This document shows, piece after piece, positions 1 through 64,000 of a stretch of DNA of 64,000 nt (position 1 is the stretch's first letter; each line of letters opens with the position of its first letter). Source of the DNA: Synechococcus sp. BIOS-E4-1 (lineage in GTDB: Bacteria > Cyanobacteriota > Cyanobacteriia > PCC-6307 > Cyanobiaceae); contig NZ_CP047935.1 in NCBI RefSeq assembly GCF_014279995.1, positions 1,447,494 to 1,511,493 of the forward strand, read 5' to 3'. The notes under the pieces were generated by a model that was not told the origin of the DNA, did no database searches, and saw only the letters and a list, made by a program, of their open reading frames with translations. Made by a program: the position numbers and the translations under genes.

Positions 1-196
1 GAAGCCGGCGTAGATCAACAGGCCCACCACTCCGCTTCCGGCCACCGTTGCGAACAGACTCAGGGAGGAGGGCCGGTCCAGGGATCCTGCTCAGAAGCCG
101 TCGAAAACTAGCAGTCCCCCTCTGGTGTCTGCAGCGCTGACACGTTGTGCTGTCACGGTTTTGCCTATTCTTCCCACATCGTGAGCACGAACCGCC
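1..196. other. Left edge, intergenic or partial gene
   Basis: No complete gene is visible. On the minus strand, bases 1 to about 93 read without stop as a hydrophobic stretch (...LFATVAGSGVVGLLIYAGF), which could be the N-terminal membrane helix of a gene running off the left edge, but no convincing ATG precedes it. The rest is the upstream region of the plus-strand gene at 197. Confidence 0.3.
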
Positions 197-679
197 ATGT
201 CACTTGATCTGGACGCCAAGAAGACACTGTTGCGGAAAATCCCTCATGGGTTGTTCATCTGCGGCGTCGCGGAAGGTGATGAGGTGAATGGATTCACTGC
301 CAGCTGGGTCACCCAGGGTTCCTTCGAGCCGCCTCTGGTGGTGATGGGGGTGCGTGCCGACAGCACCAGCAACGGCATGATCAAGCGCACGCGTCGTTTT
401 TCGCTGAACGTGCTGGCCGCCGACCAGAAGAATCTGGCTGCGACATTCTTCAAGCCCCAGTCCGCGGTGGGAGGCCGGTTTGAGGCTGCGCCCTTTGAGC
501 TCGGCTCCCTTGGTCTGCCGATTCTGAAAGATGCCCTGGGCGGTGTTGAGTGTGAACTGGTGGGTGAGCTGGCTCACGGTGATCACACTGTCTTCATCGG
601 TGAGGTCAAATCAGCGGTGCTTCACAGAGATGGAGATGCCCTTGAGCTGAGCACCACCGGCTGGCAGTACGGCGGTTGA
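197..679 (+). CDS. Flavin reductase-like domain protein
   Basis: This 160-residue protein matches the flavin reductase-like (FMN-binding split barrel) family. In cyanobacteria the domain also forms the C-terminal part of diflavin flavoproteins. The opening KKTLLRKIPHGLFICG, then FTASWVTQGSFEPPLVVMG and RRFSLNVL, follow the usual order of flavin-contacting strands. It should bind FMN and use NAD(P)H. Here the domain stands alone, without metallo-beta-lactamase or flavodoxin modules inside the window. The gene ends in a strong hairpin terminator at 710-758. The exact electron acceptor cannot be told from sequence. Confidence 0.85.
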   Translation: MSLDLDAKKTLLRKIPHGLFICGVAEGDEVNGFTASWVTQGSFEPPLVVMGVRADSTSNGMIKRTRRFSLNVLAADQKNLAATFFKPQSAVGGRFEAAPFELGSLGLPILKDALGGVECELVGELAHGDHTVFIGEVKSAVLHRDGDALELSTTGWQYGG

Positions 680-709
680 GTCTTCTTGGGCTGAAGCTCT
701 GAAGACCAG

Positions 710-758
710 ATCTGAATGGCGTCTGCTTCGACATGGACAAGCGCTATTCAGATTTTTT
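710..758 (+). terminator. Rho-independent terminator after the flavin reductase gene
   Basis: ATCTGAATGGCG (710-721) pairs with CGCTATTCAGAT (742-753), giving a 12-bp stem with one wobble pair. It is followed by a run of T. The loop is about 20 nt. Confidence 0.7.
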
Positions 759-854
759 CTCTGTAGCTGCTGGTTATTGTTGCGTCTTGAGGATGACTCT
801 CGACGTTTGTAGTGAGTTCTAAATGTGTTAAAAGTGGAGAGTTGAAGATTATCT

Positions 855-1715
855 ATGCTTCGTAGAACATTTATTGGCTTGACAACATTTACTGGTTTTG
901 TGTTGGGCGGTTTTGGCTTGATGAAGCGCTCAAAAGCAGAAGGGCGAAACAACAGCATTCAAAATCAATTTGTCAATGCTCAGGTTTCTGAAACAGCCAG
1001 TGATTTGATTAACTTCTTCCAAGGATATGGCTATAAGTTGGTTCAAGCCGGGCCCTTGGTGACCGGTTATGACTTTAACGGAGGCTTGGAATTTGACGAC
1101 AATCTTTCGCTGATTGGCGTCAATGAGTTTTGTATACAACCGGCTTCACGAGTTGAAGATGTCAGCGAAAAGTCCAGGCCAGGGACTCTTCCGCTCTTTC
1201 ACATAATCAGCCTGGGATCACTGGACAGCAGCAAGCCCAATCAAAGTGTTGACCTCGCCCTGAAGTTGTTGGTTGGCCGGATCGGCCTCGCGCCTGATCG
1301 ATTGAAAATCACTGGAACAGAACATGTCCTGGATCATTTGCCTTTGCTTCAAAAATACGGAATTCAACAATCGCAGATTCGCTTCGTTGACTTGAATGAG
1401 GCTCGGATGGCTGGAAAAGGATCAGGCTATTTTGAACCCAAGGGTCATCCCCGTTCGCCGTCTTTGCAGACGTATTCGATTGAATATGTTTTGCCCGACG
1501 GCCAGGAAATTGAAATTGCTGAGATTGGCCTCAACACAGACTGGGGTTTTGGAATAGGTGTCGAACGTTTGACAATGGCTCGTCACGATCAGGCACTGAC
1601 CTGGGATCAAGCCCTGAAGAGTTTCAGGACTTCGGTTCAATCAAGCGCTGATCGTCAGAATCTGCCATTGCCTGCGGGGTACTACAAAATCCTTGAGCTC
1701 TCGCAACCGGCTTGA
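855..1715 (+). CDS. Exported AlaRS catalytic-core-like protein
   Basis: A 286-residue protein. Its N-terminus (LRRTFIGLTTFTGFVLGG) carries an RR-x-F-x-x-L Tat-like motif before a hydrophobic stretch. The remainder lines up by eye with the class II core of alanyl-tRNA synthetase: FFQGYGYKLVQAGPLV resembles the AlaRS start FF..GH..V.SSSLV. Residues around 95-120 resemble motif 2, GYFEPKGHPRS resembles the GPCGPCTE region, and DWGFGIGVERL resembles the motif 3 DTGMGLER block. The tRNA-recognition, editing and C-Ala domains are absent. The base composition looks more AT-rich than its neighbours, suggesting separate ancestry. If exported it cannot charge cytosolic tRNA. A tRNA-independent amino acid ligase or a non-catalytic paralog is possible. 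The function is unknown. Confidence 0.6.
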   Translation: MLRRTFIGLTTFTGFVLGGFGLMKRSKAEGRNNSIQNQFVNAQVSETASDLINFFQGYGYKLVQAGPLVTGYDFNGGLEFDDNLSLIGVNEFCIQPASRVEDVSEKSRPGTLPLFHIISLGSLDSSKPNQSVDLALKLLVGRIGLAPDRLKITGTEHVLDHLPLLQKYGIQQSQIRFVDLNEARMAGKGSGYFEPKGHPRSPSLQTYSIEYVLPDGQEIEIAEIGLNTDWGFGIGVERLTMARHDQALTWDQALKSFRTSVQSSADRQNLPLPAGYYKILELSQPA

Positions 1716-1729
1716 AACGATTCAGACGC

Positions 1730-2731
1730 TTAGGTCCAGCGGTCCATGATCTTCTTAACCACAACCTGCTCCATCCCCACCTGAAGCACTACCACCAGAG
1801 GAAGCGCCAGTAACACCCCAGGTAGTCCCAGCAGAGCGCCCAGGCTCAGCTGGGAAGTCAGAGCAACCGTGGGCAGGAGATTCACGGTGCGCCTGAGCAA
1901 CAGCGGTGTGAGAACGAAGGCTTCCAGGTTCTGCAGTGCCAGTCGCAGCACCAACACCTGAAGCATTGTTCCCGGTGAGATCATCAACGCCAGGCTGAGA
2001 GGCAGAAGCGTTGCCGCTGTGGGCCCGATCGTCGGCACGAAGGTCAGCAGTCCACAGACCAAAGCAGAAAGCAGGGCCAGGGGAATGCGCAGAATTGCCA
2101 GACCTGCCCAGGTGCAAAGAAACATCGCCAGGGCAGAGAGGGTCATGCCAGCCAGCCAGCCACCCAGAGCGGTGCGGCACTGGTCCAGCAGATCCTCCAT
2201 GGATGCGCGTGCTGGCCGCGGAGTTGCAGCAATCACCATGCGTCGGTGTGCCGAGGGGTCCAGGGCAAGCAGCACAGCCAGCAGGCTCATCAGCAGCACC
2301 TGAACCAGGCCGTTGGCCGCTCCACCAGCCACGCCGAGCAATTGAAAGCCGAACGGTTGAATGCGGTCCCAGCTGAATTGGTCGGGCAGGCTGCGCGCCA
2401 GCTCACCAAGCAGGGGCTGACTGGACAGCAGGGCCTGAACCTGGCCAAAAAGGGCAGGTAACAGGGTCGTGAGCTGTTCGAATTGGTTGATCAGCTGAGG
2501 CAGCAGCAGCTGCATGACCAGCAGCCCCCCAATGATTCCGATCAGCAGCACCGTCAGCAGAGCGAGCGGTCGGGGTAATCGGTAGCGCCTGATCAAATGG
2601 TCAACGGGAACATCGAGGGCGACAGCCAACACCACGGCACCGAACAGCACCAACAGCACCCAGCGCAGCTGCCAGGTCAGCAGAGCAAGCACCACAAGGG
2701 TGAGAGCTGCCAGCAGATTGCTTGGATTCAT
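1730..2731 (-). CDS. AI-2E family membrane transporter (second of pair)
   Basis: A polytopic membrane protein of 333 residues from the AI-2E/UPF0118 (PF01594) exporter family. Recognisable are the N-terminal paired helices, a loop after helix 3 rich in Q and L (LLPQLINQFEQLTTLLPALFGQVQ), and the conserved block FVPTIGPTAATLLPL near the C-terminus followed by the last helices. I chose ATG at 2731, not the upstream ATG at 2755, because it forms an ATGA overlap with the stop of the preceding paralog (2728-2731), a sign of translational coupling. The transported substrate is unknown, and the AI-2 name is inherited from E. coli TqsA. Confidence 0.85.
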   Translation of the reverse strand: MNPSNLLAALTLVVLALLTWQLRWVLLVLFGAVVLAVALDVPVDHLIRRYRLPRPLALLTVLLIGIIGGLLVMQLLLPQLINQFEQLTTLLPALFGQVQALLSSQPLLGELARSLPDQFSWDRIQPFGFQLLGVAGGAANGLVQVLLMSLLAVLLALDPSAHRRMVIAATPRPARASMEDLLDQCRTALGGWLAGMTLSALAMFLCTWAGLAILRIPLALLSALVCGLLTFVPTIGPTAATLLPLSLALMISPGTMLQVLVLRLALQNLEAFVLTPLLLRRTVNLLPTVALTSQLSLGALLGLPGVLLALPLVVVLQVGMEQVVVKKIMDRWT

Positions 2732-3807
2732 GCGGCCGCGCGACGCTTCTTCCATGGATCCAACAGGTCGTGGATCACGATCTCCCGGATCAGCACCTGT
2801 ATCACCACTGCCAGAGGCAGGGCCATCAGCAACCCCAGCGGTCCAAACAGCACCGTGAAGATGAACTGTGCAGTCAGTGTGAGGCCAGGAAGCAGGTTCA
2901 CCTGGTGCTGCATCACTGATGGTGTGATCACGTAGCTCTCAACGTTTTGGATGACCACATAGAGACCCAGGACGGCAAGAGCCTTCCAGGGGGCGTCAAG
3001 CAGAGCCACCGCCATGGGGAACACGGTGCTGAGGGTGGGCCCCACATTGGGAATGACGTTGAGCAAACCGGCCAGCAGAGCGTTGGCCATTACCAGCTTC
3101 ACGCCAAGCAGGGATAGTCCGATTCCCGCCAGCAGCCCCACGCACAGCGAACTGATCAGCACTCCGATCATCCAGCTGCTCAGGGCTTCGCCACATTGCA
3201 GAAGAATGGTTTTGGCTCGTCTCCTGTAAAAAGACGGCACCAGCTGAATGGCCACATTGCGATAGGACTCCGGCTGAATCGCCACCATCAGAGCCACTGC
3301 AAACATAAGCACCAGCTGAATCAGTCCGTTGCCGAGATTGCTGGCAAGACCCAGCAAACCTTTGATTCCTCCACTGACGCCGGAGGCTAGAGCCGTGCTG
3401 TTGGGGAGAGATGACAGGTCACCAGGAACGAACCGAGCTCCGCCATCAGCTGAATCACCTGCTCCGTAGACGAGTGATGAGGCATGGTTGAGCCATCCCA
3501 TCACGATCTGTTGGAGCTCGCGGGCCGCAGCAGGCAACTGCTGAAGCAGCTGTTGAAACTGACTGAAGAACGGCGGAATGATCACGGCCACTGCAACAGC
3601 CACGATCAAAACCAGACCGAGAAGACAGATAATCAGGGCCAAAGGCCTCTGAATCGTCCATCGCCTGCGCAGGGCGCCTACAAGAGTGCAAACCGCCATG
3701 GCCAGAACCACAGCGGCGAAGAGATGAATAAGAACTTCGCGGAGGCTCCAAAGCAACAGCCCGGTTGTCAGCAATGCCGCAAGTCCGAGCCAGTGCTGAA
3801 ATTTCAC
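2728..3807 (-). CDS. AI-2E family membrane transporter (first of pair)
   Basis: A 359-residue paralog of the next gene in the operon, same family (PF01594). It has about eight predicted membrane segments, a hydrophilic loop after the third with [18 protein letters not shown], and the conserved [21 protein letters not shown] motif. The two paralogs probably arose by tandem duplication and may work together. Its start overlaps the psb28 stop by ATGA (3804-3807), so psb28 and both transporters form one operon. Confidence 0.85.
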
Positions 3808-4193
3808 CCGTTTGTTCCTTCCTCACTGGATTCATTGTCGCCGGAGTTCTGCGAATAACCCATTCCATTGGCATCCGCATAACGTTGCGCAAAGCGCATG
3901 AAACGTTCGAAATCCGCTTCGCTTTTCCAGGTGTAGGTCGCTTCCAGAGCAAAAGCCTTGCCGTTCACGAAACGGCCGTTCACTTCACGGGTCACCATTT
4001 CGCCTTCTTCATCCACCATCCACATGCCGGCGATCGCTTCCATCGTTTCCGGTGCGAGTGCCTGCGGTTCCTCGAAAACGAAGATGGCCTGCCCGGTGCG
4101 ACCATCGCGGCTGCGGGTCATGCGGATATCGGGAATAACCGGCTCGTCAGTGCCGCGGAAGAACTGAATCGCCGCCTTGTCACCTTCTGCCAT
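3804..4193 (-). CDS. psb28: Photosystem II assembly protein Psb28
   Basis: A 129-residue soluble protein matching Psb28 (formerly PsbW in some annotations). It begins [28 protein letters not shown], which is the family signature, followed by the beta-rich core with [22 protein letters not shown] and the C-terminal [19 protein letters not shown] helix. Psb28 binds the cytoplasmic face of CP47 in photosystem II assembly intermediates. The last 17 or so residues are an acidic tail that varies between species. It is first in an operon with the two AI-2E proteins. Confidence 0.95.
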
Positions 4194-4219
4194 GGTTCAT
4201 CAACTTGGAGGTGTGGATC

Positions 4220-5275
4220 TTAATTGGAGATCCCAGGGATGATGTGCGCTTTATCCAGAAGCAGTTTTGCCGCTTGCTTGCTGTCGAGTCCTTGGAGATT
4301 CACCGAGGATCTAGCCGGTGAACGCTCAAGTTCACGGTCATAACAGCTGTCGTAGTAATCGAGCATGGCCTCACAGGCCGCATCCCAGTTCTGGGAATCG
4401 ATCGCTTCAATGGCCTGACGTGTGCGCTGAGGGCCAAGGCGTTTCTGTATCCGTTCCGTGGCCTGCCGCAGTTCGGCCTGCTCATGACACGAGTAGACCT
4501 CCACAAGTCGCTGAACCCGTTCCTGGTCACTGCGCTGGATCTCCAGAACCGGAGAAGTTTGCATCTGATCGAATAACCCTTTGGGAATCCTGCAGCGACC
4601 CACCTGGATGCTTTCGGCTTCCAGCCAGATCTCCTGAATTCCTTTGAGGCGCAGAGTCTCAAGGCATTCCGCCAGTTTATTTTCGTAGTGCTCGCTGGTT
4701 GGTTGCGGCGGCAACCCCAGATTGCCGAAACTGCTGCCGCGGTGGCTGGCGAGACCCTCGAGATCGATCACGCCAACGCCCTGTCTGTTTAATTCCAGAA
4801 GCAGATCGGTCTTGCCTGTTCCTGTCCTGCCGCCCAGCACCCGCAGCGGCCAGGTCTGGTCGAAGCGATCCAGCACCCACCTTCGATAGCTCTTGTACCC
4901 CCCAGCCAGCACGGTGACAGGGTGATCGCTCAGGCCAGCCAGCCAGCCCATGCTGTTGGACCGCATGCCTCCACGCCAGCAGTAAATCCTCAGTGGCTTT
5001 GCGGGTCCTCCGGCTGCAGTTGTGAGTGCACCAGACAATGTCTCGAGGGAAGGGCCGCAGAGCTTTAATCCCAGTTGGATCGCTTCTATCCGACCCTGTT
5101 GCTTGTAGGACAACCCCACTTGATGACGCTGATCATCGCTGAACAGGGGGATGTTCACAGCCCCTGGCCAGTGGCCTTGAGCAAATTCCGTGGGTGTTCT
5201 TACATCCACGATGGTCCCGGTCGCCATGCGGAAGCAATTGAGGCCGGTCACGATGCTGTTGCCCATGCCTGACAT
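4220..5275 (-). CDS. mnmH: tRNA 2-selenouridine/geranyl-2-thiouridine synthase
   Basis: MnmH (YbbB/SelU) modifies the wobble 2-thiouridine of tRNAs for Lys, Glu and Gln by geranylation and selenation. From the ATG at 5275 the protein has 351 residues. An N-terminal rhodanese domain has the active-site Cys in YCWRGGMRSN (about residue 99). It is followed by a P-loop GGRTGTGKT at about 148-156 and the C-terminal domain with the conserved EAESIQVGRCRIP stretch. Longer in-frame starts up to 5353 exist but would overlap the divergent GUN4 gene. The rhodanese domain begins just after 5275, so this start is preferred. Confidence 0.92.
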   Translation of the reverse strand: MSGMGNSIVTGLNCFRMATGTIVDVRTPTEFAQGHWPGAVNIPLFSDDQRHQVGLSYKQQGRIEAIQLGLKLCGPSLETLSGALTTAAGGPAKPLRIYCWRGGMRSNSMGWLAGLSDHPVTVLAGGYKSYRRWVLDRFDQTWPLRVLGGRTGTGKTDLLLELNRQGVGVIDLEGLASHRGSSFGNLGLPPQPTSEHYENKLAECLETLRLKGIQEIWLEAESIQVGRCRIPKGLFDQMQTSPVLEIQRSDQERVQRLVEVYSCHEQAELRQATERIQKRLGPQRTRQAIEAIDSQNWDAACEAMLDYYDSCYDRELERSPARSSVNLQGLDSKQAAKLLLDKAHIIPGISN

Positions 5276-5315
5276 AGTGGGCCAATGCTGAGCCAGTCGG
5301 TGCCGGCACCTCGCC

Positions 5316-6029
5316 ATGCTTTCCGGACGACCACCCTCCACACAACTCGGCATTGATCAGTTGCTGGATCGACTGATTTCGGGATCATCTCGGCAGAAGC
5401 GTTCAACGGCTTCAGCGCTGGAGAAGGTTTCAGAGGAGCTTTCAGGCAAAGCTGTTGTTGCCCTGAAGGCCTATTCGCCCGAGGGGGATGACTGGGGAGC
5501 AGGCTGGATTCTGCAGATCCTCCAACGTCATCAGCCCAAGGCTCTGGAAGCCATTCCAGGTGTCTCCAGTGGTTGGTTCCAGATGCCGTCGTCCTGTGGG
5601 ATCGACTACTCGGCTCTGCAGCAGGCATTACTTCGGGAACAGTTTGAGGAGGCTGATCGCCTCACCAGTTGCGCCCTGCGTCAACTCGCCGGCGACCAGG
5701 CGGTGCAACGGGGATACGTGTATTTCAGCGAAGTCCCTGCCATGGAGGCCCTTGATTTAACCACCATCGACAGACTCTGGATCGCCTACTCCCAGGGACG
5801 CTTCGGATTCACGGTTCAATCTCGACTCCTCAGTGCACTCGGCGGGCGGTACGACAGGCTTTGGCCAAGGATCGGCTGGAAGAAGGATGGTGTCTGGACC
5901 CGCTATCCAGGCAGTTTTGAGTGGTGCATGGATGCGCCTGAAGGACACATGCCATTGGTCAACCAACTCAGGGGGGTGCGTCTTATGGATGCTCTTCTGC
6001 AGCATCCTGGACTGGCGAGCAGGTCCTGA
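5316..6029 (+). CDS. gun4: GUN4 domain protein, Mg-chelatase regulator
   Basis: GUN4 binds protoporphyrin IX and Mg-protoporphyrin and stimulates magnesium chelatase in chlorophyll synthesis. The C-terminal half holds the GUN4 core: EEADRLTSCALRQLAG, then DLTTIDRLWIAYSQGRFGFTVQSRLL, WPRIGWKKDGVWTRYPGSFEW and a GHMPLVNQLRG end. These are the conserved helices and porphyrin-cleft residues. The N-terminal 80 or so residues form a helical bundle as in cyanobacterial GUN4. At 237 residues it has normal length. It is divergently transcribed from mnmH with only 40 nt between starts. Confidence 0.92.
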   Translation: MLSGRPPSTQLGIDQLLDRLISGSSRQKRSTASALEKVSEELSGKAVVALKAYSPEGDDWGAGWILQILQRHQPKALEAIPGVSSGWFQMPSSCGIDYSALQQALLREQFEEADRLTSCALRQLAGDQAVQRGYVYFSEVPAMEALDLTTIDRLWIAYSQGRFGFTVQSRLLSALGGRYDRLWPRIGWKKDGVWTRYPGSFEWCMDAPEGHMPLVNQLRGVRLMDALLQHPGLASRS

Positions 6030-6095
6030 CACCCAGGGCTTTCTCTGGCAGAACGTCAGCTTGCCGGTAATGTCGAAAAGGATGAAACAGCGCTG

Positions 6096-6560
6096 ATGTT
6101 CAGCCGATTTCTACCTTCGTTCCGGTGGGCTGATTTCATCCTTCCGTCAACGTTTCAGCTCAGTCCGTTGATGGAGCTGTTGCTGGAGCCGGTTGACTGC
6201 AATGAGACTTCGTGTCGACTGCAACTGGGTCTCCAGGAAGCACTGGTCAATGCCGTGCGTCACGGCAATGCCGGAGACCCTCGTAAGTGCCTGCGAATCC
6301 GTCGGATTCTCACGCCGAACTGGTTGATCTGGCAGATCCAGGATGAGGGCGATGGTTTGTCGAGAGATGCACGACAGGGTTGTCTGCCGGATCGAGTCGA
6401 TGCCAATCAAGGGCGCGGTCTTTTTTTGATGCACCAGTGTTTTGATGACATCCGCTGGAGCCGTCGCGGCAACAGGGTGCAGCTGGCCTGCCGTCGACCA
6501 GGATCGAGCCAGGGGGCGATCAGTGCCGAGGGCAGCCAGGGTCTTTCAGCTCTCCCCTGA
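6096..6560 (+). CDS. RsbW-like anti-sigma / histidine kinase-type ATPase
   Basis: A 154-residue GHKL-fold ATPase of the RsbW/SpoIIAB type (HATPase_c_2). The N-box QEALVNAVRHGNAG supplies the Mg-coordinating Asn. The G1 box is IQDEGDGL and the G2 region is NQGRGLFLMHQCFDDIRW. Such proteins phosphorylate anti-anti-sigma factors or bind sigma factors in partner-switching networks. No partner STAS protein is next to it. The last 41 nt overlap the convergent gene that ends at 6520. Confidence 0.85.
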   Translation: MFSRFLPSFRWADFILPSTFQLSPLMELLLEPVDCNETSCRLQLGLQEALVNAVRHGNAGDPRKCLRIRRILTPNWLIWQIQDEGDGLSRDARQGCLPDRVDANQGRGLFLMHQCFDDIRWSRRGNRVQLACRRPGSSQGAISAEGSQGLSALP

Positions 6561-6768
6561 TCCAGCCCAGAGCCTGCTGAGTGAGTGCTTCAACATCATC
6601 ATTGCGTCCATTCTGGAGCAGCTGTGCCAGCGCCGCAGCCAGTAATTCGGCTCCGCGTCGATCGGCATCGCCTTTGAGCCTGTGCCATTCACGATCACTG
6701 ATGCTGAGGCTCTGATGCAGTGTCAGGGCCTGTTCAATCGCCTGTTCTGGCCATTTCTTCGCGGACAC
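6520..6768 (-). CDS. Conserved hypothetical protein (small, helical)
   Basis: An 82-residue protein, almost entirely alpha-helical in appearance (EQAIEQALTLHQSLSISDREWHRLKGDADRRGAELLAAALAQLL). It resembles a small family found in marine cyanobacteria (perhaps DUF6439). There is no motif that gives a function and no signal peptide. It is convergent with, and overlaps, the RsbW-like gene by 41 nt. Confidence 0.65.
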   Translation of the reverse strand: MSAKKWPEQAIEQALTLHQSLSISDREWHRLKGDADRRGAELLAAALAQLLQNGRNDDVEALTQQALGWIRGELKDPGCPRH

Positions 6769-6818
6769 GTTGGCGTTGGATCATCATGGTCTCTCTATCC
6801 TGACCTGTGTGACCGCTG

Positions 6819-7079
6819 GTGGTGGTGAACAGGCAGCTTCGCAGTCGGGGAGGTTTGCATGGACTGCAATCTCTTCTCCGTTACCAGCCCAGATCCTGGG
6901 AGGCCAAGGATCGCCGTTCGATCCGACGGATCCAGCAACGTCGATTGCTGCGTCAATTGATCGAGGCGGATCCTGAAGCTCTCAACTGGCTGATCACACC
7001 AGAACGAGGTCAGCGGTTCTGGAGAGCCTTGCGCTGGGGTGGTCCTGCTCTTGTGCTGGGGTGGTGGCTGACTCGCTGA
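6819..7079 (+). CDS. Small hypothetical protein with C-terminal membrane anchor
   Basis: About 86 residues, starting at one of three consecutive GTG codons (6819, 6822, 6825). The N-terminal part is strongly basic (RRSIRRIQQRRLLRQL). The C-terminus WRALRWGGPALVLGWWLTR is a short hydrophobic segment that could act as a tail anchor. No known family is recognised. It ends 4 nt before the convergent gene at 7083. Confidence 0.5.
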   Translation: MVVNRQLRSRGGLHGLQSLLRYQPRSWEAKDRRSIRRIQQRRLLRQLIEADPEALNWLITPERGQRFWRALRWGGPALVLGWWLTR

Positions 7080-7082
7080 ACC

Positions 7083-7397
7083 TCAGGCTGCTACTGCTGC
7101 GCTATCCACCACCACCAGTGAATCAGGGGCTTCTTGAAGGCGCTCTTCGGGATGGGGCTGGCCTTCCTGCGGTGAAGGAAGGGGTTGGCCTTTTAGCCAG
7201 GCCTGATAAAGAGCCCGCCGGCGGCGATCTTCTGCAAGCACTAGACGATCCGCGGCTGCGGTTGGGCTTTCGCCGGAATTCAATGCCGTTCTCAGGCAGA
7301 TTCCGAAACCTTGAGCTTCAACCTGAACCTTCCCTTCCATGAAAACGATCTGGAAGGTCCATCCCCGCAACCAGCGGATCCGAAAAGGATTCGACAT
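7083..7397 (-). CDS. Conserved hypothetical protein
   Basis: 104 residues from the ATG at 7397 (MSNPFRIRWLRGW). The N-terminal half is compact, with a probable beta strand TFQIVFMEGKVQVEAQGFG. The middle is helical (SPTAAADRLVLAEDRRRRALYQAWL), and a proline/glutamate-rich tail follows. It lies directly downstream of the methyltransferase on the same strand and may be co-transcribed. The function is unknown. Longer starts to 7448 are less likely because they add low-quality sequence. Confidence 0.55.
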   Translation of the reverse strand: MSNPFRIRWLRGWTFQIVFMEGKVQVEAQGFGICLRTALNSGESPTAAADRLVLAEDRRRRALYQAWLKGQPLPSPQEGQPHPEERLQEAPDSLVVVDSAAVAA

Positions 7398-7452
7398 GGA
7401 CGGAGTCCCTGAGTGATTGCACCATATGGGGTTGCCGTGCCCCTGCAAGCGT

Positions 7453-8538
7453 CTATGTCAGGGAATCACTGTGTTGAGGTGATGAATTCTTGGTGGCCGT
7501 CCACACCCTGGTCATGAAATGAGATTCGGCCTGAACATCACTGAAACCTGCATCTTCGAGGCGCTGGTCAATGTCGTCACTGATGAAATTGCGGTAATAG
7601 GGCTCGTGAAACACTCGCCTGAAATTGTCCATGGCAACGTCGAACTGAGGCGAATCCTTCAATTGAACAGAATCCGCCAAAACCAGAACCCCGCCGGGTT
7701 CGAGCAGTCGATAGCAGTCCTGCAGCACTGCCTGCCGTGCACCGGCTGGCAGTTCGTGGAATAGGAACACGCAGGTGATTGCCTGGAAGCCGGCGTCATC
7801 AAAGGGCATTCGTTCCGCATTGCCCTGAACCAGCTGTACCAGTGGCTTGTTGGATTGGTTCAGCCATCGATTGGCCTGGCGCAGATAGGCCTCGGAAAGA
7901 TCCACTCCCACCAGAGTGGCCTGCGGTAGCGCAGCACGGATCTGATGCAATGTTCTGCCCGTGCCCGTGGCGACATCAAGAATGCGCAGGCTGCCCTGGG
8001 CACGATCGGCAAATCGGTTGAGTCCCTTGTGCAGCGAAGGAAGGATTCGACGACGCATGGCATCAGCGGCGCCGTTGAACAGGATGTCGACCTGAAGGTC
8101 GTACAGCTCAGCGGAATGATCGCTGAGGTAGCCATCGGTCTGATGGTGAAAATTCTGGAGGTAATAGTCCGGATAAAGATCACGATTGGTGAGATCAGGG
8201 ATGTCCTTGACGTCTCTTGCACGCCTTCTTGCCCAGTTGGAGGGCAGGTCCAGCCAGACCCGTGGATAGCGTTCAGCCCATTCCAGCCAGGGAATATCAA
8301 ACAGCAGGGACTGGGGGTAAATCCCGGACTGAGAATCCTGCCAGTCACGTGCATGCAGCTCATCCAGCGACTGACGCAGCGCATCGACCATCGCGCTGGG
8401 AACAGGTTGCGTTTTGGGCACCACATCAGGCGCCACCACTTCCATCACCTTGGTGCTCAGTTCCTTGTGAACCAGACCAGCCAGGCTGCGGCCCTGCTGC
8501 ATGGTCCGATAAGCGATTTCAGTGAAGCTGGGCGCCAT
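7453..8538 (-). CDS. Class I SAM-dependent methyltransferase
   Basis: A 361-residue protein with a Rossmann methyltransferase domain in its second half. Motif I is RILDVATGTGRTL (about 185-197), followed by GVDLSEAYL (acidic residue that contacts SAM ribose) and the post-motifs AERMPFDDAGFQAITCVFLFHELP and LLEPGGVLVLADS. The N-terminal 170 residues form a separate region conserved in cyanobacteria and plants with YPDYYLQNFHHQTDGYLSDHSAELYD. The closest general family is UbiE/COQ5-like. The substrate is unknown, and a quinone or other lipid is possible but not shown. Confidence 0.8.
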   Translation of the reverse strand: MAPSFTEIAYRTMQQGRSLAGLVHKELSTKVMEVVAPDVVPKTQPVPSAMVDALRQSLDELHARDWQDSQSGIYPQSLLFDIPWLEWAERYPRVWLDLPSNWARRRARDVKDIPDLTNRDLYPDYYLQNFHHQTDGYLSDHSAELYDLQVDILFNGAADAMRRRILPSLHKGLNRFADRAQGSLRILDVATGTGRTLHQIRAALPQATLVGVDLSEAYLRQANRWLNQSNKPLVQLVQGNAERMPFDDAGFQAITCVFLFHELPAGARQAVLQDCYRLLEPGGVLVLADSVQLKDSPQFDVAMDNFRRVFHEPYYRNFISDDIDQRLEDAGFSDVQAESHFMTRVWTATKNSSPQHSDSLT

Positions 8539-8688
8539 GAACAGGATTGAAATCCAAGCCGACTTATTTCAATGGATCGTGCCCCGCTCTGTGGGCTTTT
8601 GCCGCTGCGATCACGAAAGTTATGTGAAGCCCTCGTAAAAACGGTAGCCGTTGCTACAGAATTGACTCAAGTCCTCCAGGAGCTCTTG

Positions 8689-8961
8689 ATGGCCGTTGAG
8701 ATCACTGATGCAGGAACGATGACGTCTTACTCAGGCAATGTGCTGGAGCGGCGGCAGCGAGCGGCTGCCGAGTTTCTGGCGTGGGCAGAGCACCACGCTC
8801 ACGATGTGCTGAGGCAGCAAGCGGCCCATGTTCAGGTTGAAGGTCATCCTGATCGCCTTGATCAACGCAGCGCTCTGGCGCAGCAACAGGTCTGTGCTCG
8901 CCGTCGACTTCATGCCAAGCAACTGCACGACAGTTCGATGGCTCTGCTGAGGCATGGCTGA
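8689..8961 (+). CDS. Small hypothetical protein
   Basis: About 90 residues from the ATG at 8689, which is preceded by a good ribosome binding site (AGGAG at 8678-8682). The protein is hydrophilic, mostly helical and rich in Q, R and H. No family is recognised. A longer in-frame start at 8572 exists, but the ribosome binding site favours 8689. An opposite-strand reading frame over the same bases is judged a shadow. Confidence 0.5.
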   Translation: MAVEITDAGTMTSYSGNVLERRQRAAAEFLAWAEHHAHDVLRQQAAHVQVEGHPDRLDQRSALAQQQVCARRRLHAKQLHDSSMALLRHG

Positions 8962-8996
8962 AGAGACTGGTCCTTGATGCTTTGCAGGGCCGGCAC

Positions 8997-9020
8997 AAAA
9001 AAAGGAGCCGAAGCTCCTTT
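8997..9020 (-). terminator. Probable original glnA terminator, now stranded
   Basis: AAAGGAGC (9001-9008) and GCTCCTTT (9013-9020) form a perfect 8-bp stem around a CGAA loop. On the minus strand the hairpin is followed by seven T, so it works mainly for minus-strand transcripts. It sits 31 nt beyond the orphan glnA tail at 9051-9077. Without the inserted element it would terminate glnA. Confidence 0.75.
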
Positions 9021-9050
9021 GTGATGAAGGTGACCTGTGGATCAATGAAG

Positions 9051-9077
9051 GATCAGGCGTCGTAGTACATCACGAAT
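9051..9077. repeat. attR: 27-bp direct repeat of the glnA 3-prime end
   Basis: A perfect 27-bp copy of 26152-26178, starting GATCAGGCGTCGTAGTACAT. Bases flanking the match differ on both sides. The sequence encodes the last residues (VMYYDA) and stop of glutamine synthetase on the minus strand, but no glnA body is attached here. It marks the distal junction of the integrated element. Confidence 0.9.
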
Positions 9078-9149
9078 GTCGTAATACACCGTCAATATCA
9101 CTAAAACACCAGTCACAGACTGCATTCTGCTTCTATCCCTATTCTGCCG

Positions 9150-9196
9150 TTTTGGGGACGCTTTTGGGGACAGCTTTGGGGACAGTTTTTGGGGAC
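9150..9196. repeat. Four iterated TTTTGGGGAC repeats, candidate integrase arm sites
   Basis: Copies at 9150-9159, 9162-9171, 9174-9183 (first T is C) and 9187-9196, spaced 12, 12 and 13 bp. The same unit recurs in the same orientation at 26085-26119 inside the other end. The period of about one helical turn and the position beside the attachment repeat fit arm-type sites of a tyrosine recombinase. Confidence 0.6.
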
Positions 9197-9252
9197 GGTT
9201 GACCACAGCACCGCCTCTTAGCTAGTACAGGTGTTCTAGCCGTGAGGACGCC

Positions 9253-9454
9253 ATGGGCGGATGGCCTTCAGGTCCGAAGGGTTACTGGCTTGCAAGGTTT
9301 CATCGGGACCCAAAGAGCACCTGCATCAAGGATCAAAGGGTGTTCGTGGATCACGGCAGACCGATGCCCGATGGACCTGCTTTGCTCAAGACACGCAGGG
9401 AAGCGATACGAGGATGCGCAGAAGCTTTGGCGTGAGCTGATCAGCTTTGGCTGA
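9253..9454 (+). pseudogene. DUF1651-like protein, frameshifted (copy 1)
   Basis: First of three related small genes. The frame from ATG 9253 reads WLARFHRDPKS, then RVFVDHGRPMPDGPALLKTRRE. It then leaves the family sequence. The expected continuation KRYEDAQKLWRELISFG lies in the next frame up to 9454. Compared with copies 2 and 3, two bases (AT of an ATG codon) appear to be missing near 9402. This looks like DUF1651, a small family common in Prochlorococcus and Synechococcus. The naming is from memory. Confidence 0.55.
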
Positions 9455-9622
9455 CAGCAGTCAGAGCCTCAATGGGGTGAGAGAGCTGAGCCTTAGCTGC
9501 TTCTGTCAGTTGTGTTGCTGAGGGTGCAGCCTTTTGAAAGTCTGAGAAAGAAGGACCCCCACGGCCCTTCTCAGAAAGCAGGATCCCGTCCAAGGAAGCG
9601 CTTTACAAAGCTTAATACTCCA

Positions 9623-9829
9623 ATGCTTCAGGCGTGGCTTGCTCGCTTCCAAGGAGACCCAAAGAGCAGGTGGGTCAGAGATCAGCGCGTGTTTGTCGAT
9701 CACGGCAGACCTATGCCTGATGGACCTGCTTTGCTCAAGACCAGAAGAGAGATGAGATTTGAAGCCGCGGCGAGTCTGTGGTTCCAGCTGAAGAGGCTTG
9801 GGTGGACCGTGGCTGAAGCTGCTTGGTGA
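9623..9829 (+). CDS. DUF1651-like small protein (copy 2)
   Basis: 68 residues from ATG 9623: WLARFQGDPKSRWVRDQRVF, then VDHGRPMPDGPALLKTRRE and SLWFQLKRLGWTVAEAAW. It has the full family pattern, unlike copy 1. In-frame sequence extends upstream to 9512, but similarity to copy 1 begins only near 9623. Copies 1 and 2 are nearly identical at nucleotide level around the VDHGRPMPDG motif, indicating recent duplication. The function is unknown. Confidence 0.6.
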   Translation: MLQAWLARFQGDPKSRWVRDQRVFVDHGRPMPDGPALLKTRREMRFEAAASLWFQLKRLGWTVAEAAW

Positions 9830-9888
9830 TTGCGTGTCCGCCGATACAAGTAGAGGCTTGTAGCTTTTGTTGGTCGAGACCGCGTCAA

Positions 9889-10119
9889 ATGGAAGGCTTG
9901 CTGACCATCGCGAACAAGTGCCAAACGGTCAGCTTCCTTTCCGATCCAAATACCAGTGGTTCGGCAAATGATGTTTTTGTGATCGTTGACCACATCAAAG
10001 ACATGCCAGAAGGTCATCCTCCACTTTTAAAGACACGCAGGAACATGCGTTATGAGGACGCCGTTGCTCTCTGGAAAGAGCTTCAACGCTGTGGGTGGAC
10101 TGTGGCGGAACCCGCTTGA
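9889..10119 (+). CDS. DUF1651-like small protein (copy 3, divergent)
   Basis: 76 residues from ATG 9889. The N-terminal part differs from copies 1 and 2. The C-terminal part keeps the signature FVIVDHIKDMPEG, PPLLKTRRNMRYEDA and WKELQRCGWTVAEPA. It is the most diverged member of the array. A GTG start at 9823, overlapping copy 2, is possible. The function is unknown. Confidence 0.55.
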   Translation: MEGLLTIANKCQTVSFLSDPNTSGSANDVFVIVDHIKDMPEGHPPLLKTRRNMRYEDAVALWKELQRCGWTVAEPA

Positions 10120-10999
10120 GGATGTGATCTAGAGCCCTCGAAGTCAGCCAGGAAGCCCTTGATCCTGATCGAGAGGTCCTTGCGCGTGTTGAAGGGGAGT
10201 GTCTACACCTGCCCTTAAATGTATTTCGGGGTGGGGGAGTTGTTAATACCTTCTACGATTTACAGGTTGCTATTGTTATTCGAATCTGATTTGCATTGTA
10301 AGCAATAGATATAGCAGCTAATCAGTCCTAAAAATGTAGGCACTAGGAGGCAGTATGCTTAACATCATTCACTGCAAGACCTGGAAGAATTTTTCTTGAC
10401 TTTTAATCCTTAAGCTGCTAGCAAGAGTGATAAGAAGCCAGTCAGGTAAAGGGAAACGGTACTGCTATTGGTACTGACAAGGCTGGAATCAAGCTATAAC
10501 TTGGATGCCCGATGCATAGTATGCATGGGACAAGAATCACTGTGCCTGAGTGACAACCATCCACCCTGATTGATTAGCAGCGCTGATGGGCTACGACGGC
10601 CTGCTGTCTGATGAATAAGGCAGCCAGATGCTAATTGATTATTATCAATAACTCAGTCGAGCAGAGCCCAGTGGTGACAGGGCTTTTTAGCCATTGCTTG
10701 GCGCACTTTATGCTGTCAGCTAACAGGTACTATTCATTTGCAATACGTAGTGACTACTAGGTGATAAGTAGAGCGTAACCTCGTTTTCAGCGAACCATTC
10801 TTATAGCTAACCTATCCGCTCAGAACCCAGTCGTAGCAGTGCTTCTTAGGAGTCGGTAGGTGTAGTCTGTGCTGGGCTGTGTTACTTAGAGGAACTACTT
10901 TATAGATAAGAATTTCTAATTTTGCGCCATCCACCCCACAACAATCAGGCCAATAATCAATCACCACAATCACTGAAAGGTCGTGTTCAGAGTGTCCTG

Positions 11000-11121
11000 C
11001 AGCCTGACAACATAGGATTCCTCTCACATATTTAGATAGAACTGTCTCAGGCACCTCCAGAAGGCTCTACAAGGCCCATCAGCTCATCGATACATCACAT
11101 CCACCACAGAAGCCATCAGGG
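11000..11121. repeat. 122-bp imperfect direct repeat, copy 1
   Basis: Similar to 12213-12336 along its whole length, with a conserved block AGAAGGCTCTACAAGG and a longer identical stretch TCATCGATACATCACATCCA. The two copies face the same way and bracket the 81-residue gene and the hli gene. Confidence 0.7.
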
Positions 11122-11190
11122 ACGCTTACAGGAGCTTGTGTGATATTCAGCGGATCAAGAATACTGGCAACAATAAAAAAAGTTGAGGCT

Positions 11191-11226
11191 AAAAGAAAAA
11201 GTCTCCCCGTAGTATCGCGAGGAGAC
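11191..11226 (-). terminator. Rho-independent terminator
   Basis: On the minus strand GTCTCC and GGAGAC (11226-11221 and 11206-11201) pair, followed by TTTTTCTTTT. It lies about 80 nt downstream of the minus-strand gene ending at 11306. Confidence 0.5.
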
Positions 11227-11305
11227 CCAATGCCCACATCCAGGATTCCAGTTCAAGAATGCCGGGTAGGGGTTAAGCGAATTGGACGAATCTTTCAGGC
11301 TGGCG

Positions 11306-11551
11306 TTATGCGAAAACCGCTTCTGAAGGCTTTGTTGTTGAGTCCGTCAGATCGTCTGTCTCTGGACTCTGGTCTGAACCGATTTTTGAGTCTTCAGCGC
11401 GAAGACGCCATTTGAGCTCATTAATTGCCCGAAGTGATTCGTCAGATTTCTTCGTATCTCCCATTGTACGGAAGTACTCAGCTCTGACTGTTTCCCACTT
11501 GATTGCAATTTCAATCTCCTCTGATGTTGAAAGTCTTAGTTTCGATGCCAT
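11306..11551 (-). CDS. Small hypothetical protein
   Basis: 81 residues, highly charged and largely helical (EEIEIAIKWETVRAEYFRTMGDTKKSDESLRAINELKWRL), with an acidic, serine/threonine-rich tail. No family is recognised. It is followed by a plausible terminator at 11191-11226, which supports it as a transcribed gene. It lies between the two copies of the 122-bp repeat. Confidence 0.5.
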   Translation of the reverse strand: MASKLRLSTSEEIEIAIKWETVRAEYFRTMGDTKKSDESLRAINELKWRLRAEDSKIGSDQSPETDDLTDSTTKPSEAVFA

Positions 11552-11796
11552 GTCAACTTATGCAAGTGAATCGAAGCTAAGAAGCACATGTGCAGAGCCG
11601 CGGTTGAAAGTTGCATTGATTTATCGCAAAAACCGTACACACTAATCTGTTTACATTTCACATTGAGTTCAGATTTAAGCGACTCAAGTGTCAACCGGCC
11701 AATTGTTTACTGCTTTCAGACTGGAAGGGCCAATAAAAATCCCCTACCGGTAGGCAGAGGAGAAGAGATGCCTGGCTGGATTTGAGAAAACGAAAC

Positions 11797-11955
11797 TCAG
11801 CCGAAAATTCCAAACACCTGGTCGATAATTCCCCTGCCAGTCAAAGCTTCAGTTGCCAAACCAATTGCAAGTCCAAGCATTGCAACTCGTCCATTGAGTT
11901 TTTCGCTGAAGACTTTGGTTGAGTCAGGGCTGAAATTGTCGGTTGCTTCGGGCAT
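11797..11955 (-). CDS. hli: High-light-inducible protein (Hli/Scp)
   Basis: A 52-residue single-helix protein. It begins MPEATDNFSPDSTKVF and carries the chlorophyll-binding motif EKLNGRVAMLGLAIGLATEALTG (E..NGR.AM.G pattern with a second glutamate in the helix), then GIIDQVFGIFG. Hli proteins bind chlorophyll and carotenoids and protect photosystem II under excess light. They are frequent in cyanophages and genomic islands, which fits its place inside the integrated element. Both the ATG (11955) and the stop TGA (11799) are clear. Confidence 0.92.
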   Translation of the reverse strand: MPEATDNFSPDSTKVFSEKLNGRVAMLGLAIGLATEALTGRGIIDQVFGIFG

Positions 11956-12444
11956 TGGATGGGACGCAATTAATCAATGTTAACGAATGTAACGGGCGTG
12001 TTGTGGGTTTCCGAGATGCCCTGCGGTAACTGGCTTTATTGGGAGGCAGGTTGATGGGATAAGTGACAATACTTAGTCGCCAATCACTGCCAGCTCTCGT
12101 TCAGTGGCCTACAGCGTGTCACACCAGAGGAACAATGCCCAATCAAGGATGCCGAAGTTGGCTCAGCAGGAGCAATATTCACTCATGCCCAGCTCTTCCA
12201 GTTTTTCTACAACAGCCTGACAGCACAAGATTCCCTTTGCATATATAGATAGGAGTGCTCTCAGGGGCACCTAGAAGGCTCTACAAGGGCTGTCGGTTCA
12301 TCGATACATCACATCCACTACAGAAGCTTTCAGGGCATCTCCTAGCGGCTTCCAAGGTTGACTCACCTCAGGACTAGACCCAACTGCACAAATTCCGAAG
12401 TGGTATCTAAAGAGTATTAACTCCCACTTCAATTTCTGTGCAGT
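11956..12444. other. Intergenic stretch with second repeat copy
   Basis: About 490 bp with no convincing gene. It contains the upstream region of hli and the second copy of the 122-bp repeat (12213-12336). The last 100 bp lie just beyond the stop of the replication gene. I see no clear terminator there. Confidence 0.5.
12213..12336. repeat. 122-bp imperfect direct repeat, copy 2
   Basis: Partner of 11000-11121. Shared blocks include CAGCCTGACA, AGAAGGCTCTACAAGG and TCATCGATACATCACATCCA. Small insertions and substitutions separate the copies, so the duplication is not recent. Confidence 0.7.
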
Positions 12445-15135
12445 TCAGGAGACCGTATACGACCAGACTCGAATGCCATTGGTGGAGACCTGTTTGCCTC
12501 TGGCCACATCAAACCCAGCCATTTGTACCAGTGCCTTAATGAACGTTGCCTTCACCACATCATCTGGACCTGGGATGACAATTTTGCCGCCAAGGAGTTG
12601 CTTCAGTTCTTGAGCTTCTTTCTTGACCAGGTTTTGCACAAGGGAGGCTACGGCTGCAAATTCCTGGGTGCCTTCATGGAACATCCCAGCATCAATCAGA
12701 GAGATCACGGAGAGCCTCTCCAGCCAGTAAAAAGCATGACTTGGATCCCTTCTTTCGTAATCAACAGCAAGACCAGTTACAGACGCTTTCTGAGCCTGTG
12801 ATCGTGCTTCGCCTAAACGGATCTCTCTCTTACAGAGTTGACGCAATAAACCCTGGCGGAATGACTTTGCATTGTCGCGCTGACGCTTTGCCCGTACCTT
12901 CCGTGATGTTGTGGCTCCCTTATTGGGGTTCTGTGCCAACAATTCAAGGAATGGCTTTAGCGTGTAACCCTGTTCCTGGAGACGGCACTTAAGCACGTGT
13001 TCATTAGCGAAGGCCTCATAATTATTCCGAGCCTCTAATTCGTGAGAATAAAAAAGTGAGCCGGTTGAAATTGCTCCAGCGAAGTCCCTATAGGCATCAA
13101 GATCACCATGACTGGCGGCCTTTGATTTAGCCCGTTGAACTGCTTCAAAGGTAGTTTTTCTGGTGCCCACCATTGCATTCGGAACAACCGAGGGCATCAA
13201 CAACACCCGGACCTGAGCACTGCGAGCCCGATCAAGAGCCTGCAGAGCATCCTCAGGACCCATGGCGTACTGCTGAACACAGGCAGCAATGCCCACAGAG
13301 GTCTTAGCCATTGAGATGCCGGAGATGACTGAGGGAGACATCGCCACCATGTCGTAAGCCGGACCGCTCCCTTCTGTGTTCCCCATGAATTCAGACACTG
13401 CCTGAGACGATGAGTTTTCTGCGCTGATCTGAAGGACGTTCTTCTCGTCAGTGAAGACAGCCGAGAATTCGATCATTGATTTGGCTTCCCCGAACGATGC
13501 CCAGACCTTGTGCCCGTCTTCCAGGGCTTGGGCCGAAAGCTGCTGCAGCAAGTCGATGTTCTCTCTATTGGTTTCCCCCACGTACAGAACACGCTCCCTG
13601 GCGAAGGTGGTCTGAATGACGCGGGGTGTTGTTCCGGTTGTCTCTTTCAGCCACTCCAGCTCGATGTCACCCAAGCCGGATTCAGCGGCGATCACGGTGA
13701 CGCAGGGATTTTTCAGGAGACGTTCAAGTGCCCTGACAGCTTCACGGCGAACCTCTGGCATCCGTTCAGTACCACCGACCAGAAGGTGCATCCCGGTCTG
13801 AGAGGTCTCATCCATGAACAGGAACGTGGGCCGTGGGTTCTCCTCCAGCTCATGGCTCCAACGCCACATATCCCATTCATTGCCTGGAGGCTTCTGGATC
13901 GACTCACAACAACAGAAAAGACCATCTCTGTTGAAGACTCCCTCATGCACGCCAAGAGTGCGTTCCACCGTGTTGCGTGCTGCCGACATGTCACGTACGC
14001 CGAATTCAGCAGCGCCCTTATGGACAAGCGAGGCACGGTGATACAGGCCCAGTACAACCATCCGATGGCCTAGCTCTCTCTCCATCAGGTCCACAGCAGC
14101 CACCGAGGCTTTCGTCTTGGCGGTACCGGTCGCACCAACCAAAGCGATCACGCGACTGTCGATGGATGCCTTCTGTATGTCCTCCGGTTCAAATTCCCTG
14201 TCGATGGTGATAGTTGACCACTGCTTACGGAGTCGGCTGTAAGGGGCTTGGCTAAAGAAGCCACGGACGCCCAGATCCTCCTGGTGGCCGAGAATTGGAA
14301 GGCTGGCGGGCACTTGCATCCCACGCAACTTCGCGGCGACATAGTCGTCCGTCTTGGCATAGCTACCGATCCAGCAGTACCAGCGAGCATCAGCACCGGC
14401 CTTTGATAGCTGGCGATGGAGTTGCTGAGCCATTCGTACAGAGGAGTTTCCCGCGTCGAACCGAACCGTGATCCGGCGACCACCTGCGGCCAACATCTCC
14501 AACGGCTTGCGGAGACGATCAGATCGAAGCTTCTGGCCACCAGAGTTGATGCCATTGAGGGCGACTGCGAGCTGCCCGATCGAAGATGAAGCCAACGCCT
14601 TCAGGGCTGACTCCTCGACGTGAACAGGGACCTCAGGGTTATCAAAGACGAACTGCCAAGCCTTCTCGATGCTGTATTGATCATCCGGGCAATCAAAGCC
14701 GTAGTGATCCAGAAGCTCCATGGCTCCAGACCAGCTCAGGGGAGGGAGGAAAACCTTCACCCGTGATGAACGGCAGTCGAATTTGATCTCGTCGTCGTCA
14801 CCGGTACGGATGGAGGGATGTAACCGATGGCCGGCCCACTCCAGTCCGGGCTTGATGATGCCCCGGTCAGTGATCACCGCTGAATAGAGGTTCCAGTTAA
14901 TGAAAGGGGTTTCCTTCAAAGTCCTGGAGGCCATCCGGTTCAGGTCACGTTCAGCCTGCGCCACCTCGTTAGGGCGTAGTTCGCTGTTGTCCCTGGCCTG
15001 CTTCTTCTTGGCCTCAGCGTGGCGATCAATCGCGTCTTCCCATCCCTTGTCTGCACCGGTTGTGATGAAACCGTCTGCAAACAGGGTGTGATCAATACCG
15101 TGGTTTTTAACCAGTTGAATACAGAGATCCTGCAC
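12445..15135 (-). CDS. CyRepA-like replication protein (primase/helicase-like)
   Basis: An 896-residue protein that I place with cyanobacterial plasmid replication proteins (CyRepA1 family, DUF3854 plus helicase-like ATPase). Residues 170-265 resemble the DUF3854 TOPRIM-like fold: VHVEESALKALASSS..LNGI, then ITVRFDAGNSSVRMAQQLHRQL and ARWYCWIGSYAKTDDYVA. The ATPase follows, with P-loop GATGTAKT (334-341) and a Walker B-like FLFMDETSQ. The charged C-terminal 250 residues are unassigned. GTG 15135 is two bases after the stop of the 77-residue gene, suggesting coupling. It is presumably the element's own replication initiator. A weaker alternative is a defence helicase. It is not a lanthipeptide synthetase: no LanC-type zinc motif is visible. 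Confidence 0.6.
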   Translation of the reverse strand: MQDLCIQLVKNHGIDHTLFADGFITTGADKGWEDAIDRHAEAKKKQARDNSELRPNEVAQAERDLNRMASRTLKETPFINWNLYSAVITDRGIIKPGLEWAGHRLHPSIRTGDDDEIKFDCRSSRVKVFLPPLSWSGAMELLDHYGFDCPDDQYSIEKAWQFVFDNPEVPVHVEESALKALASSSIGQLAVALNGINSGGQKLRSDRLRKPLEMLAAGGRRITVRFDAGNSSVRMAQQLHRQLSKAGADARWYCWIGSYAKTDDYVAAKLRGMQVPASLPILGHQEDLGVRGFFSQAPYSRLRKQWSTITIDREFEPEDIQKASIDSRVIALVGATGTAKTKASVAAVDLMERELGHRMVVLGLYHRASLVHKGAAEFGVRDMSAARNTVERTLGVHEGVFNRDGLFCCCESIQKPPGNEWDMWRWSHELEENPRPTFLFMDETSQTGMHLLVGGTERMPEVRREAVRALERLLKNPCVTVIAAESGLGDIELEWLKETTGTTPRVIQTTFARERVLYVGETNRENIDLLQQLSAQALEDGHKVWASFGEAKSMIEFSAVFTDEKNVLQISAENSSSQAVSEFMGNTEGSGPAYDMVAMSPSVISGISMAKTSVGIAACVQQYAMGPEDALQALDRARSAQVRVLLMPSVVPNAMVGTRKTTFEAVQRAKSKAASHGDLDAYRDFAGAISTGSLFYSHELEARNNYEAFANEHVLKCRLQEQGYTLKPFLELLAQNPNKGATTSRKVRAKRQRDNAKSFRQGLLRQLCKREIRLGEARSQAQKASVTGLAVDYERRDPSHAFYWLERLSVISLIDAGMFHEGTQEFAAVASLVQNLVKKEAQELKQLLGGKIVIPGPDDVVKATFIKALVQMAGFDVARGKQVSTNGIRVWSYTVS

Positions 15136-15137
15136 AA

Positions 15138-15371
15138 CTACGCCTCGGTCCCGAGCTGGAACAGTGCAGTCCCCTGGGCAGGAATCTCGCGGCCACTGGC
15201 TGCCATATAGACAACACCGCGCGAAGTGATCCTGAACCCGAGCACAATTTCCTCGTACTGATCAGTCACCGCCTGCATCGGCTGCCCCCAGGCTGTGAAC
15301 TTGAGTTCGAAACCGTGCCTCTTTCTCGGAGGACTGTTGCCGGATTCTCTGTAGAAAGTTTCTGTAGCCAT
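15138..15371 (-). CDS. Small hypothetical protein upstream of the replication gene
   Basis: 77 residues from ATG 15371 (MATETFYRESGNSPPRKRHG). It appears beta-rich and compact, with the run EEIVLGFRITSRGVVYMAASGREIPAQG. It ends two bases before the GTG of the CyRepA-like gene, so the two are probably translated together. No family is recognised. A role in replication control is inferred only from position. A longer frame to 15437 is open. Confidence 0.55.
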   Translation of the reverse strand: MATETFYRESGNSPPRKRHGFELKFTAWGQPMQAVTDQYEEIVLGFRITSRGVVYMAASGREIPAQGTALFQLGTEA

Positions 15372-15602
15372 GGTGGCGATCTCCTGTTGAAGTGAGTGAA
15401 TAAAGGCTTCTGATGCCCTACTTCCAGTAATAGGCACATGGGCAAGATGCAGTGTTTACATTCCGCAACACACCACATCCAGCGCCTGATAGTTCAGCTT
15501 CGGGCGTCTCTCGGTTGCCTCCTAGTCTTCCAATTCTGTCCATCTGACTTGGTAGGCCCATACAGGCAATAGGAAACCTATGGCTGTAATAACTGGACAG
15601 CT

Positions 15603-15782
15603 ATGGCTATTTCGGACAAGCGAATCCCTGTGTACTTCGGCACTTCCATGGAAGACAGGGTGCTCCGTGATCGTATTGCTGTCGGGGCTAAGTCCTTTGG
15701 GATGAACCAATCAGCCTTCCTGAGAGCTGCTGCCGTCTACGCCCTGGATAATGTAATTGACTTCGCCAGGAAGACGCGGTGA
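15603..15782 (+). CDS. Ribbon-helix-helix-like small regulator
   Basis: 59 residues: MAISDKRIPVYFGTSMEDR, then LRDRIAVGAKSFGMNQSAFLRAAAVYAL. A short N-terminal strand (RIPVYFGT) followed by two helices with the turn SFGMNQSAFLR fits the CopG/Arc RHH fold. It is divergent from the replication operon. Upstream lies an inverted repeat GCTGT-9-ACAGC (15583-15601) next to the start codon, a possible autoregulatory operator. It may control copy number or the replication operon (inference). Confidence 0.6.
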   Translation: MAISDKRIPVYFGTSMEDRVLRDRIAVGAKSFGMNQSAFLRAAAVYALDNVIDFARKTR

Positions 15783-15800
15783 AGAATAAAAGTGGCTGGC

Positions 15801-15944
15801 ATGAGCTTCAGGAACCAACTTTATTCTGAATACAAAGCAAACAGATATAAACCTAGAGCACCACGCTGGATCACCATCTGGAAGCGTTATGACGTGCCGT
15901 TGAGTTGGCTGGCAGCTGAGCCTGATTGCTGCCCCTGGCTATGA
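15801..15944 (+). CDS. Possible 47-residue protein
   Basis: An open frame from ATG 15801, 18 nt after the RHH-like gene on the same strand. It is basic, with clustered aromatic residues (KANRYKPRAPRWITIWKRYDVPLSWL) and a CC pair near the end. There is no recognised family and the ribosome binding site is weak. It might be a small accessory gene or chance. Confidence 0.3.
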   Translation: MSFRNQLYSEYKANRYKPRAPRWITIWKRYDVPLSWLAAEPDCCPWL

Positions 15945-16061
15945 ATTAATAAGCTCAATCGTGCCAGGTATTGATGGCTGATTTGTGGGATTCGTCAGAC
16001 TATTGAAGCGCTAAAAGCTCCCTATTATAACAGATTGTTTTTTGTGAATTAGTTATTAACT

Positions 16062-16334
16062 CTACCAATTCACAGTGCAATAAGTCGACGCTCGGCAGTC
16101 TTTTTGGCAACTGCCATCCCCACACCCGCCTTGCATATAGCTCCCACCACCAGCCACGCCTTCCAGCTCAGCCTCAGTGAGCTCTTTAGTAAGGTCGTCA
16201 TCAGAAACCTCAAACCCAGCCTCTCTGGCAATCGCAAGAACTGCATCAGGGTTCGCTGCAACCTTAAGCTTCTCCTGAAGGATAGTGTCTGATTTAACTT
16301 TTTCCATGAAGGCTTTGAACTGTTCCTCTGACAT
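16062..16334 (-). CDS. procA: Prochlorosin-type lanthipeptide precursor 1 (four Cys)
   Basis: A 90-residue precursor with a Nif11-like leader of 63 residues ending ELTEAELEGVAGG, the double-glycine cleavage signal cut by the ProcT-type peptidase/exporter. The core of 27 residues starts GSYMQGGCGDGSC and has Cys at core positions 8, 13, 17 and 23 and Ser/Thr at 2, 12, 20, 21 and 24. Several thioether rings are therefore possible. A ProcM-like synthetase would dehydrate Ser/Thr and cyclise them onto Cys. None is encoded in this window. The ATG at 16334 aligns with the other leaders and is preferred over 16343. The mature function is unknown. Confidence 0.88.
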   Translation of the reverse strand: MSEEQFKAFMEKVKSDTILQEKLKVAANPDAVLAIAREAGFEVSDDDLTKELTEAELEGVAGGGSYMQGGCGDGSCQKDCRASTYCTVNW

Positions 16335-16472
16335 GGGTTTCAAAAGTCATCAACAACTATAGCACGATATTCTGCAGCGTCTTTGTCAATCGATTAATAC
16401 GCTCAATTGTGCCAGGTATTGAAGGCTGATTGATGGTCTTTTTGGGGTGATTGAAGAGATAAAAAGCCCCTG

Positions 16473-16712
16473 TCAATGCAGAGGGTTTTGACAAGGGTCT
16501 GAATACATTCCAAAAGTACACCAATTGCCACCAGCCACGCCTTCTAGTTCCTCTTCACTGAGTTCAGTGATCTTATCAGCAGTGAATTCGTGGCCGTGTT
16601 CTTTAGCGATGCCCACAACATCTTCAGGTGACTTAGTTGCTTTTAGTTTCTCCTGAAGATTGGAATCACCTTTGACCTTGGCGAGGAATGCCTTGAGTTG
16701 TTCTAGGGACAT
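16473..16712 (-). CDS. procA: Prochlorosin-type lanthipeptide precursor 2
   Basis: 79 residues: a 62-residue Nif11-like leader (SLEQLKAFLAKVKGDSNLQEKL ... LSEEELEGVAGG) and a 17-residue core NWCTFGMYSDPCQNPLH with two Cys and one Thr and one Ser. One or two thioether rings are possible. The leader is the most divergent of the five, with EHGHEFTADKITE in place of the usual GFSISADDL. The stop overlaps the terminator hairpin at 16467-16485. Confidence 0.88.
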   Translation of the reverse strand: MSLEQLKAFLAKVKGDSNLQEKLKATKSPEDVVGIAKEHGHEFTADKITELSEEELEGVAGGNWCTFGMYSDPCQNPLH

Positions 16713-16894
16713 GGGTAACGGGCTTGTTAAGCAGTCATAGCACTGGTCTGCTGCAGAGGCTTTGGTTAATAATTACTGCGCTCAATCGTGCCAGGTATTG
16801 GTGGCTGATTGATGGTCTTTTTGGAGTGATTGAAGAAATAAAAACCCCAGCCGTTGCAGGGGCTTTGATGAGTAGGCTCAGCTCCATCCGGCTT

Positions 16895-17149
16895 TTAAAT
16901 ACACTTGATTGCGCTGCAGTGGTTGCACAGCTTCAAAGTCTGGGAGGCAGCCCCTGCAGCCACGCCTTCAAGCTCTTCTTCTGAAAGCTTTATTGGAGCG
17001 TTATCCAAGTCATCAGCAGAAATACTAAACCCAGCATCTTTCGCAATCGCAGCAACAGTATTGGCATCAGCTGCTGCCTTGAGCTTCTCCTGAAGGCTGG
17101 TGTCAGCTTTGACCTTCTCTAGAAAAGCTTTGAGTTGTTCTTCTGACAT
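16895..17149 (-). CDS. procA: Prochlorosin-type lanthipeptide precursor 3
   Basis: 84 residues with a typical ProcA leader (SEEQLKAFLEKVKADTSLQEKL ... SEEELEGV). The cleavage region reads AAGA instead of GG, a variant also seen in other ProcA sequences. The core ASQTLKLCNHCSAIKCI has three Cys, two Ser and one Thr. A conserved promoter-like GCTATAAC lies upstream, as for the precursor starting at 18262. A terminator hairpin with CCCC/GGGG stem and T-run follows the gene. Confidence 0.88.
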   Translation of the reverse strand: MSEEQLKAFLEKVKADTSLQEKLKAAADANTVAAIAKDAGFSISADDLDNAPIKLSEEELEGVAAGAASQTLKLCNHCSAIKCI

Positions 17150-17361
17150 GGGTTTCAGGAGTCTTTAACGGTTATAGCAACGGCGTGCTGCAGAGTCTTT
17201 GGCTAATACTTTCTGCGCTCAATCGTGCCAGGTATTGAAGGCTTGATTTGTGGGGTTTTTGGTGTGATTGAAGCAATAAAAAGCTCCTGTGGTAGCAGGG
17301 GCTTTGTGTGAACTGAAAATAACAGACTCCAGCCATTTGGATGATACTGCTTATATCAGTA

Positions 17362-17631
17362 TTAAAATAGGTAGGAATAGGTAGCAGGTCCATAGGTAGC
17401 AGGTCCCCAGTAATAGGTAGCAGGTCTATCAGCACCACCAGCCACGCCTTCCAGTTCTTCGTCTGAAACCTCTGATTGAGCGTTCTTCAAGTCATCAGCA
17501 GAGATGCTAAATCCTGCTTCTTTTGCAATCGCAGCAACAGCATTGGTATCAGCCGCTGCTTTGAGCTGCCCCTGAAGGCTGGTGTTGCCTTTGGCGTTAG
17601 CGATGAAAGCTGTGAGTTGTTCTTGTGTCAT
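17362..17631 (-). CDS. ProcA-like precursor 4 with cysteine-free PATY-repeat core
   Basis: 89 residues. The leader is clearly of the ProcA/Nif11 type (TQEQLTAFIANAKGNTSLQGQL ... SDEELEGVAGG). The core contains PATYYWGPATYGPATY and no cysteine, so lanthionine rings cannot form. The DNA shows the matching short tandem repeat at about 17375-17430. Its upstream region also differs: instead of the shared promoter stretch it has a G5/C5 hairpin at 17653-17668. It may be a precursor for another modification (Thr dehydration or Tyr chemistry), a substrate for leader-dependent export, or a degenerate copy. Confidence 0.75.
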   Translation of the reverse strand: MTQEQLTAFIANAKGNTSLQGQLKAAADTNAVAAIAKEAGFSISADDLKNAQSEVSDEELEGVAGGADRPATYYWGPATYGPATYSYLF

Positions 17632-18013
17632 GGTTCTAAAGAATGAATGTTTGGGGGTGTTGCCCCCCTCGACTCCTTCAAGATCACAGCCCTTCTGGTG
17701 AACCCCACTACACAGCTCTGGTGTAGACCCCGCGAAGTTCTGGTGAGCAACTGGTGAATCGCTCAGAACTCAGTCACCACCTTTTGAAAAATGTTTTCAT
17801 CTGCCTGATAACTGCTCAACTGCGCTCAATCATGCCAGGCATTGAAGGCTGATTTATGGGGTCAGTCAGACCATTGAAGCAATAAAAAACCCCTGTCAAT
17901 GCAGGGGCTTTCGCGGGTGTGTAGGCGTTGAGAACTCGTTGGGCTTGTTGTTCGAGACTTCCGAGAGTTTCGGTCTTTCGTATATACCCTTCGGAGCATA
18001 CCCCCTCCCCTTT
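17632..18013. other. Spacer between precursor genes 4 and 5
   Basis: A 380-bp gap. It contains a GGGGG/CCCCC hairpin just upstream of gene 4 (17653-17668), short repeats around TCTGGTGA between 17690 and 17760, the conserved module copy at 17824-17854 and a strong terminator at 17884-17907. No gene is seen. Confidence 0.6.
17884..17907 (-). terminator. Terminator of precursor gene 5
   Basis: CCCCTG (17890-17895) and CAGGGG (17902-17907) form a perfect stem with loop TCAATG. On the minus strand six T follow. Variants of the same hairpin follow the other procA genes at about 16461-16485, 16842-16865 and 17279-17306. Confidence 0.8.
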
Positions 18014-18262
18014 TTAACAACCCCTACACACAACCAAAGCTGTACCCTCTTCTGTCTGATCACCTCCAGCTGCGCCCTCCAATTCCTCATCTGAAAGCTC
18101 TGTGACTTGAGCGTTCTTCAAGTCTTCAGCAGAAATCTTAAAGCCTGCGTCCTTGGCAATCTCCACAACAGCATCTGCATCTGCAGCTCCATTGAGCTTC
18201 TCCTGCAGGCTGGTGTCTGCTTTGACCATCTCCAGGAAGGCTTTCAGTTGGTCTTCTGACAT
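18014..18262 (-). CDS. procA: Prochlorosin-type lanthipeptide precursor 5
   Basis: 82 residues: a 67-residue ProcA leader (SEDQLKAFLEMVKADTSLQEKL ... ELSDEELEGAAGG) and a short core DQTEEGTALVVCRGC with two Thr and two Cys, enough for two rings. Upstream, GCTATAACCGTTAAAGACT is almost identical to the sequence before precursor 3, indicating a shared promoter. It is the first gene of the array in the reading direction. Confidence 0.88.
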   Translation of the reverse strand: MSEDQLKAFLEMVKADTSLQEKLNGAADADAVVEIAKDAGFKISAEDLKNAQVTELSDEELEGAAGGDQTEEGTALVVCRGC

Positions 18263-18338
18263 GGCTTTCGGGAGTCTTTAACGGTTATAGCAACGGTCGG
18301 AATACTAGTCATATCAGCTTAGATGAGACTGCAGTCCA

Positions 18339-18419
18339 ATGATTGTTATCGCAGCTGTTGGAATTTACCTAGGTGTCTCCTTACTGCTGATTAGTACAAT
18401 CGACGAGGTATTGAAATGA
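18339..18419 (+). CDS. 26-residue membrane microprotein
   Basis: ATG 18339 opens a 26-codon frame, MIVIAAVGIYLGVSLLLIST and then IDEVLK, that is one hydrophobic helix with a short charged end. Its stop overlaps the next start as ATGA (18416-18419), the coupling pattern seen elsewhere in this operon. The overlap and the clean membrane segment support it. No homolog is recognised, and the ribosome binding site is weak. Confidence 0.45.
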   Translation: MIVIAAVGIYLGVSLLLISTIDEVLK

Positions 18420-18628
18420 AATGCGACTGGAATAAATGCCACGCAGTCTTAATTGGCGATCGCTGGATTCAGGTACGCGATGGCAAGGAATGCAGTGGAG
18501 ATGTGAGCTTTGAAATCGGAGGTGGCGTTTCTATGGTTGCTTCTGTCAGTGCGATTCAGGCCGTAAAAATTGCAAAACATTCCGAGGCCAAAGTTTTTGA
18601 GGCTTACACACCTTGGGGGACAAAGTGA
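18416..18628 (+). CDS. Small hypothetical protein
   Basis: 70 residues with a probable beta-sandwich look (AVLIGDRWIQVRDG, SFEIGGGVSMVASVSAIQAVKIAKHSEAKVFEAYTPWG). It has three Cys. A GAGG ribosome binding site lies 8 nt upstream, inside the microprotein gene. It is the second gene of a four-gene operon with overlapping start/stop pairs. The function is unknown. Confidence 0.55.
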   Translation: MKCDWNKCHAVLIGDRWIQVRDGKECSGDVSFEIGGGVSMVASVSAIQAVKIAKHSEAKVFEAYTPWGTK

Positions 18629-18801
18629 TGGCCCGTATTTATTTCCGGCAGAGTCGTCCCGACTATCTAACAGCAACATGCGTCAGAGAGCCCGACAGGG
18701 CAATAGTACGAGCCTTTAAGGCAAAAGCTGCAGCGCAGGGTCTGAGCGTCCAACGTGCACTTCTAGAGGCTTGTCAGGAGTATCTGGAGAGCTACCAGTG
18801 A
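18628..18801 (+). CDS. Small RHH-like protein
   Basis: 57 residues from ATG 18628, which overlaps the previous stop (TGATG). The sequence YLTATCVREPDRAIVRAFKAKAAAQGLSVQRALLEACQEYL suggests a strand followed by two helices, as in CopG/RHH regulators, with AQGLSVQRALLEA as the turn. A frame from 18613 is open but out of register with the coupling pattern. It is a plausible element regulator. Confidence 0.5.
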   Translation: MARIYFRQSRPDYLTATCVREPDRAIVRAFKAKAAAQGLSVQRALLEACQEYLESYQ

Positions 18802-19085
18802 GTAAGAACATTCCACCCCGTCCTTTGACCCAGCGCCAACAGGACTACGACAATTTTCAAGCCTTTCGAGATGAGGTCTGGCGACAAAATTGGATCGAGG
18901 GTGAACGACTCGAATCTGAAAAGCTGTGGCGGGAGTTTGAAGAAGAAGGTGGTGTCAGTTCTTATCTGAGAGACGCCCAGACAGCTCTAGAAGAGGCCCG
19001 CGCTGTGCAGGCCGCAAGAAATGCCAAGTTGTCCAATAGGGTCGCTACAGCAGTTGCCGAGAGCTTTATCGACCTCGATATCTGA
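18798..19085 (+). CDS. Hypothetical helical protein
   Basis: 95 residues from GTG 18798, which overlaps the previous stop (GTGA). Highly charged and helical throughout (QQDYDNFQAFRDEVWRQNWIEGERLESEKLWREFEEE and SYLRDAQTALEEARAVQAARNAKL), likely coiled coil. It is last in the small operon and ends directly against the convergent gene at 19086. The function is unknown. Confidence 0.55.
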   Translation: MSKNIPPRPLTQRQQDYDNFQAFRDEVWRQNWIEGERLESEKLWREFEEEGGVSSYLRDAQTALEEARAVQAARNAKLSNRVATAVAESFIDLDI

Positions 19086-19451
19086 TCAGCAAACAGCAGA
19101 AAAATCAGCCCGAATATCCGTTGCCGTCGACGACAGGCCTACCCGTGCAGCAGTAATCCCGTAACCACGGGTGCAAGCGGCGAGGCGATATTCGCCAGGA
19201 AAAAAGCTGGGATTAGATGGTCCCCGGAAATCTCCCCAGCCATAGGTCAAGTTTTTGGTAACCCCGCCTTTCTGAACCTGGATGATCACCTCATCCGTGT
19301 CTGCGGCGAAGGTAGCGACGATATTGATCTGAGCAGTCTTGGCTGACTGGAGGCCAACGATTGGCTGGAAGCTTGTTGTCAGCAGACCGGCTTCGTCGTC
19401 GGTTGAAGCGGTGTTGGGGAAGAGTCCGTAAGAGCGTCTTGAAGGTGCCAT
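19086..19451 (-). CDS. Hypothetical protein downstream of terminase
   Basis: 121 residues, beta-rich in appearance (AKTAQINIVATFAADTDEVIIQVQKGG, then KNLTYGWGDFRG and PGEYRLAACTRG). There is no signal peptide and no recognised family. The composition is compatible with a small virion-type or decoration protein, but this is only an impression. It is the last gene of the minus-strand packaging cluster, 87 nt after terL. Confidence 0.45.
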   Translation of the reverse strand: MAPSRRSYGLFPNTASTDDEAGLLTTSFQPIVGLQSAKTAQINIVATFAADTDEVIIQVQKGGVTKNLTYGWGDFRGPSNPSFFPGEYRLAACTRGYGITAARVGLSSTATDIRADFSAVC

Positions 19452-19538
19452 GAGTATTGAAGGCAGTACTCCATAGGCTTCCTGGGCAACCTAAAAATGT
19501 AGACATGACGGGTGGTTTGAGCCTGCCGCCCTCTTTCT

Positions 19539-21458
19539 TCAGTCCCAGATTTTGTATCTCTCAGCGAGTGATGGTCGACGTGCGTGGGTGCCTCTGCCCC
19601 AGGTCACTTCAGTGACTCCTGCAATACCACCGCTACCCCCGACCCAGCGGACATCGCCAGGGGTAAAGCCAGACGAGAGCCAGTGTGAATTGACCCAGTC
19701 GACGGCGTAGTTGCAGGCATCGGCATAGTCGTCGCGATCGCGTTTCTTGTCGAGAGCGATAGAGCGTTGCTGTTGGTGGAGAGTTTCAATCAGCGGCACG
19801 TCAGCCCTGATCAGGACCTTCCCACTGGCGGCCAGTCCCAGGATCTTTGCCTGGCGGTTCCGCTTTGAACGACCCTCATGGCTCAGGGGTACCACGTTGA
19901 AAGTGCGGCCAGCGACATTGTTCCCCAGGCTTCTCAGGATGTAGTGCCCACCTGCTGCCTTTTCAACGCCAAGGGTATGGCAGTTGTATTTATCGGCGTA
20001 GTCCAGGATCTGAGGCAGGGCATCTTCGACATGGCCGTGCAACTCATGGACGCCAAGGATGACGGCCTTCTGATCTTGGGCACCGACTGCAACCAGGGCG
20101 CTGGTATCGGATCCTTTTTCACCGGATAGGTTCATATCGATTGCGATGAATGAGCCACGGCAGGTGATGTCGTCTTGCTCAATGGGCACCAGGTACGAAC
20201 GCCGCCAGGAGCAGTAGCCAACGTCAACGGAGCAGTCGAGTTTGTATAGCGCTGCGAAATCTGTCGGCGGCATCTGCGCTTCCAGTTCTTCCGCGAACTC
20301 CTTTGTGAACTGGTGACTGACGGGCTCCCCAGGCTCTCCGAATCTCGGGAACTTGACCAGCCATGAAGCGGGATAGTCATTCAGGATCCTGGCCCTTTCA
20401 TCGTTGTCTGGGTTCAATAGTGGAGATGCCAGCACAGTCCACGGCACGACTTTGTCGCCAGCCTTCTCTCGGCCCTTGTCTCGGTCGATCATCCGTTGGG
20501 TTGGGTCATTAGGTCCAAGCCGCTGGGCAATAAGGATCAACCCCTGGCCTTTGCCTGCCTTGTCGCGGGTCAAGCGGGTCATGATGTCCACGCCAATAGT
20601 CCGCATGGCCGTATCGATCACGTCGACCGACTCGCATTCGGCGATGTTGCCCACGATGTCGTCCACCAGAACGATGTGCCCCGTGTATCCCAGCAGTGCT
20701 GCTCCTCTGGATGCCGCTAGCTGAGTCCTGCCACCTTCCCAGTCTGGAGCCCAAGCAAGTTTCGATTTCTGATCAGTCTTGATTCCGTAGCCAGCGGGGA
20801 CTGCCACCTCGAACAGCGTTTTGAACAACGCACAGTTCATTGCACTGAGTCGACCGTTGGCGCTGATCAGGATGTGGCCACGGTCCGGATATCGGAGAAG
20901 TGACCAGCACAGGGCCAAGATCGCGCAGGTGGTTTTGCTGTGCCTCGGGGGTGGGTTGACCATTAATCGGCCGCCAGCCTTCCCGTCGATCAATGCCTCG
21001 AACTCGACCAGCATTGCTTCGGTTACTGAATCCAGCTCGAAGCCAGGACATACAACGCGGGCATAGAGCAAACTAAATTCCGTCAGCCCCATCTGAATGG
21101 GCTCTGGAGGTGGCAATAAGGTGTCGCCGTTGTTAGTTACTGTCGCGTCAGATCGGCGGCGCTTGCGTGCCTTTGGAGCCTCTGCTGTCTTATCTGGAAG
21201 AGGGTAAATCCTTTCGTGGATTGGTTGCTGTTGGCGAGCTAAGAACAGCGATCGTCTCTCCTCCCACTTGTATCCAGTGCGATAGCGGGCAAACGTCGCG
21301 GCAGAGACAATTCCATTGTCAGCGGCCAGCTCTTCATCGCTGCACCATTCGAGTTCCTTCCACCTCTGGAAGTGCTGATGTGCGGAGGCTCGTTCACCCT
21401 GTTGTCGGCGCAAAGGGCAGCTGGTATCGAGCTTGAAGTGCCGGGTATTAGTAGCCAT
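19539..21458 (-). CDS. terL: Phage terminase large subunit with N-terminal HTH
   Basis: A 639-residue TerL. The ATPase has a phage-type P-loop PPPRHSKTT (169-177), Walker B HIVLVDDIVG (261-270) and coupling segment LILIAQRLGPND (307-318). The RNase H-like nuclease follows, with the first catalytic Asp in FIAIDMNLSGEKGSDTSAL (about D441) and the last acidic cluster RDRDDYADACNYAVDW. The N-terminal 70 residues (SDEELAADNGIVSAATFARYRTGYKWEERR) look like the helix-turn-helix of a terminase small subunit or transposase-type HTH, fused here. TerL packages DNA into procapsids. No portal, capsid or tail gene accompanies it. It is coupled to the upstream gene with a GAGG ribosome binding site. Confidence 0.88.
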   Translation of the reverse strand: MATNTRHFKLDTSCPLRRQQGERASAHQHFQRWKELEWCSDEELAADNGIVSAATFARYRTGYKWEERRSLFLARQQQPIHERIYPLPDKTAEAPKARKRRRSDATVTNNGDTLLPPPEPIQMGLTEFSLLYARVVCPGFELDSVTEAMLVEFEALIDGKAGGRLMVNPPPRHSKTTCAILALCWSLLRYPDRGHILISANGRLSAMNCALFKTLFEVAVPAGYGIKTDQKSKLAWAPDWEGGRTQLAASRGAALLGYTGHIVLVDDIVGNIAECESVDVIDTAMRTIGVDIMTRLTRDKAGKGQGLILIAQRLGPNDPTQRMIDRDKGREKAGDKVVPWTVLASPLLNPDNDERARILNDYPASWLVKFPRFGEPGEPVSHQFTKEFAEELEAQMPPTDFAALYKLDCSVDVGYCSWRRSYLVPIEQDDITCRGSFIAIDMNLSGEKGSDTSALVAVGAQDQKAVILGVHELHGHVEDALPQILDYADKYNCHTLGVEKAAGGHYILRSLGNNVAGRTFNVVPLSHEGRSKRNRQAKILGLAASGKVLIRADVPLIETLHQQQRSIALDKKRDRDDYADACNYAVDWVNSHWLSSGFTPGDVRWVGGSGGIAGVTEVTWGRGTHARRPSLAERYKIWD

Positions 21459-21459
21459 A

Positions 21460-21849
21460 TCAATTTTCCTCGATTACTAGTTCCTGGACATAGAGAGGCG
21501 AACTCCCTGGTCGTTGCATGCCGTGCCGGTTTGTATAAACAGAAAGCCCAGGGCTGACGGCAATAATCTCGTCGAATCTTTCACCAGCTAGGTCAGGGCC
21601 GATGTTGATCAGGTGAGTCCCCAGGGATACACTCCAGAGTCCGGCAGGTTCAATACGATCGATACTGAATCGGACGTGAGTTGTATTATCAGCCAGGTCT
21701 AGACAGCCATGATTATGGGCCTTATAGATACGGTCTAGCTTGTCAATGACCTCCAGCTTTTTGCGAGTTTTTATCGTGGTCTCGATGTACTCTAAAACCC
21801 CGTATTTGTTTGTTCTGTAGCTACCAACCTTAGGTCCCCCAGACATCAT
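21460..21849 (-). CDS. Hypothetical protein upstream of terL
   Basis: 129 residues. The N-terminal half is basic (YRTNKYGVLEYIETTIKTRKKLEVIDKLDRIYKAHNHG). The second half looks like a small beta barrel (THVRFSIDRIEPAGLWSVSLGTHLINIG). It starts with an ATGA overlap with the upstream gene (21846-21849) and ends one base before the terL ATG, so the three genes form one translation-coupled unit. No family is recognised. A packaging or regulatory partner role is inferred from position only. Confidence 0.6.
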   Translation of the reverse strand: MMSGGPKVGSYRTNKYGVLEYIETTIKTRKKLEVIDKLDRIYKAHNHGCLDLADNTTHVRFSIDRIEPAGLWSVSLGTHLINIGPDLAGERFDEIIAVSPGLSVYTNRHGMQRPGSSPLYVQELVIEEN

Positions 21850-22511
21850 TCGCCCTGCGCAGCAGCGTCCTGAGTGGCGATAGATGCGCGTCTGGCTAGT
21901 TCGGCCTGGATAGCATCATTAGAGACGTTCTGGAGGCCTGTAGAGTCCTGAGCAGCAATAGCTTCCTGAGCAGCCTTTAGTTCTTGGCGGATGCTTTCGT
22001 CGCTGCTAGTTGCTTTTTCTTCGGCGGCTTTAAGCGCTAAGCGGGAGTGAACATATGCGGCAGCTTCGCCGTCAACTTCCTTGAGCATTTTTACGGCCTC
22101 ATTACCGTAGCGGTTAATGAAATGCTTGATTTGATCGTCAAGTGCAGCCGAGTCGCGAAGAATCTCAGACGTGGTCATTGATGCTAAAGCTTCTGTATCA
22201 GCCAGGGCAGCATTAAAGACAGACCTCCTCTCAGAAATGCTTAAACCTGTTTTGTCGGTTAAATCCTGCTGAAGCTTCTTTTCTGCTTTGGTTGGTTCTA
22301 CATAGCCATTATCCAAAATCCATTCAGGCAAATCGGCATAAGGTACGTCCTGGTTCTGCAGTTCCTGGATCTGATAAAGCTCCTCAAAAGTTAGCTTTTT
22401 AGATTTTGCTTGATTCACCCGCCAGCGCTTTCCTGTGATTGCGCGTGGTGCTTTGAAGTCATCTTGGCCAAATGCTTGTTGAAATAGTTCTGCCCGTGTG
22501 TCCTGATCCAT
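21846..22511 (-). CDS. Hypothetical helical protein, first gene of the terL operon
   Basis: 221 residues, acidic and mostly helical. It contains an N-terminal basic patch (RAITGKRWRVNQAKSKKLTFEELYQIQELQ) followed by long helices. The C-terminal third is rich in Ala, Gln and Glu (EEKATSSDESIRQELKAAQEAIAAQDS), a composition typical of scaffolding or coiled-coil proteins. No recognisable domain is seen. It could be a terminase small subunit-like or scaffold-like protein, but nothing in the sequence proves this. Confidence 0.6.
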   Translation of the reverse strand: MDQDTRAELFQQAFGQDDFKAPRAITGKRWRVNQAKSKKLTFEELYQIQELQNQDVPYADLPEWILDNGYVEPTKAEKKLQQDLTDKTGLSISERRSVFNAALADTEALASMTTSEILRDSAALDDQIKHFINRYGNEAVKMLKEVDGEAAAYVHSRLALKAAEEKATSSDESIRQELKAAQEAIAAQDSTGLQNVSNDAIQAELARRASIATQDAAAQGE

Positions 22512-22617
22512 GGGAGGATGTTTCTTATATCTGATATATATTGCCTAAAATGGCTAAAGCGGCTGCGTCGGAAAGCAGATCACGCTAACAGTCTCTTCGG
22601 AAAACTTGATCAGTTAA

Positions 22618-23028
22618 ATGATATCCATGAGAAAGACCATTTTTCGCAAAGTTGTCACTACAGCGGGCCAACCAAAGACGTTTAGGGTAGAAGGTGCTAG
22701 ATATCCGTACAGCGCTAAGATGACATGGTCACGCAGCACACCAGGCAGTAAATTGACGCTGCACACAGGATGCGCTTTCAACCCAAAGATTGACCTTGGA
22801 AGTTACGACCGCAGCCAGAAAGAATATGAAGTCGACCTATCTAAGGGCGATATAGTATTTTCGTTTCCGACTGAGATTGTTCTGGAGACAACAGGAAAGG
22901 CATCGGTATTAATCGCCTTAGAGTGCGAGTTCCCAACCCGAAAAAAGCGAAGCAGTGTTGTACAAGAATCTACCTCGGTAGTGGTGACTGAATTTCCTGT
23001 TGTTCCTGTAATGCCAACGGAAAACTGA
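22618..23028 (+). CDS. Hypothetical beta-rich protein
   Basis: 136 residues, beginning MISMRKTIFRKVVTTAG. The pattern of alternating hydrophobic residues (KLTLHTGCAF, YEVDLSKGDIVFSFPTEIVLETTGKASVLIALECEF) suggests a beta sandwich. The C-terminus is low complexity. No family is recognised. It is divergent from the terL operon, with 106 nt between, and is followed by a 49-residue gene. Confidence 0.55.
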   Translation: MISMRKTIFRKVVTTAGQPKTFRVEGARYPYSAKMTWSRSTPGSKLTLHTGCAFNPKIDLGSYDRSQKEYEVDLSKGDIVFSFPTEIVLETTGKASVLIALECEFPTRKKRSSVVQESTSVVVTEFPVVPVMPTEN

Positions 23029-23032
23029 GCCT

Positions 23033-23182
23033 ATGGATAATTACACCGTGATCCCTAATGAGCAGGTTCAGCAGCTTGCTGAGAGGGGTTTTGAACTGAT
23101 TCGGCAGGGTCGACCACAGGACGCTGACAGTCTCTGGGATGAGTGGGGTTTAAGGGCCTTCTTTATTGGTGGTGAGGACTAG
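23033..23182 (+). CDS. Small hypothetical protein (49 aa)
   Basis: MDNYTVIPNEQVQQLAERGF, then ELIRQGRPQDADSLWDEWGL and RAFFIGGED. It is amphipathic and helical, acidic overall, and coherent in composition. It starts 4 nt after the preceding gene on the same strand and its stop overlaps the stop of the convergent second recombinase through the sequence CTAG. The function is unknown. Confidence 0.5.
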   Translation: MDNYTVIPNEQVQQLAERGFELIRQGRPQDADSLWDEWGLRAFFIGGED

Positions 23183-24270
23183 AGCAACCTTGCTGCTTCG
23201 GTGACCGCGTGTTGCCTGAAGTAATCGCTGTAGGTCGCCTCAATTTGCGCGACTGACGTGGAGATCAACTCAGCCACAGTCAAAGGCTGCATGCCTGATC
23301 TCAGTAGTCTCGCGGTTGCGGCGTGTCTCAGGGCTCTAAAACCGAGGGATTTTGCTGCTTCTGGGTGGACCTTTCGACGGAGCATTGCGGAATAGTTGCT
23401 AAGCAGGTTGTTAGCCCTTTCGATCTGCTCGTTGGTGGCAGGGCGGTCGTGTGGCATCAGGAATGAATCCAGTTCTGACGGCCTGTTGCCGAGGTTCCAG
23501 CGGTCAAACCAATCGCGGACTGTGGGAGTCGCAAAACCACGCCTGGAGCGCTTGGAATCCCAGTAGGGCAATTGAATCCCAGGTTGATAACTCTCTGCCT
23601 CAGGGGTCTGCAGCGACAGGCAGCCATTCCCTCTGATTCCTGTGACGGCAACCATCCTGTAAATCCAGATCGCGCCAGGGTCCCCGAGCTTCAAGATTTC
23701 AGTGTCGAGCGCCTGGATGATCGCGTCATCGTCAACGGCATCGCGTCTGGTCGGGATCGGGTTCCGATATCGCAGGCTCTCTGTATTGAGGTTCACCCCA
23801 GCAACTTCGGCCAACAGGGAAGCAGCCTCCAGAACACTTCGACGTTTGCGGTTCTCTTCGGGTGCCAGCTCCATGACGGCCTGATGCAGCCCCTTCTCAT
23901 CCACTGCCAGGGATCTTTCCGCCAGCCACTCACACAATTGTCTGACGCCAGAAACCTTGGCCCTCTCGGTCGCATCGCGATAGCCCTTTGAAGTGATCGC
24001 CTCCAGAGCAGCCCTTAGGTGGTGTTTGGTGGAACTCTTTGATGCAGAGCGGCCACTGAGCTGCAGCATCAATTCCCTGGCCCCGTGGAAGGCTTCAGAT
24101 TCATTGCTGGCCTTGATTTGCCTTGCGATGGTTTCACCGTTTCCGTGGACTCCCACCAGCTGCCAGACGGTTCCAGATGCCCGCTTCGCTTTCCTGATTC
24201 GCAGTGAATCAGCTTCGGGGAACTCTTGCCTCAGCGAGACCGTGAATGCATGGAGGTTGGTTGCTCTCAT
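23179..24270 (-). CDS. Second tyrosine recombinase-like protein, divergent active site
   Basis: 363 residues with the tyrosine recombinase layout. The first catalytic Arg lies in MVAVTGIRGNGCLSL (R213), box II is LGFRALRHAATARLLRSG (311-325), and the C-terminal IEATYSDYF offers the nucleophile Tyr (347 or 350). The usual first His of box II (HxxR) is replaced by Arg, and the LLGH position reads LIST, so activity may be altered or lost. Its ATG overlaps the stop of the upstream integrase (TAATG), so both are made together. It may be an accessory recombinase, directionality factor or second strand-exchange subunit. Confidence 0.7.
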   Translation of the reverse strand: MRATNLHAFTVSLRQEFPEADSLRIRKAKRASGTVWQLVGVHGNGETIARQIKASNESEAFHGARELMLQLSGRSASKSSTKHHLRAALEAITSKGYRDATERAKVSGVRQLCEWLAERSLAVDEKGLHQAVMELAPEENRKRRSVLEAASLLAEVAGVNLNTESLRYRNPIPTRRDAVDDDAIIQALDTEILKLGDPGAIWIYRMVAVTGIRGNGCLSLQTPEAESYQPGIQLPYWDSKRSRRGFATPTVRDWFDRWNLGNRPSELDSFLMPHDRPATNEQIERANNLLSNYSAMLRRKVHPEAAKSLGFRALRHAATARLLRSGMQPLTVAELISTSVAQIEATYSDYFRQHAVTEAARLL

Positions 24271-26069
24271 TACTGTTGCTCCCCCTTGTAGGCAGGCAGG
24301 GCAAGGTGTTCGGCATGCAGCTCGATCGCCCGCGCCATTGATGGCAGGTCATCAGAGGTGTATTGACTGAGCGGTGTGTTCCCCGTCTTGCCTGTGACCA
24401 TCTCCACGATCCGCGCAGGAACCGCGCTGTTGAGCAGGTTGTTGATCAGGGTTTCCCGCCAGGAATGCGTACCAGGGAAGTCAGGAATCTTGTCCCGCAT
24501 GCGTCGAGCAAGGTTGTCTCCCCAGTGAGCGCGTTCTGTTTTGGGCTCTTCCTTCGGGAATGCAGGTTCCTTGCTCTTTGGCCCAGCGTGTTTATTCCAT
24601 ATCTCCTCTGCGCAGTTGGGTAAGGGAACGATCCGTTCTGACTGTGGAGTCTTGAGGCCGCCACGCTCCCCCAGGACCGCAATGCCCCTCTTGCTCCAGC
24701 GCACAATCTCGATGCACTTGTAGGTTTTGCCGTCGAACTTCCGCTCGGTGAAATCACATCGCCTGAGACCCGCCACCTCCTGGATTCGGGTGCCAGTAAC
24801 GGCCTGTAGATAGAAGAGATCAAACCCTGAATCACGGTTGCCGCGCTTGTCGCTGTTCATCCGCTCATAGATCGATCGCGCTTCCTCAGGACTGATCACC
24901 TTGTTGGAATCAACCGTCTTGCGTGAATCCACCTGCTGTTGCATGGCAGCCCGTCGATCCTTTGGCAGGTTCCTGAACGGGTTCTCCTCAAGTAGGCCTT
25001 GCCTGACGGAAGCGTTGAAGATGCTGTTTAGGTAGCGAACCTCTTTGCTGACACTCGAAGACGACAGGCCCGAGTCACCACTGAAAAGCCAGCTCCTGTA
25101 CTGCTTCGCAACCTCATCGTCGATGGCTCCTGGAAGGTGCAGTGAGTAGTTCGCTTTAGTCCAGCTCTCCAGTCTTTCAGCGGCCTTTGTCATGCCAGCC
25201 AGGGTGCCGACAGCAACGCCTTCCTCCTGCTTGGCCCCAAGCAATCTCTGCCAGGTGGTGCTCTTTTCTTCCAGTGCTGGTTTTGGTGCTTTCAGTCGAC
25301 CCTGTACGCGGGCAACGTCGGCGATCTCCAGGTGGTCTTTAACCAGATCAGAGAACCGCTCCAGGATGCGATCTAGTCCGTTTTCTGTCGGTCTGAAGCC
25401 GTTATCCCAGCAGAGTTGTTCAATCTTCCTGCCCTCTTCAAGCTTTGCTTTGTCAATGACATAAATGCGGCCATCCACATCCAGATCGTCAAGGGTGAAC
25501 GACTTAAGGAACTTCTCTAGTAACTCCCGCTCTTCCTTTGTTAATTGCACATAGGGCTTGTGTTCCAGCTGTGGATGCTCTTTGAAAAAGGCCTTTTCTT
25601 TCTCTGTTCGCTGGATCTCTGCAAATAGAACTTTTCCGTCTTCTGTTTCGTGGTGACCCTTCCCGCCCGAAGCCGTATTGGCGAAGGCTTGCAAGACAGT
25701 GGAATTCATGTCCTGCAGGTTCAATCCACGCTGTGCCGCTGAGATCCACTGATTGGCCAGCTGTTGAGCGATTCCCTCTAGATCTGTGCCGCTGTAATCA
25801 ACGGTGTTGCCAGCCAGCGTGAGCAGCATTTCTTGGATCTGGCCATTGCGCCTGTGGCAATAGCTCTCGGCTTCCTTCTGGCTCGTGACCAGCGTCCCGT
25901 CAGCTCTCTTGATCCACTCGTCTATGTATTTCGGCTTGATCCGACCTGGGTAGAGCTTTGCCTGAGCCGCCAGGTTTTTGACAAAGAAGAATCCATCCCG
26001 ACCTACACGTCGATAGAGCCCAAGCCCACGGGGAGCGGAAGCAACTCTTGTCGGAAGATCGCGACCCAA
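24270..26069 (-). CDS. int: Site-specific tyrosine integrase
   Basis: A large integrase of 599 residues. The catalytic domain has Arg in LQAVTGTRIQEVAGLRRCDF (R428), box II GTHSWRETLINNLLN (H535, R538), a Lys in place of the usual third His/Trp (VTGKTGN) and the nucleophile Tyr570 in LSQYTSDD. The core-binding domain is around 290-370 (ERLESWTKANYSL ... LNSIFNASVRQGLLEENPF). The N-terminal 280 residues are a long arm-binding/helical region. The start is TTG 26069, preceded by AAGGAGG (26080-26086) and a run of nine T. It is adjacent to attL and reads away from glnA. Its promoter region overlaps the TTTTGGGGAC arm repeats, so autoregulation is likely. Confidence 0.9.
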   Translation of the reverse strand: MGRDLPTRVASAPRGLGLYRRVGRDGFFFVKNLAAQAKLYPGRIKPKYIDEWIKRADGTLVTSQKEAESYCHRRNGQIQEMLLTLAGNTVDYSGTDLEGIAQQLANQWISAAQRGLNLQDMNSTVLQAFANTASGGKGHHETEDGKVLFAEIQRTEKEKAFFKEHPQLEHKPYVQLTKEERELLEKFLKSFTLDDLDVDGRIYVIDKAKLEEGRKIEQLCWDNGFRPTENGLDRILERFSDLVKDHLEIADVARVQGRLKAPKPALEEKSTTWQRLLGAKQEEGVAVGTLAGMTKAAERLESWTKANYSLHLPGAIDDEVAKQYRSWLFSGDSGLSSSSVSKEVRYLNSIFNASVRQGLLEENPFRNLPKDRRAAMQQQVDSRKTVDSNKVISPEEARSIYERMNSDKRGNRDSGFDLFYLQAVTGTRIQEVAGLRRCDFTERKFDGKTYKCIEIVRWSKRGIAVLGERGGLKTPQSERIVPLPNCAEEIWNKHAGPKSKEPAFPKEEPKTERAHWGDNLARRMRDKIPDFPGTHSWRETLINNLLNSAVPARIVEMVTGKTGNTPLSQYTSDDLPSMARAIELHAEHLALPAYKGEQQ

Positions 26070-26084
26070 AAAAAAACGGCCTCC

Positions 26085-26119
26085 TTTTGGGGACCATTTT
26101 GGGGACAGTTTTTGGGGAA
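26085..26119. repeat. Three iterated TTTTGGGGAC repeats, candidate arm sites
   Basis: Copies at 26085-26094, 26097-26106 and 26110-26119 (last base differs), spaced 12 and 13 bp, in the same orientation as those at 9150-9196. They lie between the integrase start and the attachment repeat. Confidence 0.6.
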
Positions 26120-26129
26120 AGTCAAGTAC

Positions 26130-26144
26130 CCTAGTGCTACTAGG
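26130..26144. promoter_or_regulatory. Palindrome beside the attachment site
   Basis: CCTAGT-GCT-ACTAGG is a perfect inverted repeat 8 bp from the attL core, in the integrase upstream region. A related but weaker one (GCTAG-10-CTAGC) is at 9221-9240 inside the other end. Each could be an operator or an excisionase/integrase binding site. Confidence 0.4.
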
Positions 26145-26151
26145 CCCTATT

Positions 26152-26178
26152 GATCAGGCGTCGTAGTACATCACGAAT
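26152..26178. repeat. attL: 27-bp direct repeat at the end of glnA
   Basis: A perfect match to 9051-9077. It includes the glnA stop, the last eight codons and two bases beyond the stop. Integration here leaves the glnA product unchanged. Confidence 0.9.
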
Positions 26179-27575
26179 TCGTGGGGATGCGGCCGCTGAC
26201 GCAGCTGCTGCACCTCTTCGTATTTCAGGTCGATCCACTTGTCGATGAAGTCCTTGGTGAAGACGCCGCCTTCCAGCAGGTAGTGATGGTCGGCGTTGAG
26301 AGCTTCCAGTGCACCGTTCAGGGATGCGGGAACGGTGGCGATCTTCTTCAGCTCTTCAGCGGGCAGCTCGAAAAGATCAACATCAACACCGTCGCCGGGG
26401 TCGATCTGATTTTTGATGCCGTCGATGCCGGCCATCATCATCGCGCTGAAAGCGAGGTACGGATTGGCCAGGGCGTCACCGGAGCGGAATTCAAGTCGCT
26501 TGGCTTTCGGACTGGGTCCGGTGAGTGGAATGCGCACTGCTGCAGAGCGGTTTCCTTCCGAATAGACCAGGTTCACCGGGGCTTCAAAGCCTGGAACCAG
26601 TCGTTTGTAGCTGTTGGTTGTGGGGTTGGTGAAGGCCAGGAATGAGGGCGCATGCTTGAGGATGCCGCCGATGTACCAGCGTGCTGTCTGCGACAGATTG
26701 GCGTAGGTCCCTTCCCCGAAGAACAGGGGTTGCCCGCCTTTCCAGAGGCTTTGGTGCACGTGCATGCCTGAGCCATTGTCATTGAAGACCGGCTTGGGCA
26801 TAAAGGTTGCGGTCTTGCCGTACTTCTTGGCGACATTGCGCACGATGTATTTGTACGTCATCACGTTGTCGGCGGCCTGAATCAGCTCGGCGAACTTCAT
26901 GCCCAGTTCGTGCTGACCAGCTCCCGCCACTTCGTGGTGGTGCTTTTCGATGGGAATGCCCAGCTGAGCCATCATCAGCAGCATTTCCGAGCGGATGTCC
27001 TGGGCGGTGTCGTTCGGGGCGATGGGGAAATAACCCTCTTTCTCCTGAATCTTGTAAGCAAGGTTGCCGCCTTCTTCGATCCGGCCTGTGTTCCAGCCGG
27101 CTTCGATGGTGTCAACGCTGTAGAACGAACCGCCTTCGGCGGAGTTGTATCGCACGTCGTCAAACAGGAAGAATTCCGGCTCCGGACCGAAGAACGCCAT
27201 ATCGGCAAGTCCGGTGCTGGCCAGGTAGGCCAGTGCTTTCTGGGCAAGAGCCCTGGGACAGCGTTCGTAGGCTTCTCCCGTGCGGGGATCCTGAATCGAG
27301 CAAATCATGCTCAACGTTTTATGTCTGTAAAACGGATCGACCCATGCTGTTTCGGGGTCGGGAACCATGGCCATGTCGGAAGCGTTGATCGCCTTCCAGC
27401 CACGGATGGACGAGCCATCGAAGGCCAGGCCCTCCGTGAAGGATTCAGGCTCGATCAGGTCCTGACAGACAGTGAGGTGCTGCCACTTGCCGTGCAGGTC
27501 CGTGAACTTAAGGTCGATCAGCTCGATGCCTTCATCTTTGATCTGACGAAGCACGTCCTGGGCGGTTTTGGCCAT
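26154..27575 (-). CDS. glnA: Glutamine synthetase type I
   Basis: 473 residues from ATG 27575 ([33 protein letters not shown]). It catalyses ATP-dependent formation of glutamine from glutamate and ammonium and forms a dodecamer. GSI motifs are all present: DGSSIRGW, the metal and substrate block [67 protein letters not shown] and the adenylylation-loop type tail, ending FVMYYDA. The longer frame to 27605 adds non-conserved residues. Its 3-prime end is the attachment site of the element that follows. The native terminator (8997-9020) is now 17 kb away. Confidence 0.97.
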
Positions 27576-27789
27576 GGCGGGGAATGGAGCCCAAATAAAT
27601 CGCATCGACCGTAGATATCGATCCGTAGCAGTTTTGTATCAACGGGCACCTTTTTGCCTTCCGTTTCCCTGGGTGGCTTCAGGGGCGCTCTAGGTAACCG
27701 TTTCTGTCAGATTGCTGTGATCGCCTTTGCTGGAGCAGGTTTCAACGCGTTGTCGGTGTTACCTTCCAACCAACGTGGACAGGGCTTGC

Positions 27790-28314
27790 ATGCGCGATGC
27801 CATCACCGGACTGATCGGTCAGTACGACCAGCTGGGGCGCTATCTCGATCGCTCTGCGATCAATCGCATTGAGTCTTACCTCGATGAAGCGGATGTTCGT
27901 GTCCTCGCTGTGGAAATCATCAACCGTGAGGCTTCCGAGCTTGTGCGTGAAGCGAGCCAGAGACTTTTTCAGGCGGATCCCGAGCTGTTGCTTCCAGGCG
28001 GAAACGCTTACACAACCCGCCGCCTGGCTGCCTGCCTGAGGGACATGGATTATTTCCTTCGCTATGCCAGCTACTCCTTAATTGCCGGCGACAGCACCAT
28101 TCTCAACGAGCGGGTTCTGAACGGACTGGATGACACCTACAAGAGTCTGGGCGTTCCAACCGGGCCGACCGTCAGAAGCATGGTGCTTCTGGCTGATGTT
28201 CTCTGTGAACGCCTTCTCAACGAGGGTGTTCGTCAGGATCGCTGCGCTCTTGTGCGTCAGCCTTTCGAGCACATGGCCTCCGGTCTTGCCGCCAGTGACG
28301 TGCGTCAGCGCTGA
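27790..28314 (+). CDS. apcF: Allophycocyanin beta-18 subunit (core)
   Basis: 174 residues from ATG 27790 (MRDAITGLIGQYDQLGRYLDRSAINRIESYL). It is a phycobiliprotein of the beta-18 allophycocyanin type that sits in the phycobilisome core next to the linker-membrane subunit. The chromophore-binding Cys is in YTTRRLAACLRDMDYFLRYASY. The helical globin-like fold and the C-terminal NSLG-type region (DDTYKSLGVPTGPT) are typical. It is divergent from glnA. Confidence 0.93.
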   Translation: MRDAITGLIGQYDQLGRYLDRSAINRIESYLDEADVRVLAVEIINREASELVREASQRLFQADPELLLPGGNAYTTRRLAACLRDMDYFLRYASYSLIAGDSTILNERVLNGLDDTYKSLGVPTGPTVRSMVLLADVLCERLLNEGVRQDRCALVRQPFEHMASGLAASDVRQR

Positions 28315-28425
28315 TCGAAAGTCTCCGAATCATTTCAAGCGGCTTCGGAGTGTCCGTTCAGGCCCAATTTTTGACCGATTGATGCGTAGGCTTCTCGCCA
28401 TTGATTTCCGGTTCCGGCTCCGCCG

Positions 28426-29604
28426 ATGACGCACTCTCACCTGTCGGTTGACCCGTGCCATCGATGCTCCATCGGTCCGATTGACACACCCGACCGCTTG
28501 TTGCTGGGTCCCGGCCCCTCCAACGCTCATCCCACAGTCCTGCAGGCCCTGGCGCGTACGCCGATCGGTCACCTCGATCCGCTTTACGTGGAACTCATGG
28601 GTGAGGTACAGGAACTGTTGCGCTACGCCTGGCAGACCGACAACCGCCTGACGCTGCCGATGAGTGGCACGGGTAGTTCAGCCATGGAAGCCACTCTGGC
28701 CAACACGGTTGAACCCGGCGACACGGTTCTGGTTGCCGTGAAGGGTTACTTCGGCAATCGCCTCATGGATATGGCAGGTCGTTACCGCTCCGATGTTCAG
28801 GTTATTGAGAAGCCCTGGGGTGAGGCTTTCAGCCTTGAGGAGATCGAAGCGGGGATCAAGAAGCACAAGCCTGCGATCCTGGCGATGGTCCATGCCGAAA
28901 CCTCAACCGGCATCTGCCAGCCGATGGAAGGGATCGGTGATCTGTGCCGTGAGCATGATTGCCTGCTGCTGCTCGACACGGTCACCTCCCTCGGAGGCGT
29001 GCCGCTCTACCTGGATGCCTGGAAGGTCGATCTGGCCTACAGCTGCAGTCAGAAGGGCCTTAGCTGCCCTCCGGGTCTTGGTCCCTTCACTATGGGACCG
29101 CGGGCAGAGGCCAAGCTGGCTGCCCGTCAAGACAAAGTTCCCAACTGGTATCTGGATGTCTCTCTGTTGAACCAGTACTGGGGCAGCGATCGTGTGTACC
29201 ACCACACCGCTCCGGTGAACATGAACTTCGGCATGCGTGAAGCGCTTCGCCTCCTTTCCGAAGAAGGACTGGACCAGGCCTGGGCACGTCACCGTCGCAA
29301 TGCCGAAGCCCTCTGGACTGGTCTTGAATCGCTCGGACTGGAAATGCATGTGCCGGAAGAGCTGCGATTGCCAACCCTCACCACGGTTCGCATTCCCGAA
29401 GATGTGGATGGCAAGGCTTTCTCCTCCCACCTGCTCAACACCCACGGCATCGAAGTTGGAGGAGGACTGGGTGTGCTTGCCGGCAAGATCTGGCGGATCG
29501 GTCTGATGGGTTACAACTCCACACCTGAAAATGTGGATCGTCTGCTCAATCTGTTCGAGACCGAGCTGCCCCGCTTCCGGCAGAACGCTGCCGTCGCTGC
29601 CTGA
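28426..29604 (+). CDS. Alanine-glyoxylate / serine-pyruvate aminotransferase
   Basis: A 392-residue PLP-dependent class V aminotransferase. The N-terminal LLGPGPSNAHPTVLQAL, the cofactor region MSGTGSSAMEATLANTVEPGD, the Asp in LLLDTVTSLGGVPLYLDAW and the Schiff-base Lys in YSCSQKGLSCPPGLGP all fit the AGAT/SPT family. In cyanobacteria this enzyme converts photorespiratory glyoxylate to glycine. The last 59 nt overlap the convergent tadA gene. Confidence 0.92.
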   Translation: MTHSHLSVDPCHRCSIGPIDTPDRLLLGPGPSNAHPTVLQALARTPIGHLDPLYVELMGEVQELLRYAWQTDNRLTLPMSGTGSSAMEATLANTVEPGDTVLVAVKGYFGNRLMDMAGRYRSDVQVIEKPWGEAFSLEEIEAGIKKHKPAILAMVHAETSTGICQPMEGIGDLCREHDCLLLLDTVTSLGGVPLYLDAWKVDLAYSCSQKGLSCPPGLGPFTMGPRAEAKLAARQDKVPNWYLDVSLLNQYWGSDRVYHHTAPVNMNFGMREALRLLSEEGLDQAWARHRRNAEALWTGLESLGLEMHVPEELRLPTLTTVRIPEDVDGKAFSSHLLNTHGIEVGGGLGVLAGKIWRIGLMGYNSTPENVDRLLNLFETELPRFRQNAAVAA

Positions 29605-30073
29605 ACCAGCGTCCCAAAAGAGCTGATGCTTCAAGCGCCATCACGCCTCCCGTCACCTGCATGTGATGGTGAGCGCTGGGGTGTTTGGAGAGATCAATCG
29701 TGCTTCCAAGACCACCCCGTTTCGGATCGTTTGCTCCGTAGATCACCCGACCAACGCGGGCCTGCACCAGAGCTCCCGCGCACATCGGGCAGGGTTCCAG
29801 CGTCACGATCAGGGTGCACTGGTTCAGTCTCCAGTCGCCGAGGATCAAGGATGCCTGGCGCAAAGCCACGAGTTCCGCATGTCCGAGTGGATCTGAAGCC
29901 CACTCGCGCCGATTGCTGCCGTGGCCGATGCAGCGTCCTTTCGCATCCAGCACCACCGCAGCGACAGGGATCTCTCCCGACTTGCCAAGCTGCTCAGCAC
30001 GTCGGAGCAAGCGTTCCATCCAGGCGTGGATCTGGGAGTTCTCCAGCTCGACCGGTGTCAGTCGCTCGTCCAC
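29546..30073 (-). CDS. tadA: tRNA-specific adenosine deaminase
   Basis: 175 residues of the cytidine deaminase fold. Zinc and catalytic residues are in HAELVALRQAS (HxE) and LEPCPMCAGALVQARVGRVIYGA (PCxxC). TadA converts adenosine 34 of tRNA-Arg(ACG) to inosine and is usually essential. The C-terminal 20 residues are a basic, serine-rich extension. It is convergent with the aminotransferase gene and overlaps it. Confidence 0.93.
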   Translation of the reverse strand: MDERLTPVELENSQIHAWMERLLRRAEQLGKSGEIPVAAVVLDAKGRCIGHGSNRREWASDPLGHAELVALRQASLILGDWRLNQCTLIVTLEPCPMCAGALVQARVGRVIYGANDPKRGGLGSTIDLSKHPSAHHHMQVTGGVMALEASALLGRWFRQRRQRSAGSGAARSRTD

Positions 30074-30115
30074 CCCAATCGTGCAGAGGCGTCCAATGTG
30101 CCACCGCAGGTGAGA

Positions 30116-31564
30116 ATGGCTGTTCCTTCCGCACCCTCCTTGTTCGGATCCTCCAGGACTTCATCGGCGGCATCGACTGCGACGGAACTGTCCGCATTTG
30201 CCTCTTCAGATGCACTGGATCCGCAGTTGCAGCGGTTCCTGGAGGACGCCAGCGCTCGTCTGTGTGAATGGCTCGGGTCAGCTTCCCAGCGATCTCCGCT
30301 GCCGGCTTTGCGGTTGCTTCCAGAGGCTTTCCCCGAGCAACAGGGTGTGGGTGCGGATCGCCTGCTGGACGACCTTCAGCAGTTGATGGATGGTGCTTAC
30401 CAGCCCAATCATCCAGGAGCCCTTGCGCATCTGGATCCTCCTCCCAACACAGCATCGATCGCGGCAGAACTGATCTGTGCGGGACTCAACAACAATCTGC
30501 TGGCGGAGGAGCTCTCACCGAGTCTCAGTCAACTGGAGCGTCAGCTCTGCAGCTGGTTCGCTGCCCGTTTTGAATTGCCTGATGGCGCTGGCGGTGTCGC
30601 CGCGAGCGGTGGCTCCCTCAGCAATCTCACCGCCCTGGTCACCGCGCGACATCGGATGGGGCTGGACCATGACCCCAATGCGGTGATTCTGATCAGTGAT
30701 GACGCTCACGTGTCACTTGAGAAGGCTGCAAGGGTCATGGGGCTCAGGCCTGACGGCATTCGACGTGTGCCTGTTGATTCTCAGGGATGCATGCGGATTG
30801 CAGATCTGCAAGAACATCTGCAGGGGCTGAAGCAGCACAACCGGCCCTGCATCGCCGTGGTGGCGACGGCGGGCACGACCGTGCGTGGAGCCATCGATCC
30901 AATTCCTTCTCTGGCTCAGCTCTGCAGGGACCAGGGTCTGTGGCTGCACGTGGATGGTGCGATTGGCGCTGTCTTTGCCCTCTGCCCTCACACTTCGCAG
31001 CTGATGGCAGGGCTTGGCCAGGCTGATTCCATCACGGTGAATCCTCAGAAGCTGCTCGGAATCGCCAAGACCTCCTCTCTGCTGTTGGTGCGTGATCAGT
31101 CAGCTCTCCAGGAGACATTTCACACTGGGCTTCCCTACATGGAGCCCGCCTTCGCTGTTGCCCATGGCGGTGAACTGGGCCTGCAGGGAAGTCGTCCCGC
31201 TGAGATCCTCAAGCTCTGGCTTGGGTTACGACAACTGGGTGAGCAGGGGATCAATGCTGTGATCGAGAAAGCTCTGTTGAGACGTCAGCGCCTGGAACAG
31301 GGTCTTGATCCTGCGGTCCTGGAGATCACCTCAGGCCCGCTGCATCTGCTCGCCTGCGCTCCGCTTGGAGCGGATCCAGCGCGTTGCGATCAATGGACAG
31401 CTGCCGTGCGAAAACGGCTGCTCGATCGGCAGATCATGGTGTCCAGACCAGTCCATCAAGGACGGCATCGCATCAAAGTTGTGCTGGGCAATCCCCACAC
31501 CTCCAATACGCTCATCGACCAACTGGCTGCCGACCTGAACGACTGTTCACGGGAGCTGGTGTGA
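30116..31564 (+). CDS. PLP-dependent decarboxylase (group II)
   Basis: A 482-residue enzyme of the aromatic-L-amino-acid / glutamate / 2,4-diaminobutyrate decarboxylase family. Features are NHPGALAHLDPPPN at the N-terminus, the cofactor segment ASGGSLSNLTALVTARH, the Asp of WLHVDGAIGAVFALC and the PLP Lys in SITVNPQKLLGIAKTSSLLLV. The substrate is uncertain, with diaminobutyrate, tyrosine or glutamate-type acids possible. The ATG at 30116 is chosen because upstream codons overlap tadA on the other strand and lack similarity. Its stop overlaps the next gene (TGATG). Confidence 0.85.
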   Translation: MAVPSAPSLFGSSRTSSAASTATELSAFASSDALDPQLQRFLEDASARLCEWLGSASQRSPLPALRLLPEAFPEQQGVGADRLLDDLQQLMDGAYQPNHPGALAHLDPPPNTASIAAELICAGLNNNLLAEELSPSLSQLERQLCSWFAARFELPDGAGGVAASGGSLSNLTALVTARHRMGLDHDPNAVILISDDAHVSLEKAARVMGLRPDGIRRVPVDSQGCMRIADLQEHLQGLKQHNRPCIAVVATAGTTVRGAIDPIPSLAQLCRDQGLWLHVDGAIGAVFALCPHTSQLMAGLGQADSITVNPQKLLGIAKTSSLLLVRDQSALQETFHTGLPYMEPAFAVAHGGELGLQGSRPAEILKLWLGLRQLGEQGINAVIEKALLRRQRLEQGLDPAVLEITSGPLHLLACAPLGADPARCDQWTAAVRKRLLDRQIMVSRPVHQGRHRIKVVLGNPHTSNTLIDQLAADLNDCSRELV

Positions 31565-31809
31565 TGCCTGCAGCTCAGAACAAGCGGGGTCGCTGGGTTG
31601 CAATCGTCACCGGGACCATGTCGGTGCTGATTGGTGTGTTGTATCTCGGTCTGATTACGGTGCTCGATAGCCGCGGTCCGATGCGTCCTCCGCCGCCCGA
31701 GGCCCTGGCCGGGGCGGAAGTCGTTTCTTGGCCTCCTGCTGCAGAGGCTCCACCACCCGTTGCAATGCCGCCTGCAGAAAGTCCTGAAGAGAGCGATCCC
31801 TTCGGTTGA
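31564..31809 (+). CDS. Small conserved membrane protein
   Basis: 81 residues: a short basic N-terminus, one membrane helix (WVAIVTGTMSVLIGVLYLGLITVL), and a proline-rich, acidic tail (PPPPEALAGAEVV ... PESPEESDPFG). It is translationally coupled to the decarboxylase gene by TGATG. Its second half overlaps the convergent GTPase gene by 155 nt on the opposite strand. The function is unknown. Confidence 0.65.
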   Translation: MPAAQNKRGRWVAIVTGTMSVLIGVLYLGLITVLDSRGPMRPPPPEALAGAEVVSWPPAAEAPPPVAMPPAESPEESDPFG

Positions 31810-33253
31810 GTTCGTAGTGGTGCTGAACCACGTCCTGCACTCCGCCATCGCCCCAGTCCTGGTCCTGCTGGAAATAGGTCATGAAACTGGCGCCCGCAAT
31901 TCTGGTGAGCCAGCCTGCCGCCACACCCTGCACCGCCCGCCCGAGCAGCAGGGTCGGCAGGTTCACGCTCAGCGCGGTACCGATCAAAGCCACTCCGCCT
32001 TTGACCACCCCCAGTCCTGCAAGGGTTCTGCCCACCGAAACTGCCAGTTCCTGGGCCCTGCTGCGGGTCAGCTGGATGCCATACACCGCTCCCACCTCCA
32101 TCACCATCTGGGCGTTCACAGCCGCCGTGCCTAATAGATCCACCCCTGGCAATGGCGTTGCGGCCACCACCCCAGCACTGATCCAGGTGTAGCGATCGAT
32201 GATCCGCCGGGCTTCGTCCGAGCGCTGACGGTCGAGCAGATCACGGCCGGCGGAACCAAGATCCCTGCATTGCAGAAGGATGTTGTCGGCCAGCAGTTCC
32301 TCTCCATCGGCATGAAGCACTGCGGCCAGCCGTCTCACCAGCAGCCCGATTTCGGCGGGTGGCTGAACGGGACGCTGCCCGGGTCGGGGCAGTGACTGGG
32401 GGCTTGCACTGGCGGGAATCACATCCTCGGGTTGAAGCCATTCCGAGCAGCGTCGCTTCAACAGCTGCAGAAGCCTGCGTTCCTCTTCTTCACCGCGCAA
32501 GTCACATTTATTGAGCACCAGCACCAGACGTTTGCCCAGTCCCGACAGGCTCTGGATCACCTCCAGCTCGCTCTTGCGCAGATCGCCATCAACCACAACG
32601 ATCATCAGATCCGCTCTGCTGGCTCGGCGACGTGCCTCCTGCTCGCGTCCCCGTCCTTCCTGGCCGGCTTCAAGGATTCCCGGTGTATCAACAAGAAGCA
32701 CCCCTCTTTCCAGACCTTTGAGCCGGAGTCGGTAGCTGCGACTCTCGCCGGTGGAGCCCATCGCAGCACCGACATCGCCGACGATCTCCTTGAGCAGGGC
32801 GCGGATCAGAGACGTTTTTCCACTGGAGCCGGTGCCGAACACCACCAGCACGAGATCTCCGCGTTCGAGTTCCCTCGCGACCCGTTGCCGTTCCTGCAGG
32901 AGAGACTGACGAGCCACATCGTCCTGGAGTCGTTCCAGCAGGCGATCCACACTGGACAGGCTTTGTTCCGCTGCATCCCTGCTGCTGGTTGGTGCCGGTC
33001 TGTCCTTGGGCGATGAGGTGTTCTGACGCTGACGCTGTGTGCGCCACTGACGCAGCCATGGCAGGCCGACCTGAATCACCACAGCCACGAGCAGAACCGT
33101 GCCGATCAGCAGCACAGGGCCGACCAGCCAGGGCGGCAGCCAGTAACTCAGATCCCAGAGCAGGTTTCGGATTCCCTGCAGCACCAGTCCAATCACCATC
33201 AGGGCGATCAGACCAGCGGCACCAAACAGAATCCAACGCGTCGATCCCCTCAT
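31655..33253 (-). CDS. Membrane-associated GTPase with DUF697 domain
   Basis: 532 residues. Two N-terminal membrane helices (about 7-28 and 38-62) precede a GTPase domain with G1 VVFGTGSSGKTSL, G3 LVDTPGI and G4 VLNKCDL. After this comes a DUF697 (YcjF-like) domain with hydrophobic segments WISAGVVAATPLPGVDLLGTAAV and VVKGGVALIGTALSVNLPTLLL. Such proteins are dynamin- or Era-like GTPases of unknown role at the inner membrane. The start overlaps the upstream PBP stop by 4 nt (33250-33253). The last 155 nt are antisense to the small membrane protein gene. Confidence 0.85.
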   Translation of the reverse strand: MRGSTRWILFGAAGLIALMVIGLVLQGIRNLLWDLSYWLPPWLVGPVLLIGTVLLVAVVIQVGLPWLRQWRTQRQRQNTSSPKDRPAPTSSRDAAEQSLSSVDRLLERLQDDVARQSLLQERQRVARELERGDLVLVVFGTGSSGKTSLIRALLKEIVGDVGAAMGSTGESRSYRLRLKGLERGVLLVDTPGILEAGQEGRGREQEARRRASRADLMIVVVDGDLRKSELEVIQSLSGLGKRLVLVLNKCDLRGEEEERRLLQLLKRRCSEWLQPEDVIPASASPQSLPRPGQRPVQPPAEIGLLVRRLAAVLHADGEELLADNILLQCRDLGSAGRDLLDRQRSDEARRIIDRYTWISAGVVAATPLPGVDLLGTAAVNAQMVMEVGAVYGIQLTRSRAQELAVSVGRTLAGLGVVKGGVALIGTALSVNLPTLLLGRAVQGVAAGWLTRIAGASFMTYFQQDQDWGDGGVQDVVQHHYELNRRDRSLQDFLQAALQRVVEPLQQEAKKRLPPRPGPRAAEDASDRGYRAP

Positions 33254-35409
33254 CTTCCGTTGAGCCCACCTCGTCCCGCCGCGCGGATGATGTCAGCCCA
33301 GAGCGATGCCGCAAGGGCGCTGGAGCTGCTGGAGGGGCTGTTGTCGTCATTGCCGAGCCAGATTCCCAGCACCCAACGGCGCGAGGGTTCATAGCCCACG
33401 AACAGCAGATCCCGGCCTTCATTCGTTGTTCCGGTCTTGCCCCCTTCCTGTCCTCCTAGCGATGCGGCGGTGCCGGTGCCGTTGCGCACAACCGCGCGCA
33501 GCAAAGACTGCATCTGCGCTGCACTGTCGCCTCGGACAGCCTGGCGTCCAGGATTCAGACCCCGCTGATCGTCGCCGGCGAGGCTGCCGCAGCCTCGCAG
33601 CTTGTCATTGCGACAGGTTTCCGCATCAAGCAGCCGACGAATCGTATTGGGGGGCTTCCATTCGCCCTTGTTGAGAATGGCCGCATAGGCTCCGGTCAGT
33701 TCGATCAGTCGCACTTCGCTCTGGCCCAGTGCAAGACCTGGCACCGGATCAAGCGGTGTGGTGATGCCAAGGGCCCTGGCCTGGCGAACAACCTGTTCAA
33801 GCCCAACCCGCTGAGCTAGGCGCAGAGTCGCCGTGTTACTGCTCGAAGCGAAGGCTCTGGTGAGGCTGAGGCGACCTCTGCAGCTGCTTTCAAACCGCTG
33901 GCCTCTCCAGTTCAGAGAACTGCAGTCGATGGTTTCGTTGGGTTTGATTCCCCGTTCCAGGGCGGCCAGATACGTCATCAGTTTGAACGTGCTCCCTGGC
34001 TGTCTCAGGGCCATGGATGCGCGGTTGAACTGACTGAACCGGTAGTCGCGTCCGCCGGCGATCGCCAGGACCCCTCCTGTGCTGCTGTCGATCACCACGG
34101 CGGCCCCCTCACTCACGCCGAGTCCGCCGGCATTGCCGATCAAATTGCGCAGTTGTCTCTCCACCACGGCCTGCAGCACGGGGTCAAGGTGGGTTTCGAT
34201 CAGAAAATTCCCTTCCGCGGCCACCTCCGGGCCCACCATTGCTGTTAAATCCCTGCGCACCTGATCGGTGTAGAAGGGTGCTGAGCGTGTCAGCGCAGTC
34301 CTGCTGCAGGCCGTGGTTGCCAGTTGGATGGGTTGACGTCTCGCCAGACGAGCAGCATCGAGTGATAAGCGACCGGAATCGGCCATCTTGTTGATCACGC
34401 GGTTGCGGGCTTCTAGGGCCCGCTGAGGATGACGGCAGGGGTCGTGGCCATTGGGTGATGGCAACAGTCCAACCAGCAGAGCGGCCTGTTCAATGCTCAG
34501 ATCAGCTGCTGATTGATCAAAGAAGGTCTGTGCGGTGTCTTCAAATCCCCATCCCACCCCGAGGTACACCCTGTTGAGATAACTCAGCAGCAGCTCCCGT
34601 TTGCTGAAACGGCTTTCCAGCTGCAGCGCCACAAGCAGCTCACGCCATTTGCGGCCCAGGGTGTCACCTTCACCGACCATTTCCGGGTAGAGGCTTCGAG
34701 CCAGTTGCTGGGTGATGCTGCTGCCACCTTCGAGAACCTTTCCCCCGGTCAGGTTGACGGCGAAAGCACGCAAGCTGCCGACCGGGTCAACCCCTGGATG
34801 CCACCAGAAGCGGTTGTCCTCGCTGCTGAGCAAGGCATCGATCAACAGCGGAGAAAATTCGCCAAGGCTGTTCAGTTCGCGGTGGCGATTGGAATCCACC
34901 GATTTGAGCGGTTTGTTGTTGCCGTCGTAGATGGCGAGCGGTCCGCGAATGCTGGCCAGTCGTCCACTCACCGGCACGTTGAGCGAGGCATGGCCCAACA
35001 ACAGTCCTGCTCCGCCGAGACAGCACAGGATTCCGATCCCCAGAGACCGCTTGATCCGCTGATGCCGTCGTTGACCAGGTCTCTCAAAGTCAATCCTGGG
35101 GCTATCGGCTTCATCAGTCGGGGCAAAACTGATGCGATCGCCGTCCTGGAGCTCCAGCTGTTGCACACGTCGGCCCTTCCACCAGAGTCCGTTGGTTGAG
35201 CCTTGATCCTTGAGAATCCAGTGCTGGCCTTGCTTTTGTAGAAGTGCATGCAGGCGGCTGACAGCCGCATGGTCAATGCAGATCTCCATGTCTGGATCAC
35301 GTCCAATCCGATATCCCTCGCCATGCAGTTGCAGCGTGCGCTCAGCCCGACCCTGCTGATGAACCGTCAGCAGGGCCAATTTCCTTGGCTCAGCCGTCGC
35401 TCTGCTCAT
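33250..35409 (-). CDS. Bifunctional class A penicillin-binding protein with FHA domain
   Basis: 719 residues from ATG 35409. An N-terminal FHA domain (GYRIGRDPDMEICIDHAAVSRLHALL ... DQGSTNGLWWKGRRV) is followed by a membrane helix. The GT51 glycosyltransferase then has EDNRFWWHPGVD, GGSSITQQLARSLYP and KWRELLVALQLESRFSKRELLLSYLNRVYLG. The transpeptidase has SxxK in RQPGSTFKLMTYL, SxN in SSNTATLRLA and KTG in GGKTGTTNEGRD. It polymerises and cross-links peptidoglycan. The FHA domain binds phosphothreonine, so Ser/Thr kinase control is likely. The gene overlaps lspA by 20 nt. Confidence 0.93.
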   Translation of the reverse strand: MSRATAEPRKLALLTVHQQGRAERTLQLHGEGYRIGRDPDMEICIDHAAVSRLHALLQKQGQHWILKDQGSTNGLWWKGRRVQQLELQDGDRISFAPTDEADSPRIDFERPGQRRHQRIKRSLGIGILCCLGGAGLLLGHASLNVPVSGRLASIRGPLAIYDGNNKPLKSVDSNRHRELNSLGEFSPLLIDALLSSEDNRFWWHPGVDPVGSLRAFAVNLTGGKVLEGGSSITQQLARSLYPEMVGEGDTLGRKWRELLVALQLESRFSKRELLLSYLNRVYLGVGWGFEDTAQTFFDQSAADLSIEQAALLVGLLPSPNGHDPCRHPQRALEARNRVINKMADSGRLSLDAARLARRQPIQLATTACSRTALTRSAPFYTDQVRRDLTAMVGPEVAAEGNFLIETHLDPVLQAVVERQLRNLIGNAGGLGVSEGAAVVIDSSTGGVLAIAGGRDYRFSQFNRASMALRQPGSTFKLMTYLAALERGIKPNETIDCSSLNWRGQRFESSCRGRLSLTRAFASSSNTATLRLAQRVGLEQVVRQARALGITTPLDPVPGLALGQSEVRLIELTGAYAAILNKGEWKPPNTIRRLLDAETCRNDKLRGCGSLAGDDQRGLNPGRQAVRGDSAAQMQSLLRAVVRNGTGTAASLGGQEGGKTGTTNEGRDLLFVGYEPSRRWVLGIWLGNDDNSPSSSSSALAASLWADIIRAAGRGGLNGR

Positions 35410-35896
35410 TTCTGTTGTTGAAGGCGTCGATGGCGAAGCAGAGCACTGCCAGGTTGATGGCGACATCAGCCCAGTTGAAGATTGGAAACTGGATTGGCAC
35501 GAGTTCGAGGAAATCGGTCACATGACCGAGCCGCCAGCGGTCGATGCCATTGCCGATGGTTCCTCCCAGAAGAAAGCCGAGGGCCAGTCCCATCCAGAGA
35601 CCTCTCCGCATCTCTCGCCAGATCCAGATGCTGACGCCGATGGCAACCGCCAGGCTGAGAATCCCCAGCACCAGGGAGGAATCTCTGAACAGACTGAATG
35701 CAGCCCCAGTGTTGCGCACAAGATTCAGTTGCAGCAATCCAGGAATGAAGGGCATCGTCTCTCCAGGAAGGAGGATGCCTCTGGCCCAATGCTTGCTGAG
35801 CTGATCCAGCACCACCATCACCACGCTGAGTGCGACGACGCTGCCGCGTCGCATGCTTCGGGCTGGACGGCTGTTCATGGCACGGTTCCGACTCAT
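35390..35896 (-). CDS. lspA: Lipoprotein signal peptidase (signal peptidase II)
   Basis: 168 residues from ATG 35896, which overlaps the bioY stop as ATGA (35893-35896). It has four membrane segments with the family motifs DQLSKHW, LVRNTGAAFSLF, GGTIGNGIDRWRLGHVTDFL and FPIFNWADVAINLAVL. The catalytic Asp pair lies in GNGIDR and NWADV. It cleaves the signal peptide of diacylglyceryl-modified prolipoproteins. A shorter start at 35878 is possible. Confidence 0.95.
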   Translation of the reverse strand: MSRNRAMNSRPARSMRRGSVVALSVVMVVLDQLSKHWARGILLPGETMPFIPGLLQLNLVRNTGAAFSLFRDSSLVLGILSLAVAIGVSIWIWREMRRGLWMGLALGFLLGGTIGNGIDRWRLGHVTDFLELVPIQFPIFNWADVAINLAVLCFAIDAFNNRNEQSDG

Positions 35897-36471
35897 TCCA
35901 TCCAGAGCACGCGACGGCTCACGCGAGCGATCAGTCCAGCAGCGCAACACAGGGCCAGCTGTGCAGCCAGGGGACCGAGGCTGTAGCTGAAGACAAGGTC
36001 GATCAGGGGTTCATTCCAGCGATTCAGCGCTGCCCCAAGAGCAAGATTGAGCAGACCACAAACCTGGATGGTCAGCAGGCCTGCCATGGCTGCGAGGGTG
36101 AGTCTGGCGATGTCATTCATGCCGTTCTGCTGGGCCAGCCGTCCGGTCAACCAGGCGGCGGGGACGAACCCCGCCAGGTAACCGAATCCAGGATTCAGCA
36201 CATAGGCGAAACCGCCACCTCCGTGGAACACAGGCAAGTCAACCAATCCGATCGTCAGATAAGCCACTGAAGCGATGACTCCCGCTCTTGGGCCCGCGAC
36301 AAGGGCGCAGACGAGCAGTGCCGGTACCTGCCAGGTGCTGGGCAGACCAAGCACGGCGGGAGGCAATTCGGGCAGAGGCAGCAGCAGAGCAGTCGGAATC
36401 AGGCTTCCGACGAGGATCAGAAGCAATCCGGCAAGAGCGCCGCTCCAGGTGGACAGTGCCCGCACGGGCAA
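35893..36471 (-). CDS. bioY: Biotin transporter substrate-binding protein BioY
   Basis: 192 residues with six hydrophobic segments. The conserved BioY blocks are VPALLVCALVAGPRAGVIASVAYLTIGLVDLPVF and GGGFAYVLNPGFGYLAGFVPAAWLTG. BioY is the S component of an ECF transporter or can act alone in biotin uptake. No ECF ATPase is nearby. It is first in an operon with lspA and the FHA-PBP. Confidence 0.92.
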   Translation of the reverse strand: MPVRALSTWSGALAGLLLILVGSLIPTALLLPLPELPPAVLGLPSTWQVPALLVCALVAGPRAGVIASVAYLTIGLVDLPVFHGGGGFAYVLNPGFGYLAGFVPAAWLTGRLAQQNGMNDIARLTLAAMAGLLTIQVCGLLNLALGAALNRWNEPLIDLVFSYSLGPLAAQLALCCAAGLIARVSRRVLWME

Positions 36472-36521
36472 TCGTCAGCTCGCACCATCCTGCTGTAAGA
36501 GAGAGGCATTGCCCAGCAGAG

Positions 36522-36821
36522 ATGTCCGTTTCAATCGGTGACCAGGTGCGACTGGTGCGCCCCCAGACCTTCCTCAAGACAGCTGATCCGATGCCGATGC
36601 TCAGGCCTCCCGATCTTGTGGCCCACGACGAGATCGGCAGGGTCATGGCACTACTACCTGCGGAAACGGCGTCAGTGCGCTTCGCCAGAGGAACTTTTCT
36701 GCTGTCGATCGAGCAACTCACGCTCGTGAACGAAGACCTGAACAATGCTTCGGATCAGGACGCTGCATCGGACTCAGATGCTTCATCTGAAACCCGGGGT
36801 TCTGCAGATCCAGGCAACTGA
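36522..36821 (+). CDS. Small SH3-like protein, NDH-1 assembly-type annotation
   Basis: 99 residues from ATG 36522 (SVSIGDQVRLVRPQTFLKTADPMPMLRPPDLV). The core looks like a small beta barrel with two turns (IGRVMALLPAETASVRFARGTFLLSIEQL). The tail is acidic, serine- and aspartate-rich. Marine picocyanobacteria carry a similar protein annotated as an NAD(P)H dehydrogenase assembly family protein. I recall this and cannot verify it. It is convergent with the M16 gene, with no gap. Confidence 0.6.
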   Translation: MSVSIGDQVRLVRPQTFLKTADPMPMLRPPDLVAHDEIGRVMALLPAETASVRFARGTFLLSIEQLTLVNEDLNNASDQDAASDSDASSETRGSADPGN

Positions 36822-38102
36822 TCAAGGCTTGGCGCCCGCAGCAAAATCGCTCAGGCTCCACTGCTTCTCCAGTGATGCAAGCGTTCCCTCGGGACCGCAC
36901 AAGCTGAGCTGAGGACTCTGCAGATGGCGGCGTGCCGCCTCACGCAGATCAGTGCCTCGCAGTTGTTCCAGTTGGTTCAGGCAGCTCTGGTCATGGTCAT
37001 CAGGGAGATGCAGGCCACGCAGTTGCGCCCGCCGCTCGGCCCTCTGGCCTGTGGTCTGGGAGCCGTGAGCCAGTTGCCCCCTGAACTTGGCCTTGGCCAG
37101 ATTGAGATCGAGCTCGGAAATGGTGAGCTCCATCAGCTCGGACCAGCTGCTGATCAGGAGTTCGAGTGACAGTTTTGCCCTGTCGACTCCGGTTGAGGCG
37201 TGCATCACGAAGGGTGCCGCGCCAGCGCGCGCCGGGTGATGGACACCCACGTCGTAGGCGACGCCATGTTCCTCTCGAAGCCTGCGGAACAACAGGCTGG
37301 ACATGCCTGATCCCAGGTGAGCCTGCAGCAGCCTCAGAGCCAGGTCGTCCGAGTGACCGTGGGGCAGAGCGGCCTGACCCAGCATCAGCACCACCTGTTC
37401 GGTGGCAAGGGCTTGGAGGCCTAATGACGACCTCTTGCCAGGATCCAATTCAGATGATTCTTGGATCGTGGCTCCGGGCTCTTGGCAGCTGAACCGGGTT
37501 TTGGTTGTGCCGAGCCACTCCTCCAGTCGCTCCTTGGCTCCCTCAGGAATGGTTCCGGACAGCGCCAGCACCGAACCCCGGCTCTCGAGATCTGCAGCAA
37601 GACAACTCAGCTCTGCTTTTTGAAGCTGTTCCAGATCGACACCGATCCCAAGGGGATCGTGTCCGTAGGGCCCCCTGCCATAGGCCAGCTGTCTCCAGCC
37701 ATCAAAGGCGCGATGGAACGGATCCTCTTTCTGTCTCTGCAGGGCCTGCAAGCTCAGGTCTTTTTCCAATTCGATCTGTGCTTCGTCCAGGTGCGGCTGG
37801 CGCAGCATCCAGCCAAGAGCAGGCAACAGACGATCGGCATCAATGTCACGGCACTTGAGACTGATCAGAATCCCGTCCTCGTGGGTGTCACAACGAAGAC
37901 CAGCGCCGCAGCCTTCAATCAGATCCGCAAGCTGCAGATGATCGACAGGGCCGCATCCACGGCTGAGTACCGAACCCAGTAGCTGATGCCCCCCCCTCTG
38001 CCCCCGAGGATCAGCACTGCTTCCCCGCCGGATCCAGAGTTTGGCGGAGAGCACCCCGGTCGTGGTTACAGGATCAAGAACAAGATCACAGCAGGAGCTC
38101 AA
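36822..38102 (-). CDS. M16 family peptidase homolog, inactive subunit
   Basis: 426 residues with the two-lobed M16 fold. The zinc motif HxxEH is missing: the equivalent region reads GGHQLLGSVLSRG. The C-terminal lobe has the R/Y substrate-binding region (FRGQLAHGSQTTGQRAERRAQL). Inactive M16 partners support an active subunit, as in mitochondrial processing peptidase. The active paralog lies directly upstream and its stop overlaps this start (ATGA), so a heterodimer is expected. Confidence 0.88.
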   Translation of the reverse strand: MSSCCDLVLDPVTTTGVLSAKLWIRRGSSADPRGQRGGHQLLGSVLSRGCGPVDHLQLADLIEGCGAGLRCDTHEDGILISLKCRDIDADRLLPALGWMLRQPHLDEAQIELEKDLSLQALQRQKEDPFHRAFDGWRQLAYGRGPYGHDPLGIGVDLEQLQKAELSCLAADLESRGSVLALSGTIPEGAKERLEEWLGTTKTRFSCQEPGATIQESSELDPGKRSSLGLQALATEQVVLMLGQAALPHGHSDDLALRLLQAHLGSGMSSLLFRRLREEHGVAYDVGVHHPARAGAAPFVMHASTGVDRAKLSLELLISSWSELMELTISELDLNLAKAKFRGQLAHGSQTTGQRAERRAQLRGLHLPDDHDQSCLNQLEQLRGTDLREAARRHLQSPQLSLCGPEGTLASLEKQWSLSDFAAGAKP

Positions 38103-39388
38103 GCGTTGTCCTCCGATCGGGCAATCAGGGTGAAGCTGTGCTGGGGTTGCAGCAGGGGCATGACCCTTTCCCGCAAAGCTGATGCATTCCAGTGCAACAG
38201 ATCCTGAAGCGGAGCCAGAAGGTCTCGGTGCCGTCCCCAGAGTGTTTGTGAACCGGCACTGGCGGCCACAGCTCCAGGGGCTTCAAGGCTGAAGCGATGA
38301 CCGTTTCCAACCAGTTGCATGGCGCGATGCAATTCCTCATCGGTGATTGCAGTGGTCAAGCTGCTGTCCAGCTCTCGGTGGATCTCGGTCTCGACGCGCT
38401 CGATCTGATCTTCGGGGCAACAGGCCTCAAGCATCACCAGGCTGCCCTGTTCCAGCGTGGTGACATCCATGTCGATGGATTCAACGATCTGAAGCTCTTC
38501 CCGCAGCTTCTGCACCAGTCGGCTGCGACGACCCTCGGCGAGGATTGTGGTGGCCAGATCAGCTCCGGCGATCGCCAGCTGATCGTCTGCAGAGGCAACC
38601 GGCCAGATCATCATCAGCCGCGCAGCTTCCAGTCGAGGAAAGCTTCGGCATTCCCGTCCGCTGCGAAAACTCAGCGATGGTCGTGTTGTCGTGTTCAGAT
38701 CTGAGTCTCTGACCTTGTCAAGCGCTGCAAGGGGGCTATCGAGCACGTGGCTGACCAGATCATTCTGAATGGTTCCGGCCACTGACAGGCAGCAGTTGGC
38801 TCCCTGGTAGCGGCGTTGGTGGTAGCAGCGCATTCCCCCCGGGTTCATCTCCCGCAGGCTGTTTTCCCAGCCGAGGATGGGTCTGCCGTAGCAGTGGGGA
38901 GCACAGCAGAGTTCCAGCAAGGTCTGCAGCACCTGATCATCGGGCTGATCCCGATACTGGGCGATCTCCTCGAGCACCACGTCGCGCTCCATCGAGAAAC
39001 AGTCCTGCTCCAGAGCCGGATCCAGAACGAGATCCAGCAGTAGATCTAGTGCTTTGTTCGATTCCGCGCTGGGCACAAGCACGTGGTAGTGCACATCATC
39101 GAAGCCGGTGGCGGCATTACTACTGCCTCCCAGTGCCTCAATTCTTCGATCGAATTCCCCTGGCCCCATGCGTCGACTCCCCTTGAACACCATGTGCTCA
39201 AGGAAATGAGCGATGCCCTCCTCGCCACTTCTCTCCCAGGCGCTTCCCCCCTGGCACCAGAAATCCAGACAGGTGAGGGCCGCGTCGGGGATGGCGGCTG
39301 TCACAAGGTTGCTGCCGTTGGCAAGTGTGCGGTGTTCGAGCACCGGACCGGATGGGATCGCAGTCAGGGTCCCGTGGCAAAGTCCCAT
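38099..39388 (-). CDS. M16 family zinc peptidase, active subunit
   Basis: About 429 residues from ATG 39388. The inverted zinc motif HFLEH is in GIAHFLEHMVFKGSRR, and the distal Glu is in the helix DCFSMERDVVLEEIAQYRDQ. ALGGSSNAATGFDDVHYHVLVP is the usual strand following the zinc site. The M16 family degrades or processes peptides. The specific substrate is unknown. It is coupled to the inactive homolog downstream. An in-frame TTG at 39397 is less likely. Confidence 0.9.
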   Translation of the reverse strand: MGLCHGTLTAIPSGPVLEHRTLANGSNLVTAAIPDAALTCLDFWCQGGSAWERSGEEGIAHFLEHMVFKGSRRMGPGEFDRRIEALGGSSNAATGFDDVHYHVLVPSAESNKALDLLLDLVLDPALEQDCFSMERDVVLEEIAQYRDQPDDQVLQTLLELCCAPHCYGRPILGWENSLREMNPGGMRCYHQRRYQGANCCLSVAGTIQNDLVSHVLDSPLAALDKVRDSDLNTTTRPSLSFRSGRECRSFPRLEAARLMMIWPVASADDQLAIAGADLATTILAEGRRSRLVQKLREELQIVESIDMDVTTLEQGSLVMLEACCPEDQIERVETEIHRELDSSLTTAITDEELHRAMQLVGNGHRFSLEAPGAVAASAGSQTLWGRHRDLLAPLQDLLHWNASALRERVMPLLQPQHSFTLIARSEDNA

Positions 39389-39412
39389 TCTGTGCAATTA
39401 CGGATCGGATTG

Positions 39413-40147
39413 ATGCCTGCGTCCCCGAGCGGTCAGGAGTTGCATCCGCTGGTGATGGCTATGGCTGCTCGTATCCGTCAGTGCAGGAAAGGCTTCCCGG
39501 AGCTCAGTCCACTCGGTTTGTCGGGTGACCTCGAGGAGATCATCGGCACCCTCGACGGTGAGGATCTGTTTATCCGTAACGAGGTGCATTCCTGCCGAGG
39601 ACTTCGCAAACTGCACCTGGAGATCGCACGACTTGGACTCGGGCTCCAGATTCTTCATTGTGTCTTCTTCCCCGATCCTCGCTTTGATCTGCCGGTGTTC
39701 GGTGCCGATATCGTCGCCAGCCCCGCAGGGATCTCCGCCGCCATCATCGATCTTTCCCCAGTCGGGGATCAGCTGCCAGAACGCATTCAATGCGGGCTTG
39801 AAGCCGCTGTGATTCCTGCCTTCCAACAGGTGCGAGAACTCCCCACCTGGGCGACGATTTTCTCGCCGTTCGTGCGATTCATCCGCCCTGTCAACCAACA
39901 GGAAGAGGATTGGTTTGTGGAACTGGTCGACGATTACCTCCAGGTTCTGGGTGATGCCGTGCAGGCTGCGGAGCCCGATGACCCCAGCGCTCCTTCTACT
40001 CTGGCCCGATATCACGGACAGGTGTCCTATTGCCGGCAACAGAAACGCAACGACAAAACGCGGCGGGTTCTGGAGAAAGCCTTCGGGACGGTATGGGCGG
40101 ATCGGTACATCGAGGAGCTGCTTTTCGACGAGCCTCTGCGCCCCTGA
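39413..40147 (+). CDS. pcyA: Phycocyanobilin:ferredoxin oxidoreductase
   Basis: 244 residues of the ferredoxin-dependent bilin reductase family. It reduces biliverdin IX alpha to phycocyanobilin for phycobilisomes. Conserved segments are GEDLFIRNEVHSCRGLRKLHLEIARLG, ILHCVFFPDPRFDLPVFGADIVA (with the catalytic Asp), and the C-terminal YCRQQKRNDKTRRVLEKAFG. The ATG at 39413 gives normal length and leaves 24 nt to the divergent M16 gene. The 3-prime end overlaps the next gene. Confidence 0.95.
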   Translation: MPASPSGQELHPLVMAMAARIRQCRKGFPELSPLGLSGDLEEIIGTLDGEDLFIRNEVHSCRGLRKLHLEIARLGLGLQILHCVFFPDPRFDLPVFGADIVASPAGISAAIIDLSPVGDQLPERIQCGLEAAVIPAFQQVRELPTWATIFSPFVRFIRPVNQQEEDWFVELVDDYLQVLGDAVQAAEPDDPSAPSTLARYHGQVSYCRQQKRNDKTRRVLEKAFGTVWADRYIEELLFDEPLRP

Positions 40148-41055
40148 GCGGATTGGGTCGGATCTGGGTCGGCGTTGGTGCTCTGGCGGTCCTTGCTGTT
40201 GCTGGTGGAGTTCTGATGCTGCGCCGTCCGCAACCCCCCACCCCTGTCGCAGACGCGGAGCAGCTGGCGACCCGACAGCCAGAGTCTGTTGCAGCCCTTG
40301 GAAGTCTCAGGCCCGCAGGTGAGGTGCGTCGTCTGGCTGCGCCGGTGAGCGGTTTTGGTGGCTCACCGAGGGTGTCGTCGCTGCTGGTCAAGGAAGGCGA
40401 TCCGGTGAGCAAAGGACAGGTACTCGCTGTATTCGACAACAGGCCGAAGATCGAAGCGGATCTTGCCTCATTCAACGAGAAGATTCGCAGTACCGAGATA
40501 GAGATTCCTCTGAAGAAAAAGGAGGTGGCCCGTATTGCCCAGGCTGCTCGGCAGGGTGCGGCGAAAGTTGTTTTGCTCGAGGAAAAACAGAATGAACTCA
40601 CCATGCTTGAGCGCAAAAAGGTGGAGTTGATCGCCGAGCGCAGAAAGCTTGAAGCTGATCTGAACGACAGCGAACTTCGTTCTCCAATCGATGGCACTGT
40701 TCTCAAGCTTCGTGCCCGGGTGGGTGAGCGTCCTGGTGCTGAAGGTGTCATGGAAGTTGGAGCCAGTCAGTCGATGGAGGCTCTGATCGAGGTCTATGAG
40801 TCGGACATCAATCGCATCAAGGCTGGAGAGCCCGTCACTTTGATCAGTGAGAACGGCGGTTTCGAGGGAGAGCTTCGGGGAACGGTTGAGCGCATCAGTC
40901 CTCAGGTGCGTCAGCGACAGGTGTTGTCCACGGATCCCACCGGCGATGCCGACGCCAGGATCGTTGAGGTTCTGGTCAGGTTGGATCCAGGATCCACTCA
41001 GCGCGTATCAAGGCTGTCGGGCCTGAAGGTGATCGCCCGATTCGGGTCCTCATGA
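40093..41055 (+). CDS. devB: DevB-type periplasmic adaptor (HlyD family)
   Basis: 320 residues: a cytoplasmic N-terminus, one membrane helix (IWVGVGALAVLAVAGGVLML), a lipoyl/barrel-sandwich region (VSSLLVKEGDPVSKGQVLAVFDN), a coiled coil (about 120-190) and the second half lipoyl (DSELRSPIDGTVLKLRARVGERPG). It is the membrane-fusion subunit of a DevBCA-type ABC exporter. In Anabaena this transports heterocyst glycolipids. In unicellular Synechococcus the substrate is unknown. The ATG overlaps pcyA by 55 nt. A later start is possible. Confidence 0.85.
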   Translation: MGGSVHRGAAFRRASAPLSGLGRIWVGVGALAVLAVAGGVLMLRRPQPPTPVADAEQLATRQPESVAALGSLRPAGEVRRLAAPVSGFGGSPRVSSLLVKEGDPVSKGQVLAVFDNRPKIEADLASFNEKIRSTEIEIPLKKKEVARIAQAARQGAAKVVLLEEKQNELTMLERKKVELIAERRKLEADLNDSELRSPIDGTVLKLRARVGERPGAEGVMEVGASQSMEALIEVYESDINRIKAGEPVTLISENGGFEGELRGTVERISPQVRQRQVLSTDPTGDADARIVEVLVRLDPGSTQRVSRLSGLKVIARFGSS

Positions 41056-42224
41056 TCGGCCGCTTCCTGAGCGGCCGACGAATTCCACTGGCTTCACTGA
41101 TGCTGGTGCGTCAGCCGGTTCGTCTGGCTGTTGCGCTGGCCGGAATCAGTTTCGCGGGAATTCTGATGTTCATGCAGCTGGGATTCCGCGACGGACTGTT
41201 CGATGCCAGCGTCACCGTTCATCGACTGTTCGATGCCGACATTGTTTTGATCAGTCCACGCTCGACCAGTTCAGTGAGCATGGCTGGTTTTCCTCGACGT
41301 CGTCTGGTGCAGGCCATGGCATTGCCTGAGGTCGAGGGCATCACGCCGGTGCACTGGAACCTGTTGCTCTGGCGCAATCCCAAGACACGCGGCACCCGTT
41401 CAATCCTTGCTCTCGGCTTCGAACCGGGGGATCCTTTGTTTGTCGATCCGACCCTGGCTCCCAAGGCCCAGGTATTAACCCAGAAAGGTCGGGTTCTGTT
41501 CGACGAAAAGTCGAGGCCTGAGTTTGGTCCCGTCGCCGAATGGTTCCGCTCAGGACGAACAGTTGAGAGTGAGATTTCAGGGAAAAGGGTGCGTGTGGCC
41601 GGTCTGATCAAGCTCGGCAGCTCCTTCGGTGCCGATGGCAATCTGCTCACAAGCAGCGAAACATTCCTCGATCTTCTTCCCAACACTCCACCAGGAAGCA
41701 TCGAGGTTGGACTGGTTCGTTTGCAGCCTGGCTCGGACCCCGAGGCAGTGGTGGAGAAACTCAACGCCCTGCTACCCGAAGACGTCACTGTCTTCACCAA
41801 GCAGGGTTTTATTGATTTCGAGCAGAACTACTGGCGCACCAGCACTTCCATTGGTTTCATCTTCACGCTTGGTGCTGCCATGGGCTTTGTTGTCGGCTGC
41901 GTGATCGTTTATCAAGTGCTGTACTCCGATGTCAGTGACCATCTTCCGGAGTACGCCACTCTCATGGCGATGGGCTACAAGCTCAGAACCCTTCTGGGTG
42001 TGGTTGTACGGGAGGGACTGTTGCTCGCTCTCTTCGGATATTTGCCCGCTTATGCCGCTGGGCAGGGGCTTTATCTGTTGGTCAGAAGTGCCACGGCGCT
42101 CCCCGTGGCCATGGATTTCAGCCGTGCAATGACGGTGTTCAGCATGATTCTGGTCATGTGCATGGCATCGGCAGGTCTGGCGATGCGCCGTCTGGTGGAT
42201 GCCGATCCGGCGGAGATTTTCTGA
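41052..42224 (+). CDS. devC: DevC-type ABC exporter permease
   Basis: 390 residues of the FtsX/MacB-like permease type: one N-terminal helix (AVALAGISFAGILMFMQLGFRDGLFD), a large periplasmic domain, then three C-terminal helices (IGFIFTLGAAMGFVVGCVIVYQVLYSDVSDHLPEYATLMAMGYK and following). The segment LPEYATLMAMGYKLRTL is characteristic of DevC. The start overlaps devB by ATGA (41052-41055). Confidence 0.9.
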   Translation: MIGRFLSGRRIPLASLMLVRQPVRLAVALAGISFAGILMFMQLGFRDGLFDASVTVHRLFDADIVLISPRSTSSVSMAGFPRRRLVQAMALPEVEGITPVHWNLLLWRNPKTRGTRSILALGFEPGDPLFVDPTLAPKAQVLTQKGRVLFDEKSRPEFGPVAEWFRSGRTVESEISGKRVRVAGLIKLGSSFGADGNLLTSSETFLDLLPNTPPGSIEVGLVRLQPGSDPEAVVEKLNALLPEDVTVFTKQGFIDFEQNYWRTSTSIGFIFTLGAAMGFVVGCVIVYQVLYSDVSDHLPEYATLMAMGYKLRTLLGVVVREGLLLALFGYLPAYAAGQGLYLLVRSATALPVAMDFSRAMTVFSMILVMCMASAGLAMRRLVDADPAEIF

Positions 42225-42228
42225 GGCC

Positions 42229-42954
42229 ATGACGGTTCTTTCCCATCCAGCGCAACAGCAGGGAGCTGATCTGATCAGCACAGTGAGGATCGAAAACCTC
42301 AGCCACTGGTATGGGCGTGGGTCAACGCGACGACAGGTGCTTCAGTCGGTTGATCTTCAGATCGCAGCTGGTGAAGTGGTGCTGCTGACCGGTCCATCAG
42401 GGTGTGGCAAGACCACCCTTCTGACTTTGATCGGCGCTCTTCGTCAGGTTCAGCAGGGTGATGTGCGCGTGTTCGGTCAGCAGCTCCAGGGTGCCGGCCG
42501 GGGACAACGACAGCTGCTTCGCCGCAGGATCGGCATGATTTTTCAGGGTCATAACCTCCTGCGCTGCCTCACCGCCGAGCAGAACGTGCAGATGGGAGCC
42601 GATCTGCTCGAGGGTTTCAGTTACCGCGGTCGCCGTGATCAGGCCAGGGAGTGGCTCAGGGCCGTGGGACTGGAGGATCACCTCAGCAAGCTTCCTCAGG
42701 ACCTCTCGGGAGGCCAGAAACAGCGCGTGGCCATTGCCAGGGCTCTGGCGGCCAGGCCCCAGCTGTTGCTTGCCGATGAACCCACGGCAGCGCTTGACAG
42801 CAGCACCGGTCGGGAGGTCGTTGAATTACTGAAGCGTCTTGCTCGCGAGCAATCCTGTTCCGTACTGATGGTGACTCACGACCCGCGCATTCTTGATGTT
42901 GCTGATCGGCTGGTGAAAATGGAGGATGGCCGTTTGCTTCAGGCCATTGAGTAA
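42229..42954 (+). CDS. devA: DevA-type ABC exporter ATPase
   Basis: 241 residues. Walker A is GPSGCGKTTL, Q-loop FQGHNLL, signature LSGGQKQR and Walker B LLLADEPTAALD, followed by the switch His in MVTHDPRI. It belongs to the MacB/LolD-type ATPases that pair with FtsX-like permeases. ATG 42229 lies 5 nt after devC. With devB and devC it forms a complete three-gene exporter. Confidence 0.93.
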   Translation: MTVLSHPAQQQGADLISTVRIENLSHWYGRGSTRRQVLQSVDLQIAAGEVVLLTGPSGCGKTTLLTLIGALRQVQQGDVRVFGQQLQGAGRGQRQLLRRRIGMIFQGHNLLRCLTAEQNVQMGADLLEGFSYRGRRDQAREWLRAVGLEDHLSKLPQDLSGGQKQRVAIARALAARPQLLLADEPTAALDSSTGREVVELLKRLAREQSCSVLMVTHDPRILDVADRLVKMEDGRLLQAIE

Positions 42955-42989
42955 GTTGGGGTGATCATCAAGAAGTTCCGGATTCAAGA

Positions 42990-43145
42990 ATGGCCAAGCG
43001 CAGAAACCTCAAGAAGGAAAAGCAGGAGCGCAACCGCGCTTATGCGCGCAAATTCAAGAAGCGCAAGATGCGCAACGATGGCCGTGGTGAAGGCGCCGGC
43101 AATGGTGTGACAGGAACTGCCAACAACGGTGGTGCCGCCGACTGA
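42990..43145 (+). CDS. Small basic conserved protein (51 aa)
   Basis: MAKRRNLKKEKQERNRAYAR, then KFKKRKMRNDGRGEGAGNGV and TGTANNGGAAD. The N-terminal 28 residues are almost all Lys/Arg helix. The rest is glycine- and asparagine-rich and disordered. Such sequence suggests RNA or ribosome binding, but no family is firmly known to me. It is 35 nt after devA. Confidence 0.65.
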   Translation: MAKRRNLKKEKQERNRAYARKFKKRKMRNDGRGEGAGNGVTGTANNGGAAD

Positions 43146-43234
43146 TCGTTTTCCCATCAACCTGATCTGTGGGGGCTGAGGCTCCCTTTTTTCTTGCCTT
43201 TAGGCTGGCTCACTACGGCTCACCGAGCGGGCGG

Positions 43235-44167
43235 ATGTTCATCAGCGTCGTCATTCCCACCTACAACCGACGCGACATCCTCGAGAAATGTCTGCGTGCT
43301 CTGCAATGCCAGAACGCCTTTGACGAGATCGATGACTACGAAGTAGTCGTTGTGGATGACGGGTCCACCGATGGCACGCCCGACTGGCTTCGAACATCTG
43401 CGGCGACTTTCGCCAGGGTGCGCTTGATCGAGCAAAGCCATGGGGGGCCGGCAGAGGGACGCAACCGTGGTGTTGCTCACTCCCGCGGCGACGTGATCGT
43501 GTTCATCGACAGTGATCTGGTCGTGACACCGACATTCCTGGCCAGTCATGCGCGAGCGCTTGCAAGGCAATGGCAGCGGTCCGGCAATCGTCTCTGTTTC
43601 ACCTACGGCGCGGTGATCAACACCGCTGATTTCGAGAATCCAACCGGAGAGCGTCACAAGTTGCGTGATCTGTCCTGGGCTTATTTCGCAACCGGAAATG
43701 TTGCGATCGATCGACAGGTGCTGGAACGGTCCGGCCTGTTCGACACGGGATTCAGGTTGTACGGCTGGGAGGACCTCGAACTCGGTGAACGGTTACGTCA
43801 GATGGGAGTGCAGCTGGTTCGCTGTCCTGAAGCCGTTGGTTATCACTGGCATCCTGCGTTTCGCCTTGCGCAGATCCCCGACCTGATCAGGGTCGAACGC
43901 GAACGCGCCCGCATGGGGCTTGTGTTCTACAGAAAGCATCCGAGTCGACGGGTGCGAATGATCATCCAGTTCACTTGGATGCATCGGCTGTTGTGGGGGC
44001 TGCTGACCTTGGGAGGTTTGCTTAACGAACGCACTTTGAGGCCCTTGCTGGCTTGGTTGATCCGACTGGGTCAACCTTCCCTGGCACTCGAGCTGCTGAG
44101 ACTTCCGCTCAACCGGATCGGTGTCGAGGCTCTGTATCGAGAAGCGCGTCAGGCAGGGCTGTCCTGA
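43235..44167 (+). CDS. Glycosyltransferase family 2
   Basis: 310 residues from ATG 43235 (MFISVVIPTYNRRDILEKCLRAL). The GT-A fold is evident: nucleotide-binding VVVDDGSTDGTPDWL, GPAEGRNRGVAHSRGDVIVFIDSDLVV (DxD-like) and the acceptor-side GWEDLELGERLRQMG. The C-terminal 60 residues are basic with a weakly hydrophobic patch. The sugar and acceptor are unknown. Confidence 0.88.
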   Translation: MFISVVIPTYNRRDILEKCLRALQCQNAFDEIDDYEVVVVDDGSTDGTPDWLRTSAATFARVRLIEQSHGGPAEGRNRGVAHSRGDVIVFIDSDLVVTPTFLASHARALARQWQRSGNRLCFTYGAVINTADFENPTGERHKLRDLSWAYFATGNVAIDRQVLERSGLFDTGFRLYGWEDLELGERLRQMGVQLVRCPEAVGYHWHPAFRLAQIPDLIRVERERARMGLVFYRKHPSRRVRMIIQFTWMHRLLWGLLTLGGLLNERTLRPLLAWLIRLGQPSLALELLRLPLNRIGVEALYREARQAGLS

Positions 44168-44208
44168 GCCGGTGCTTTGTTAAATTCGCCGGGTACCTTC
44201 AAACCGCA

Positions 44209-44274
44209 CACCTGTCTGTTTCGGGTGCTGGTTGTGATCTGAACCTCGGTTCATCACACCATCCCTGACAGGTG
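44209..44274 (+). promoter_or_regulatory. Structured 5-prime leader of rpsB
   Basis: CACCTGTC (44209-44216) pairs with GACAGGTG (44267-44274). Inside is a hairpin GTGA-TC-TGAAC / GTTCA-TCAC with a CTCG loop (44234-44257). The fold ends just before GAGG and about 28 nt before the rpsB ATG. This may be an S2-type autoregulatory leader (inference). Confidence 0.45.
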
Positions 44275-44302
44275 GAGGCGAACCCGAAACCTCTAAACAA
44301 CC

Positions 44303-45019
44303 ATGGCTGTCGTCACTCTCGCCGAGATGATGGAAGCTGGTGCCCATTTCGGTCACCAGACCCGTCGCTGGAATCCCAAGATGTCGCGCTACATCTACTG
44401 CGCGCGCAACGGAGTTCACATCATTGACCTCGTGCAGACCGCTGTCTGCATGAACAACGCCTACAAATGGACACGGACTGCGGCCAGGAGCGGCAAGCGG
44501 TTTCTGTTCGTCGGCACCAAGAAACAAGCTTCCGAAGTCGTGGCTCATGAAGCTGCACGTTGTGGCGCTTCCTACGTGAACCAACGTTGGCTGGGTGGAA
44601 TGCTCACCAACTGGACCACGATGAAGGCTCGGATTGACCGCCTCAAGGATCTGGAGCGGATGGAGTCCAGCGGTGCGATCGCCATGCGCCCGAAGAAGGA
44701 AGCAGCTGTGCTTCGCCGGGAGCTGGATCGTCTTCAGAAGTACCTCGGCGGTCTGAAGAACATGCGCCGACTCCCGGATGTGGTGGTCCTGGTGGATCAG
44801 CGTCGCGAGACCAATGCTGTGCTCGAGGCCCGCAAGCTCGACATCCCTCTGGTGTCGATGCTTGATACCAACTGCGACCCCGATCTCTGCGAGGTGCCAA
44901 TCCCTTGCAATGACGATGCTGTGCGTTCAGTGCAGCTGGTGCTGAGCCGCCTCGCTGATGCCATCAACGAAGGTCGTCATGGTTCCAACGAGCAGCGTGG
45001 CTCCGACAACCAAGGTTGA
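44303..45019 (+). CDS. rpsB: 30S ribosomal protein S2
   Basis: 238 residues. S2 signatures are [66 protein letters not shown] and [36 protein letters not shown]. It binds the 30S head-platform junction. It is followed by tsf, the standard bacterial pair. Confidence 0.98.
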
Positions 45020-45043
45020 GTCGCATTAGCCGCTAAGTTCACG

Positions 45044-45076
45044 CCGCCCTCCCGTCAGAGCGGGAAGGCGGATCTT
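45044..45076 (+). terminator. Hairpin between rpsB and tsf
   Basis: CCGCC-C-TCCCG (45044-45054) and CGGGA-A-GGCGG (45061-45071) form an 11-position stem with one C/A mismatch and a six-base loop, followed by ATCTTTTTG. It probably acts as a partial terminator that sets the S2 to EF-Ts ratio. Confidence 0.65.
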
Positions 45077-45107
45077 TTTGTCCCAACGTCCTTCACCAAC
45101 ACATCCG

Positions 45108-45767
45108 ATGGCTGCTGCCGTATCCGCCAAGCTCGTCAAGGAACTCCGCGACAAGACCGGCGCTGGAATGATGGATTGCAAGAAAGCTCTTGCAGCAACC
45201 GATGGTGATGCCGACAAAGCCGTTGAGTGGCTTCGTCAGAAAGGTATCGCCAGCGCTGAAAAGAAATCTGGTCGTACTGCTGCTGAGGGAGCCATCGGCA
45301 GTTACATCCACACGGGTGCCCGTGTCGGTGTGCTGATCGAAATCAACTGCGAAACCGATTTCGTCGCGCGTGGCGACATGTTCCAGGAGTTGCTGCGCGA
45401 CGTGTCCATGCAGGTTGCTGCCTGTCCTGGTGTGGAGTACGTCACCACCGATGAGATTCCTGCTGAGATCCGTGAGCGCGAGAAATCGATCGAAATGGGT
45501 CGTGATGATCTGGAAGGCAAGCCTGAGCAGATGAAAGAAAAAATTGTTGAGGGCCGCATCAACAAGCGCCTCAAGGAACTGGCCCTGATGGAACAGCCTT
45601 TCATCAAAGACAGCTCCCTGACCGTGGCGGACCTCGTGAAGCAGACAGCAGGCAAGATCGGTGAAAACGTCAAGGTGCGTCGATTCACCCGCTACACCCT
45701 CGGAGAGGGCATTGAGATTGAAGAGACCGACTTCGCTGCTGAAGTCGCTTCCATGTCGAAAGGCTGA
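45108..45767 (+). CDS. tsf: Translation elongation factor Ts
   Basis: 219 residues. The N-terminal UBA-like domain has [23 protein letters not shown]. The core has [14 protein letters not shown] and the C-terminal [18 protein letters not shown]-Ts is the guanine nucleotide exchange factor for EF-Tu. The ATG at 45108 gives the canonical AAVSAKLV start, and the upstream in-frame ATG at 45078 adds ten atypical residues. Confidence 0.97.
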
Positions 45768-45769
45768 TC

Positions 45770-46924
45770 TTGACGGGATTACCGGGGAGTCGTCACGCGC
45801 ACGATCCAGGCGTGCAACTTGCACGTCTGCAAGAGCGGTGTAACTCACTGGCTCCACTTCTCTATAGAGAGCAGGCCCAGTATCTGGAACTGGTGCGTCT
45901 GATCTTACCTATCGCTGTCAAAGCGGCGATCCGCCACCTGCTCTGCTCTCTCTCCCCTCTGCAACGCGCATCGCTCTCAGAGCGTCAGACGTTGTTGCAG
46001 CAACGGATCGATGCACTCGTTCAGCGTGCTTCATCGATGATCACGATTGAGCAGCTGCTCGTTCTGGCCGCGCGCCTGCAGGATGAAGAGCGGCGATCCC
46101 GCATCCAGCAGTTTCAGAATCTCGCCGACCGTTCCTCCAGCAGCGTTGAGCCAGCTGTGACGGAAGCACCATCCCCTGGCATTGAGCTGGGACTGGATCT
46201 GCCGCTGGAACGCCCAGATCTGCTGGAGGGTCTGCTGCCGAACGATCCTCGCTCGACGGCTGATGATCTGGTGGATCGTTCCGATGTCAAGGAGACTCAG
46301 TCACTGACATCAGCTGATTCAGGGTCCGAGATGTCCGAACTGGAGATCCTGCGATCGCTGTTCGTCATGGCCGGTGAATCACTGGAACAGGGAGAGTCCC
46401 CCCAGGAGCTGCAGGGCGGTCCTGAACCAGACGAATCCCATCTGGACCCGTTGGCTCAGTCGAGCGATCAGTTGATGCCTTCGACCGCAAGCGGCCTGTT
46501 GAGTTGGATGGATTCAGTGGATTCCGCCTTGATCCGCAGGCTGCGCAATGTCTCCCATGCTGTGAATGTTGAGCTGATGCGAGCGGGGGTGACACGCAGC
46601 CTGCTTCCCATACAGCTTCTGGATGCCGTTAACAGTGGTCAGCTGCCATCCCAGTCGGCACCCTCCAATGTGCTGAGACTGACCCTGCCTCTGTCGATGG
46701 TCGTTGACGACCAGGCGATAGACACCGCCTGCATCTTGATGCGCCCATCCGAGCTTGAGTTCGATGACCATGCTCTGAGACGCAGTCGCAGTCGCCTGCG
46801 CTTGCAACGTCGTGATCTAGGCACTTTGCTGCTGAAGGAGCGACACTGGCAGCGTCGCGCCAGTGTCCGAGAGGTCCAGAATCATTGGTGGCCCAACCAG
46901 CCGGAAACTCCTCAACTCAGTTGA
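45770..46924 (+). CDS. Conserved hypothetical protein between tsf and recG
   Basis: 384 residues, TTG start at 45770, two bases after tsf. The N-terminal 120 residues are helical (LARLQERCNSLAPLLYREQAQYLELVRLILPIAVKAAIRHLL). The middle is acidic and probably disordered (about 120-235). The C-terminal domain is conserved-looking and basic (VDSALIRRLRNVSHAVNVELMRAGVTRSLLPIQLLDAVNSGQL ... RSRLRLQRRDLGTLLLKERHWQRRASV). No known function. The overlap with recG and the tsf neighbourhood suggest a housekeeping role. Confidence 0.7.
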   Translation: MTGLPGSRHAHDPGVQLARLQERCNSLAPLLYREQAQYLELVRLILPIAVKAAIRHLLCSLSPLQRASLSERQTLLQQRIDALVQRASSMITIEQLLVLAARLQDEERRSRIQQFQNLADRSSSSVEPAVTEAPSPGIELGLDLPLERPDLLEGLLPNDPRSTADDLVDRSDVKETQSLTSADSGSEMSELEILRSLFVMAGESLEQGESPQELQGGPEPDESHLDPLAQSSDQLMPSTASGLLSWMDSVDSALIRRLRNVSHAVNVELMRAGVTRSLLPIQLLDAVNSGQLPSQSAPSNVLRLTLPLSMVVDDQAIDTACILMRPSELEFDDHALRRSRSRLRLQRRDLGTLLLKERHWQRRASVREVQNHWWPNQPETPQLS

Positions 46925-49419
46925 ATGCCGGCCTGGATTACCAGGCTCTGGAACGGTTTCTGGTATGGATCCGACCCCTGCAGCAGGCGCTGTCACTCGA
47001 GGTTGAACGCGGCTTCAGCAATCTTCAGGGCCGCAATGAACGCTTTCACAGCTTCATGCAGCGCGAGCTGGCAACTCCTCCGCAGATTCCTCTGCCTGGC
47101 GATGTTCCCCCTCGTCTTCAGGATTTGGCGGAGGGATTCGCCAACTACGCATCCCTGGATGATCCAGCTCGCCGCCGACAGGTCACGCTGGTCAGGCAGT
47201 GGCTTCATGCCCTGCGCCAGCGGCTGGAACCATCAGCACCGATGGCTCCACCGCGTCTGAAGGTTGCGCAACGATCCTCGTCGTCTTCTCCATCCACTCA
47301 GGCCGCACCGGGTCTCGACAGTCCACTGGCTCAGGTGAAAGGCATTGGGCCGAAACTTGCTGAACGGTTGGCCAGCCTCGGGCTCCTGTTGGTGCGTGAT
47401 CTGATTCTTCACTACCCCAGGGATTACGTCGACTATTCGGCACTGCGACGAATTGATGCCCTTGTGCCGGGTGAAACAGCCACGATTGTGGCCACCGTGC
47501 GTCGCTGCCACGGCTTCACCAGTCCGCGCAATCCCAATCTGTCGATCATTGAGCTGCAGCTTCAGGATCCGACAGGACGGATCAAGGTGACCCGTTTCCT
47601 GGCTGGAAAGCGGTTCAGTAATCCCTCTTATCTGCATGGTCAGACCCGCCAGTACCCCAATGGCGCCACGGTTGCTGTCAGTGGCCTCGTCAAAAGCGGG
47701 CCTTATGGAATCAGTTTTCAGGATCCACTGATCGAAGTGATGGAAAGTGCTCAAGCACCACTTCGTTCCAGCCGCATCGGCCGACTTCTGCCTGTGTATC
47801 CGCTCACGGAAGGGCTAACGGCGGATCGCTTTCGTGCACTGATCGAACGCGTCCTGCCAGCGGTGCGTCTGTGGCCGGAGCCTCTTCCCAGGGTGCGGCG
47901 CGATGCTCGGCAGCTGCTCAGTCGCGATCGGGCCCTGGTGGCGATTCATCGTCCTGAGTCGTCCGATCAACTTCAGCAGGCCCGGCATCGCCTGGTGTTT
48001 GATGAGTTTCTGTTGCTGCAGCTCGGCTTGATGCAACGCCGCGCGGCGTTGAAGCAGCGCTCCGCCCCCTCCCTGACCAGCAGCGCATCGGATCGTGATG
48101 GGTTGCTGGGTCGGTTCCTGGCGATGCTGCCATTCGAATTCACTGCTGCGCAGCAGCGGGTTCTGGCGGAAATCGAGGCGGATCTGAACCGGCAGGAACC
48201 GATGGCTCGACTGGTTCAGGGGGATGTGGGCAGCGGCAAGACTGTCGTGGCAGTGGCTGCTCTGTTGCGAGCCATTCAGGCCGGATGGCAGGGGGCAATG
48301 ATGGCTCCCACCGAGGTGCTCGCTGAGCAGCACTACCGCAGTCTCTGCGGCTGGATGCCAGCTCTGCATGTCACCGTTGAGCTGTTGACGGGTTCTACCC
48401 CCCAGAAACAACGCCGCAGGATCCTCGCTGACGTTGGTTCAGGTGCTTGCAAAATTCTGGTCGGGACCCATGCCCTGCTGGAGGATCCGGTGGCTTTCTC
48501 CCGTCTTGGCCTGGTGGTTGTGGACGAACAGCACCGTTTCGGTGTGCGTCAGCGCAACCGTTTGCTCGGCAAGGGGTTGCAGCCTCACCTGCTCACCATG
48601 ACGGCAACGCCGATTCCCCGCACCTTGGCGCTCTCCCTGCATGGTGATCTGGATGTGAGCCAGATCGATGAATTGCCGCCCGGACGGACGCCGATTCGCA
48701 CCGCCATGATCACCGGCTCGAATCGCGACGAGGCCTACGACTTGATCCGGGACGAAGTGGACAAGGGCCAGAGGGCCTATGTCGTGCTTCCACTGGTGGA
48801 GGAGTCCGAAAAGATGGATCTGCGTTCTGCTGTGGATGTGCACAGGCAGCTGGCCGATGAGGTGTTTCCTGATCTTCAGGTAGGACTCCTGCACGGACGT
48901 CTCGCCAGTGCGGACAAGCAGGCCGTGATCAGAGCCTTCGCTTCAGGGGAGACCAAGGTTCTGGTTTCAACCACCGTGGTGGAGGTGGGAGTGGATGTGC
49001 CGGAGGCCAGCGTGATGGTGATCGACCATGCCGACCGTTTCGGCCTCGCGCAGCTGCATCAGCTGCGGGGTCGTGTCGGTCGTGGCGCGGCTGCCTCCCA
49101 TTGCCTTCTGATCAATGACAGCCGCAACCCCCTCGCCCGCCAACGGCTGGAGGTTCTGGTGCGCTCCACCGACGGTTTCGAGATCGCTGAAATGGATCTG
49201 CGGCTGCGTGGACCTGGCCAGGTCCTTGGCACTCGTCAATCCGGCCTGCCGGATCTGGCGCTGGCAAGCCTTGCTGATGATGGATCGGTGCTTGAGGAAG
49301 CGCGCGAAGAAGCTGCAGACATCCTGCGTGAGGATCCCGAGCTCAGGGAGTACGCCGTGCTCAGGCGTCTTCTCGATGAGCAGCGCAGTCGTGTGACATC
49401 GTCGGCTCAGCTCAACTGA
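46885..49419 (+). CDS. recG: ATP-dependent DNA helicase RecG
   Basis: 844 residues. After a cyanobacterial N-terminal extension (about 150 residues) come the OB-fold wedge domain (VPGETATIVATVRRC ... ITRFLAGKR-type region) and SF2 helicase motifs: Walker A QGDVGSGKTVVA, DEQH (VVVDEQHRFG), MTATPIPRT, and VSTTVVEVGVDVPEASVMVIDHADRFGLAQLHQLRGRVGRG. RecG remodels stalled replication forks and Holliday junctions. The start overlaps the preceding gene by 40 nt (TTG 46885 or GTG 46888). Confidence 0.96.
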   Translation: MVAQPAGNSSTQLNAGLDYQALERFLVWIRPLQQALSLEVERGFSNLQGRNERFHSFMQRELATPPQIPLPGDVPPRLQDLAEGFANYASLDDPARRRQVTLVRQWLHALRQRLEPSAPMAPPRLKVAQRSSSSSPSTQAAPGLDSPLAQVKGIGPKLAERLASLGLLLVRDLILHYPRDYVDYSALRRIDALVPGETATIVATVRRCHGFTSPRNPNLSIIELQLQDPTGRIKVTRFLAGKRFSNPSYLHGQTRQYPNGATVAVSGLVKSGPYGISFQDPLIEVMESAQAPLRSSRIGRLLPVYPLTEGLTADRFRALIERVLPAVRLWPEPLPRVRRDARQLLSRDRALVAIHRPESSDQLQQARHRLVFDEFLLLQLGLMQRRAALKQRSAPSLTSSASDRDGLLGRFLAMLPFEFTAAQQRVLAEIEADLNRQEPMARLVQGDVGSGKTVVAVAALLRAIQAGWQGAMMAPTEVLAEQHYRSLCGWMPALHVTVELLTGSTPQKQRRRILADVGSGACKILVGTHALLEDPVAFSRLGLVVVDEQHRFGVRQRNRLLGKGLQPHLLTMTATPIPRTLALSLHGDLDVSQIDELPPGRTPIRTAMITGSNRDEAYDLIRDEVDKGQRAYVVLPLVEESEKMDLRSAVDVHRQLADEVFPDLQVGLLHGRLASADKQAVIRAFASGETKVLVSTTVVEVGVDVPEASVMVIDHADRFGLAQLHQLRGRVGRGAAASHCLLINDSRNPLARQRLEVLVRSTDGFEIAEMDLRLRGPGQVLGTRQSGLPDLALASLADDGSVLEEAREEAADILREDPELREYAVLRRLLDEQRSRVTSSAQLN

Positions 49420-49481
49420 ATCACATCGTTTCGCTGCTGAGGATCTCCCCATACGATGGCTGCCTTGCGCTCTGAGATCGG

Positions 49482-50210
49482 ATGCGTCGTCCCTGGAGCG
49501 ATGTGGTGATCGACGATTGCGGTGAACCGCTTGTGTCGCTCAAGCCTCGCTTTCTGTGCCTTGAGCCCCATCCCTATGCCTGCGTGGGAGCCCCTTATGG
49601 CGAGGATGCCGATCCCTATCGATTGCGCTCCGGCGTTCTGGAGCGTCTGGTTGCTGCGCAGACCCTTCTGTCGCTGCGCCGTGACCCGGAGGTCGGCACG
49701 GTGCAGCTGGCGATCTTTGATGCGTGGAGGCCGATTCGTGTCCAGGCTTTCATGGTTGAGTACGCCGTTCAGGAGCAATGTCGCTCACAGGGCATTGATG
49801 CCGCCGACCCTTTGATGGCTGCAGCGCTTGAACAGGTGCAAAAGGATGTGGCCCGGTTCTGGGCTCCTCCGAGTCCGGATCCCTGCACACCTCCCCCTCA
49901 CAGCACCGGTGCCGCTGTTGATCTCACCCTTGCGGACTGCTCTGGAGATCCACTGGAGATGGGTGGTGACATCGATGCCATCGGCGATCAGTCGATTCCT
50001 GATCACCATGCCGACGAAGCTGAGGCGAACCCTCGCAGTGAGGCGGCTCTCTGGCACCGTCGACGCTGTCTGCTAAACGAGGTGATGTCCGAGGCTGGTT
50101 TTGCCAGACATCCCAATGAGTGGTGGCACTTCAGCCACGGTGATCAGCTCTGGGCCTGGCAACAACAGACCCCAGGAGCGATCTATGCCTCTGTTCCCAG
50201 TAGCTGTTGA
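49482..50210 (+). CDS. D-alanyl-D-alanine dipeptidase (VanX-like, M15D)
   Basis: 242 residues. Zinc ligands and catalytic residues are in PHSTGAAVDLTLAD (HxxxxxxD) and the C-terminal NEWWHFSHGDQLW (ExxH). The DAWRPIRVQAFM segment is family-typical. It hydrolyses D-Ala-D-Ala, likely for peptidoglycan turnover rather than resistance, as there is no vanHA partner. The 3-prime end overlaps the convergent sulfite reductase gene by 28 nt. Confidence 0.9.
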   Translation: MRRPWSDVVIDDCGEPLVSLKPRFLCLEPHPYACVGAPYGEDADPYRLRSGVLERLVAAQTLLSLRRDPEVGTVQLAIFDAWRPIRVQAFMVEYAVQEQCRSQGIDAADPLMAAALEQVQKDVARFWAPPSPDPCTPPPHSTGAAVDLTLADCSGDPLEMGGDIDAIGDQSIPDHHADEAEANPRSEAALWHRRRCLLNEVMSEAGFARHPNEWWHFSHGDQLWAWQQQTPGAIYASVPSSC

Positions 50211-51952
50211 ACCAACTCGTCTCCGAGTCGGTTGACATGAGCTCCGAAACTGCGCCTCACTCCGCACTGTTTCCAGCTGATCAGCAAGGGCTCCAGCGTT
50301 AATTCCAGTTGATCAAGGGGCATCTTCTGCAGGAACGGCCTGGCGAGGACCTGAAGATTCGGAGTGCCACCCAACCAGAGCTGATATTGATTCAAACCAC
50401 TGCCCACCAAAGCCAGTTCGGCCATGTAGGGACGGGCGCATCCATTGGGACATCCGGTCATGCGCACCAGCACCGACTGGTCGATGCCCAGTTTCTGCAA
50501 CAACGCATCCAGGCGGTCAAGCACCTCGGGGAGAATCCTCTCAGCCTCTGTGATCGCCAGCCCGCAAGTGGGTAGGGCTGGGCAGGCAATTGCATGACGT
50601 GCCAGCGGGGCTGGTTCGCCTGGAAGCTCAAACCCAAGTTCTGCGAGTGCCTGCTTGATCGATGTTTTCTGTGCGGCACCGATGTTGCAGAGCAGCAGAT
50701 CCTGATTGGCCGTCAGGCGGATTTCCAGCTGATAGGTCTGCACAATCTTGCGCAAGCCATTTTTCACCGCGCCCTCGAGACGTCCACACATCATCGGAAG
50801 TCCGACGAACCAGAGACCTTTCTTCTGACGGTGCCAACCAAGGTAGTCCTGGAGCTTGGCAACCGGTTCCTGGCGGAGGCCCTTCAGTTCACCTCTGAAG
50901 TAGTTCTTCTTCAGTGTTGATCTGAACCAGGTGATCCCCCGCTGGTGCAGGAGATATTTCATACGGGCATGCTTGCGAACTTCACGATCTCCGTGATCCC
51001 TCTGCAGAGCCATGATCGCCTGCAGCAGATCAAAGATGTCTTCCGCCTTCACGTAACCCAGCATGTCGGCGGTTCTTGCAAACGTGTCCTCCTGGTTGTG
51101 GGTCCGGCCCATCCCGCCCCCCACATAGACATTGCAGCCTTTCAGTGCTCCTGAGGCATCGGCAAAAGCCACCAGTCCGATGTCCTGTGTCAGCAGATCA
51201 ACGGAGTTGTCGCCTGGCACGGTGACGGCAACCTTGAATTTGCGGGGCAGGTAGGTGTCGCCGTAGAGAGGTTCGGCTCCGCTGCCGGAAAAGACGCCTC
51301 CCTTCTGCTGACGGCTGCGGGCCTTACGTACGGTTTTGGCTGGCTGAAAGCGGTAGCTGTGGTCGCCGTCAATCCACATGTCCAGGTAGGACCCCTCCGC
51401 TGCTTCAGGACTGAGCAGATCAGCGATTTGATCAGCGAGTGCCCTTGCTGCCGGGTAGGCACCCTTCTCGAACGGCGCAGGGGGTGCCATCACGTTGCGG
51501 TTGATATCACCACAGGCGGCCAGGGTTGACCCCAGATTGGTGATGATCGTGCCGATCACGGTCTTCAGGTCACCCTTCGGCACCCCGTGCATCTGAAAGG
51601 CCTGCCGCGTTGTCGCACGCAGGGTGCCATCGCCGTACTGGTCGGAGAGGTCATCGAGAGCGGCGAACAGGTCAGCAGGAACCCGGCCACCTGGATTGCG
51701 CAGGCGCAGCATCATCTGCCAGCAGCGCACCTTGTCGGTTTTGCGCAGTTCGCGATGGTTCTGCTGATAGCTGCCGTGAAATTTCAGCAGCTGAACGGCA
51801 TCTTCACTGAAACGGATGTCCTCGTTCAGCAGTTCCGACTGCAGCGGCTCGCGCAGATGACCGCTGTAAAGCTTCCTTTTCTCAGCTTTTGACAGCGCTG
51901 TGTCGATGGACTCCGTGCGCGCTGCAGGCCCATCCAGCACAGAAGCCACCAT
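50183..51952 (-). CDS. sir: Ferredoxin-sulfite reductase
   Basis: About 589 residues from ATG 51952. It reduces sulfite to sulfide using ferredoxin. Signatures are two ferrite reductase-like domains, RATTRQAFQMHGVPKGDLK, NRNVMAPPAPF, the siroheme/[4Fe-4S] cysteine motifs CPALPTCGLAITEAER and TGCPNGCARPYMAEL, and the DDHSYRF/ PRKFKVAV region. The TGCPNGCARPYMAE sequence favours sulfite over nitrite reductase. A longer frame reaches 52099 but overlaps glyS. It is divergent from glyS. Confidence 0.93.
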   Translation of the reverse strand: MVASVLDGPAARTESIDTALSKAEKRKLYSGHLREPLQSELLNEDIRFSEDAVQLLKFHGSYQQNHRELRKTDKVRCWQMMLRLRNPGGRVPADLFAALDDLSDQYGDGTLRATTRQAFQMHGVPKGDLKTVIGTIITNLGSTLAACGDINRNVMAPPAPFEKGAYPAARALADQIADLLSPEAAEGSYLDMWIDGDHSYRFQPAKTVRKARSRQQKGGVFSGSGAEPLYGDTYLPRKFKVAVTVPGDNSVDLLTQDIGLVAFADASGALKGCNVYVGGGMGRTHNQEDTFARTADMLGYVKAEDIFDLLQAIMALQRDHGDREVRKHARMKYLLHQRGITWFRSTLKKNYFRGELKGLRQEPVAKLQDYLGWHRQKKGLWFVGLPMMCGRLEGAVKNGLRKIVQTYQLEIRLTANQDLLLCNIGAAQKTSIKQALAELGFELPGEPAPLARHAIACPALPTCGLAITEAERILPEVLDRLDALLQKLGIDQSVLVRMTGCPNGCARPYMAELALVGSGLNQYQLWLGGTPNLQVLARPFLQKMPLDQLELTLEPLLISWKQCGVRRSFGAHVNRLGDELVQQLLGTEA

Positions 51953-52067
51953 GGCCTCCTGCGCATTGGATGTGGCTGTCAGTCCGTCGCTCACACGTGC
52001 ACCGTTGTTGCATTTGAAACTAGCGAAGCGGCGTCTCATAAAGTCGCCACCTGCATTGGCACGTGGA

Positions 52068-54227
52068 GTGGCAAACACGTTTCTGCTCGAGATCGGCACC
52101 GAGGAACTACCGGCCGATTTCGTGCGCTCAGCGCTTCAGCAGCTGGAGCGGCGTGTCCGCACTGATCTGAAGGAACTGCGGCTCGACCATGGACCGCTCA
52201 CGGTGACGGGAACACCACGTCGTTTGCTAGTTCAGATCAGCGATCTCATCGATTCACAGCCTGATCTGGAGGAGGATCGCAAGGGCCCTCCTGTGTCCCA
52301 GGCTCTTGTTGACGGCCAGCCAGGACCGGCTGCTCTTGGTTTTGCCAAGCGTTGCGGCGTGGACCCCTCGCAGCTTGAAACCAGGGATACGCCCAAGGGT
52401 CCATGTCTGTTTGCTCGCGTCTGCACCCCTGGTCAGGCGAGTGCTGTTCTGTTGCAGGACTTCATCCCCCAGTGGATCGACAGCCTTCAGGGGCGTCGGT
52501 TCATGCGCTGGGGAAGCGGAGAGCAGCGGTTCAGTCGACCTGTGCGCTGGCTTGTGGCGCTGCTTGGTGAGGCCCTGATTCCTGTGACTCTCGACGCCTC
52601 TGATCCTCTTGTGCGCAGTGGTCGTCACAGTCGAGGCCATCGTCTTCATGACTCGCTCGCTGAGTTGAAGTCTGCGGATCAACTCCCATCGCGTCTTGCT
52701 GAAGCCGGTGTGATGGTTGACCGCGATCAGCGTGCCGAAGTGATCCGCAGCTCCATTGCTGCCGAGGCAGCCTCCTGCGGTGGTGAGGCTGATTGTCCGG
52801 AAAGCCTGTTTCAGGAGCTGGTGGATCTGGTGGAAGCCCCCCTCGTGCTGAAGGGTGAAATCGCAGATCAGTATCTGGATTTACCGCCGGAAGTGATTGT
52901 CACGGTGATGCAGTCGCATCAACGCTATGTCCCCCTCAGGCAACCGAACACGACTGCCGATCCGCTGCAGCTCAGCGCTCGAACCGTCTTGCGGTCCGAT
53001 TTTCTGCTTGTCGGCAACGGATTGCCTGATGCCTCCATGACGATTGTCAGCGGTAATCAGCGAGTTCTCAGTGCCCGTCTAGCGGATGCTGAGTTTTTCC
53101 TCAACGTTGATCGCCGTCAGCCCAGCGAGCAACGGCGTCAGGAGCTCGATCGCGTCACGTTCGCTGAAGGTCTCGGCAGCCTGCTGGATCGCACTGAGAG
53201 GATCAGTTGGGTGATGGACCAGCTGGTTCAGGCCCTCGCAACCAGCGACTCACTGGCAGACCATGGACGCCGTGCAGCCCATCTCTGCAAGAACGATCTT
53301 GTCAGCCAGATGGTGGGTGAATTCCCTGAACTGCAGGGGCTGATGGGCGGTAAATATCTGCTTGAAGAGGGGGAGCACCGTGATGTTGCCTTGGCAGTGG
53401 CGGAGCACTATCAACCCGCTGGTGCGGGGGACGCACCCCCTTCCAGCGATGCCGGTGCCCTGCTGGCGCTGGCCGAGCGCTTTGAGCTTCTGCTCAGCAT
53501 TTTCGCCAAAGGTCAGCGCCCGACGGGTTCGTCCGACCCCTATGCGCTCCGACGCGCCGGCAATGGGATCGTTCAGATTCTCTGGGACCGTGGCTGGCGG
53601 CTGCCGTTGCAGACGCTGCTGACCACAGCGGCAGATCACTGGGCAGATCTGTTCCCGGCGTTTCAGTTCGATGCCGCTGGTCTTGCCAATGATCTGGGCC
53701 AGCTGTTGCGGCAACGCATGGTGTCTCAGTTCGAGGAGGATGGTTTTCCTCCTGACCTTGTGCAGGCAGTGAGCGGAGAGGGGGTGAGCAGCGCCCGTCT
53801 GCTTCAGGATCCGGTCGATGCCCGTGAACGACTTTTATTGCTGCAGGAACTGCGGGATGGCGATCGGCTTCAGGCCGTTCAGGCAGTGGTTCAACGCGCA
53901 TCCAAACTTGCTGAGAAAGGTGATCTCGACACCTCTCAACTGGTTCCGGGATCAGTGATCGAAGCCTCGTTGTTCGATTCACCCAGTGAGTCTGATCTGC
54001 TGAACCAGTTGCAGACGCTCGGGCCGCTAGCTGAGGCCTGTGATTATCGAGGCCTGGCGTCTGAGCTTCAGGGTGCTGCAAGAGCTCTTGAAGCCTTCTT
54101 CGACGGTGAGAACAGCGTGATGGTGATGGCTGATGACGATGCTGTGAGACGCAACCGTCTGAACCTGCTTGGCGTCCTGCGCAATCAGGCTTCCGTTCTG
54201 GCGCGTTTCGACAACATCCAGTCCTGA
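52068..54227 (+). CDS. glyS: Glycyl-tRNA synthetase beta subunit
   Basis: 719 residues from GTG 52068 (ANTFLLEIGTEELPADFV), the normal beginning of the family. Further signatures are RRLLVQISDL, FPKSMRW-equivalent RFMRWGSGEQRFSRPVRWLVALL, GEFPELQGLMGGKYLLEEGE, DPYALRRAGNGIVQIL, and a C-terminal anticodon-binding domain. It needs the alpha subunit GlyQ, which is not in this window. The frame open from 51900 is antisense to sir and not used. Confidence 0.96.
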   Translation: MANTFLLEIGTEELPADFVRSALQQLERRVRTDLKELRLDHGPLTVTGTPRRLLVQISDLIDSQPDLEEDRKGPPVSQALVDGQPGPAALGFAKRCGVDPSQLETRDTPKGPCLFARVCTPGQASAVLLQDFIPQWIDSLQGRRFMRWGSGEQRFSRPVRWLVALLGEALIPVTLDASDPLVRSGRHSRGHRLHDSLAELKSADQLPSRLAEAGVMVDRDQRAEVIRSSIAAEAASCGGEADCPESLFQELVDLVEAPLVLKGEIADQYLDLPPEVIVTVMQSHQRYVPLRQPNTTADPLQLSARTVLRSDFLLVGNGLPDASMTIVSGNQRVLSARLADAEFFLNVDRRQPSEQRRQELDRVTFAEGLGSLLDRTERISWVMDQLVQALATSDSLADHGRRAAHLCKNDLVSQMVGEFPELQGLMGGKYLLEEGEHRDVALAVAEHYQPAGAGDAPPSSDAGALLALAERFELLLSIFAKGQRPTGSSDPYALRRAGNGIVQILWDRGWRLPLQTLLTTAADHWADLFPAFQFDAAGLANDLGQLLRQRMVSQFEEDGFPPDLVQAVSGEGVSSARLLQDPVDARERLLLLQELRDGDRLQAVQAVVQRASKLAEKGDLDTSQLVPGSVIEASLFDSPSESDLLNQLQTLGPLAEACDYRGLASELQGAARALEAFFDGENSVMVMADDDAVRRNRLNLLGVLRNQASVLARFDNIQS

Positions 54228-54230
54228 ACA

Positions 54231-54266
54231 AGCGGCTGATCTCAACAGATGATGAGCTCAGCCGCT
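54231..54266. terminator. Bidirectional hairpin between glyS and chlP
   Basis: AGCGGCTGA (54231-54239) pairs with TCAGCCGCT (54258-54266). An inner CTCA/TGAG continues the stem after one mismatch, giving about 13 bp. It lies between convergent genes and has no long T-run. Confidence 0.5.
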
Positions 54267-54273
54267 GATGGGA

Positions 54274-55647
54274 TCAGCTGGTGGTGACCTTTGAACGCTC
54301 CTCGCCGCTTGAGGCGTGGTCTTCACTGCTTTGCGATTTGATCGCCTGGGCCGCTTCCTCCGCCAGGAAGTCACCGTCTGTGCGTCCCACCGCTGAGGGA
54401 ACAGACCCGTAGTTGGACGGTGCAAGGGCCTGACCGCGCAACAGGCTGCCAACCGTGCGCAGGGTGAGTTTGACCTGCTGCCAGGGATTCATCATCACCA
54501 CCCGCTTGTACAGGTAGCTGTCAAAGGTGAGTTTCTGAACATCGCGGTCATCGCACATTTCCACGAAGGCTTCCCGGGCGGCGTCGTTCCTGTAGAAAAT
54601 CCTCTGGAGTATGTCGAGCACCGCATAAGTGGCGCCGTACTTCCGGTCCCAGCGCTTCAGGTAGGTCGACTTGATCTGCTTCTCCGTGGGGATGCGGCTT
54701 CCATTCGCGGAGATCTCCACGATGGCTTCCGCACACATCCGTCCGCTCTTGGCTGCGAAGTAAATCCCTTCGCCGGAGCTCTTGGTGACATAGCCAGCGG
54801 CGTCGCCAACCAGGGCCATTCGACCCACGACCCGTCTTGGACGGGGATGTTCGGGGATGGGATGGGCTTCGACCTTGATCACCTCACCCTTGAACAGACG
54901 CTTGCGTGCACGCTCACGAATCCCTTTCTGAAGGCCTTTGATCAGCGACTGGTTCTGCTGCATCGTTCCTGTTCCCACAGCAACGTGGTCGAACTTGGGG
55001 AACACCCAGGCATAAAAATCAGGTGAGACGTCGGTGCCCACATACATCTCGGCGAGATCCTCGTAGTAGGTCATCTCCTCGGCAGGCAGCTTGATGCGTT
55101 CCTGGAAAGCGATCGCCACGTTGTAATCACCGGCATCCATGGCCTTGGCGACGCGGGAGTTTGCACCGTCAGCGCCAATGATCAGATCCACCTCCAGAGT
55201 CTTCAGCTCTCCGGTTGGACCTCCATTGCTGTAGTCGGCGTAATGCAGGGTGTATGGGCCCTGACGATTGGTTCCGGTATCAATTTTCTGTACGAGCGCA
55301 TTCACGAGAGTCGCCCCTAGCTCGGCGGAGCGGTTGCGCAGGAAGGCATCAAAAACCTCACGACGACACATGCCGATGTAGGCATCGTTGTCGTAGCCGA
55401 GTGGATCCAGCCTGATGTCCACCTCCTTGTTGGAGGGGGAGATCATCTTCATGTTGCGGACTTTTCGATCGATGATCGATTCGGGAAGTTCGAATTCCTC
55501 GACCATGCAGAGTGGGATCGCTCCTCCACAGGGCTTGGCATTGTCGAGTTTGCGCTCGAACAGCCAGGTGTTGATGCCAGCTTTTGCAAGCACTTCAGCG
55601 GCGCAGGATCCGCTCGGACCTCCGCCGATGACAGCAACTCTCAGCAT
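54274..55647 (-). CDS. chlP: Geranylgeranyl reductase
   Basis: 457 residues. The FAD-binding N-terminus is VAVIGGGPSGSCAAEVLAKAGI. The chlP-specific CGGAIPLCMVEEFELPE, the DLIIGADGANSRVAKAM block and GRMALVGDAAGYVTKSSGEGIYFAAKSGRMCAE follow. It reduces the geranylgeranyl chain of chlorophyll (and of tocopherol precursors) to phytyl. The C-terminus is a Ser/Glu-rich tail. It is convergent with glyS. Confidence 0.95.
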   Translation of the reverse strand: MLRVAVIGGGPSGSCAAEVLAKAGINTWLFERKLDNAKPCGGAIPLCMVEEFELPESIIDRKVRNMKMISPSNKEVDIRLDPLGYDNDAYIGMCRREVFDAFLRNRSAELGATLVNALVQKIDTGTNRQGPYTLHYADYSNGGPTGELKTLEVDLIIGADGANSRVAKAMDAGDYNVAIAFQERIKLPAEEMTYYEDLAEMYVGTDVSPDFYAWVFPKFDHVAVGTGTMQQNQSLIKGLQKGIRERARKRLFKGEVIKVEAHPIPEHPRPRRVVGRMALVGDAAGYVTKSSGEGIYFAAKSGRMCAEAIVEISANGSRIPTEKQIKSTYLKRWDRKYGATYAVLDILQRIFYRNDAAREAFVEMCDDRDVQKLTFDSYLYKRVVMMNPWQQVKLTLRTVGSLLRGQALAPSNYGSVPSAVGRTDGDFLAEEAAQAIKSQSSEDHASSGEERSKVTTS

Positions 55648-55754
55648 CTCAGCACTCTCCGCTGGACTCTAAATCGAAGTTACACCGCAATCAGTCCTTT
55701 CGCTGCTGGCACTGGCGCACCCCCTTACGATCGAAACATCAGTGAGGTGTTCTT

Positions 55755-56507
55755 TTGTCCCGGGCTGTCGCAACCCGAAGCAGGAAGCGTGACAGCAGCC
55801 GCGATGACATCCCCATCGCCCGCCGCAGTCGTTCCTCACAACCGAAGCGTGGGAGTGGTCTGGGACTTCTGCTCGCCTGTGGAGTTGTCTTCTCACTGTC
55901 TCTGGCCACGGTGCTGTTCCTTCCGGAGCTGCTGCCCTTCGGCTCCAAGACCCAGGTGGTTGAGGGCATTGATGAACAGCCAGGCCGTGATGGTCGCCTG
56001 CTCGGTCATTTCCCCTATCCGGAGGCGATTGTCGATCAACTGGTGCCAGTGGAGGCGGGAATTGAATTGCATCGAGATGCCGCCATTTCACTCGATGCCA
56101 TGCGTCGTGCCGCTGCAGCCGATGGTGTTGATCTGAGGTTGCTGAGCGGTTATCGCTCCCAGGACCTTCAGAAAAGTATTTTCTTCGACGTCAAATCCGA
56201 GCGCAATCAAACCGCTGCGGAGCGGGCCAAGGTTTCGGCACCACCTGGATATTCCGAGCACAGCACCGGCTATGCCGTCGACCTCGGTGATGGAGACGAC
56301 CCGGCCACGAATCTGTCCACCTCTTTTGAGCAGACCTACGCCTTCAGCTGGCTTCAGGATCATGCCGCTAGCTATCACTTCACGCTCTCTTTCCCTGCTG
56401 TGAATTCGCAAGGTGTCAGTTATGAGCCCTGGCACTGGCGTTTTGAAGGTTCAGCAGATGCATTGCGTAGGTTTGAACCCGCACGTCGCCTGGCCAACGG
56501 GGGTTGA
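55755..56507 (+). CDS. D-alanyl-D-alanine carboxypeptidase (VanY/LdcB-like, M15B)
   Basis: 250 residues. An N-terminal basic cytoplasmic part (RSRKRDSSRDDIPIARRSRSSQPKR) precedes a signal-anchor helix (GLGLLLACGVVFSLSLATVLFLP), so the enzyme is periplasmic and membrane-attached. The M15B domain shows LLSGYRSQDLQKSIFFD, the zinc ligands in YSEHSTGYAVDLGD and the C-terminal EPWHWRFEG. It trims peptidoglycan stem peptides. Confidence 0.9.
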   Translation: MSRAVATRSRKRDSSRDDIPIARRSRSSQPKRGSGLGLLLACGVVFSLSLATVLFLPELLPFGSKTQVVEGIDEQPGRDGRLLGHFPYPEAIVDQLVPVEAGIELHRDAAISLDAMRRAAAADGVDLRLLSGYRSQDLQKSIFFDVKSERNQTAAERAKVSAPPGYSEHSTGYAVDLGDGDDPATNLSTSFEQTYAFSWLQDHAASYHFTLSFPAVNSQGVSYEPWHWRFEGSADALRRFEPARRLANGG

Positions 56508-56691
56508 TGGTCGTGATTGACGCTGATCCGACTGTCGGTCAGCACAGCTGGATTGCTCTGATCTGGAGCTTTGAGCCGGAGTAACCTTCATCCAGACCGT
56601 CCACATCGACCCGAAACGATCTCACGTTGAGATAAGGTGCGTCGACTGCGCCTGCGGGCGCTCAGAGACATTCCGCCCCCTACAGACCCCT

Positions 56692-58494
56692 ATGAGCGCC
56701 CAGCAAAAGGCGATTCGCAATATCGCGATCATCGCCCACGTTGACCATGGAAAGACGACCCTGGTCGACTCACTGCTGGCCCAGTCAGGCATTTTTCGTG
56801 ACAACGAAGCAGTTCCCACCTGCGTCATGGATTCCAACGACCTGGAGCGCGAGCGCGGAATCACCATCCTTTCCAAAAACACGGCTGTCACCTACAACGA
56901 CACCCGAATCAATATTGTTGACACCCCAGGACACGCTGATTTCGGTGGTGAAGTCGAGCGTGTGCTCGGAATGGTGGACGGTTGCCTTCTGATCGTTGAC
57001 GCCAATGAAGGTCCGATGCCTCAGACACGATTCGTGCTGAAAAAGGCACTCGAACAGGGTCTGAGGCCCATTGTTTTTGTGAACAAGATCGATCGTGCTC
57101 GGGTTGATCCTGAGACTGCTGTCGACAAGGTGCTTGATCTGTTCCTCGAGCTGGGCGCCGACGACGACCAGTGTGATTTCCCTTATCTGTTCGGAAGTGG
57201 CCTGGGCGGATTCGCCAAGCCCGATATGAAAACCGAGAGCGACACCATGCGTCCGCTCTTCGATGCGATTCTGCGCCATGTTCCACCTCCGGTGGGCGAT
57301 TCCACCAAGCCTCTCCAGCTTCAGATCACTACGCTTGATTACTCCGATTTTCTTGGTCGGATCATCATTGGCCGTGTGCACAACGGCGTGATCAAGCAGG
57401 GTCAGAATGCTGTTCTGATCAAAGATGACGGCAACCTCAAGAAGGGGAGGATCAGCAAACTGCTTGGTTTTGAAGGTTTGCAGCGGGTTGAAATCGCTGA
57501 AGCCAGTGCCGGTGATCTGGTGGCTGTGGCCGGGTTCGACGAGGTCAACATCGGCGAGACGATTGCCTGTCCCGATGAACCCAAGGCTCTGCCACTCATC
57601 AAGGTTGATGAGCCCACCCTGCAGATGACCTTTGTGGTCAACGACTCACCCTTTGCAGGCAAAGAAGGCAAGTTCGTGACCAGCCGTCAGGTGCGCGACC
57701 GTCTCCAGCGAGAGCTGTTGACCAACGTTGCACTCCGGGTTGAAGACACGGATTCACCTGACCGATTTGCAGTGAGCGGTCGCGGTGAGCTGCACCTCGG
57801 CATCCTCATCGAAACCATGCGTCGCGAGGGTTACGAATTCCAGGTGTCGCAGCCACAGGTGATTTTCAGGACCATCGACGGCACACCCTGTGAGCCTGTC
57901 GAGACCCTTGTGATGGATGTTCCTGAAGCAGCTGTGGGAAGTTGCATTGAAAAACTGGGATCACGCAAGGCTGAGATGCAGAACATGGAAACCAGTTCTG
58001 ATGGGCGAACACAGCTGGAATTTGTTGTTCCTTCACGGGGCCTGATCGGTTTCCGCGGTGAATTCATTCGCGCCACCCGTGGTGAAGGGATCATGAGCCA
58101 TTCCTTTTTTGAATACCGGCCAATGACGGGTGATTTCGACACCCGCCGAAACGGTGTTCTGATCGCATTTGAGGAAGGAACTGCCACCTTCTATGCCCTC
58201 AAGAACGCTGAAGATCGCGGCCAGTTCTTCATTGCCCCGGGAACCAAGGTCTACAAAGGCATGATCATCGGCGAGAACAATCGCCCTCAGGATCTAGAGA
58301 TCAATGTCTGCAAGTCGAAGCAGCTCACCAACATGCGTTCCGCCGGTGCTGAAGAACTCGACACCCTGCAGGCTCCCGTGCAGATGACGCTCGAACGCGC
58401 CCTTGAATACATCGGTCCCGGCGAAATGCTCGAGGTCACTCCGGAATCGATTCGTCTGCGCAAACTGCCTGCGAAGAAGATGGCCAAGCGTTGA
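56692..58494 (+). CDS. typA: Ribosome-associated GTPase TypA/BipA
   Basis: 600 residues. G1 is [15 protein letters not shown], switch I with [15 protein letters not shown]3 DTPGHADF and G4 VNKIDR. EF-G-like domain II and the C-terminal domains then follow, with [28 protein letters not shown] and [17 protein letters not shown]. TypA supports 50S assembly and stress growth. Confidence 0.97.
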
Positions 58495-58850
58495 GTCCGG
58501 CTGACGATCCCCGTTTCCCGCAGGCTCTGGAGCTGTTCAACTCCGGAGCCTGGTACGAGGCCCACGATGCCTTTGAGGAGATCTGGCACGAACAGATCGA
58601 TCCCGATCGCAAGTTGATTCAGGCGATTGTGCAGATCGCTGTCGCGCATGTGCACCTCGAACGGGGCAATACACGCGGAGCCACCATTCTTCTCGGTGAG
58701 GGTATCGGTCGCCTCAGACCCTCATTACCCACTGCTCTGGGGCTTGACCTCACGGCGTTGCATAAGGCGGTCGCTGACCGCCTGAGCGCCCTTCAGTCCG
58801 GCTCGGACCCAGAGGTTCTTCCGCCACCCCGACTGCTTGCAGCGGAGTGA
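58491..58850 (+). CDS. DUF309 family protein
   Basis: 119 residues, all helical, with the DUF309 signature ELFNSGAWYEAHDAFEEIWHEQ and KLIQAIVQIAVAHVHLERGNTRGATILLGEG. Conserved His and Glu in YEAHDAFEEIWH suggest metal binding, but the function is unknown. The TTG start overlaps the typA stop (TTGA, 58491-58494). Confidence 0.85.
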   Translation: MSPADDPRFPQALELFNSGAWYEAHDAFEEIWHEQIDPDRKLIQAIVQIAVAHVHLERGNTRGATILLGEGIGRLRPSLPTALGLDLTALHKAVADRLSALQSGSDPEVLPPPRLLAAE

Positions 58851-58895
58851 TTCGTGGGACCATGACACATCCTTTCCTCAGCGCCTGGGCCGATC

Positions 58896-59360
58896 GTGTT
58901 CCTTCCGTTTCAGCGATCGATAACCGTGCTCCGTGGTTGCTTGAGCTTTTGCGCGGGTCTGGTTCTTGCCATGGCAGGACCTTCGCTGGCACAGGAGTTT
59001 GTCGCGCCTCTGGAGGGTCCACCGTCGGACGATGGTCTGATCACCATCGAATCCGACAGCCAGACGGCTGACAACATCACGGGTGTGGTCACCGCCATCG
59101 GCAATGTCCGCATCGTTTACCCCTCGCGCGGAATGGTGGCGACGTCCCGTCAAGCTCAGTATTTCAGTCGCGAGGGGCGCCTGGTGCTGAGTGGTGATGT
59201 CGACGTCGTGCAGGAAGATGGCAGCTCACTCAGGGCAGAACGTGTGACCTACAACCTTGAGGATGAACGGGCTGTGGCTGTACCGCCGAGTGGCGAGCAG
59301 GTTCGCTCCACCATGATCCTGCGCCCTGATCAGCCAGGGCAGACCCCGCTGACGCCATGA
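58896..59360 (+). CDS. lptA: LptA/OstA-like periplasmic LPS transport protein
   Basis: 154 residues with a signal peptide (VLRGCLSFCAGLVLAMAGPSLAQ). The OstA/LptA beta-taco segment follows: ITIESDSQTADNITGVVTAIGNVRIVYPSRGMVATSRQAQYFSREGRLVLSGDVDVVQEDGSSLRAERVTYNL. LptA bridges the periplasm for LPS. Its stop overlaps lptB by ATGA (59357-59360). Confidence 0.88.
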   Translation: MFLPFQRSITVLRGCLSFCAGLVLAMAGPSLAQEFVAPLEGPPSDDGLITIESDSQTADNITGVVTAIGNVRIVYPSRGMVATSRQAQYFSREGRLVLSGDVDVVQEDGSSLRAERVTYNLEDERAVAVPPSGEQVRSTMILRPDQPGQTPLTP

Positions 59361-60085
59361 GTCTCAGTCTCAATCGGGTCTCTCTCTCCCTGGGAGGTCG
59401 ACCTCTGGTGAAAGACCTCACGCTGACGCTGGAACCGGGTGAAGTGATTGGTCTTCTAGGCCCTAACGGTGCTGGTAAAACCACAAGTTTCAACCTTGTC
59501 ATCGGCCTGCTCAAGCCCGATCAGGGAGAGGTCTTGATGGATGGACATCCCGTTGCCAGCCTCTCGATGCCTGAGAGGGCACGACTCGGGATCGGTTATC
59601 TGCCCCAGGAACCCAGTGTTTTCAGACAATTAACGGTACGGGAGAACCTGGAGCTCGTGCTGTCACAGACCGGTCTTGCCAAGCCTCAGGCCCGTGAACG
59701 CCTGCATCAACTGATCGACGATTTTCATCTGCAGCCGTTTCTGAATCGCAAGGGTTTCCAGCTGTCCGGTGGCGAACGTCGTCGTTGTGAGGTGGCCCGT
59801 GCCCTGGCGGTCGGCCTTGAAGGACCGCGTTATTTGCTGTTGGATGAGCCTTTTGCCGGTGTGGATCCTCTGGCAGTGGCTGACCTGCAGCAACTGATTC
59901 AGGCGTTGCGTCAACGGGGGATGGGAATTCTGATCACCGATCACAACGTGAGGGAAACCCTGTCGATCACGGATCGGGCCTACATCCTCACGGACGGCAG
60001 CGTTCTGGCTTCAGGGCTCTCGGATCAGGTGGCATCGGATCCTCTGGTGCGCCGTCATTACCTCGGCGAGGGATTTCAGCTGTGA
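59357..60085 (+). CDS. lptB: LPS export ABC ATPase LptB
   Basis: 242 residues: Walker A GPNGAGKTTSF, Q-loop YLPQEPSVFRQLTV, signature LSGGERRRCEVARAL, Walker B YLLLDEPFAGVDP and switch His ITDHNVRET, typical of LptB/LivG-like ATPases. It powers LPS extraction with LptF/LptG. The GTGA overlap (60082-60085) couples it to the permease gene. Confidence 0.95.
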   Translation: MSLSLNRVSLSLGGRPLVKDLTLTLEPGEVIGLLGPNGAGKTTSFNLVIGLLKPDQGEVLMDGHPVASLSMPERARLGIGYLPQEPSVFRQLTVRENLELVLSQTGLAKPQARERLHQLIDDFHLQPFLNRKGFQLSGGERRRCEVARALAVGLEGPRYLLLDEPFAGVDPLAVADLQQLIQALRQRGMGILITDHNVRETLSITDRAYILTDGSVLASGLSDQVASDPLVRRHYLGEGFQL

Positions 60086-61248
60086 TCGAGGCTTTGATTC
60101 AGAGAATTCAAACTCAACTGCGCAGGATTCCGCTCCTTGATCGCTGGCTGCTCGGCGAGTTGATCGGCCCCCTTCTGTTCGCCATCGCCATGTTCACAGT
60201 GCTCGCCATCACTGTGGGGGCGCTGTTCGAGCTGGTTCGTCTGATTTCTGAAAAAAATCTGCCTGTGCTGATTGCCATACAGGTGTTGTTGCAGCGTCTG
60301 CCCAGCTTCCTGGTGCTTTCTTTCCCGATGGCCACCCTGTTTGCCACGTTGCTGGCTTATGGCCGACTCTCGAGCAACAGTGAACTCACAGCCCTGCGCA
60401 GTGTTGGTGTCACCTCAACACGCATGATTATTCCTGCGTTGGTGTTGGCTTTTCTGATGACCAACCTCACCTTTCTGTTCAACGACGTGTTGGTGCCGCG
60501 AAGTAACCGGTTGGCGGAAGTGACCCTGAGCAGTGCTCTTGGCAGGGCTATCTCCACTGAGAAAGGTAACAACATCATCTATCCACGCTTTGGGCGTGTG
60601 CAGGAACCTGATGGTTCGTCCAGCAAAGGTCTGCTTCAGCTCTTCTATGCGGGCAAATTCGAAGACGGAATCATGACCCGGGTCACCCTGCTTGATTTCT
60701 CAAGGGTCGGCTTCACTCAGATGTTGCTGGCTGAAAGAGGCCAATGGAATGAACAGGAAGCGAAGTGGGAATTTTTGAATGGTCAGATCCTTACGTTGAC
60801 CCCATCAGGAAGCACCACTTCTGCCGATTTTGATCGGTATTTGTACCCGCTTAGTGCAGCACCGATCAGGATCGCCCAACTGCCGAAGGATGCACGCAAC
60901 ATGACCGTGGCTGAGGCGTTGCAGGCCGAGCAGCTACTTCAGAACTCCGGTGATTTGAAGGGCGCAAGGAAATTGCAGGTTCGGATCCAGGAGAAATTCA
61001 CTTTTCCCATGGCGTGCCTTGTTTTCGGGTTGATTGGAGCAAGCCTTGGCTCTAAACCAAATAATCGAACCAATCGAGGTCAGGGTTTTGCGCTCAGCAT
61101 CGTGATGATTTTGACGTATTACCTGCTTGCTTCAAGCTTCAGTGCACTGGGTGTCAAAGGAACACTGACACCAATACTGGCTGCTTGGAGCCCGATCCTG
61201 ATCTGCCTCGGCGGTGGCGGTTTCTTACTCAGACAGGCCAGTCGATGA
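60082..61248 (+). CDS. LptF/LptG family permease
   Basis: 388 residues, GTG start. It has three N-terminal helices (GPLLFAIAMFTVLAITVGALFELVRLI; LVLSFPMATLFATLLAYGRLSSNSELTALRSVGVTS; ALVLAFLMTNLTFLFNDVLVPRSNRLAE), a periplasmic beta-jellyroll domain and three C-terminal helices (FTFPMACLVFGLIGASLGSKPNNR and following). Cyanobacteria often have a single YjgP/YjgQ protein that may homodimerise in the LptB2FG-like complex. Confidence 0.92.
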   Translation: MIEALIQRIQTQLRRIPLLDRWLLGELIGPLLFAIAMFTVLAITVGALFELVRLISEKNLPVLIAIQVLLQRLPSFLVLSFPMATLFATLLAYGRLSSNSELTALRSVGVTSTRMIIPALVLAFLMTNLTFLFNDVLVPRSNRLAEVTLSSALGRAISTEKGNNIIYPRFGRVQEPDGSSSKGLLQLFYAGKFEDGIMTRVTLLDFSRVGFTQMLLAERGQWNEQEAKWEFLNGQILTLTPSGSTTSADFDRYLYPLSAAPIRIAQLPKDARNMTVAEALQAEQLLQNSGDLKGARKLQVRIQEKFTFPMACLVFGLIGASLGSKPNNRTNRGQGFALSIVMILTYYLLASSFSALGVKGTLTPILAAWSPILICLGGGGFLLRQASR

Positions 61249-61297
61249 GTCAGACCGTCAGAATCAACACCAGTGAGTCCTCTGCTTGAGGTATTGG

Positions 61298-62254
61298 ATG
61301 GGCTTTTCCGGTCTGGAAGCGATCGTCTCCGAACCCGTTCTGCTTCTGGGTCTGATGGCCTTTGCGCTTCTGCTGGCAGCACTCCCCTGGAGTTTCTGGG
61401 CTCTGTCCAACGGTCGTAGCTCGAGCGGTGTCCGCTCACTGATCGCACTGTCCAACCTGTTGCTGACCGCCCAGCTTGTGCTGCGCTGGTGGCAATCCGG
61501 ACATTTTCCGATCAGCAACCTCTACGAGTCGCTTTGTTTTCTCGCCTGGGCCTGCACACTCACCCAGCTGCTGGTCGAACGCAACTGGTCCTCGCCATTG
61601 GTGGCAGCTGCCGCCACACCGATGGGGCTTGGCTGTATCGCCTTTGCCAGTTTCGCACTCCCTGACCAGCTCCAGCAGGCATCACCACTTGTGCCTGCTC
61701 TGCGCAGCAGCTGGCTGGTGATGCATGTGAGTGTGATCATGGTCAGTTATGCGGCACTCATGGTGGGTTCACTGCTTTCCGTTGCGGTGTTGCTGACAGA
61801 CCGTGGAGAGGAACTGGAACTCCGCAGCAGCTCCATTGGAACCGGCGCTTATCGGCGACCAAAGGTTCTGGCCACAGAAGGAGGTGTTGCTGTGCAAAAT
61901 CCACCGGAAGTTCAGCTTTCATCCATTCATTTCAGTCGCACTGAACAGCTCGACAGCCTGAGTTATCGCACGATCACGGTCGGTTTTCTGTTGCTCACAG
62001 TGGGCATCATCAGCGGTGCCGTCTGGGCGAATGAGGCCTGGGGAAGCTGGTGGAGCTGGGACCCGAAGGAAACCTGGGCGTTGATTTGTTGGCTGGTGTA
62101 TGCCGCCTATCTCCATACCCGTCTCAGTCGCGGCTGGCAGGGTCGTCGTCCGGCACTGGTTGCGGCATCAGGTCTGGTGGTGATTGTTGTGTGTTACATC
62201 GGGGTCAATCTGCTGGGCATCGGTTTGCACAGTTATGGCTGGTTTTTTGGATAA
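61298..62254 (+). CDS. ccsA: c-type cytochrome biogenesis protein CcsA (CcsB-type)
   Basis: 318 residues with about eight membrane helices. The heme-handling tryptophan-rich motif is [34 protein letters not shown]. Conserved His residues ([14 protein letters not shown] and [13 protein letters not shown]) probably ligate heme. It works in system II cytochrome c maturation. ATG 61298 is preferred over TTG 61286. Confidence 0.94.
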
Positions 62255-62303
62255 CGGGTAAATACAGGTTTTGGGTTTTGCCCAGTTTTGACCACCCGCT
62301 TGA

Positions 62304-62597
62304 TTGAAAGGGGAAACCGTCTTAGGAGTAATTCCTCTGTACTGTGTGGCAAGACCAAGGACCTCTGAGTTCGTTGAAGTGATCCCTTGCAGTGGCCTGG
62401 AGATCTACGAGCACAAGGGAAGGAGTTGCCTTGGAGTCAGGAGATACGACAGGAACGCTGGGCGATACATCACTCGATCAACTGGTCAACACACAGTTGA
62501 AGAGGCTCGTGCATAGGCGCTGGAGAACCTTCAGATGATCTTCAGTGAGGAGTTACAGGAGAGGGGTGGGAGTACCCCTATGGCCTATGGCTATTGA
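62304..62597 (+). pseudogene. Integrase-like N-terminal fragment with in-frame stop
   Basis: Reads VARPRTSEFVEVIPCSGLEI, then LGVRRYDRNAGRYITRSTG and QHTVEEARA up to a TAG at 62514. The same frame then continues ALENLQMIFSEELQERGG to 62597. The pattern (YDRxxxRYITRSTG..VEEARxxALE) resembles the N-terminal region of tyrosine integrases, where no stop is expected. The catalytic domain is missing. It is probably the leftover of an older insertion. The family assignment is by eye. Confidence 0.45.
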
Positions 62598-63034
62598 TGA
62601 TCAACACATTGATGTAATGAGTGAGGGGTAGGGGATAGGGGCCACTCACAACACTTGTCTGTGGTGGTCACACACAAGGGTGTGAGCCATACGCCAGACC
62701 ACTAGTGACATTTTTCTTGATGTTCTGAACCAGCTTTGTGTTTGAATTCCGAGTTGTGTTTCGGAGAAGAAACAAGATGTCATAGATTATCTCCGCATCC
62801 ATCTGATGCACATCCGCCAAACGGGCTATTTTTGGATGCAACGGAGTGTTTTGTATAAGTCTCTTACTGAGTTCTTCTCATATCTTGCCTAAGCTATAAA
62901 TTTTATATCCACCCGAGCCAGTCAAGACCGATCTCTGAGTTCGCTCAAACCCAAAATTTTCCCGGCCAGCATTTCTGACCTCCAGACCTGTTTAGGTGGT
63001 AGATGGAATAGAGAATCGTCTCTAGCCTGTGAAT
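62598..63034. other. Intergenic stretch without genes
   Basis: About 430 bp, AT-rich towards the right, with no convincing coding frame. Around 62660-62700 there is repeat-like GTGGTCACACACAAGGGTGTG sequence. The last 45 bp hold the conserved leader and hairpin of the next gene. Confidence 0.5.
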
Positions 63035-63093
63035 ATGAAATACCATGCCCTCTTCGGAGTCTTGCTCCTCTCAGCATCACCTGCCATTGCTGA
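62991..63093 (+). repeat. Duplicated leader and signal-peptide region, copy 1
   Basis: Resembles 63660-63762: TTTAG.TGGTAGATGGAA, then a hairpin AGAGA-ATCG-TCTCT (63010-63023), CCTGTGAATATGAAATA, then the signal-peptide codons. Similarity stops at the mature protein. Confidence 0.75.
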
Positions 63094-63469
63094 AGACCTC
63101 ATCTATTTGGAATGTGATGTAAAAGCGACTGAAACTACTATCCAGTCAAGCACGAATGAGATTTTGGAGAAGAGAGACTTGGCAACTGTAGGTTTTTACA
63201 AGATAGATACCATCAACAGCCGACTCACCAGTGATAATTCAGGTGATTGGGAAGACGCAACTATTGCTAATGGTATTGCCACAGGTCAGTTCAATGAAGT
63301 TGAAAATGGAGTAACTGTTGTAGGTAAGGCATTGATAGAGTTCTCTCCTCCTGGGGTCTTCAACATGCAATACACTGCTTCACAAGATGATATTTTATTG
63401 AAAATGGTGATGACGGGTACTTGTCAAGACACTGATAGAGAAACTGCTGAAAAGGGTATGAATCAATGA
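63035..63469 (+). CDS. Small secreted protein
   Basis: 144 residues from ATG 63035 (GTG 63029 is also possible). The signal peptide is MKYHALFGVLLLSASPAIA with an AxA-type site before EDLIYLECDVKATETT. The mature domain has 3 Cys or fewer and a probable beta-rich fold (ATVGFYKIDTINSRL, GVTVVGKALIEFSPPGVFNMQYTAS). No family is recognised. It shares its leader region and signal peptide with the gene at 63704 but not its mature part. Confidence 0.65.
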   Translation: MKYHALFGVLLLSASPAIAEDLIYLECDVKATETTIQSSTNEILEKRDLATVGFYKIDTINSRLTSDNSGDWEDATIANGIATGQFNEVENGVTVVGKALIEFSPPGVFNMQYTASQDDILLKMVMTGTCQDTDRETAEKGMNQ

Positions 63470-63659
63470 AACTCCCAGTTCTCCTTACAAGCTTTTGATG
63501 CAGTTATTGCAATGATAAGGGCGATTGAGCTTGATGTGCCGATGAATCTCTAACTCCATACTCACCCCTCCCCCATTTGATACTGCAAACAAAACTGTAA
63601 TACCCATAGAAATCCAGCCCTTATATCTGAGTGCCCAGGATTTCATATCTCCCGAACTA

Positions 63660-63762
63660 TTTAGCTGGTAGATGGAAAAGGGACTCGTCCCTAGCCTGTG
63701 AATATGAAATATCTCGCCCTTTTCGGTGCCTTGCTCCTCTTAGCATCACCTGCTTCGGCTGA
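63660..63762 (+). repeat. Duplicated leader and signal-peptide region, copy 2
   Basis: Partner of 62991-63093. The hairpin reads AGGGA-CTCG-TCCCT (63679-63692). Compared with copy 1 one A-T pair has become G-C, so pairing is kept. Confidence 0.75.
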
Positions 63763-63988
63763 TGAGAATTATAGAAGTGGAGTCTTCGAGGCAGAAAAGT
63801 ATAAAATGACTTTTCATCCTTATCCCAATACAGAACACAAGTATTCTGTCTCAGTGATTGAATCAAGATCTGTCAAAGATGAGGATGGTGACATTGTTTC
63901 ATCTGCATTTGATATTGATTTTGAAACAGGTGAAGTGGATGCATTTATTTCGGCAATGGGGAGAGGATTTTCACACCTTTATCGATGA
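63704..63988 (+). CDS. Small secreted protein
   Basis: 94 residues from ATG 63704. The signal peptide is MKYLALFGALLLLASPASA, followed by DENYRSGVFEAEKYKMTFHPYPNTEHKYSVSVIE and an acidic C-terminal part. The family is unknown. Upstream sequence and signal peptide are duplicated from the gene at 63035, while the mature regions are unrelated by eye. The stop at 63986-63988 is inside the window. Confidence 0.6.
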   Translation: MKYLALFGALLLLASPASADENYRSGVFEAEKYKMTFHPYPNTEHKYSVSVIESRSVKDEDGDIVSSAFDIDFETGEVDAFISAMGRGFSHLYR

Positions 63989-64000
63989 TGTCCTTGATTA

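Follow-up and report, generated by a model that had tools for sequence, protein, structure and literature searches.

Organization of the element

The window, i.e., the whole stretch of 64,000 nucleotides of Synechococcus sp. BIOS-E4-1 that was analyzed, contains an insertion that separates glnA from its native neighbor (Table 1; G and L numbers designate genomes and loci of the comparison). Two identical copies of a 27-bp direct repeat, spaced 17,101 bp apart, enclose two tyrosine recombinases, a replication protein, the large subunit of a terminase (TerL) with its neighbors, an array of peptide precursors and other cargo. The first-pass annotation had described an integrative element in the 3′ end of glnA, with packaging and replication genes between the repeats; the former claim is borne out by the repeat, by empty sites and by the adjoining integrase, and the latter by TerL and a DUF3854 replication protein. 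Int2, the arm-type sites clustered at both ends, the five Nif11 precursors, the hli gene and the kinship with elements at other loci go beyond that reading.

Table 1. Features of the glnA element and its flanks, in window positions.
Feature	Position	Strand	Evidence
Methyltransferase-like (by eye) host gene of 361 aa, native neighbor on the far side	7453..8538	-	
Native glnA terminator, displaced by the insertion	9001..9020	-	Empty-site alignment, stem prediction
attL core, displaced copy of glnA 3′ end	9051..9077	.	Perfect 27-bp repeat; native glnA flank of empty sites outward
Left arm-type sites, four GTCCCCAA repeats	9147..9196	-	-126/-113/-101/-89 from 20-nt core
Three DUF1651-type ORFs, glnA-element backbone	9253-9435, 9512-9829, 9823-10119	+	DUF1651 8.6e-14 for 9512-9829
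682-bp stretch, largely non-coding	10470..11151	.	81% nt identity to L127 2-684, luxR-site element of G220
81-aa ORF	11306..11551	-	55% identical to L050 ORF, decayed glnA element in G220
High-light-inducible protein gene (hli), cargo	11797..11955	-	phrog_178 6.4e-7
Replication protein, 896 aa, DUF3854 domain	12445..15135	-	DUF3854 4.9e-13; phrog_4913 replication 5.2e-10
Small ORF directly upstream of replication gene	15138..15437	-	90% identical in G220:C7
Small ORF, DNA-binding regulator by guess	15603..15782	+	39% identical in G220:C7; no family match
Nif11-leader RiPP precursor 5	16062..16343	-	TIGR03798 8.6e-24
Nif11-leader RiPP precursor 4	16473..16712	-	TIGR03798 3e-25; 82% identical in G220:C7
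Nif11-leader RiPP precursor 3	16895..17149	-	TIGR03798 1.4e-23
Nif11-leader RiPP precursor 2, core without Cys	17362..17631	-	TIGR03798 2.2e-22
Nif11-leader RiPP precursor 1	18014..18262	-	TIGR03798 1.8e-23; Pfam Nif11
Small conserved module ORF	18416..18628	+	87% identical in G220:C7
Small ribbon-helix-helix-like ORF	18613..18801	+	79% in G220:C7; weak RHH match 0.03
Small conserved module ORF	18771..19085	+	~60% identical in G220:C7
p19451, conserved protein adjoining TerL	19086..19451	-	76-79% identical in 3 relatives
TerL, 639 aa	19539..21458	-	phrog_38 6.8e-39; Terminase_6C 2.1e-7
p21849, conserved terminase-module protein	21460..21849	-	94% G220, 43% G204 identity
p22511, conserved helical protein upstream of TerL	21846..22511	-	60, 35, 45% identical in 3 relatives
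p22618, conserved terminase-module protein	22618..23028	+	63% G220, 44% G204 identity
int2, second tyrosine recombinase, 363 aa	23179..24270	-	Start overlaps int1 stop by one base
int1, tyrosine recombinase, 599 aa, TTG start	24270..26069	-	phrog_1 integrase 6.9e-22; Phage_int_SAM_5 1.3e-7
Right arm-type sites, three repeats	26084..26119	-	+32/+45/+57 from 20-nt core
attR core with the final codons and stop codon of glnA	26152..26178	.	Perfect repeat; overlaps glnA ORF
glnA (host), intact	26154..27605	-	Best matches 86-99% identical in 30 other genus genomes

Insertion site and boundaries

An exact 27-mer repeat is expected by chance in 64 kb with a probability of about 1e-7, equal base use being assumed, and both copies lie within one single-contig genome. 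As previously proposed, the glnA product is left intact, its ORF being whole, and the integrase reads inward, its start lying about 80 bp from the right repeat copy. A terminator-like stem (z -3.4) was found where a hairpin had been noted near 8997-9020.

When the two flanks are joined, they align through the junction to the empty glnA sites of the congeners G212 (84.8% over 877 bp) and G208 (83.7% over 860 bp), and they are collinear with the empty site of G141 (73% over 963 bp); a similar hairpin is found within about 40-50 nt 3′ of glnA in all three, as the empty-site check proposed earlier had anticipated. The methyltransferase-like host gene follows glnA in 24 of the 26 congeners read, the contig ending first in the remaining two. 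Of the 24 congeners with both genes readable, 11 have a gap of 409-550 bp between the two, three a gap of 1.2-1.9 kb and ten one of 3.5-8.7 kb. Two copies of the core, with at most three mismatches, were present in eight of nine genomes (one copy in G180), the reversed-pattern control giving none, and in eight of the nine the far neighbor gene is located outside the outermost copy; the second copy is on a different contig in G106 and G165, and 355 kb away in G062. No tRNA gene was found within the 64-kb window. Integration of the element at glnA is thus well supported, and its boundaries are established by comparison. The element may perhaps supply glnA with a replacement terminator, the candidate stem having z -2.1 here, -1.8 in G106 and +0.3 in G220, where the stretch may cut the hairpin. 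It may also excise to a circle, at which the assembly of Cyanobium T1B-Tous hints, and may still be mobile.

The earlier annotation regarded the same genes at the same place in close relatives devoid of the integrase as evidence against an element. G220 comes near to this, with integrase-less segments behind glnA that share a few genes with the element; however, the att core and element ends bound each of them, and they are thus read as decayed relatives, indicating that some members of the family decay.

Int1 and its arm sites

The catalytic residues R428, K473, H535, R538 and Y570 of Int1 are invariant across four sequences, and this R-K-H-R-Y set adjoins one att site. A search of 400 family genomes found Int1 matches in 37, and all 11 with E<1e-25 or with an N-terminal match sit behind glnA; in the named genomes, four of five loci are at glnA, and the remaining one, L126 (24% identical), lies elsewhere, with a tRNA-Ser about 0.9 kb off. 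Plasmids gave no match, and phages gave just two, with 24% identity across 37% of the protein. The Int1 clade is therefore glnA-specific by this comparison, and its site is used in several picocyanobacterial genera. The Int1 elements behind glnA in G165, G180 and AG-670-B23 contain primase/VapE-type genes, and their examined stretches gave no match to TerL, indicating that glnA elements can do without this terminase.

The GTCCCCAA-type arm sites are spaced about 12 nt apart, and the right arm is 91% identical to the left over 35 nt. Six other genomes have them, at both ends or at one, with a nearly constant distance from the core: positions are +32/+45/+57 at attR and about -112/-99/-87 at attL, with two or three sites at each end in G106, G165, G307 and G062, sites at attR in G308, and sites at attL only in G220, whose right end lacks the pattern. 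None were found in G206, where the integrase occupying this glnA site is unrelated. In the 64 kb, arm triplets occur at the two element ends only, and in none of 100 first-order shuffles; the arm-site geometry is thus established by comparison.

Other candidates at glnA were rejected. The G206 integrase does not represent a second glnA-specific family, as glnA was found in the flanks of about 1.5 kb of G206 alone among 25 loci (its own and those of relatives). The islands of 4-9 kb behind glnA in seven congeners (L058, L059, L060, L062, L063, L065 and L069) contain different genes and no convincing second core, the best candidate agreeing at 18 of 27 positions.

The terminase-bearing body and Int2

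The order int2, p22618, p22511, p21849 and TerL is the same in G204 and, except for int2, in G220:C7, whose nucleotide identity with the element is 81% over 683 bp and 76% over 1104 bp. Full-length copies of TerL, 50-53% identical, are present in the window, in G204 and in G220, and the neighbors of TerL are conserved, which suggests that its function has been kept. In both congeners the module lies near luxR genes; around it in G204, neither a further copy of luxR nor a long repeat was found to mark its ends. Since the Int1 clade targets glnA while the body occurs elsewhere as a separate module, the element is taken as a chimera, and modular exchange of its body is established by comparison. 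p22511 is a candidate small terminase by its position; its model (pLDDT 70) had no PDB match at E<=0.001, and the model of p19451 was poor (pLDDT 39). The 682-bp stretch, with no Rfam match at gathering scores, may be an origin, a regulatory region or a packaging site.

The nearest phage TerL is 23% identical, and the best-covered terminase matches come from Synechococcus phages S-CRES1-3 and S-CBS2 and cyanophage PSS2; viral contigs contained nothing close to TerL, p19451 or Int1, with a single TerL match at 25%. Among 20 window ORFs compared with PHROGs, no credible capsid, portal or tail match was obtained; one Nif11 ORF gave weak matches to head scaffolding (0.031) and endolysin (0.039) proteins, which were taken as chance. 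The 20 window ORFs scanned had no Pfam match to relaxase or conjugation genes, and PADLOC gave no match at 0.01 for ten proteins.

Int2 matches Phage_integrase weakly (0.012, under the curated cut-off) and has no credible PHROG match; R213, K240, R312, R315 and Y347 are invariant in six aligned sequences, itself included. Its close relatives (E<1e-20) are found in G220, G204, G270 and G087, and strong TerL relatives in G220, G204, G270 and G243. Int2 thus goes with the terminase rather than with Int1. An obligate partnership with Int1 was rejected as a general rule, the Int1 loci of G165, G180 and AG-670-B23 giving no Int2 match; for the G106 locus the comparison covered only about 1.3 kb behind int1. 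The element was also checked for an attachment sequence of Int2, in the form of the argB or luxR end; matches of only 10-12 nt, at chance level, were found, and the idea was rejected. Weak Int2 homologs in other genomes (open frame of 407-415 aa) are probably a core gene and not mobile, since by eye the same gene adjoins both loci read (L100 and L103).

Peptide and other cargo

All five precursors, which are prochlorosin-like, score above the TIGR03798 cut-off for the Nif11 leader. The leaders have a double-glycine-type end; by eye, four of the five cores contain Cys. Three DUF4135 matches elsewhere in the genome, two of them in open frames of more than 1100 aa, represent LanM-type genes, and these chromosomal enzymes may modify the precursors in trans. 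Of the DUF1651-type ORFs, 9253-9435 and 9823-10119 were so called from tblastn similarity to 9512-9829.

Probable origin and spread of the element

The locus probably represents a chimeric integrative element, in which the glnA-targeting Int1 is combined with an exchanged-in body bearing lanthipeptide precursors, most likely packaged by a helper. Int1 would recognize the last codons of glnA, aided by arm sites that flank the core in groups of three or four, and would recombine the circular element with the chromosome by lambda-type site-specific recombination; the glnA frame would be rebuilt with identical codons, the old glnA end and terminator being moved 17.1 kb away. The body, comprising the replication protein, Int2, the terminase with its conserved neighbors and the Nif11 array, and no recognizable virion genes, was acquired by exchange from another element lineage. 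Most likely, the element would undergo excision and replication, after which its own terminase would load it into capsids supplied by a helper phage; the host would gain new lanthipeptide precursors for its LanM enzymes.

An island of cargo that is not packaged, spread by vesicles, transformation or general transduction and with a terminase that is idle or has another role, is unlikely; it would agree with the Int1 elements behind glnA that gave no match to this TerL, but not with a full-length terminase retained with its neighbors in three genomes. Still less probable is a degraded prophage at glnA that lost its structural genes and kept the terminase as a relic. TerL, integrase, replication genes and hli are all known from cyanophages, all are present here, and the cyanophage origin of the best-covered terminase matches, together with the weak scaffolding and endolysin matches of one Nif11 ORF, would fit such a remnant; however, the terminase block is intact and its order is kept in G204 and, minus int2, in G220, no virion genes were obvious by eye in the stretches read of these two genomes, and the PHROG comparison of 20 window ORFs gave no credible capsid, portal or tail match. 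That the repeat is a duplicated glnA end beside an ordinary, immobile strain-specific island is hardly credible: in seven of nine first-read islands of 4-9 kb behind glnA the genes are indeed unrelated and a convincing second att is missing, but the conserved arm spacing, the second cores of independent genomes and an integrase clade specific to glnA argue against it, and the arm-site geometry in divergent genomes already contradicts it.

The chimeric element may, more tentatively, belong to a terminase-bearing satellite lineage that regularly carries lanthipeptide payloads for host LanM enzymes and changes its address by swapping integrases (luxR/Int2-type, glnA/Int1), a possibility that we would not favor as yet. 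If true, such satellites would seed prochlorosin genes through picocyanobacterial genomes, and glnA would be a conserved docking site common to unrelated integrases. In the available part of PMC10783134, prochlorosin precursors are taken to have spread among marine picocyanobacteria by horizontal transfer, with a cited link to TnpA-REP transposases; the element family provides a further concrete and testable vehicle, whose ends, core and arm sites are defined. The family also offers a clear case of integrase-module exchange between element bodies and points to the C-terminus of glutamine synthetase as a conserved protein-gene docking site; Int1 and the glnA site could be developed into a tool for site-specific integration in picocyanobacteria.

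Comparison with known systems

Elements of this kind are already known; for a family at the glnA site no report was found among the matches listed from open-licence PMC papers, and the cargo is unusual. Lambda-type integrase systems have a core site with clusters of arm sites on either side; here, instead, three or four direct arm repeats per side are spaced about 12 nt apart and the core lies in the end of glnA. Tycheposons were reportedly described by Hackl et al. in 2023, and some are said to be viral satellites. The likeness to tycheposons suggested by the first-pass annotation holds in part: these are likewise picocyanobacterial tyrosine-recombinase elements with cargo (PMC10872708 and PMC10187409, second-hand and from the parts available), but by its site the element is not one of them, the Int1 clade using glnA in place of a tRNA gene. 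The mention of glnA in the accessible part of PMC10872708 concerns cargo, not an integration site. PMC10187409, as far as available, describes a novel picocyanobacterial integrase element at tRNA-Phe/tRNA-Cys, whose integrase family escaped PHROGs; it shares the hosts, but differs, by that description, in its tRNA site and in that Int1 is caught by phrog_1. By eye, two Int1 loci (L070 and L122) contain a small serine-recombinase-like ORF, a likeness to that element.

The resemblance to phage satellites, also suggested earlier, is fair for the body, which combines TerL as packaging gene with an integrase and a replication gene and no credible virion genes; satellite status is not proven. The PICMI satellite, in the portion of PMC10803314 available, is also small, with a protein-gene site, an integrase, a replication gene and no credible virion genes; it measures about 6 kb and uses fis, whereas the present element measures 17 kb, uses glnA in another host, and has its own TerL and a peptide array. 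ProcA arrays, in the accessible part of PMC10783134, likewise combine Nif11 leaders and Cys-containing cores (here, by eye, in four of the five) with a LanM encoded elsewhere; recombinases and transposases are reported there near prochlorosin clusters, and the word “phage” is absent from the main text as far as available. Unlike those arrays, the precursors described here lie within a terminase-bearing integrative element.

Boundaries of the Element and its Insertion Site

The first-pass annotation had described a perfect 27-bp direct repeat made up of the end of glnA, and both points hold: the two copies are identical, far above chance expectation, and the right one contains the last codons and the stop of glnA. 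The 20-nt core of this repeat occurs exactly twice in the BIOS-E4-1 genome (up to three mismatches), which is a single contig of 3,314,220 bp that includes the window.

Features of the element and its surroundings in the window
Feature	Coordinates	Strand	Remark
Neighbour gene	7453-8538	-	host gene, native to the far side of the site
attL	9051-9077		left repeat copy
Direct repeats of ~120 bp	11000-11121, 12213-12335		78-83%; on either side of hli and an 81-aa ORF
Nif11 precursor	17362-17631		core without cysteine; repeated (G)PATY motifs
Blocks matched to G220 contig C7	10470-11151, 12213-12351, 15143-15485, much of 15922-18936, 19474-19539, 21261-22354, 22684-23178
TerL	19539-21458	-	terminase large subunit
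Int2	23179-24270	-	second tyrosine recombinase
Int1	24270-26069	-	tyrosine recombinase adjoining glnA
attR	26152-26178		right repeat copy
glnA	26154-27605	-
Two small ORFs	63022-63988		near-identical starts with exact 20-mer repeats (63022/63691); located where the window ends, in low-GC DNA

glnA was matched in 30 other genomes of the genus, and the DNA behind it was read in 26 of them (G211, G214, G218 and G221 were left out); the contigs of G219 and G156 stop short of the neighbour gene, so that the gap is readable in 24 congeners. It measures 409-550 bp in 11, 1.2-1.9 kb in three and 3.5-8.7 kb in ten, and int1 has no match at 1e-5 in any of the 26. The left repeat copy of the window lies about 515 bp from the neighbour gene, which is the empty-site distance. 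The empty site proposed earlier as a check is indeed found: once joined, the window flanks are collinear with G212 (84.8% over 877 bp), G208 (83.7% over 860 bp) and G141 (73% over 963 bp), and the glnA terminator hairpin occupies its expected position; with seven further short-gap or 1.2-kb-gap genomes they align in separate pieces only. Boundaries and site are thereby established at the level of sequence comparison. By eye, loci L058, L060, L063 and their relatives carry EF-hand arginase/agmatinase-like and urea-transporter-like genes between glnA and the neighbour gene, an island possibly related to nitrogen.

The Integrase and its Attachment Sites

A profile built from four Int1 sequences found matches in 37 of 400 family genomes. 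Eleven matches have E<1e-25 or lie in the N-terminal 100 positions (BIOS-E4-1, G106, G165, G180, G289, G241, G299, G348, G189, G062 and G268), and glnA adjoins all eleven, at roughly 75-200 bp; those of G062, G299, G348, G189 and G268 are fragments or pseudogenes, and int1 of G106 is, by eye, interrupted by a transposase-like insert. The remaining 26 genomes gave weaker matches, mostly to the catalytic half, and glnA is absent from the locus examined in 20 of them, the other six being G211, G048, G080, G154, G244 and G264. A search of named genomes returned five loci, four of them at glnA (Synechococcus AG-670-B23, Synechococcus CS-1330, Cyanobium T1B-Tous and a Cyanobium MAG); the remaining locus, 24% identical, lies away from glnA. 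Judged from these neighbourhoods, Int1 represents a glnA-specific integrase clade.

Nine genomes were searched for the core with up to three mismatches: eight contain two copies and G180 one, and the reversed pattern, used as a control, gave no match. G180 has two less similar glnA-end copies 11.8 kb apart, and the neighbour gene is absent from the stretch read; in the other eight (BIOS-E4-1, G165, G106, G307, G062, G206, G308 and G220; G307 and G308 are apparently identical to assemblies G289 and G241) it lies beyond the outermost copy. The core-to-core length is 17,101 bp in BIOS-E4-1, 11,723 in AG-670-B23, 6,768 in G206 and 4,566 in the first segment of G220. The two copies are on separate contigs in G106, G165 and G308, and 355 kb apart in G062, whose element is therefore rearranged. 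The exact shared core spans 12-58 nt across the genomes compared.

Short direct repeats, or arms, of GTCCCCAA type begin 32, 45 and 57 nt past the core at attR and about 112, 99 and 87 nt ahead of it at attL (-126, -113, -101 and -89 in BIOS-E4-1). Counts at attR/attL, covering all core-searched genomes except G180, are 3/4 in BIOS-E4-1, 2/3 in G106, G165 and G307, 3/2 in G062, 0/4 in G220, 0/0 in G206, and 2 in G308, where only attR was examined. The arm triplet occurs in the 64-kb window solely at the two element ends, and in none of 100 first-order shuffles. Since the spacing is kept although the aligned integrases are only 33-75% identical to Int1, it is very likely functional. A core with arm clusters is the layout of lambda-type arm sites; Int1 would act on an attP carrying both arms plus the glnA end, and the insertion would leave glnA intact. 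The element might supply a replacement terminator, but the case for this is weak.

Other Occupants of the glnA Site

In G206, a 404-aa tyrosine recombinase that shares ~20% identity with Int1 (254 positions) lies behind glnA, with the second core copy 6.8 kb off; neither end has Int1-type arms and, by eye, GTGGATAGA-type repeats flank it instead. Because this different integrase uses the same site without Int1 arms, glnA is a hot spot for two or more types of integrase. The relatives of this G206 enzyme sit at places other than glnA; by eye, those in L193 and L215 follow glyS-like and rpoD-type sigma factor-like ORFs, and this family may often use the 3' ends of protein genes.

G220 has three tandem core copies (27, 25 and 19 of 27) with two integrase-less segments between them. 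The first matches the element ends over 342 bp on the left (89%) and 108 bp on the right (88%), the second at 81% and 71-74%; comparison thus establishes these as decay forms of glnA elements.

Modular Composition

The decayed G220 elements at glnA align with much of 9051-10397, and 10470-23178 contains blocks of nucleotide similarity to G220 contig C7, up to position 10830 of locus L127, near a half luxR gene. As shown by this comparison, the element joins a glnA backbone with Int1 to a terminase body, through module exchange. The replication genes are unlike, DUF3854 in the window element and VapE-like in C7. luxR of G220 is in two parts, on contigs C19 and C7 (L109 and L127), and the 11 nt that these have in common, GCAGAGAGTGC, suggest that a terminase-module element inserted in this luxR-type regulator gene. 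Int2-type enzymes adjoin luxR in G204 and on C19; the luxR gene of G204 is uninterrupted, and a search for a second copy found none. On G220 contig C5 (L108, 79-2212) an int2-type recombinase lies directly past the 3' end of argB (identified by eye); this may be another docking site at a protein gene.

TerL matches were found in 10 of 300 genomes, own genome included; those of G220, G204, G270 and G243 exceed 45% identity, two of these (G270 and G243) being damaged.

Cargo

The cargo comprises five Nif11-leader RiPP precursors, one hli gene and DUF1651 ORFs. The repeats around hli and the 81-aa ORF make this segment look like an inserted small cargo cassette. In three of five cases (window, G204 and C7) the terminase block has Nif11 genes next to it; none matched there in G270, whose contig is short, or in the decayed G243 copy. 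This co-occurrence by itself is weak evidence, as Nif11 genes are not rare in BIOS-E4-1: at least 150 of 281 candidates matched, clustered around the genome, which holds a very large RiPP precursor repertoire. What carries the cargo link to the luxR-site element is instead one precursor (82% identical) and small neighbours (60-87%) common to both. Three DUF4135 (LanM-type) matches lie elsewhere in the genome, and these proteins could modify the element peptides in trans; the cysteine-free core of one precursor cannot form the usual lanthionine rings.

Mobility and Comparison with Known Systems

The terminase probably packages the element into helper capsids; against this, searches of viral contigs found no close virion-derived relative of TerL, the protein next to it (19086-19451) or Int1, and the best-covered phage terminases are only ~23% identical to TerL. 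In Cyanobium T1B-Tous, a contig starts with exactly 127 nt common to the glnA-int1 contig and continues into the neighbour gene. The pattern hints at excision; a graph assembler could produce it either from occupied and empty sites in the reads or from an unusually long left repeat.

BIOS-E4-1 is a marine Synechococcus strain with many unique genes (PMC7522525), and picocyanobacterial islands and tRNA-linked integrases have been described (PMC7522525, PMC10872708, PMC10187409), as have satellites integrated behind fis (PMC10803314) and prochlorosin clusters with recombinases and transposases nearby (PMC10783134). No glnA integration site was found in the available parts of these five papers, or among the papers listed in literature searches for glnA as an integration site. 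Small serine-recombinase-like ORFs, seen by eye within two Int1 loci (L070, 18660-19517; L122, 15894-16625), resemble those that PMC10187409 reports near another picocyanobacterial integrase. Of the likeness to tycheposons and phage satellites suggested earlier, the first is only partial, since the element differs from tycheposons by its integration site; the second is fair, in that the element resembles a phage satellite in its parts.
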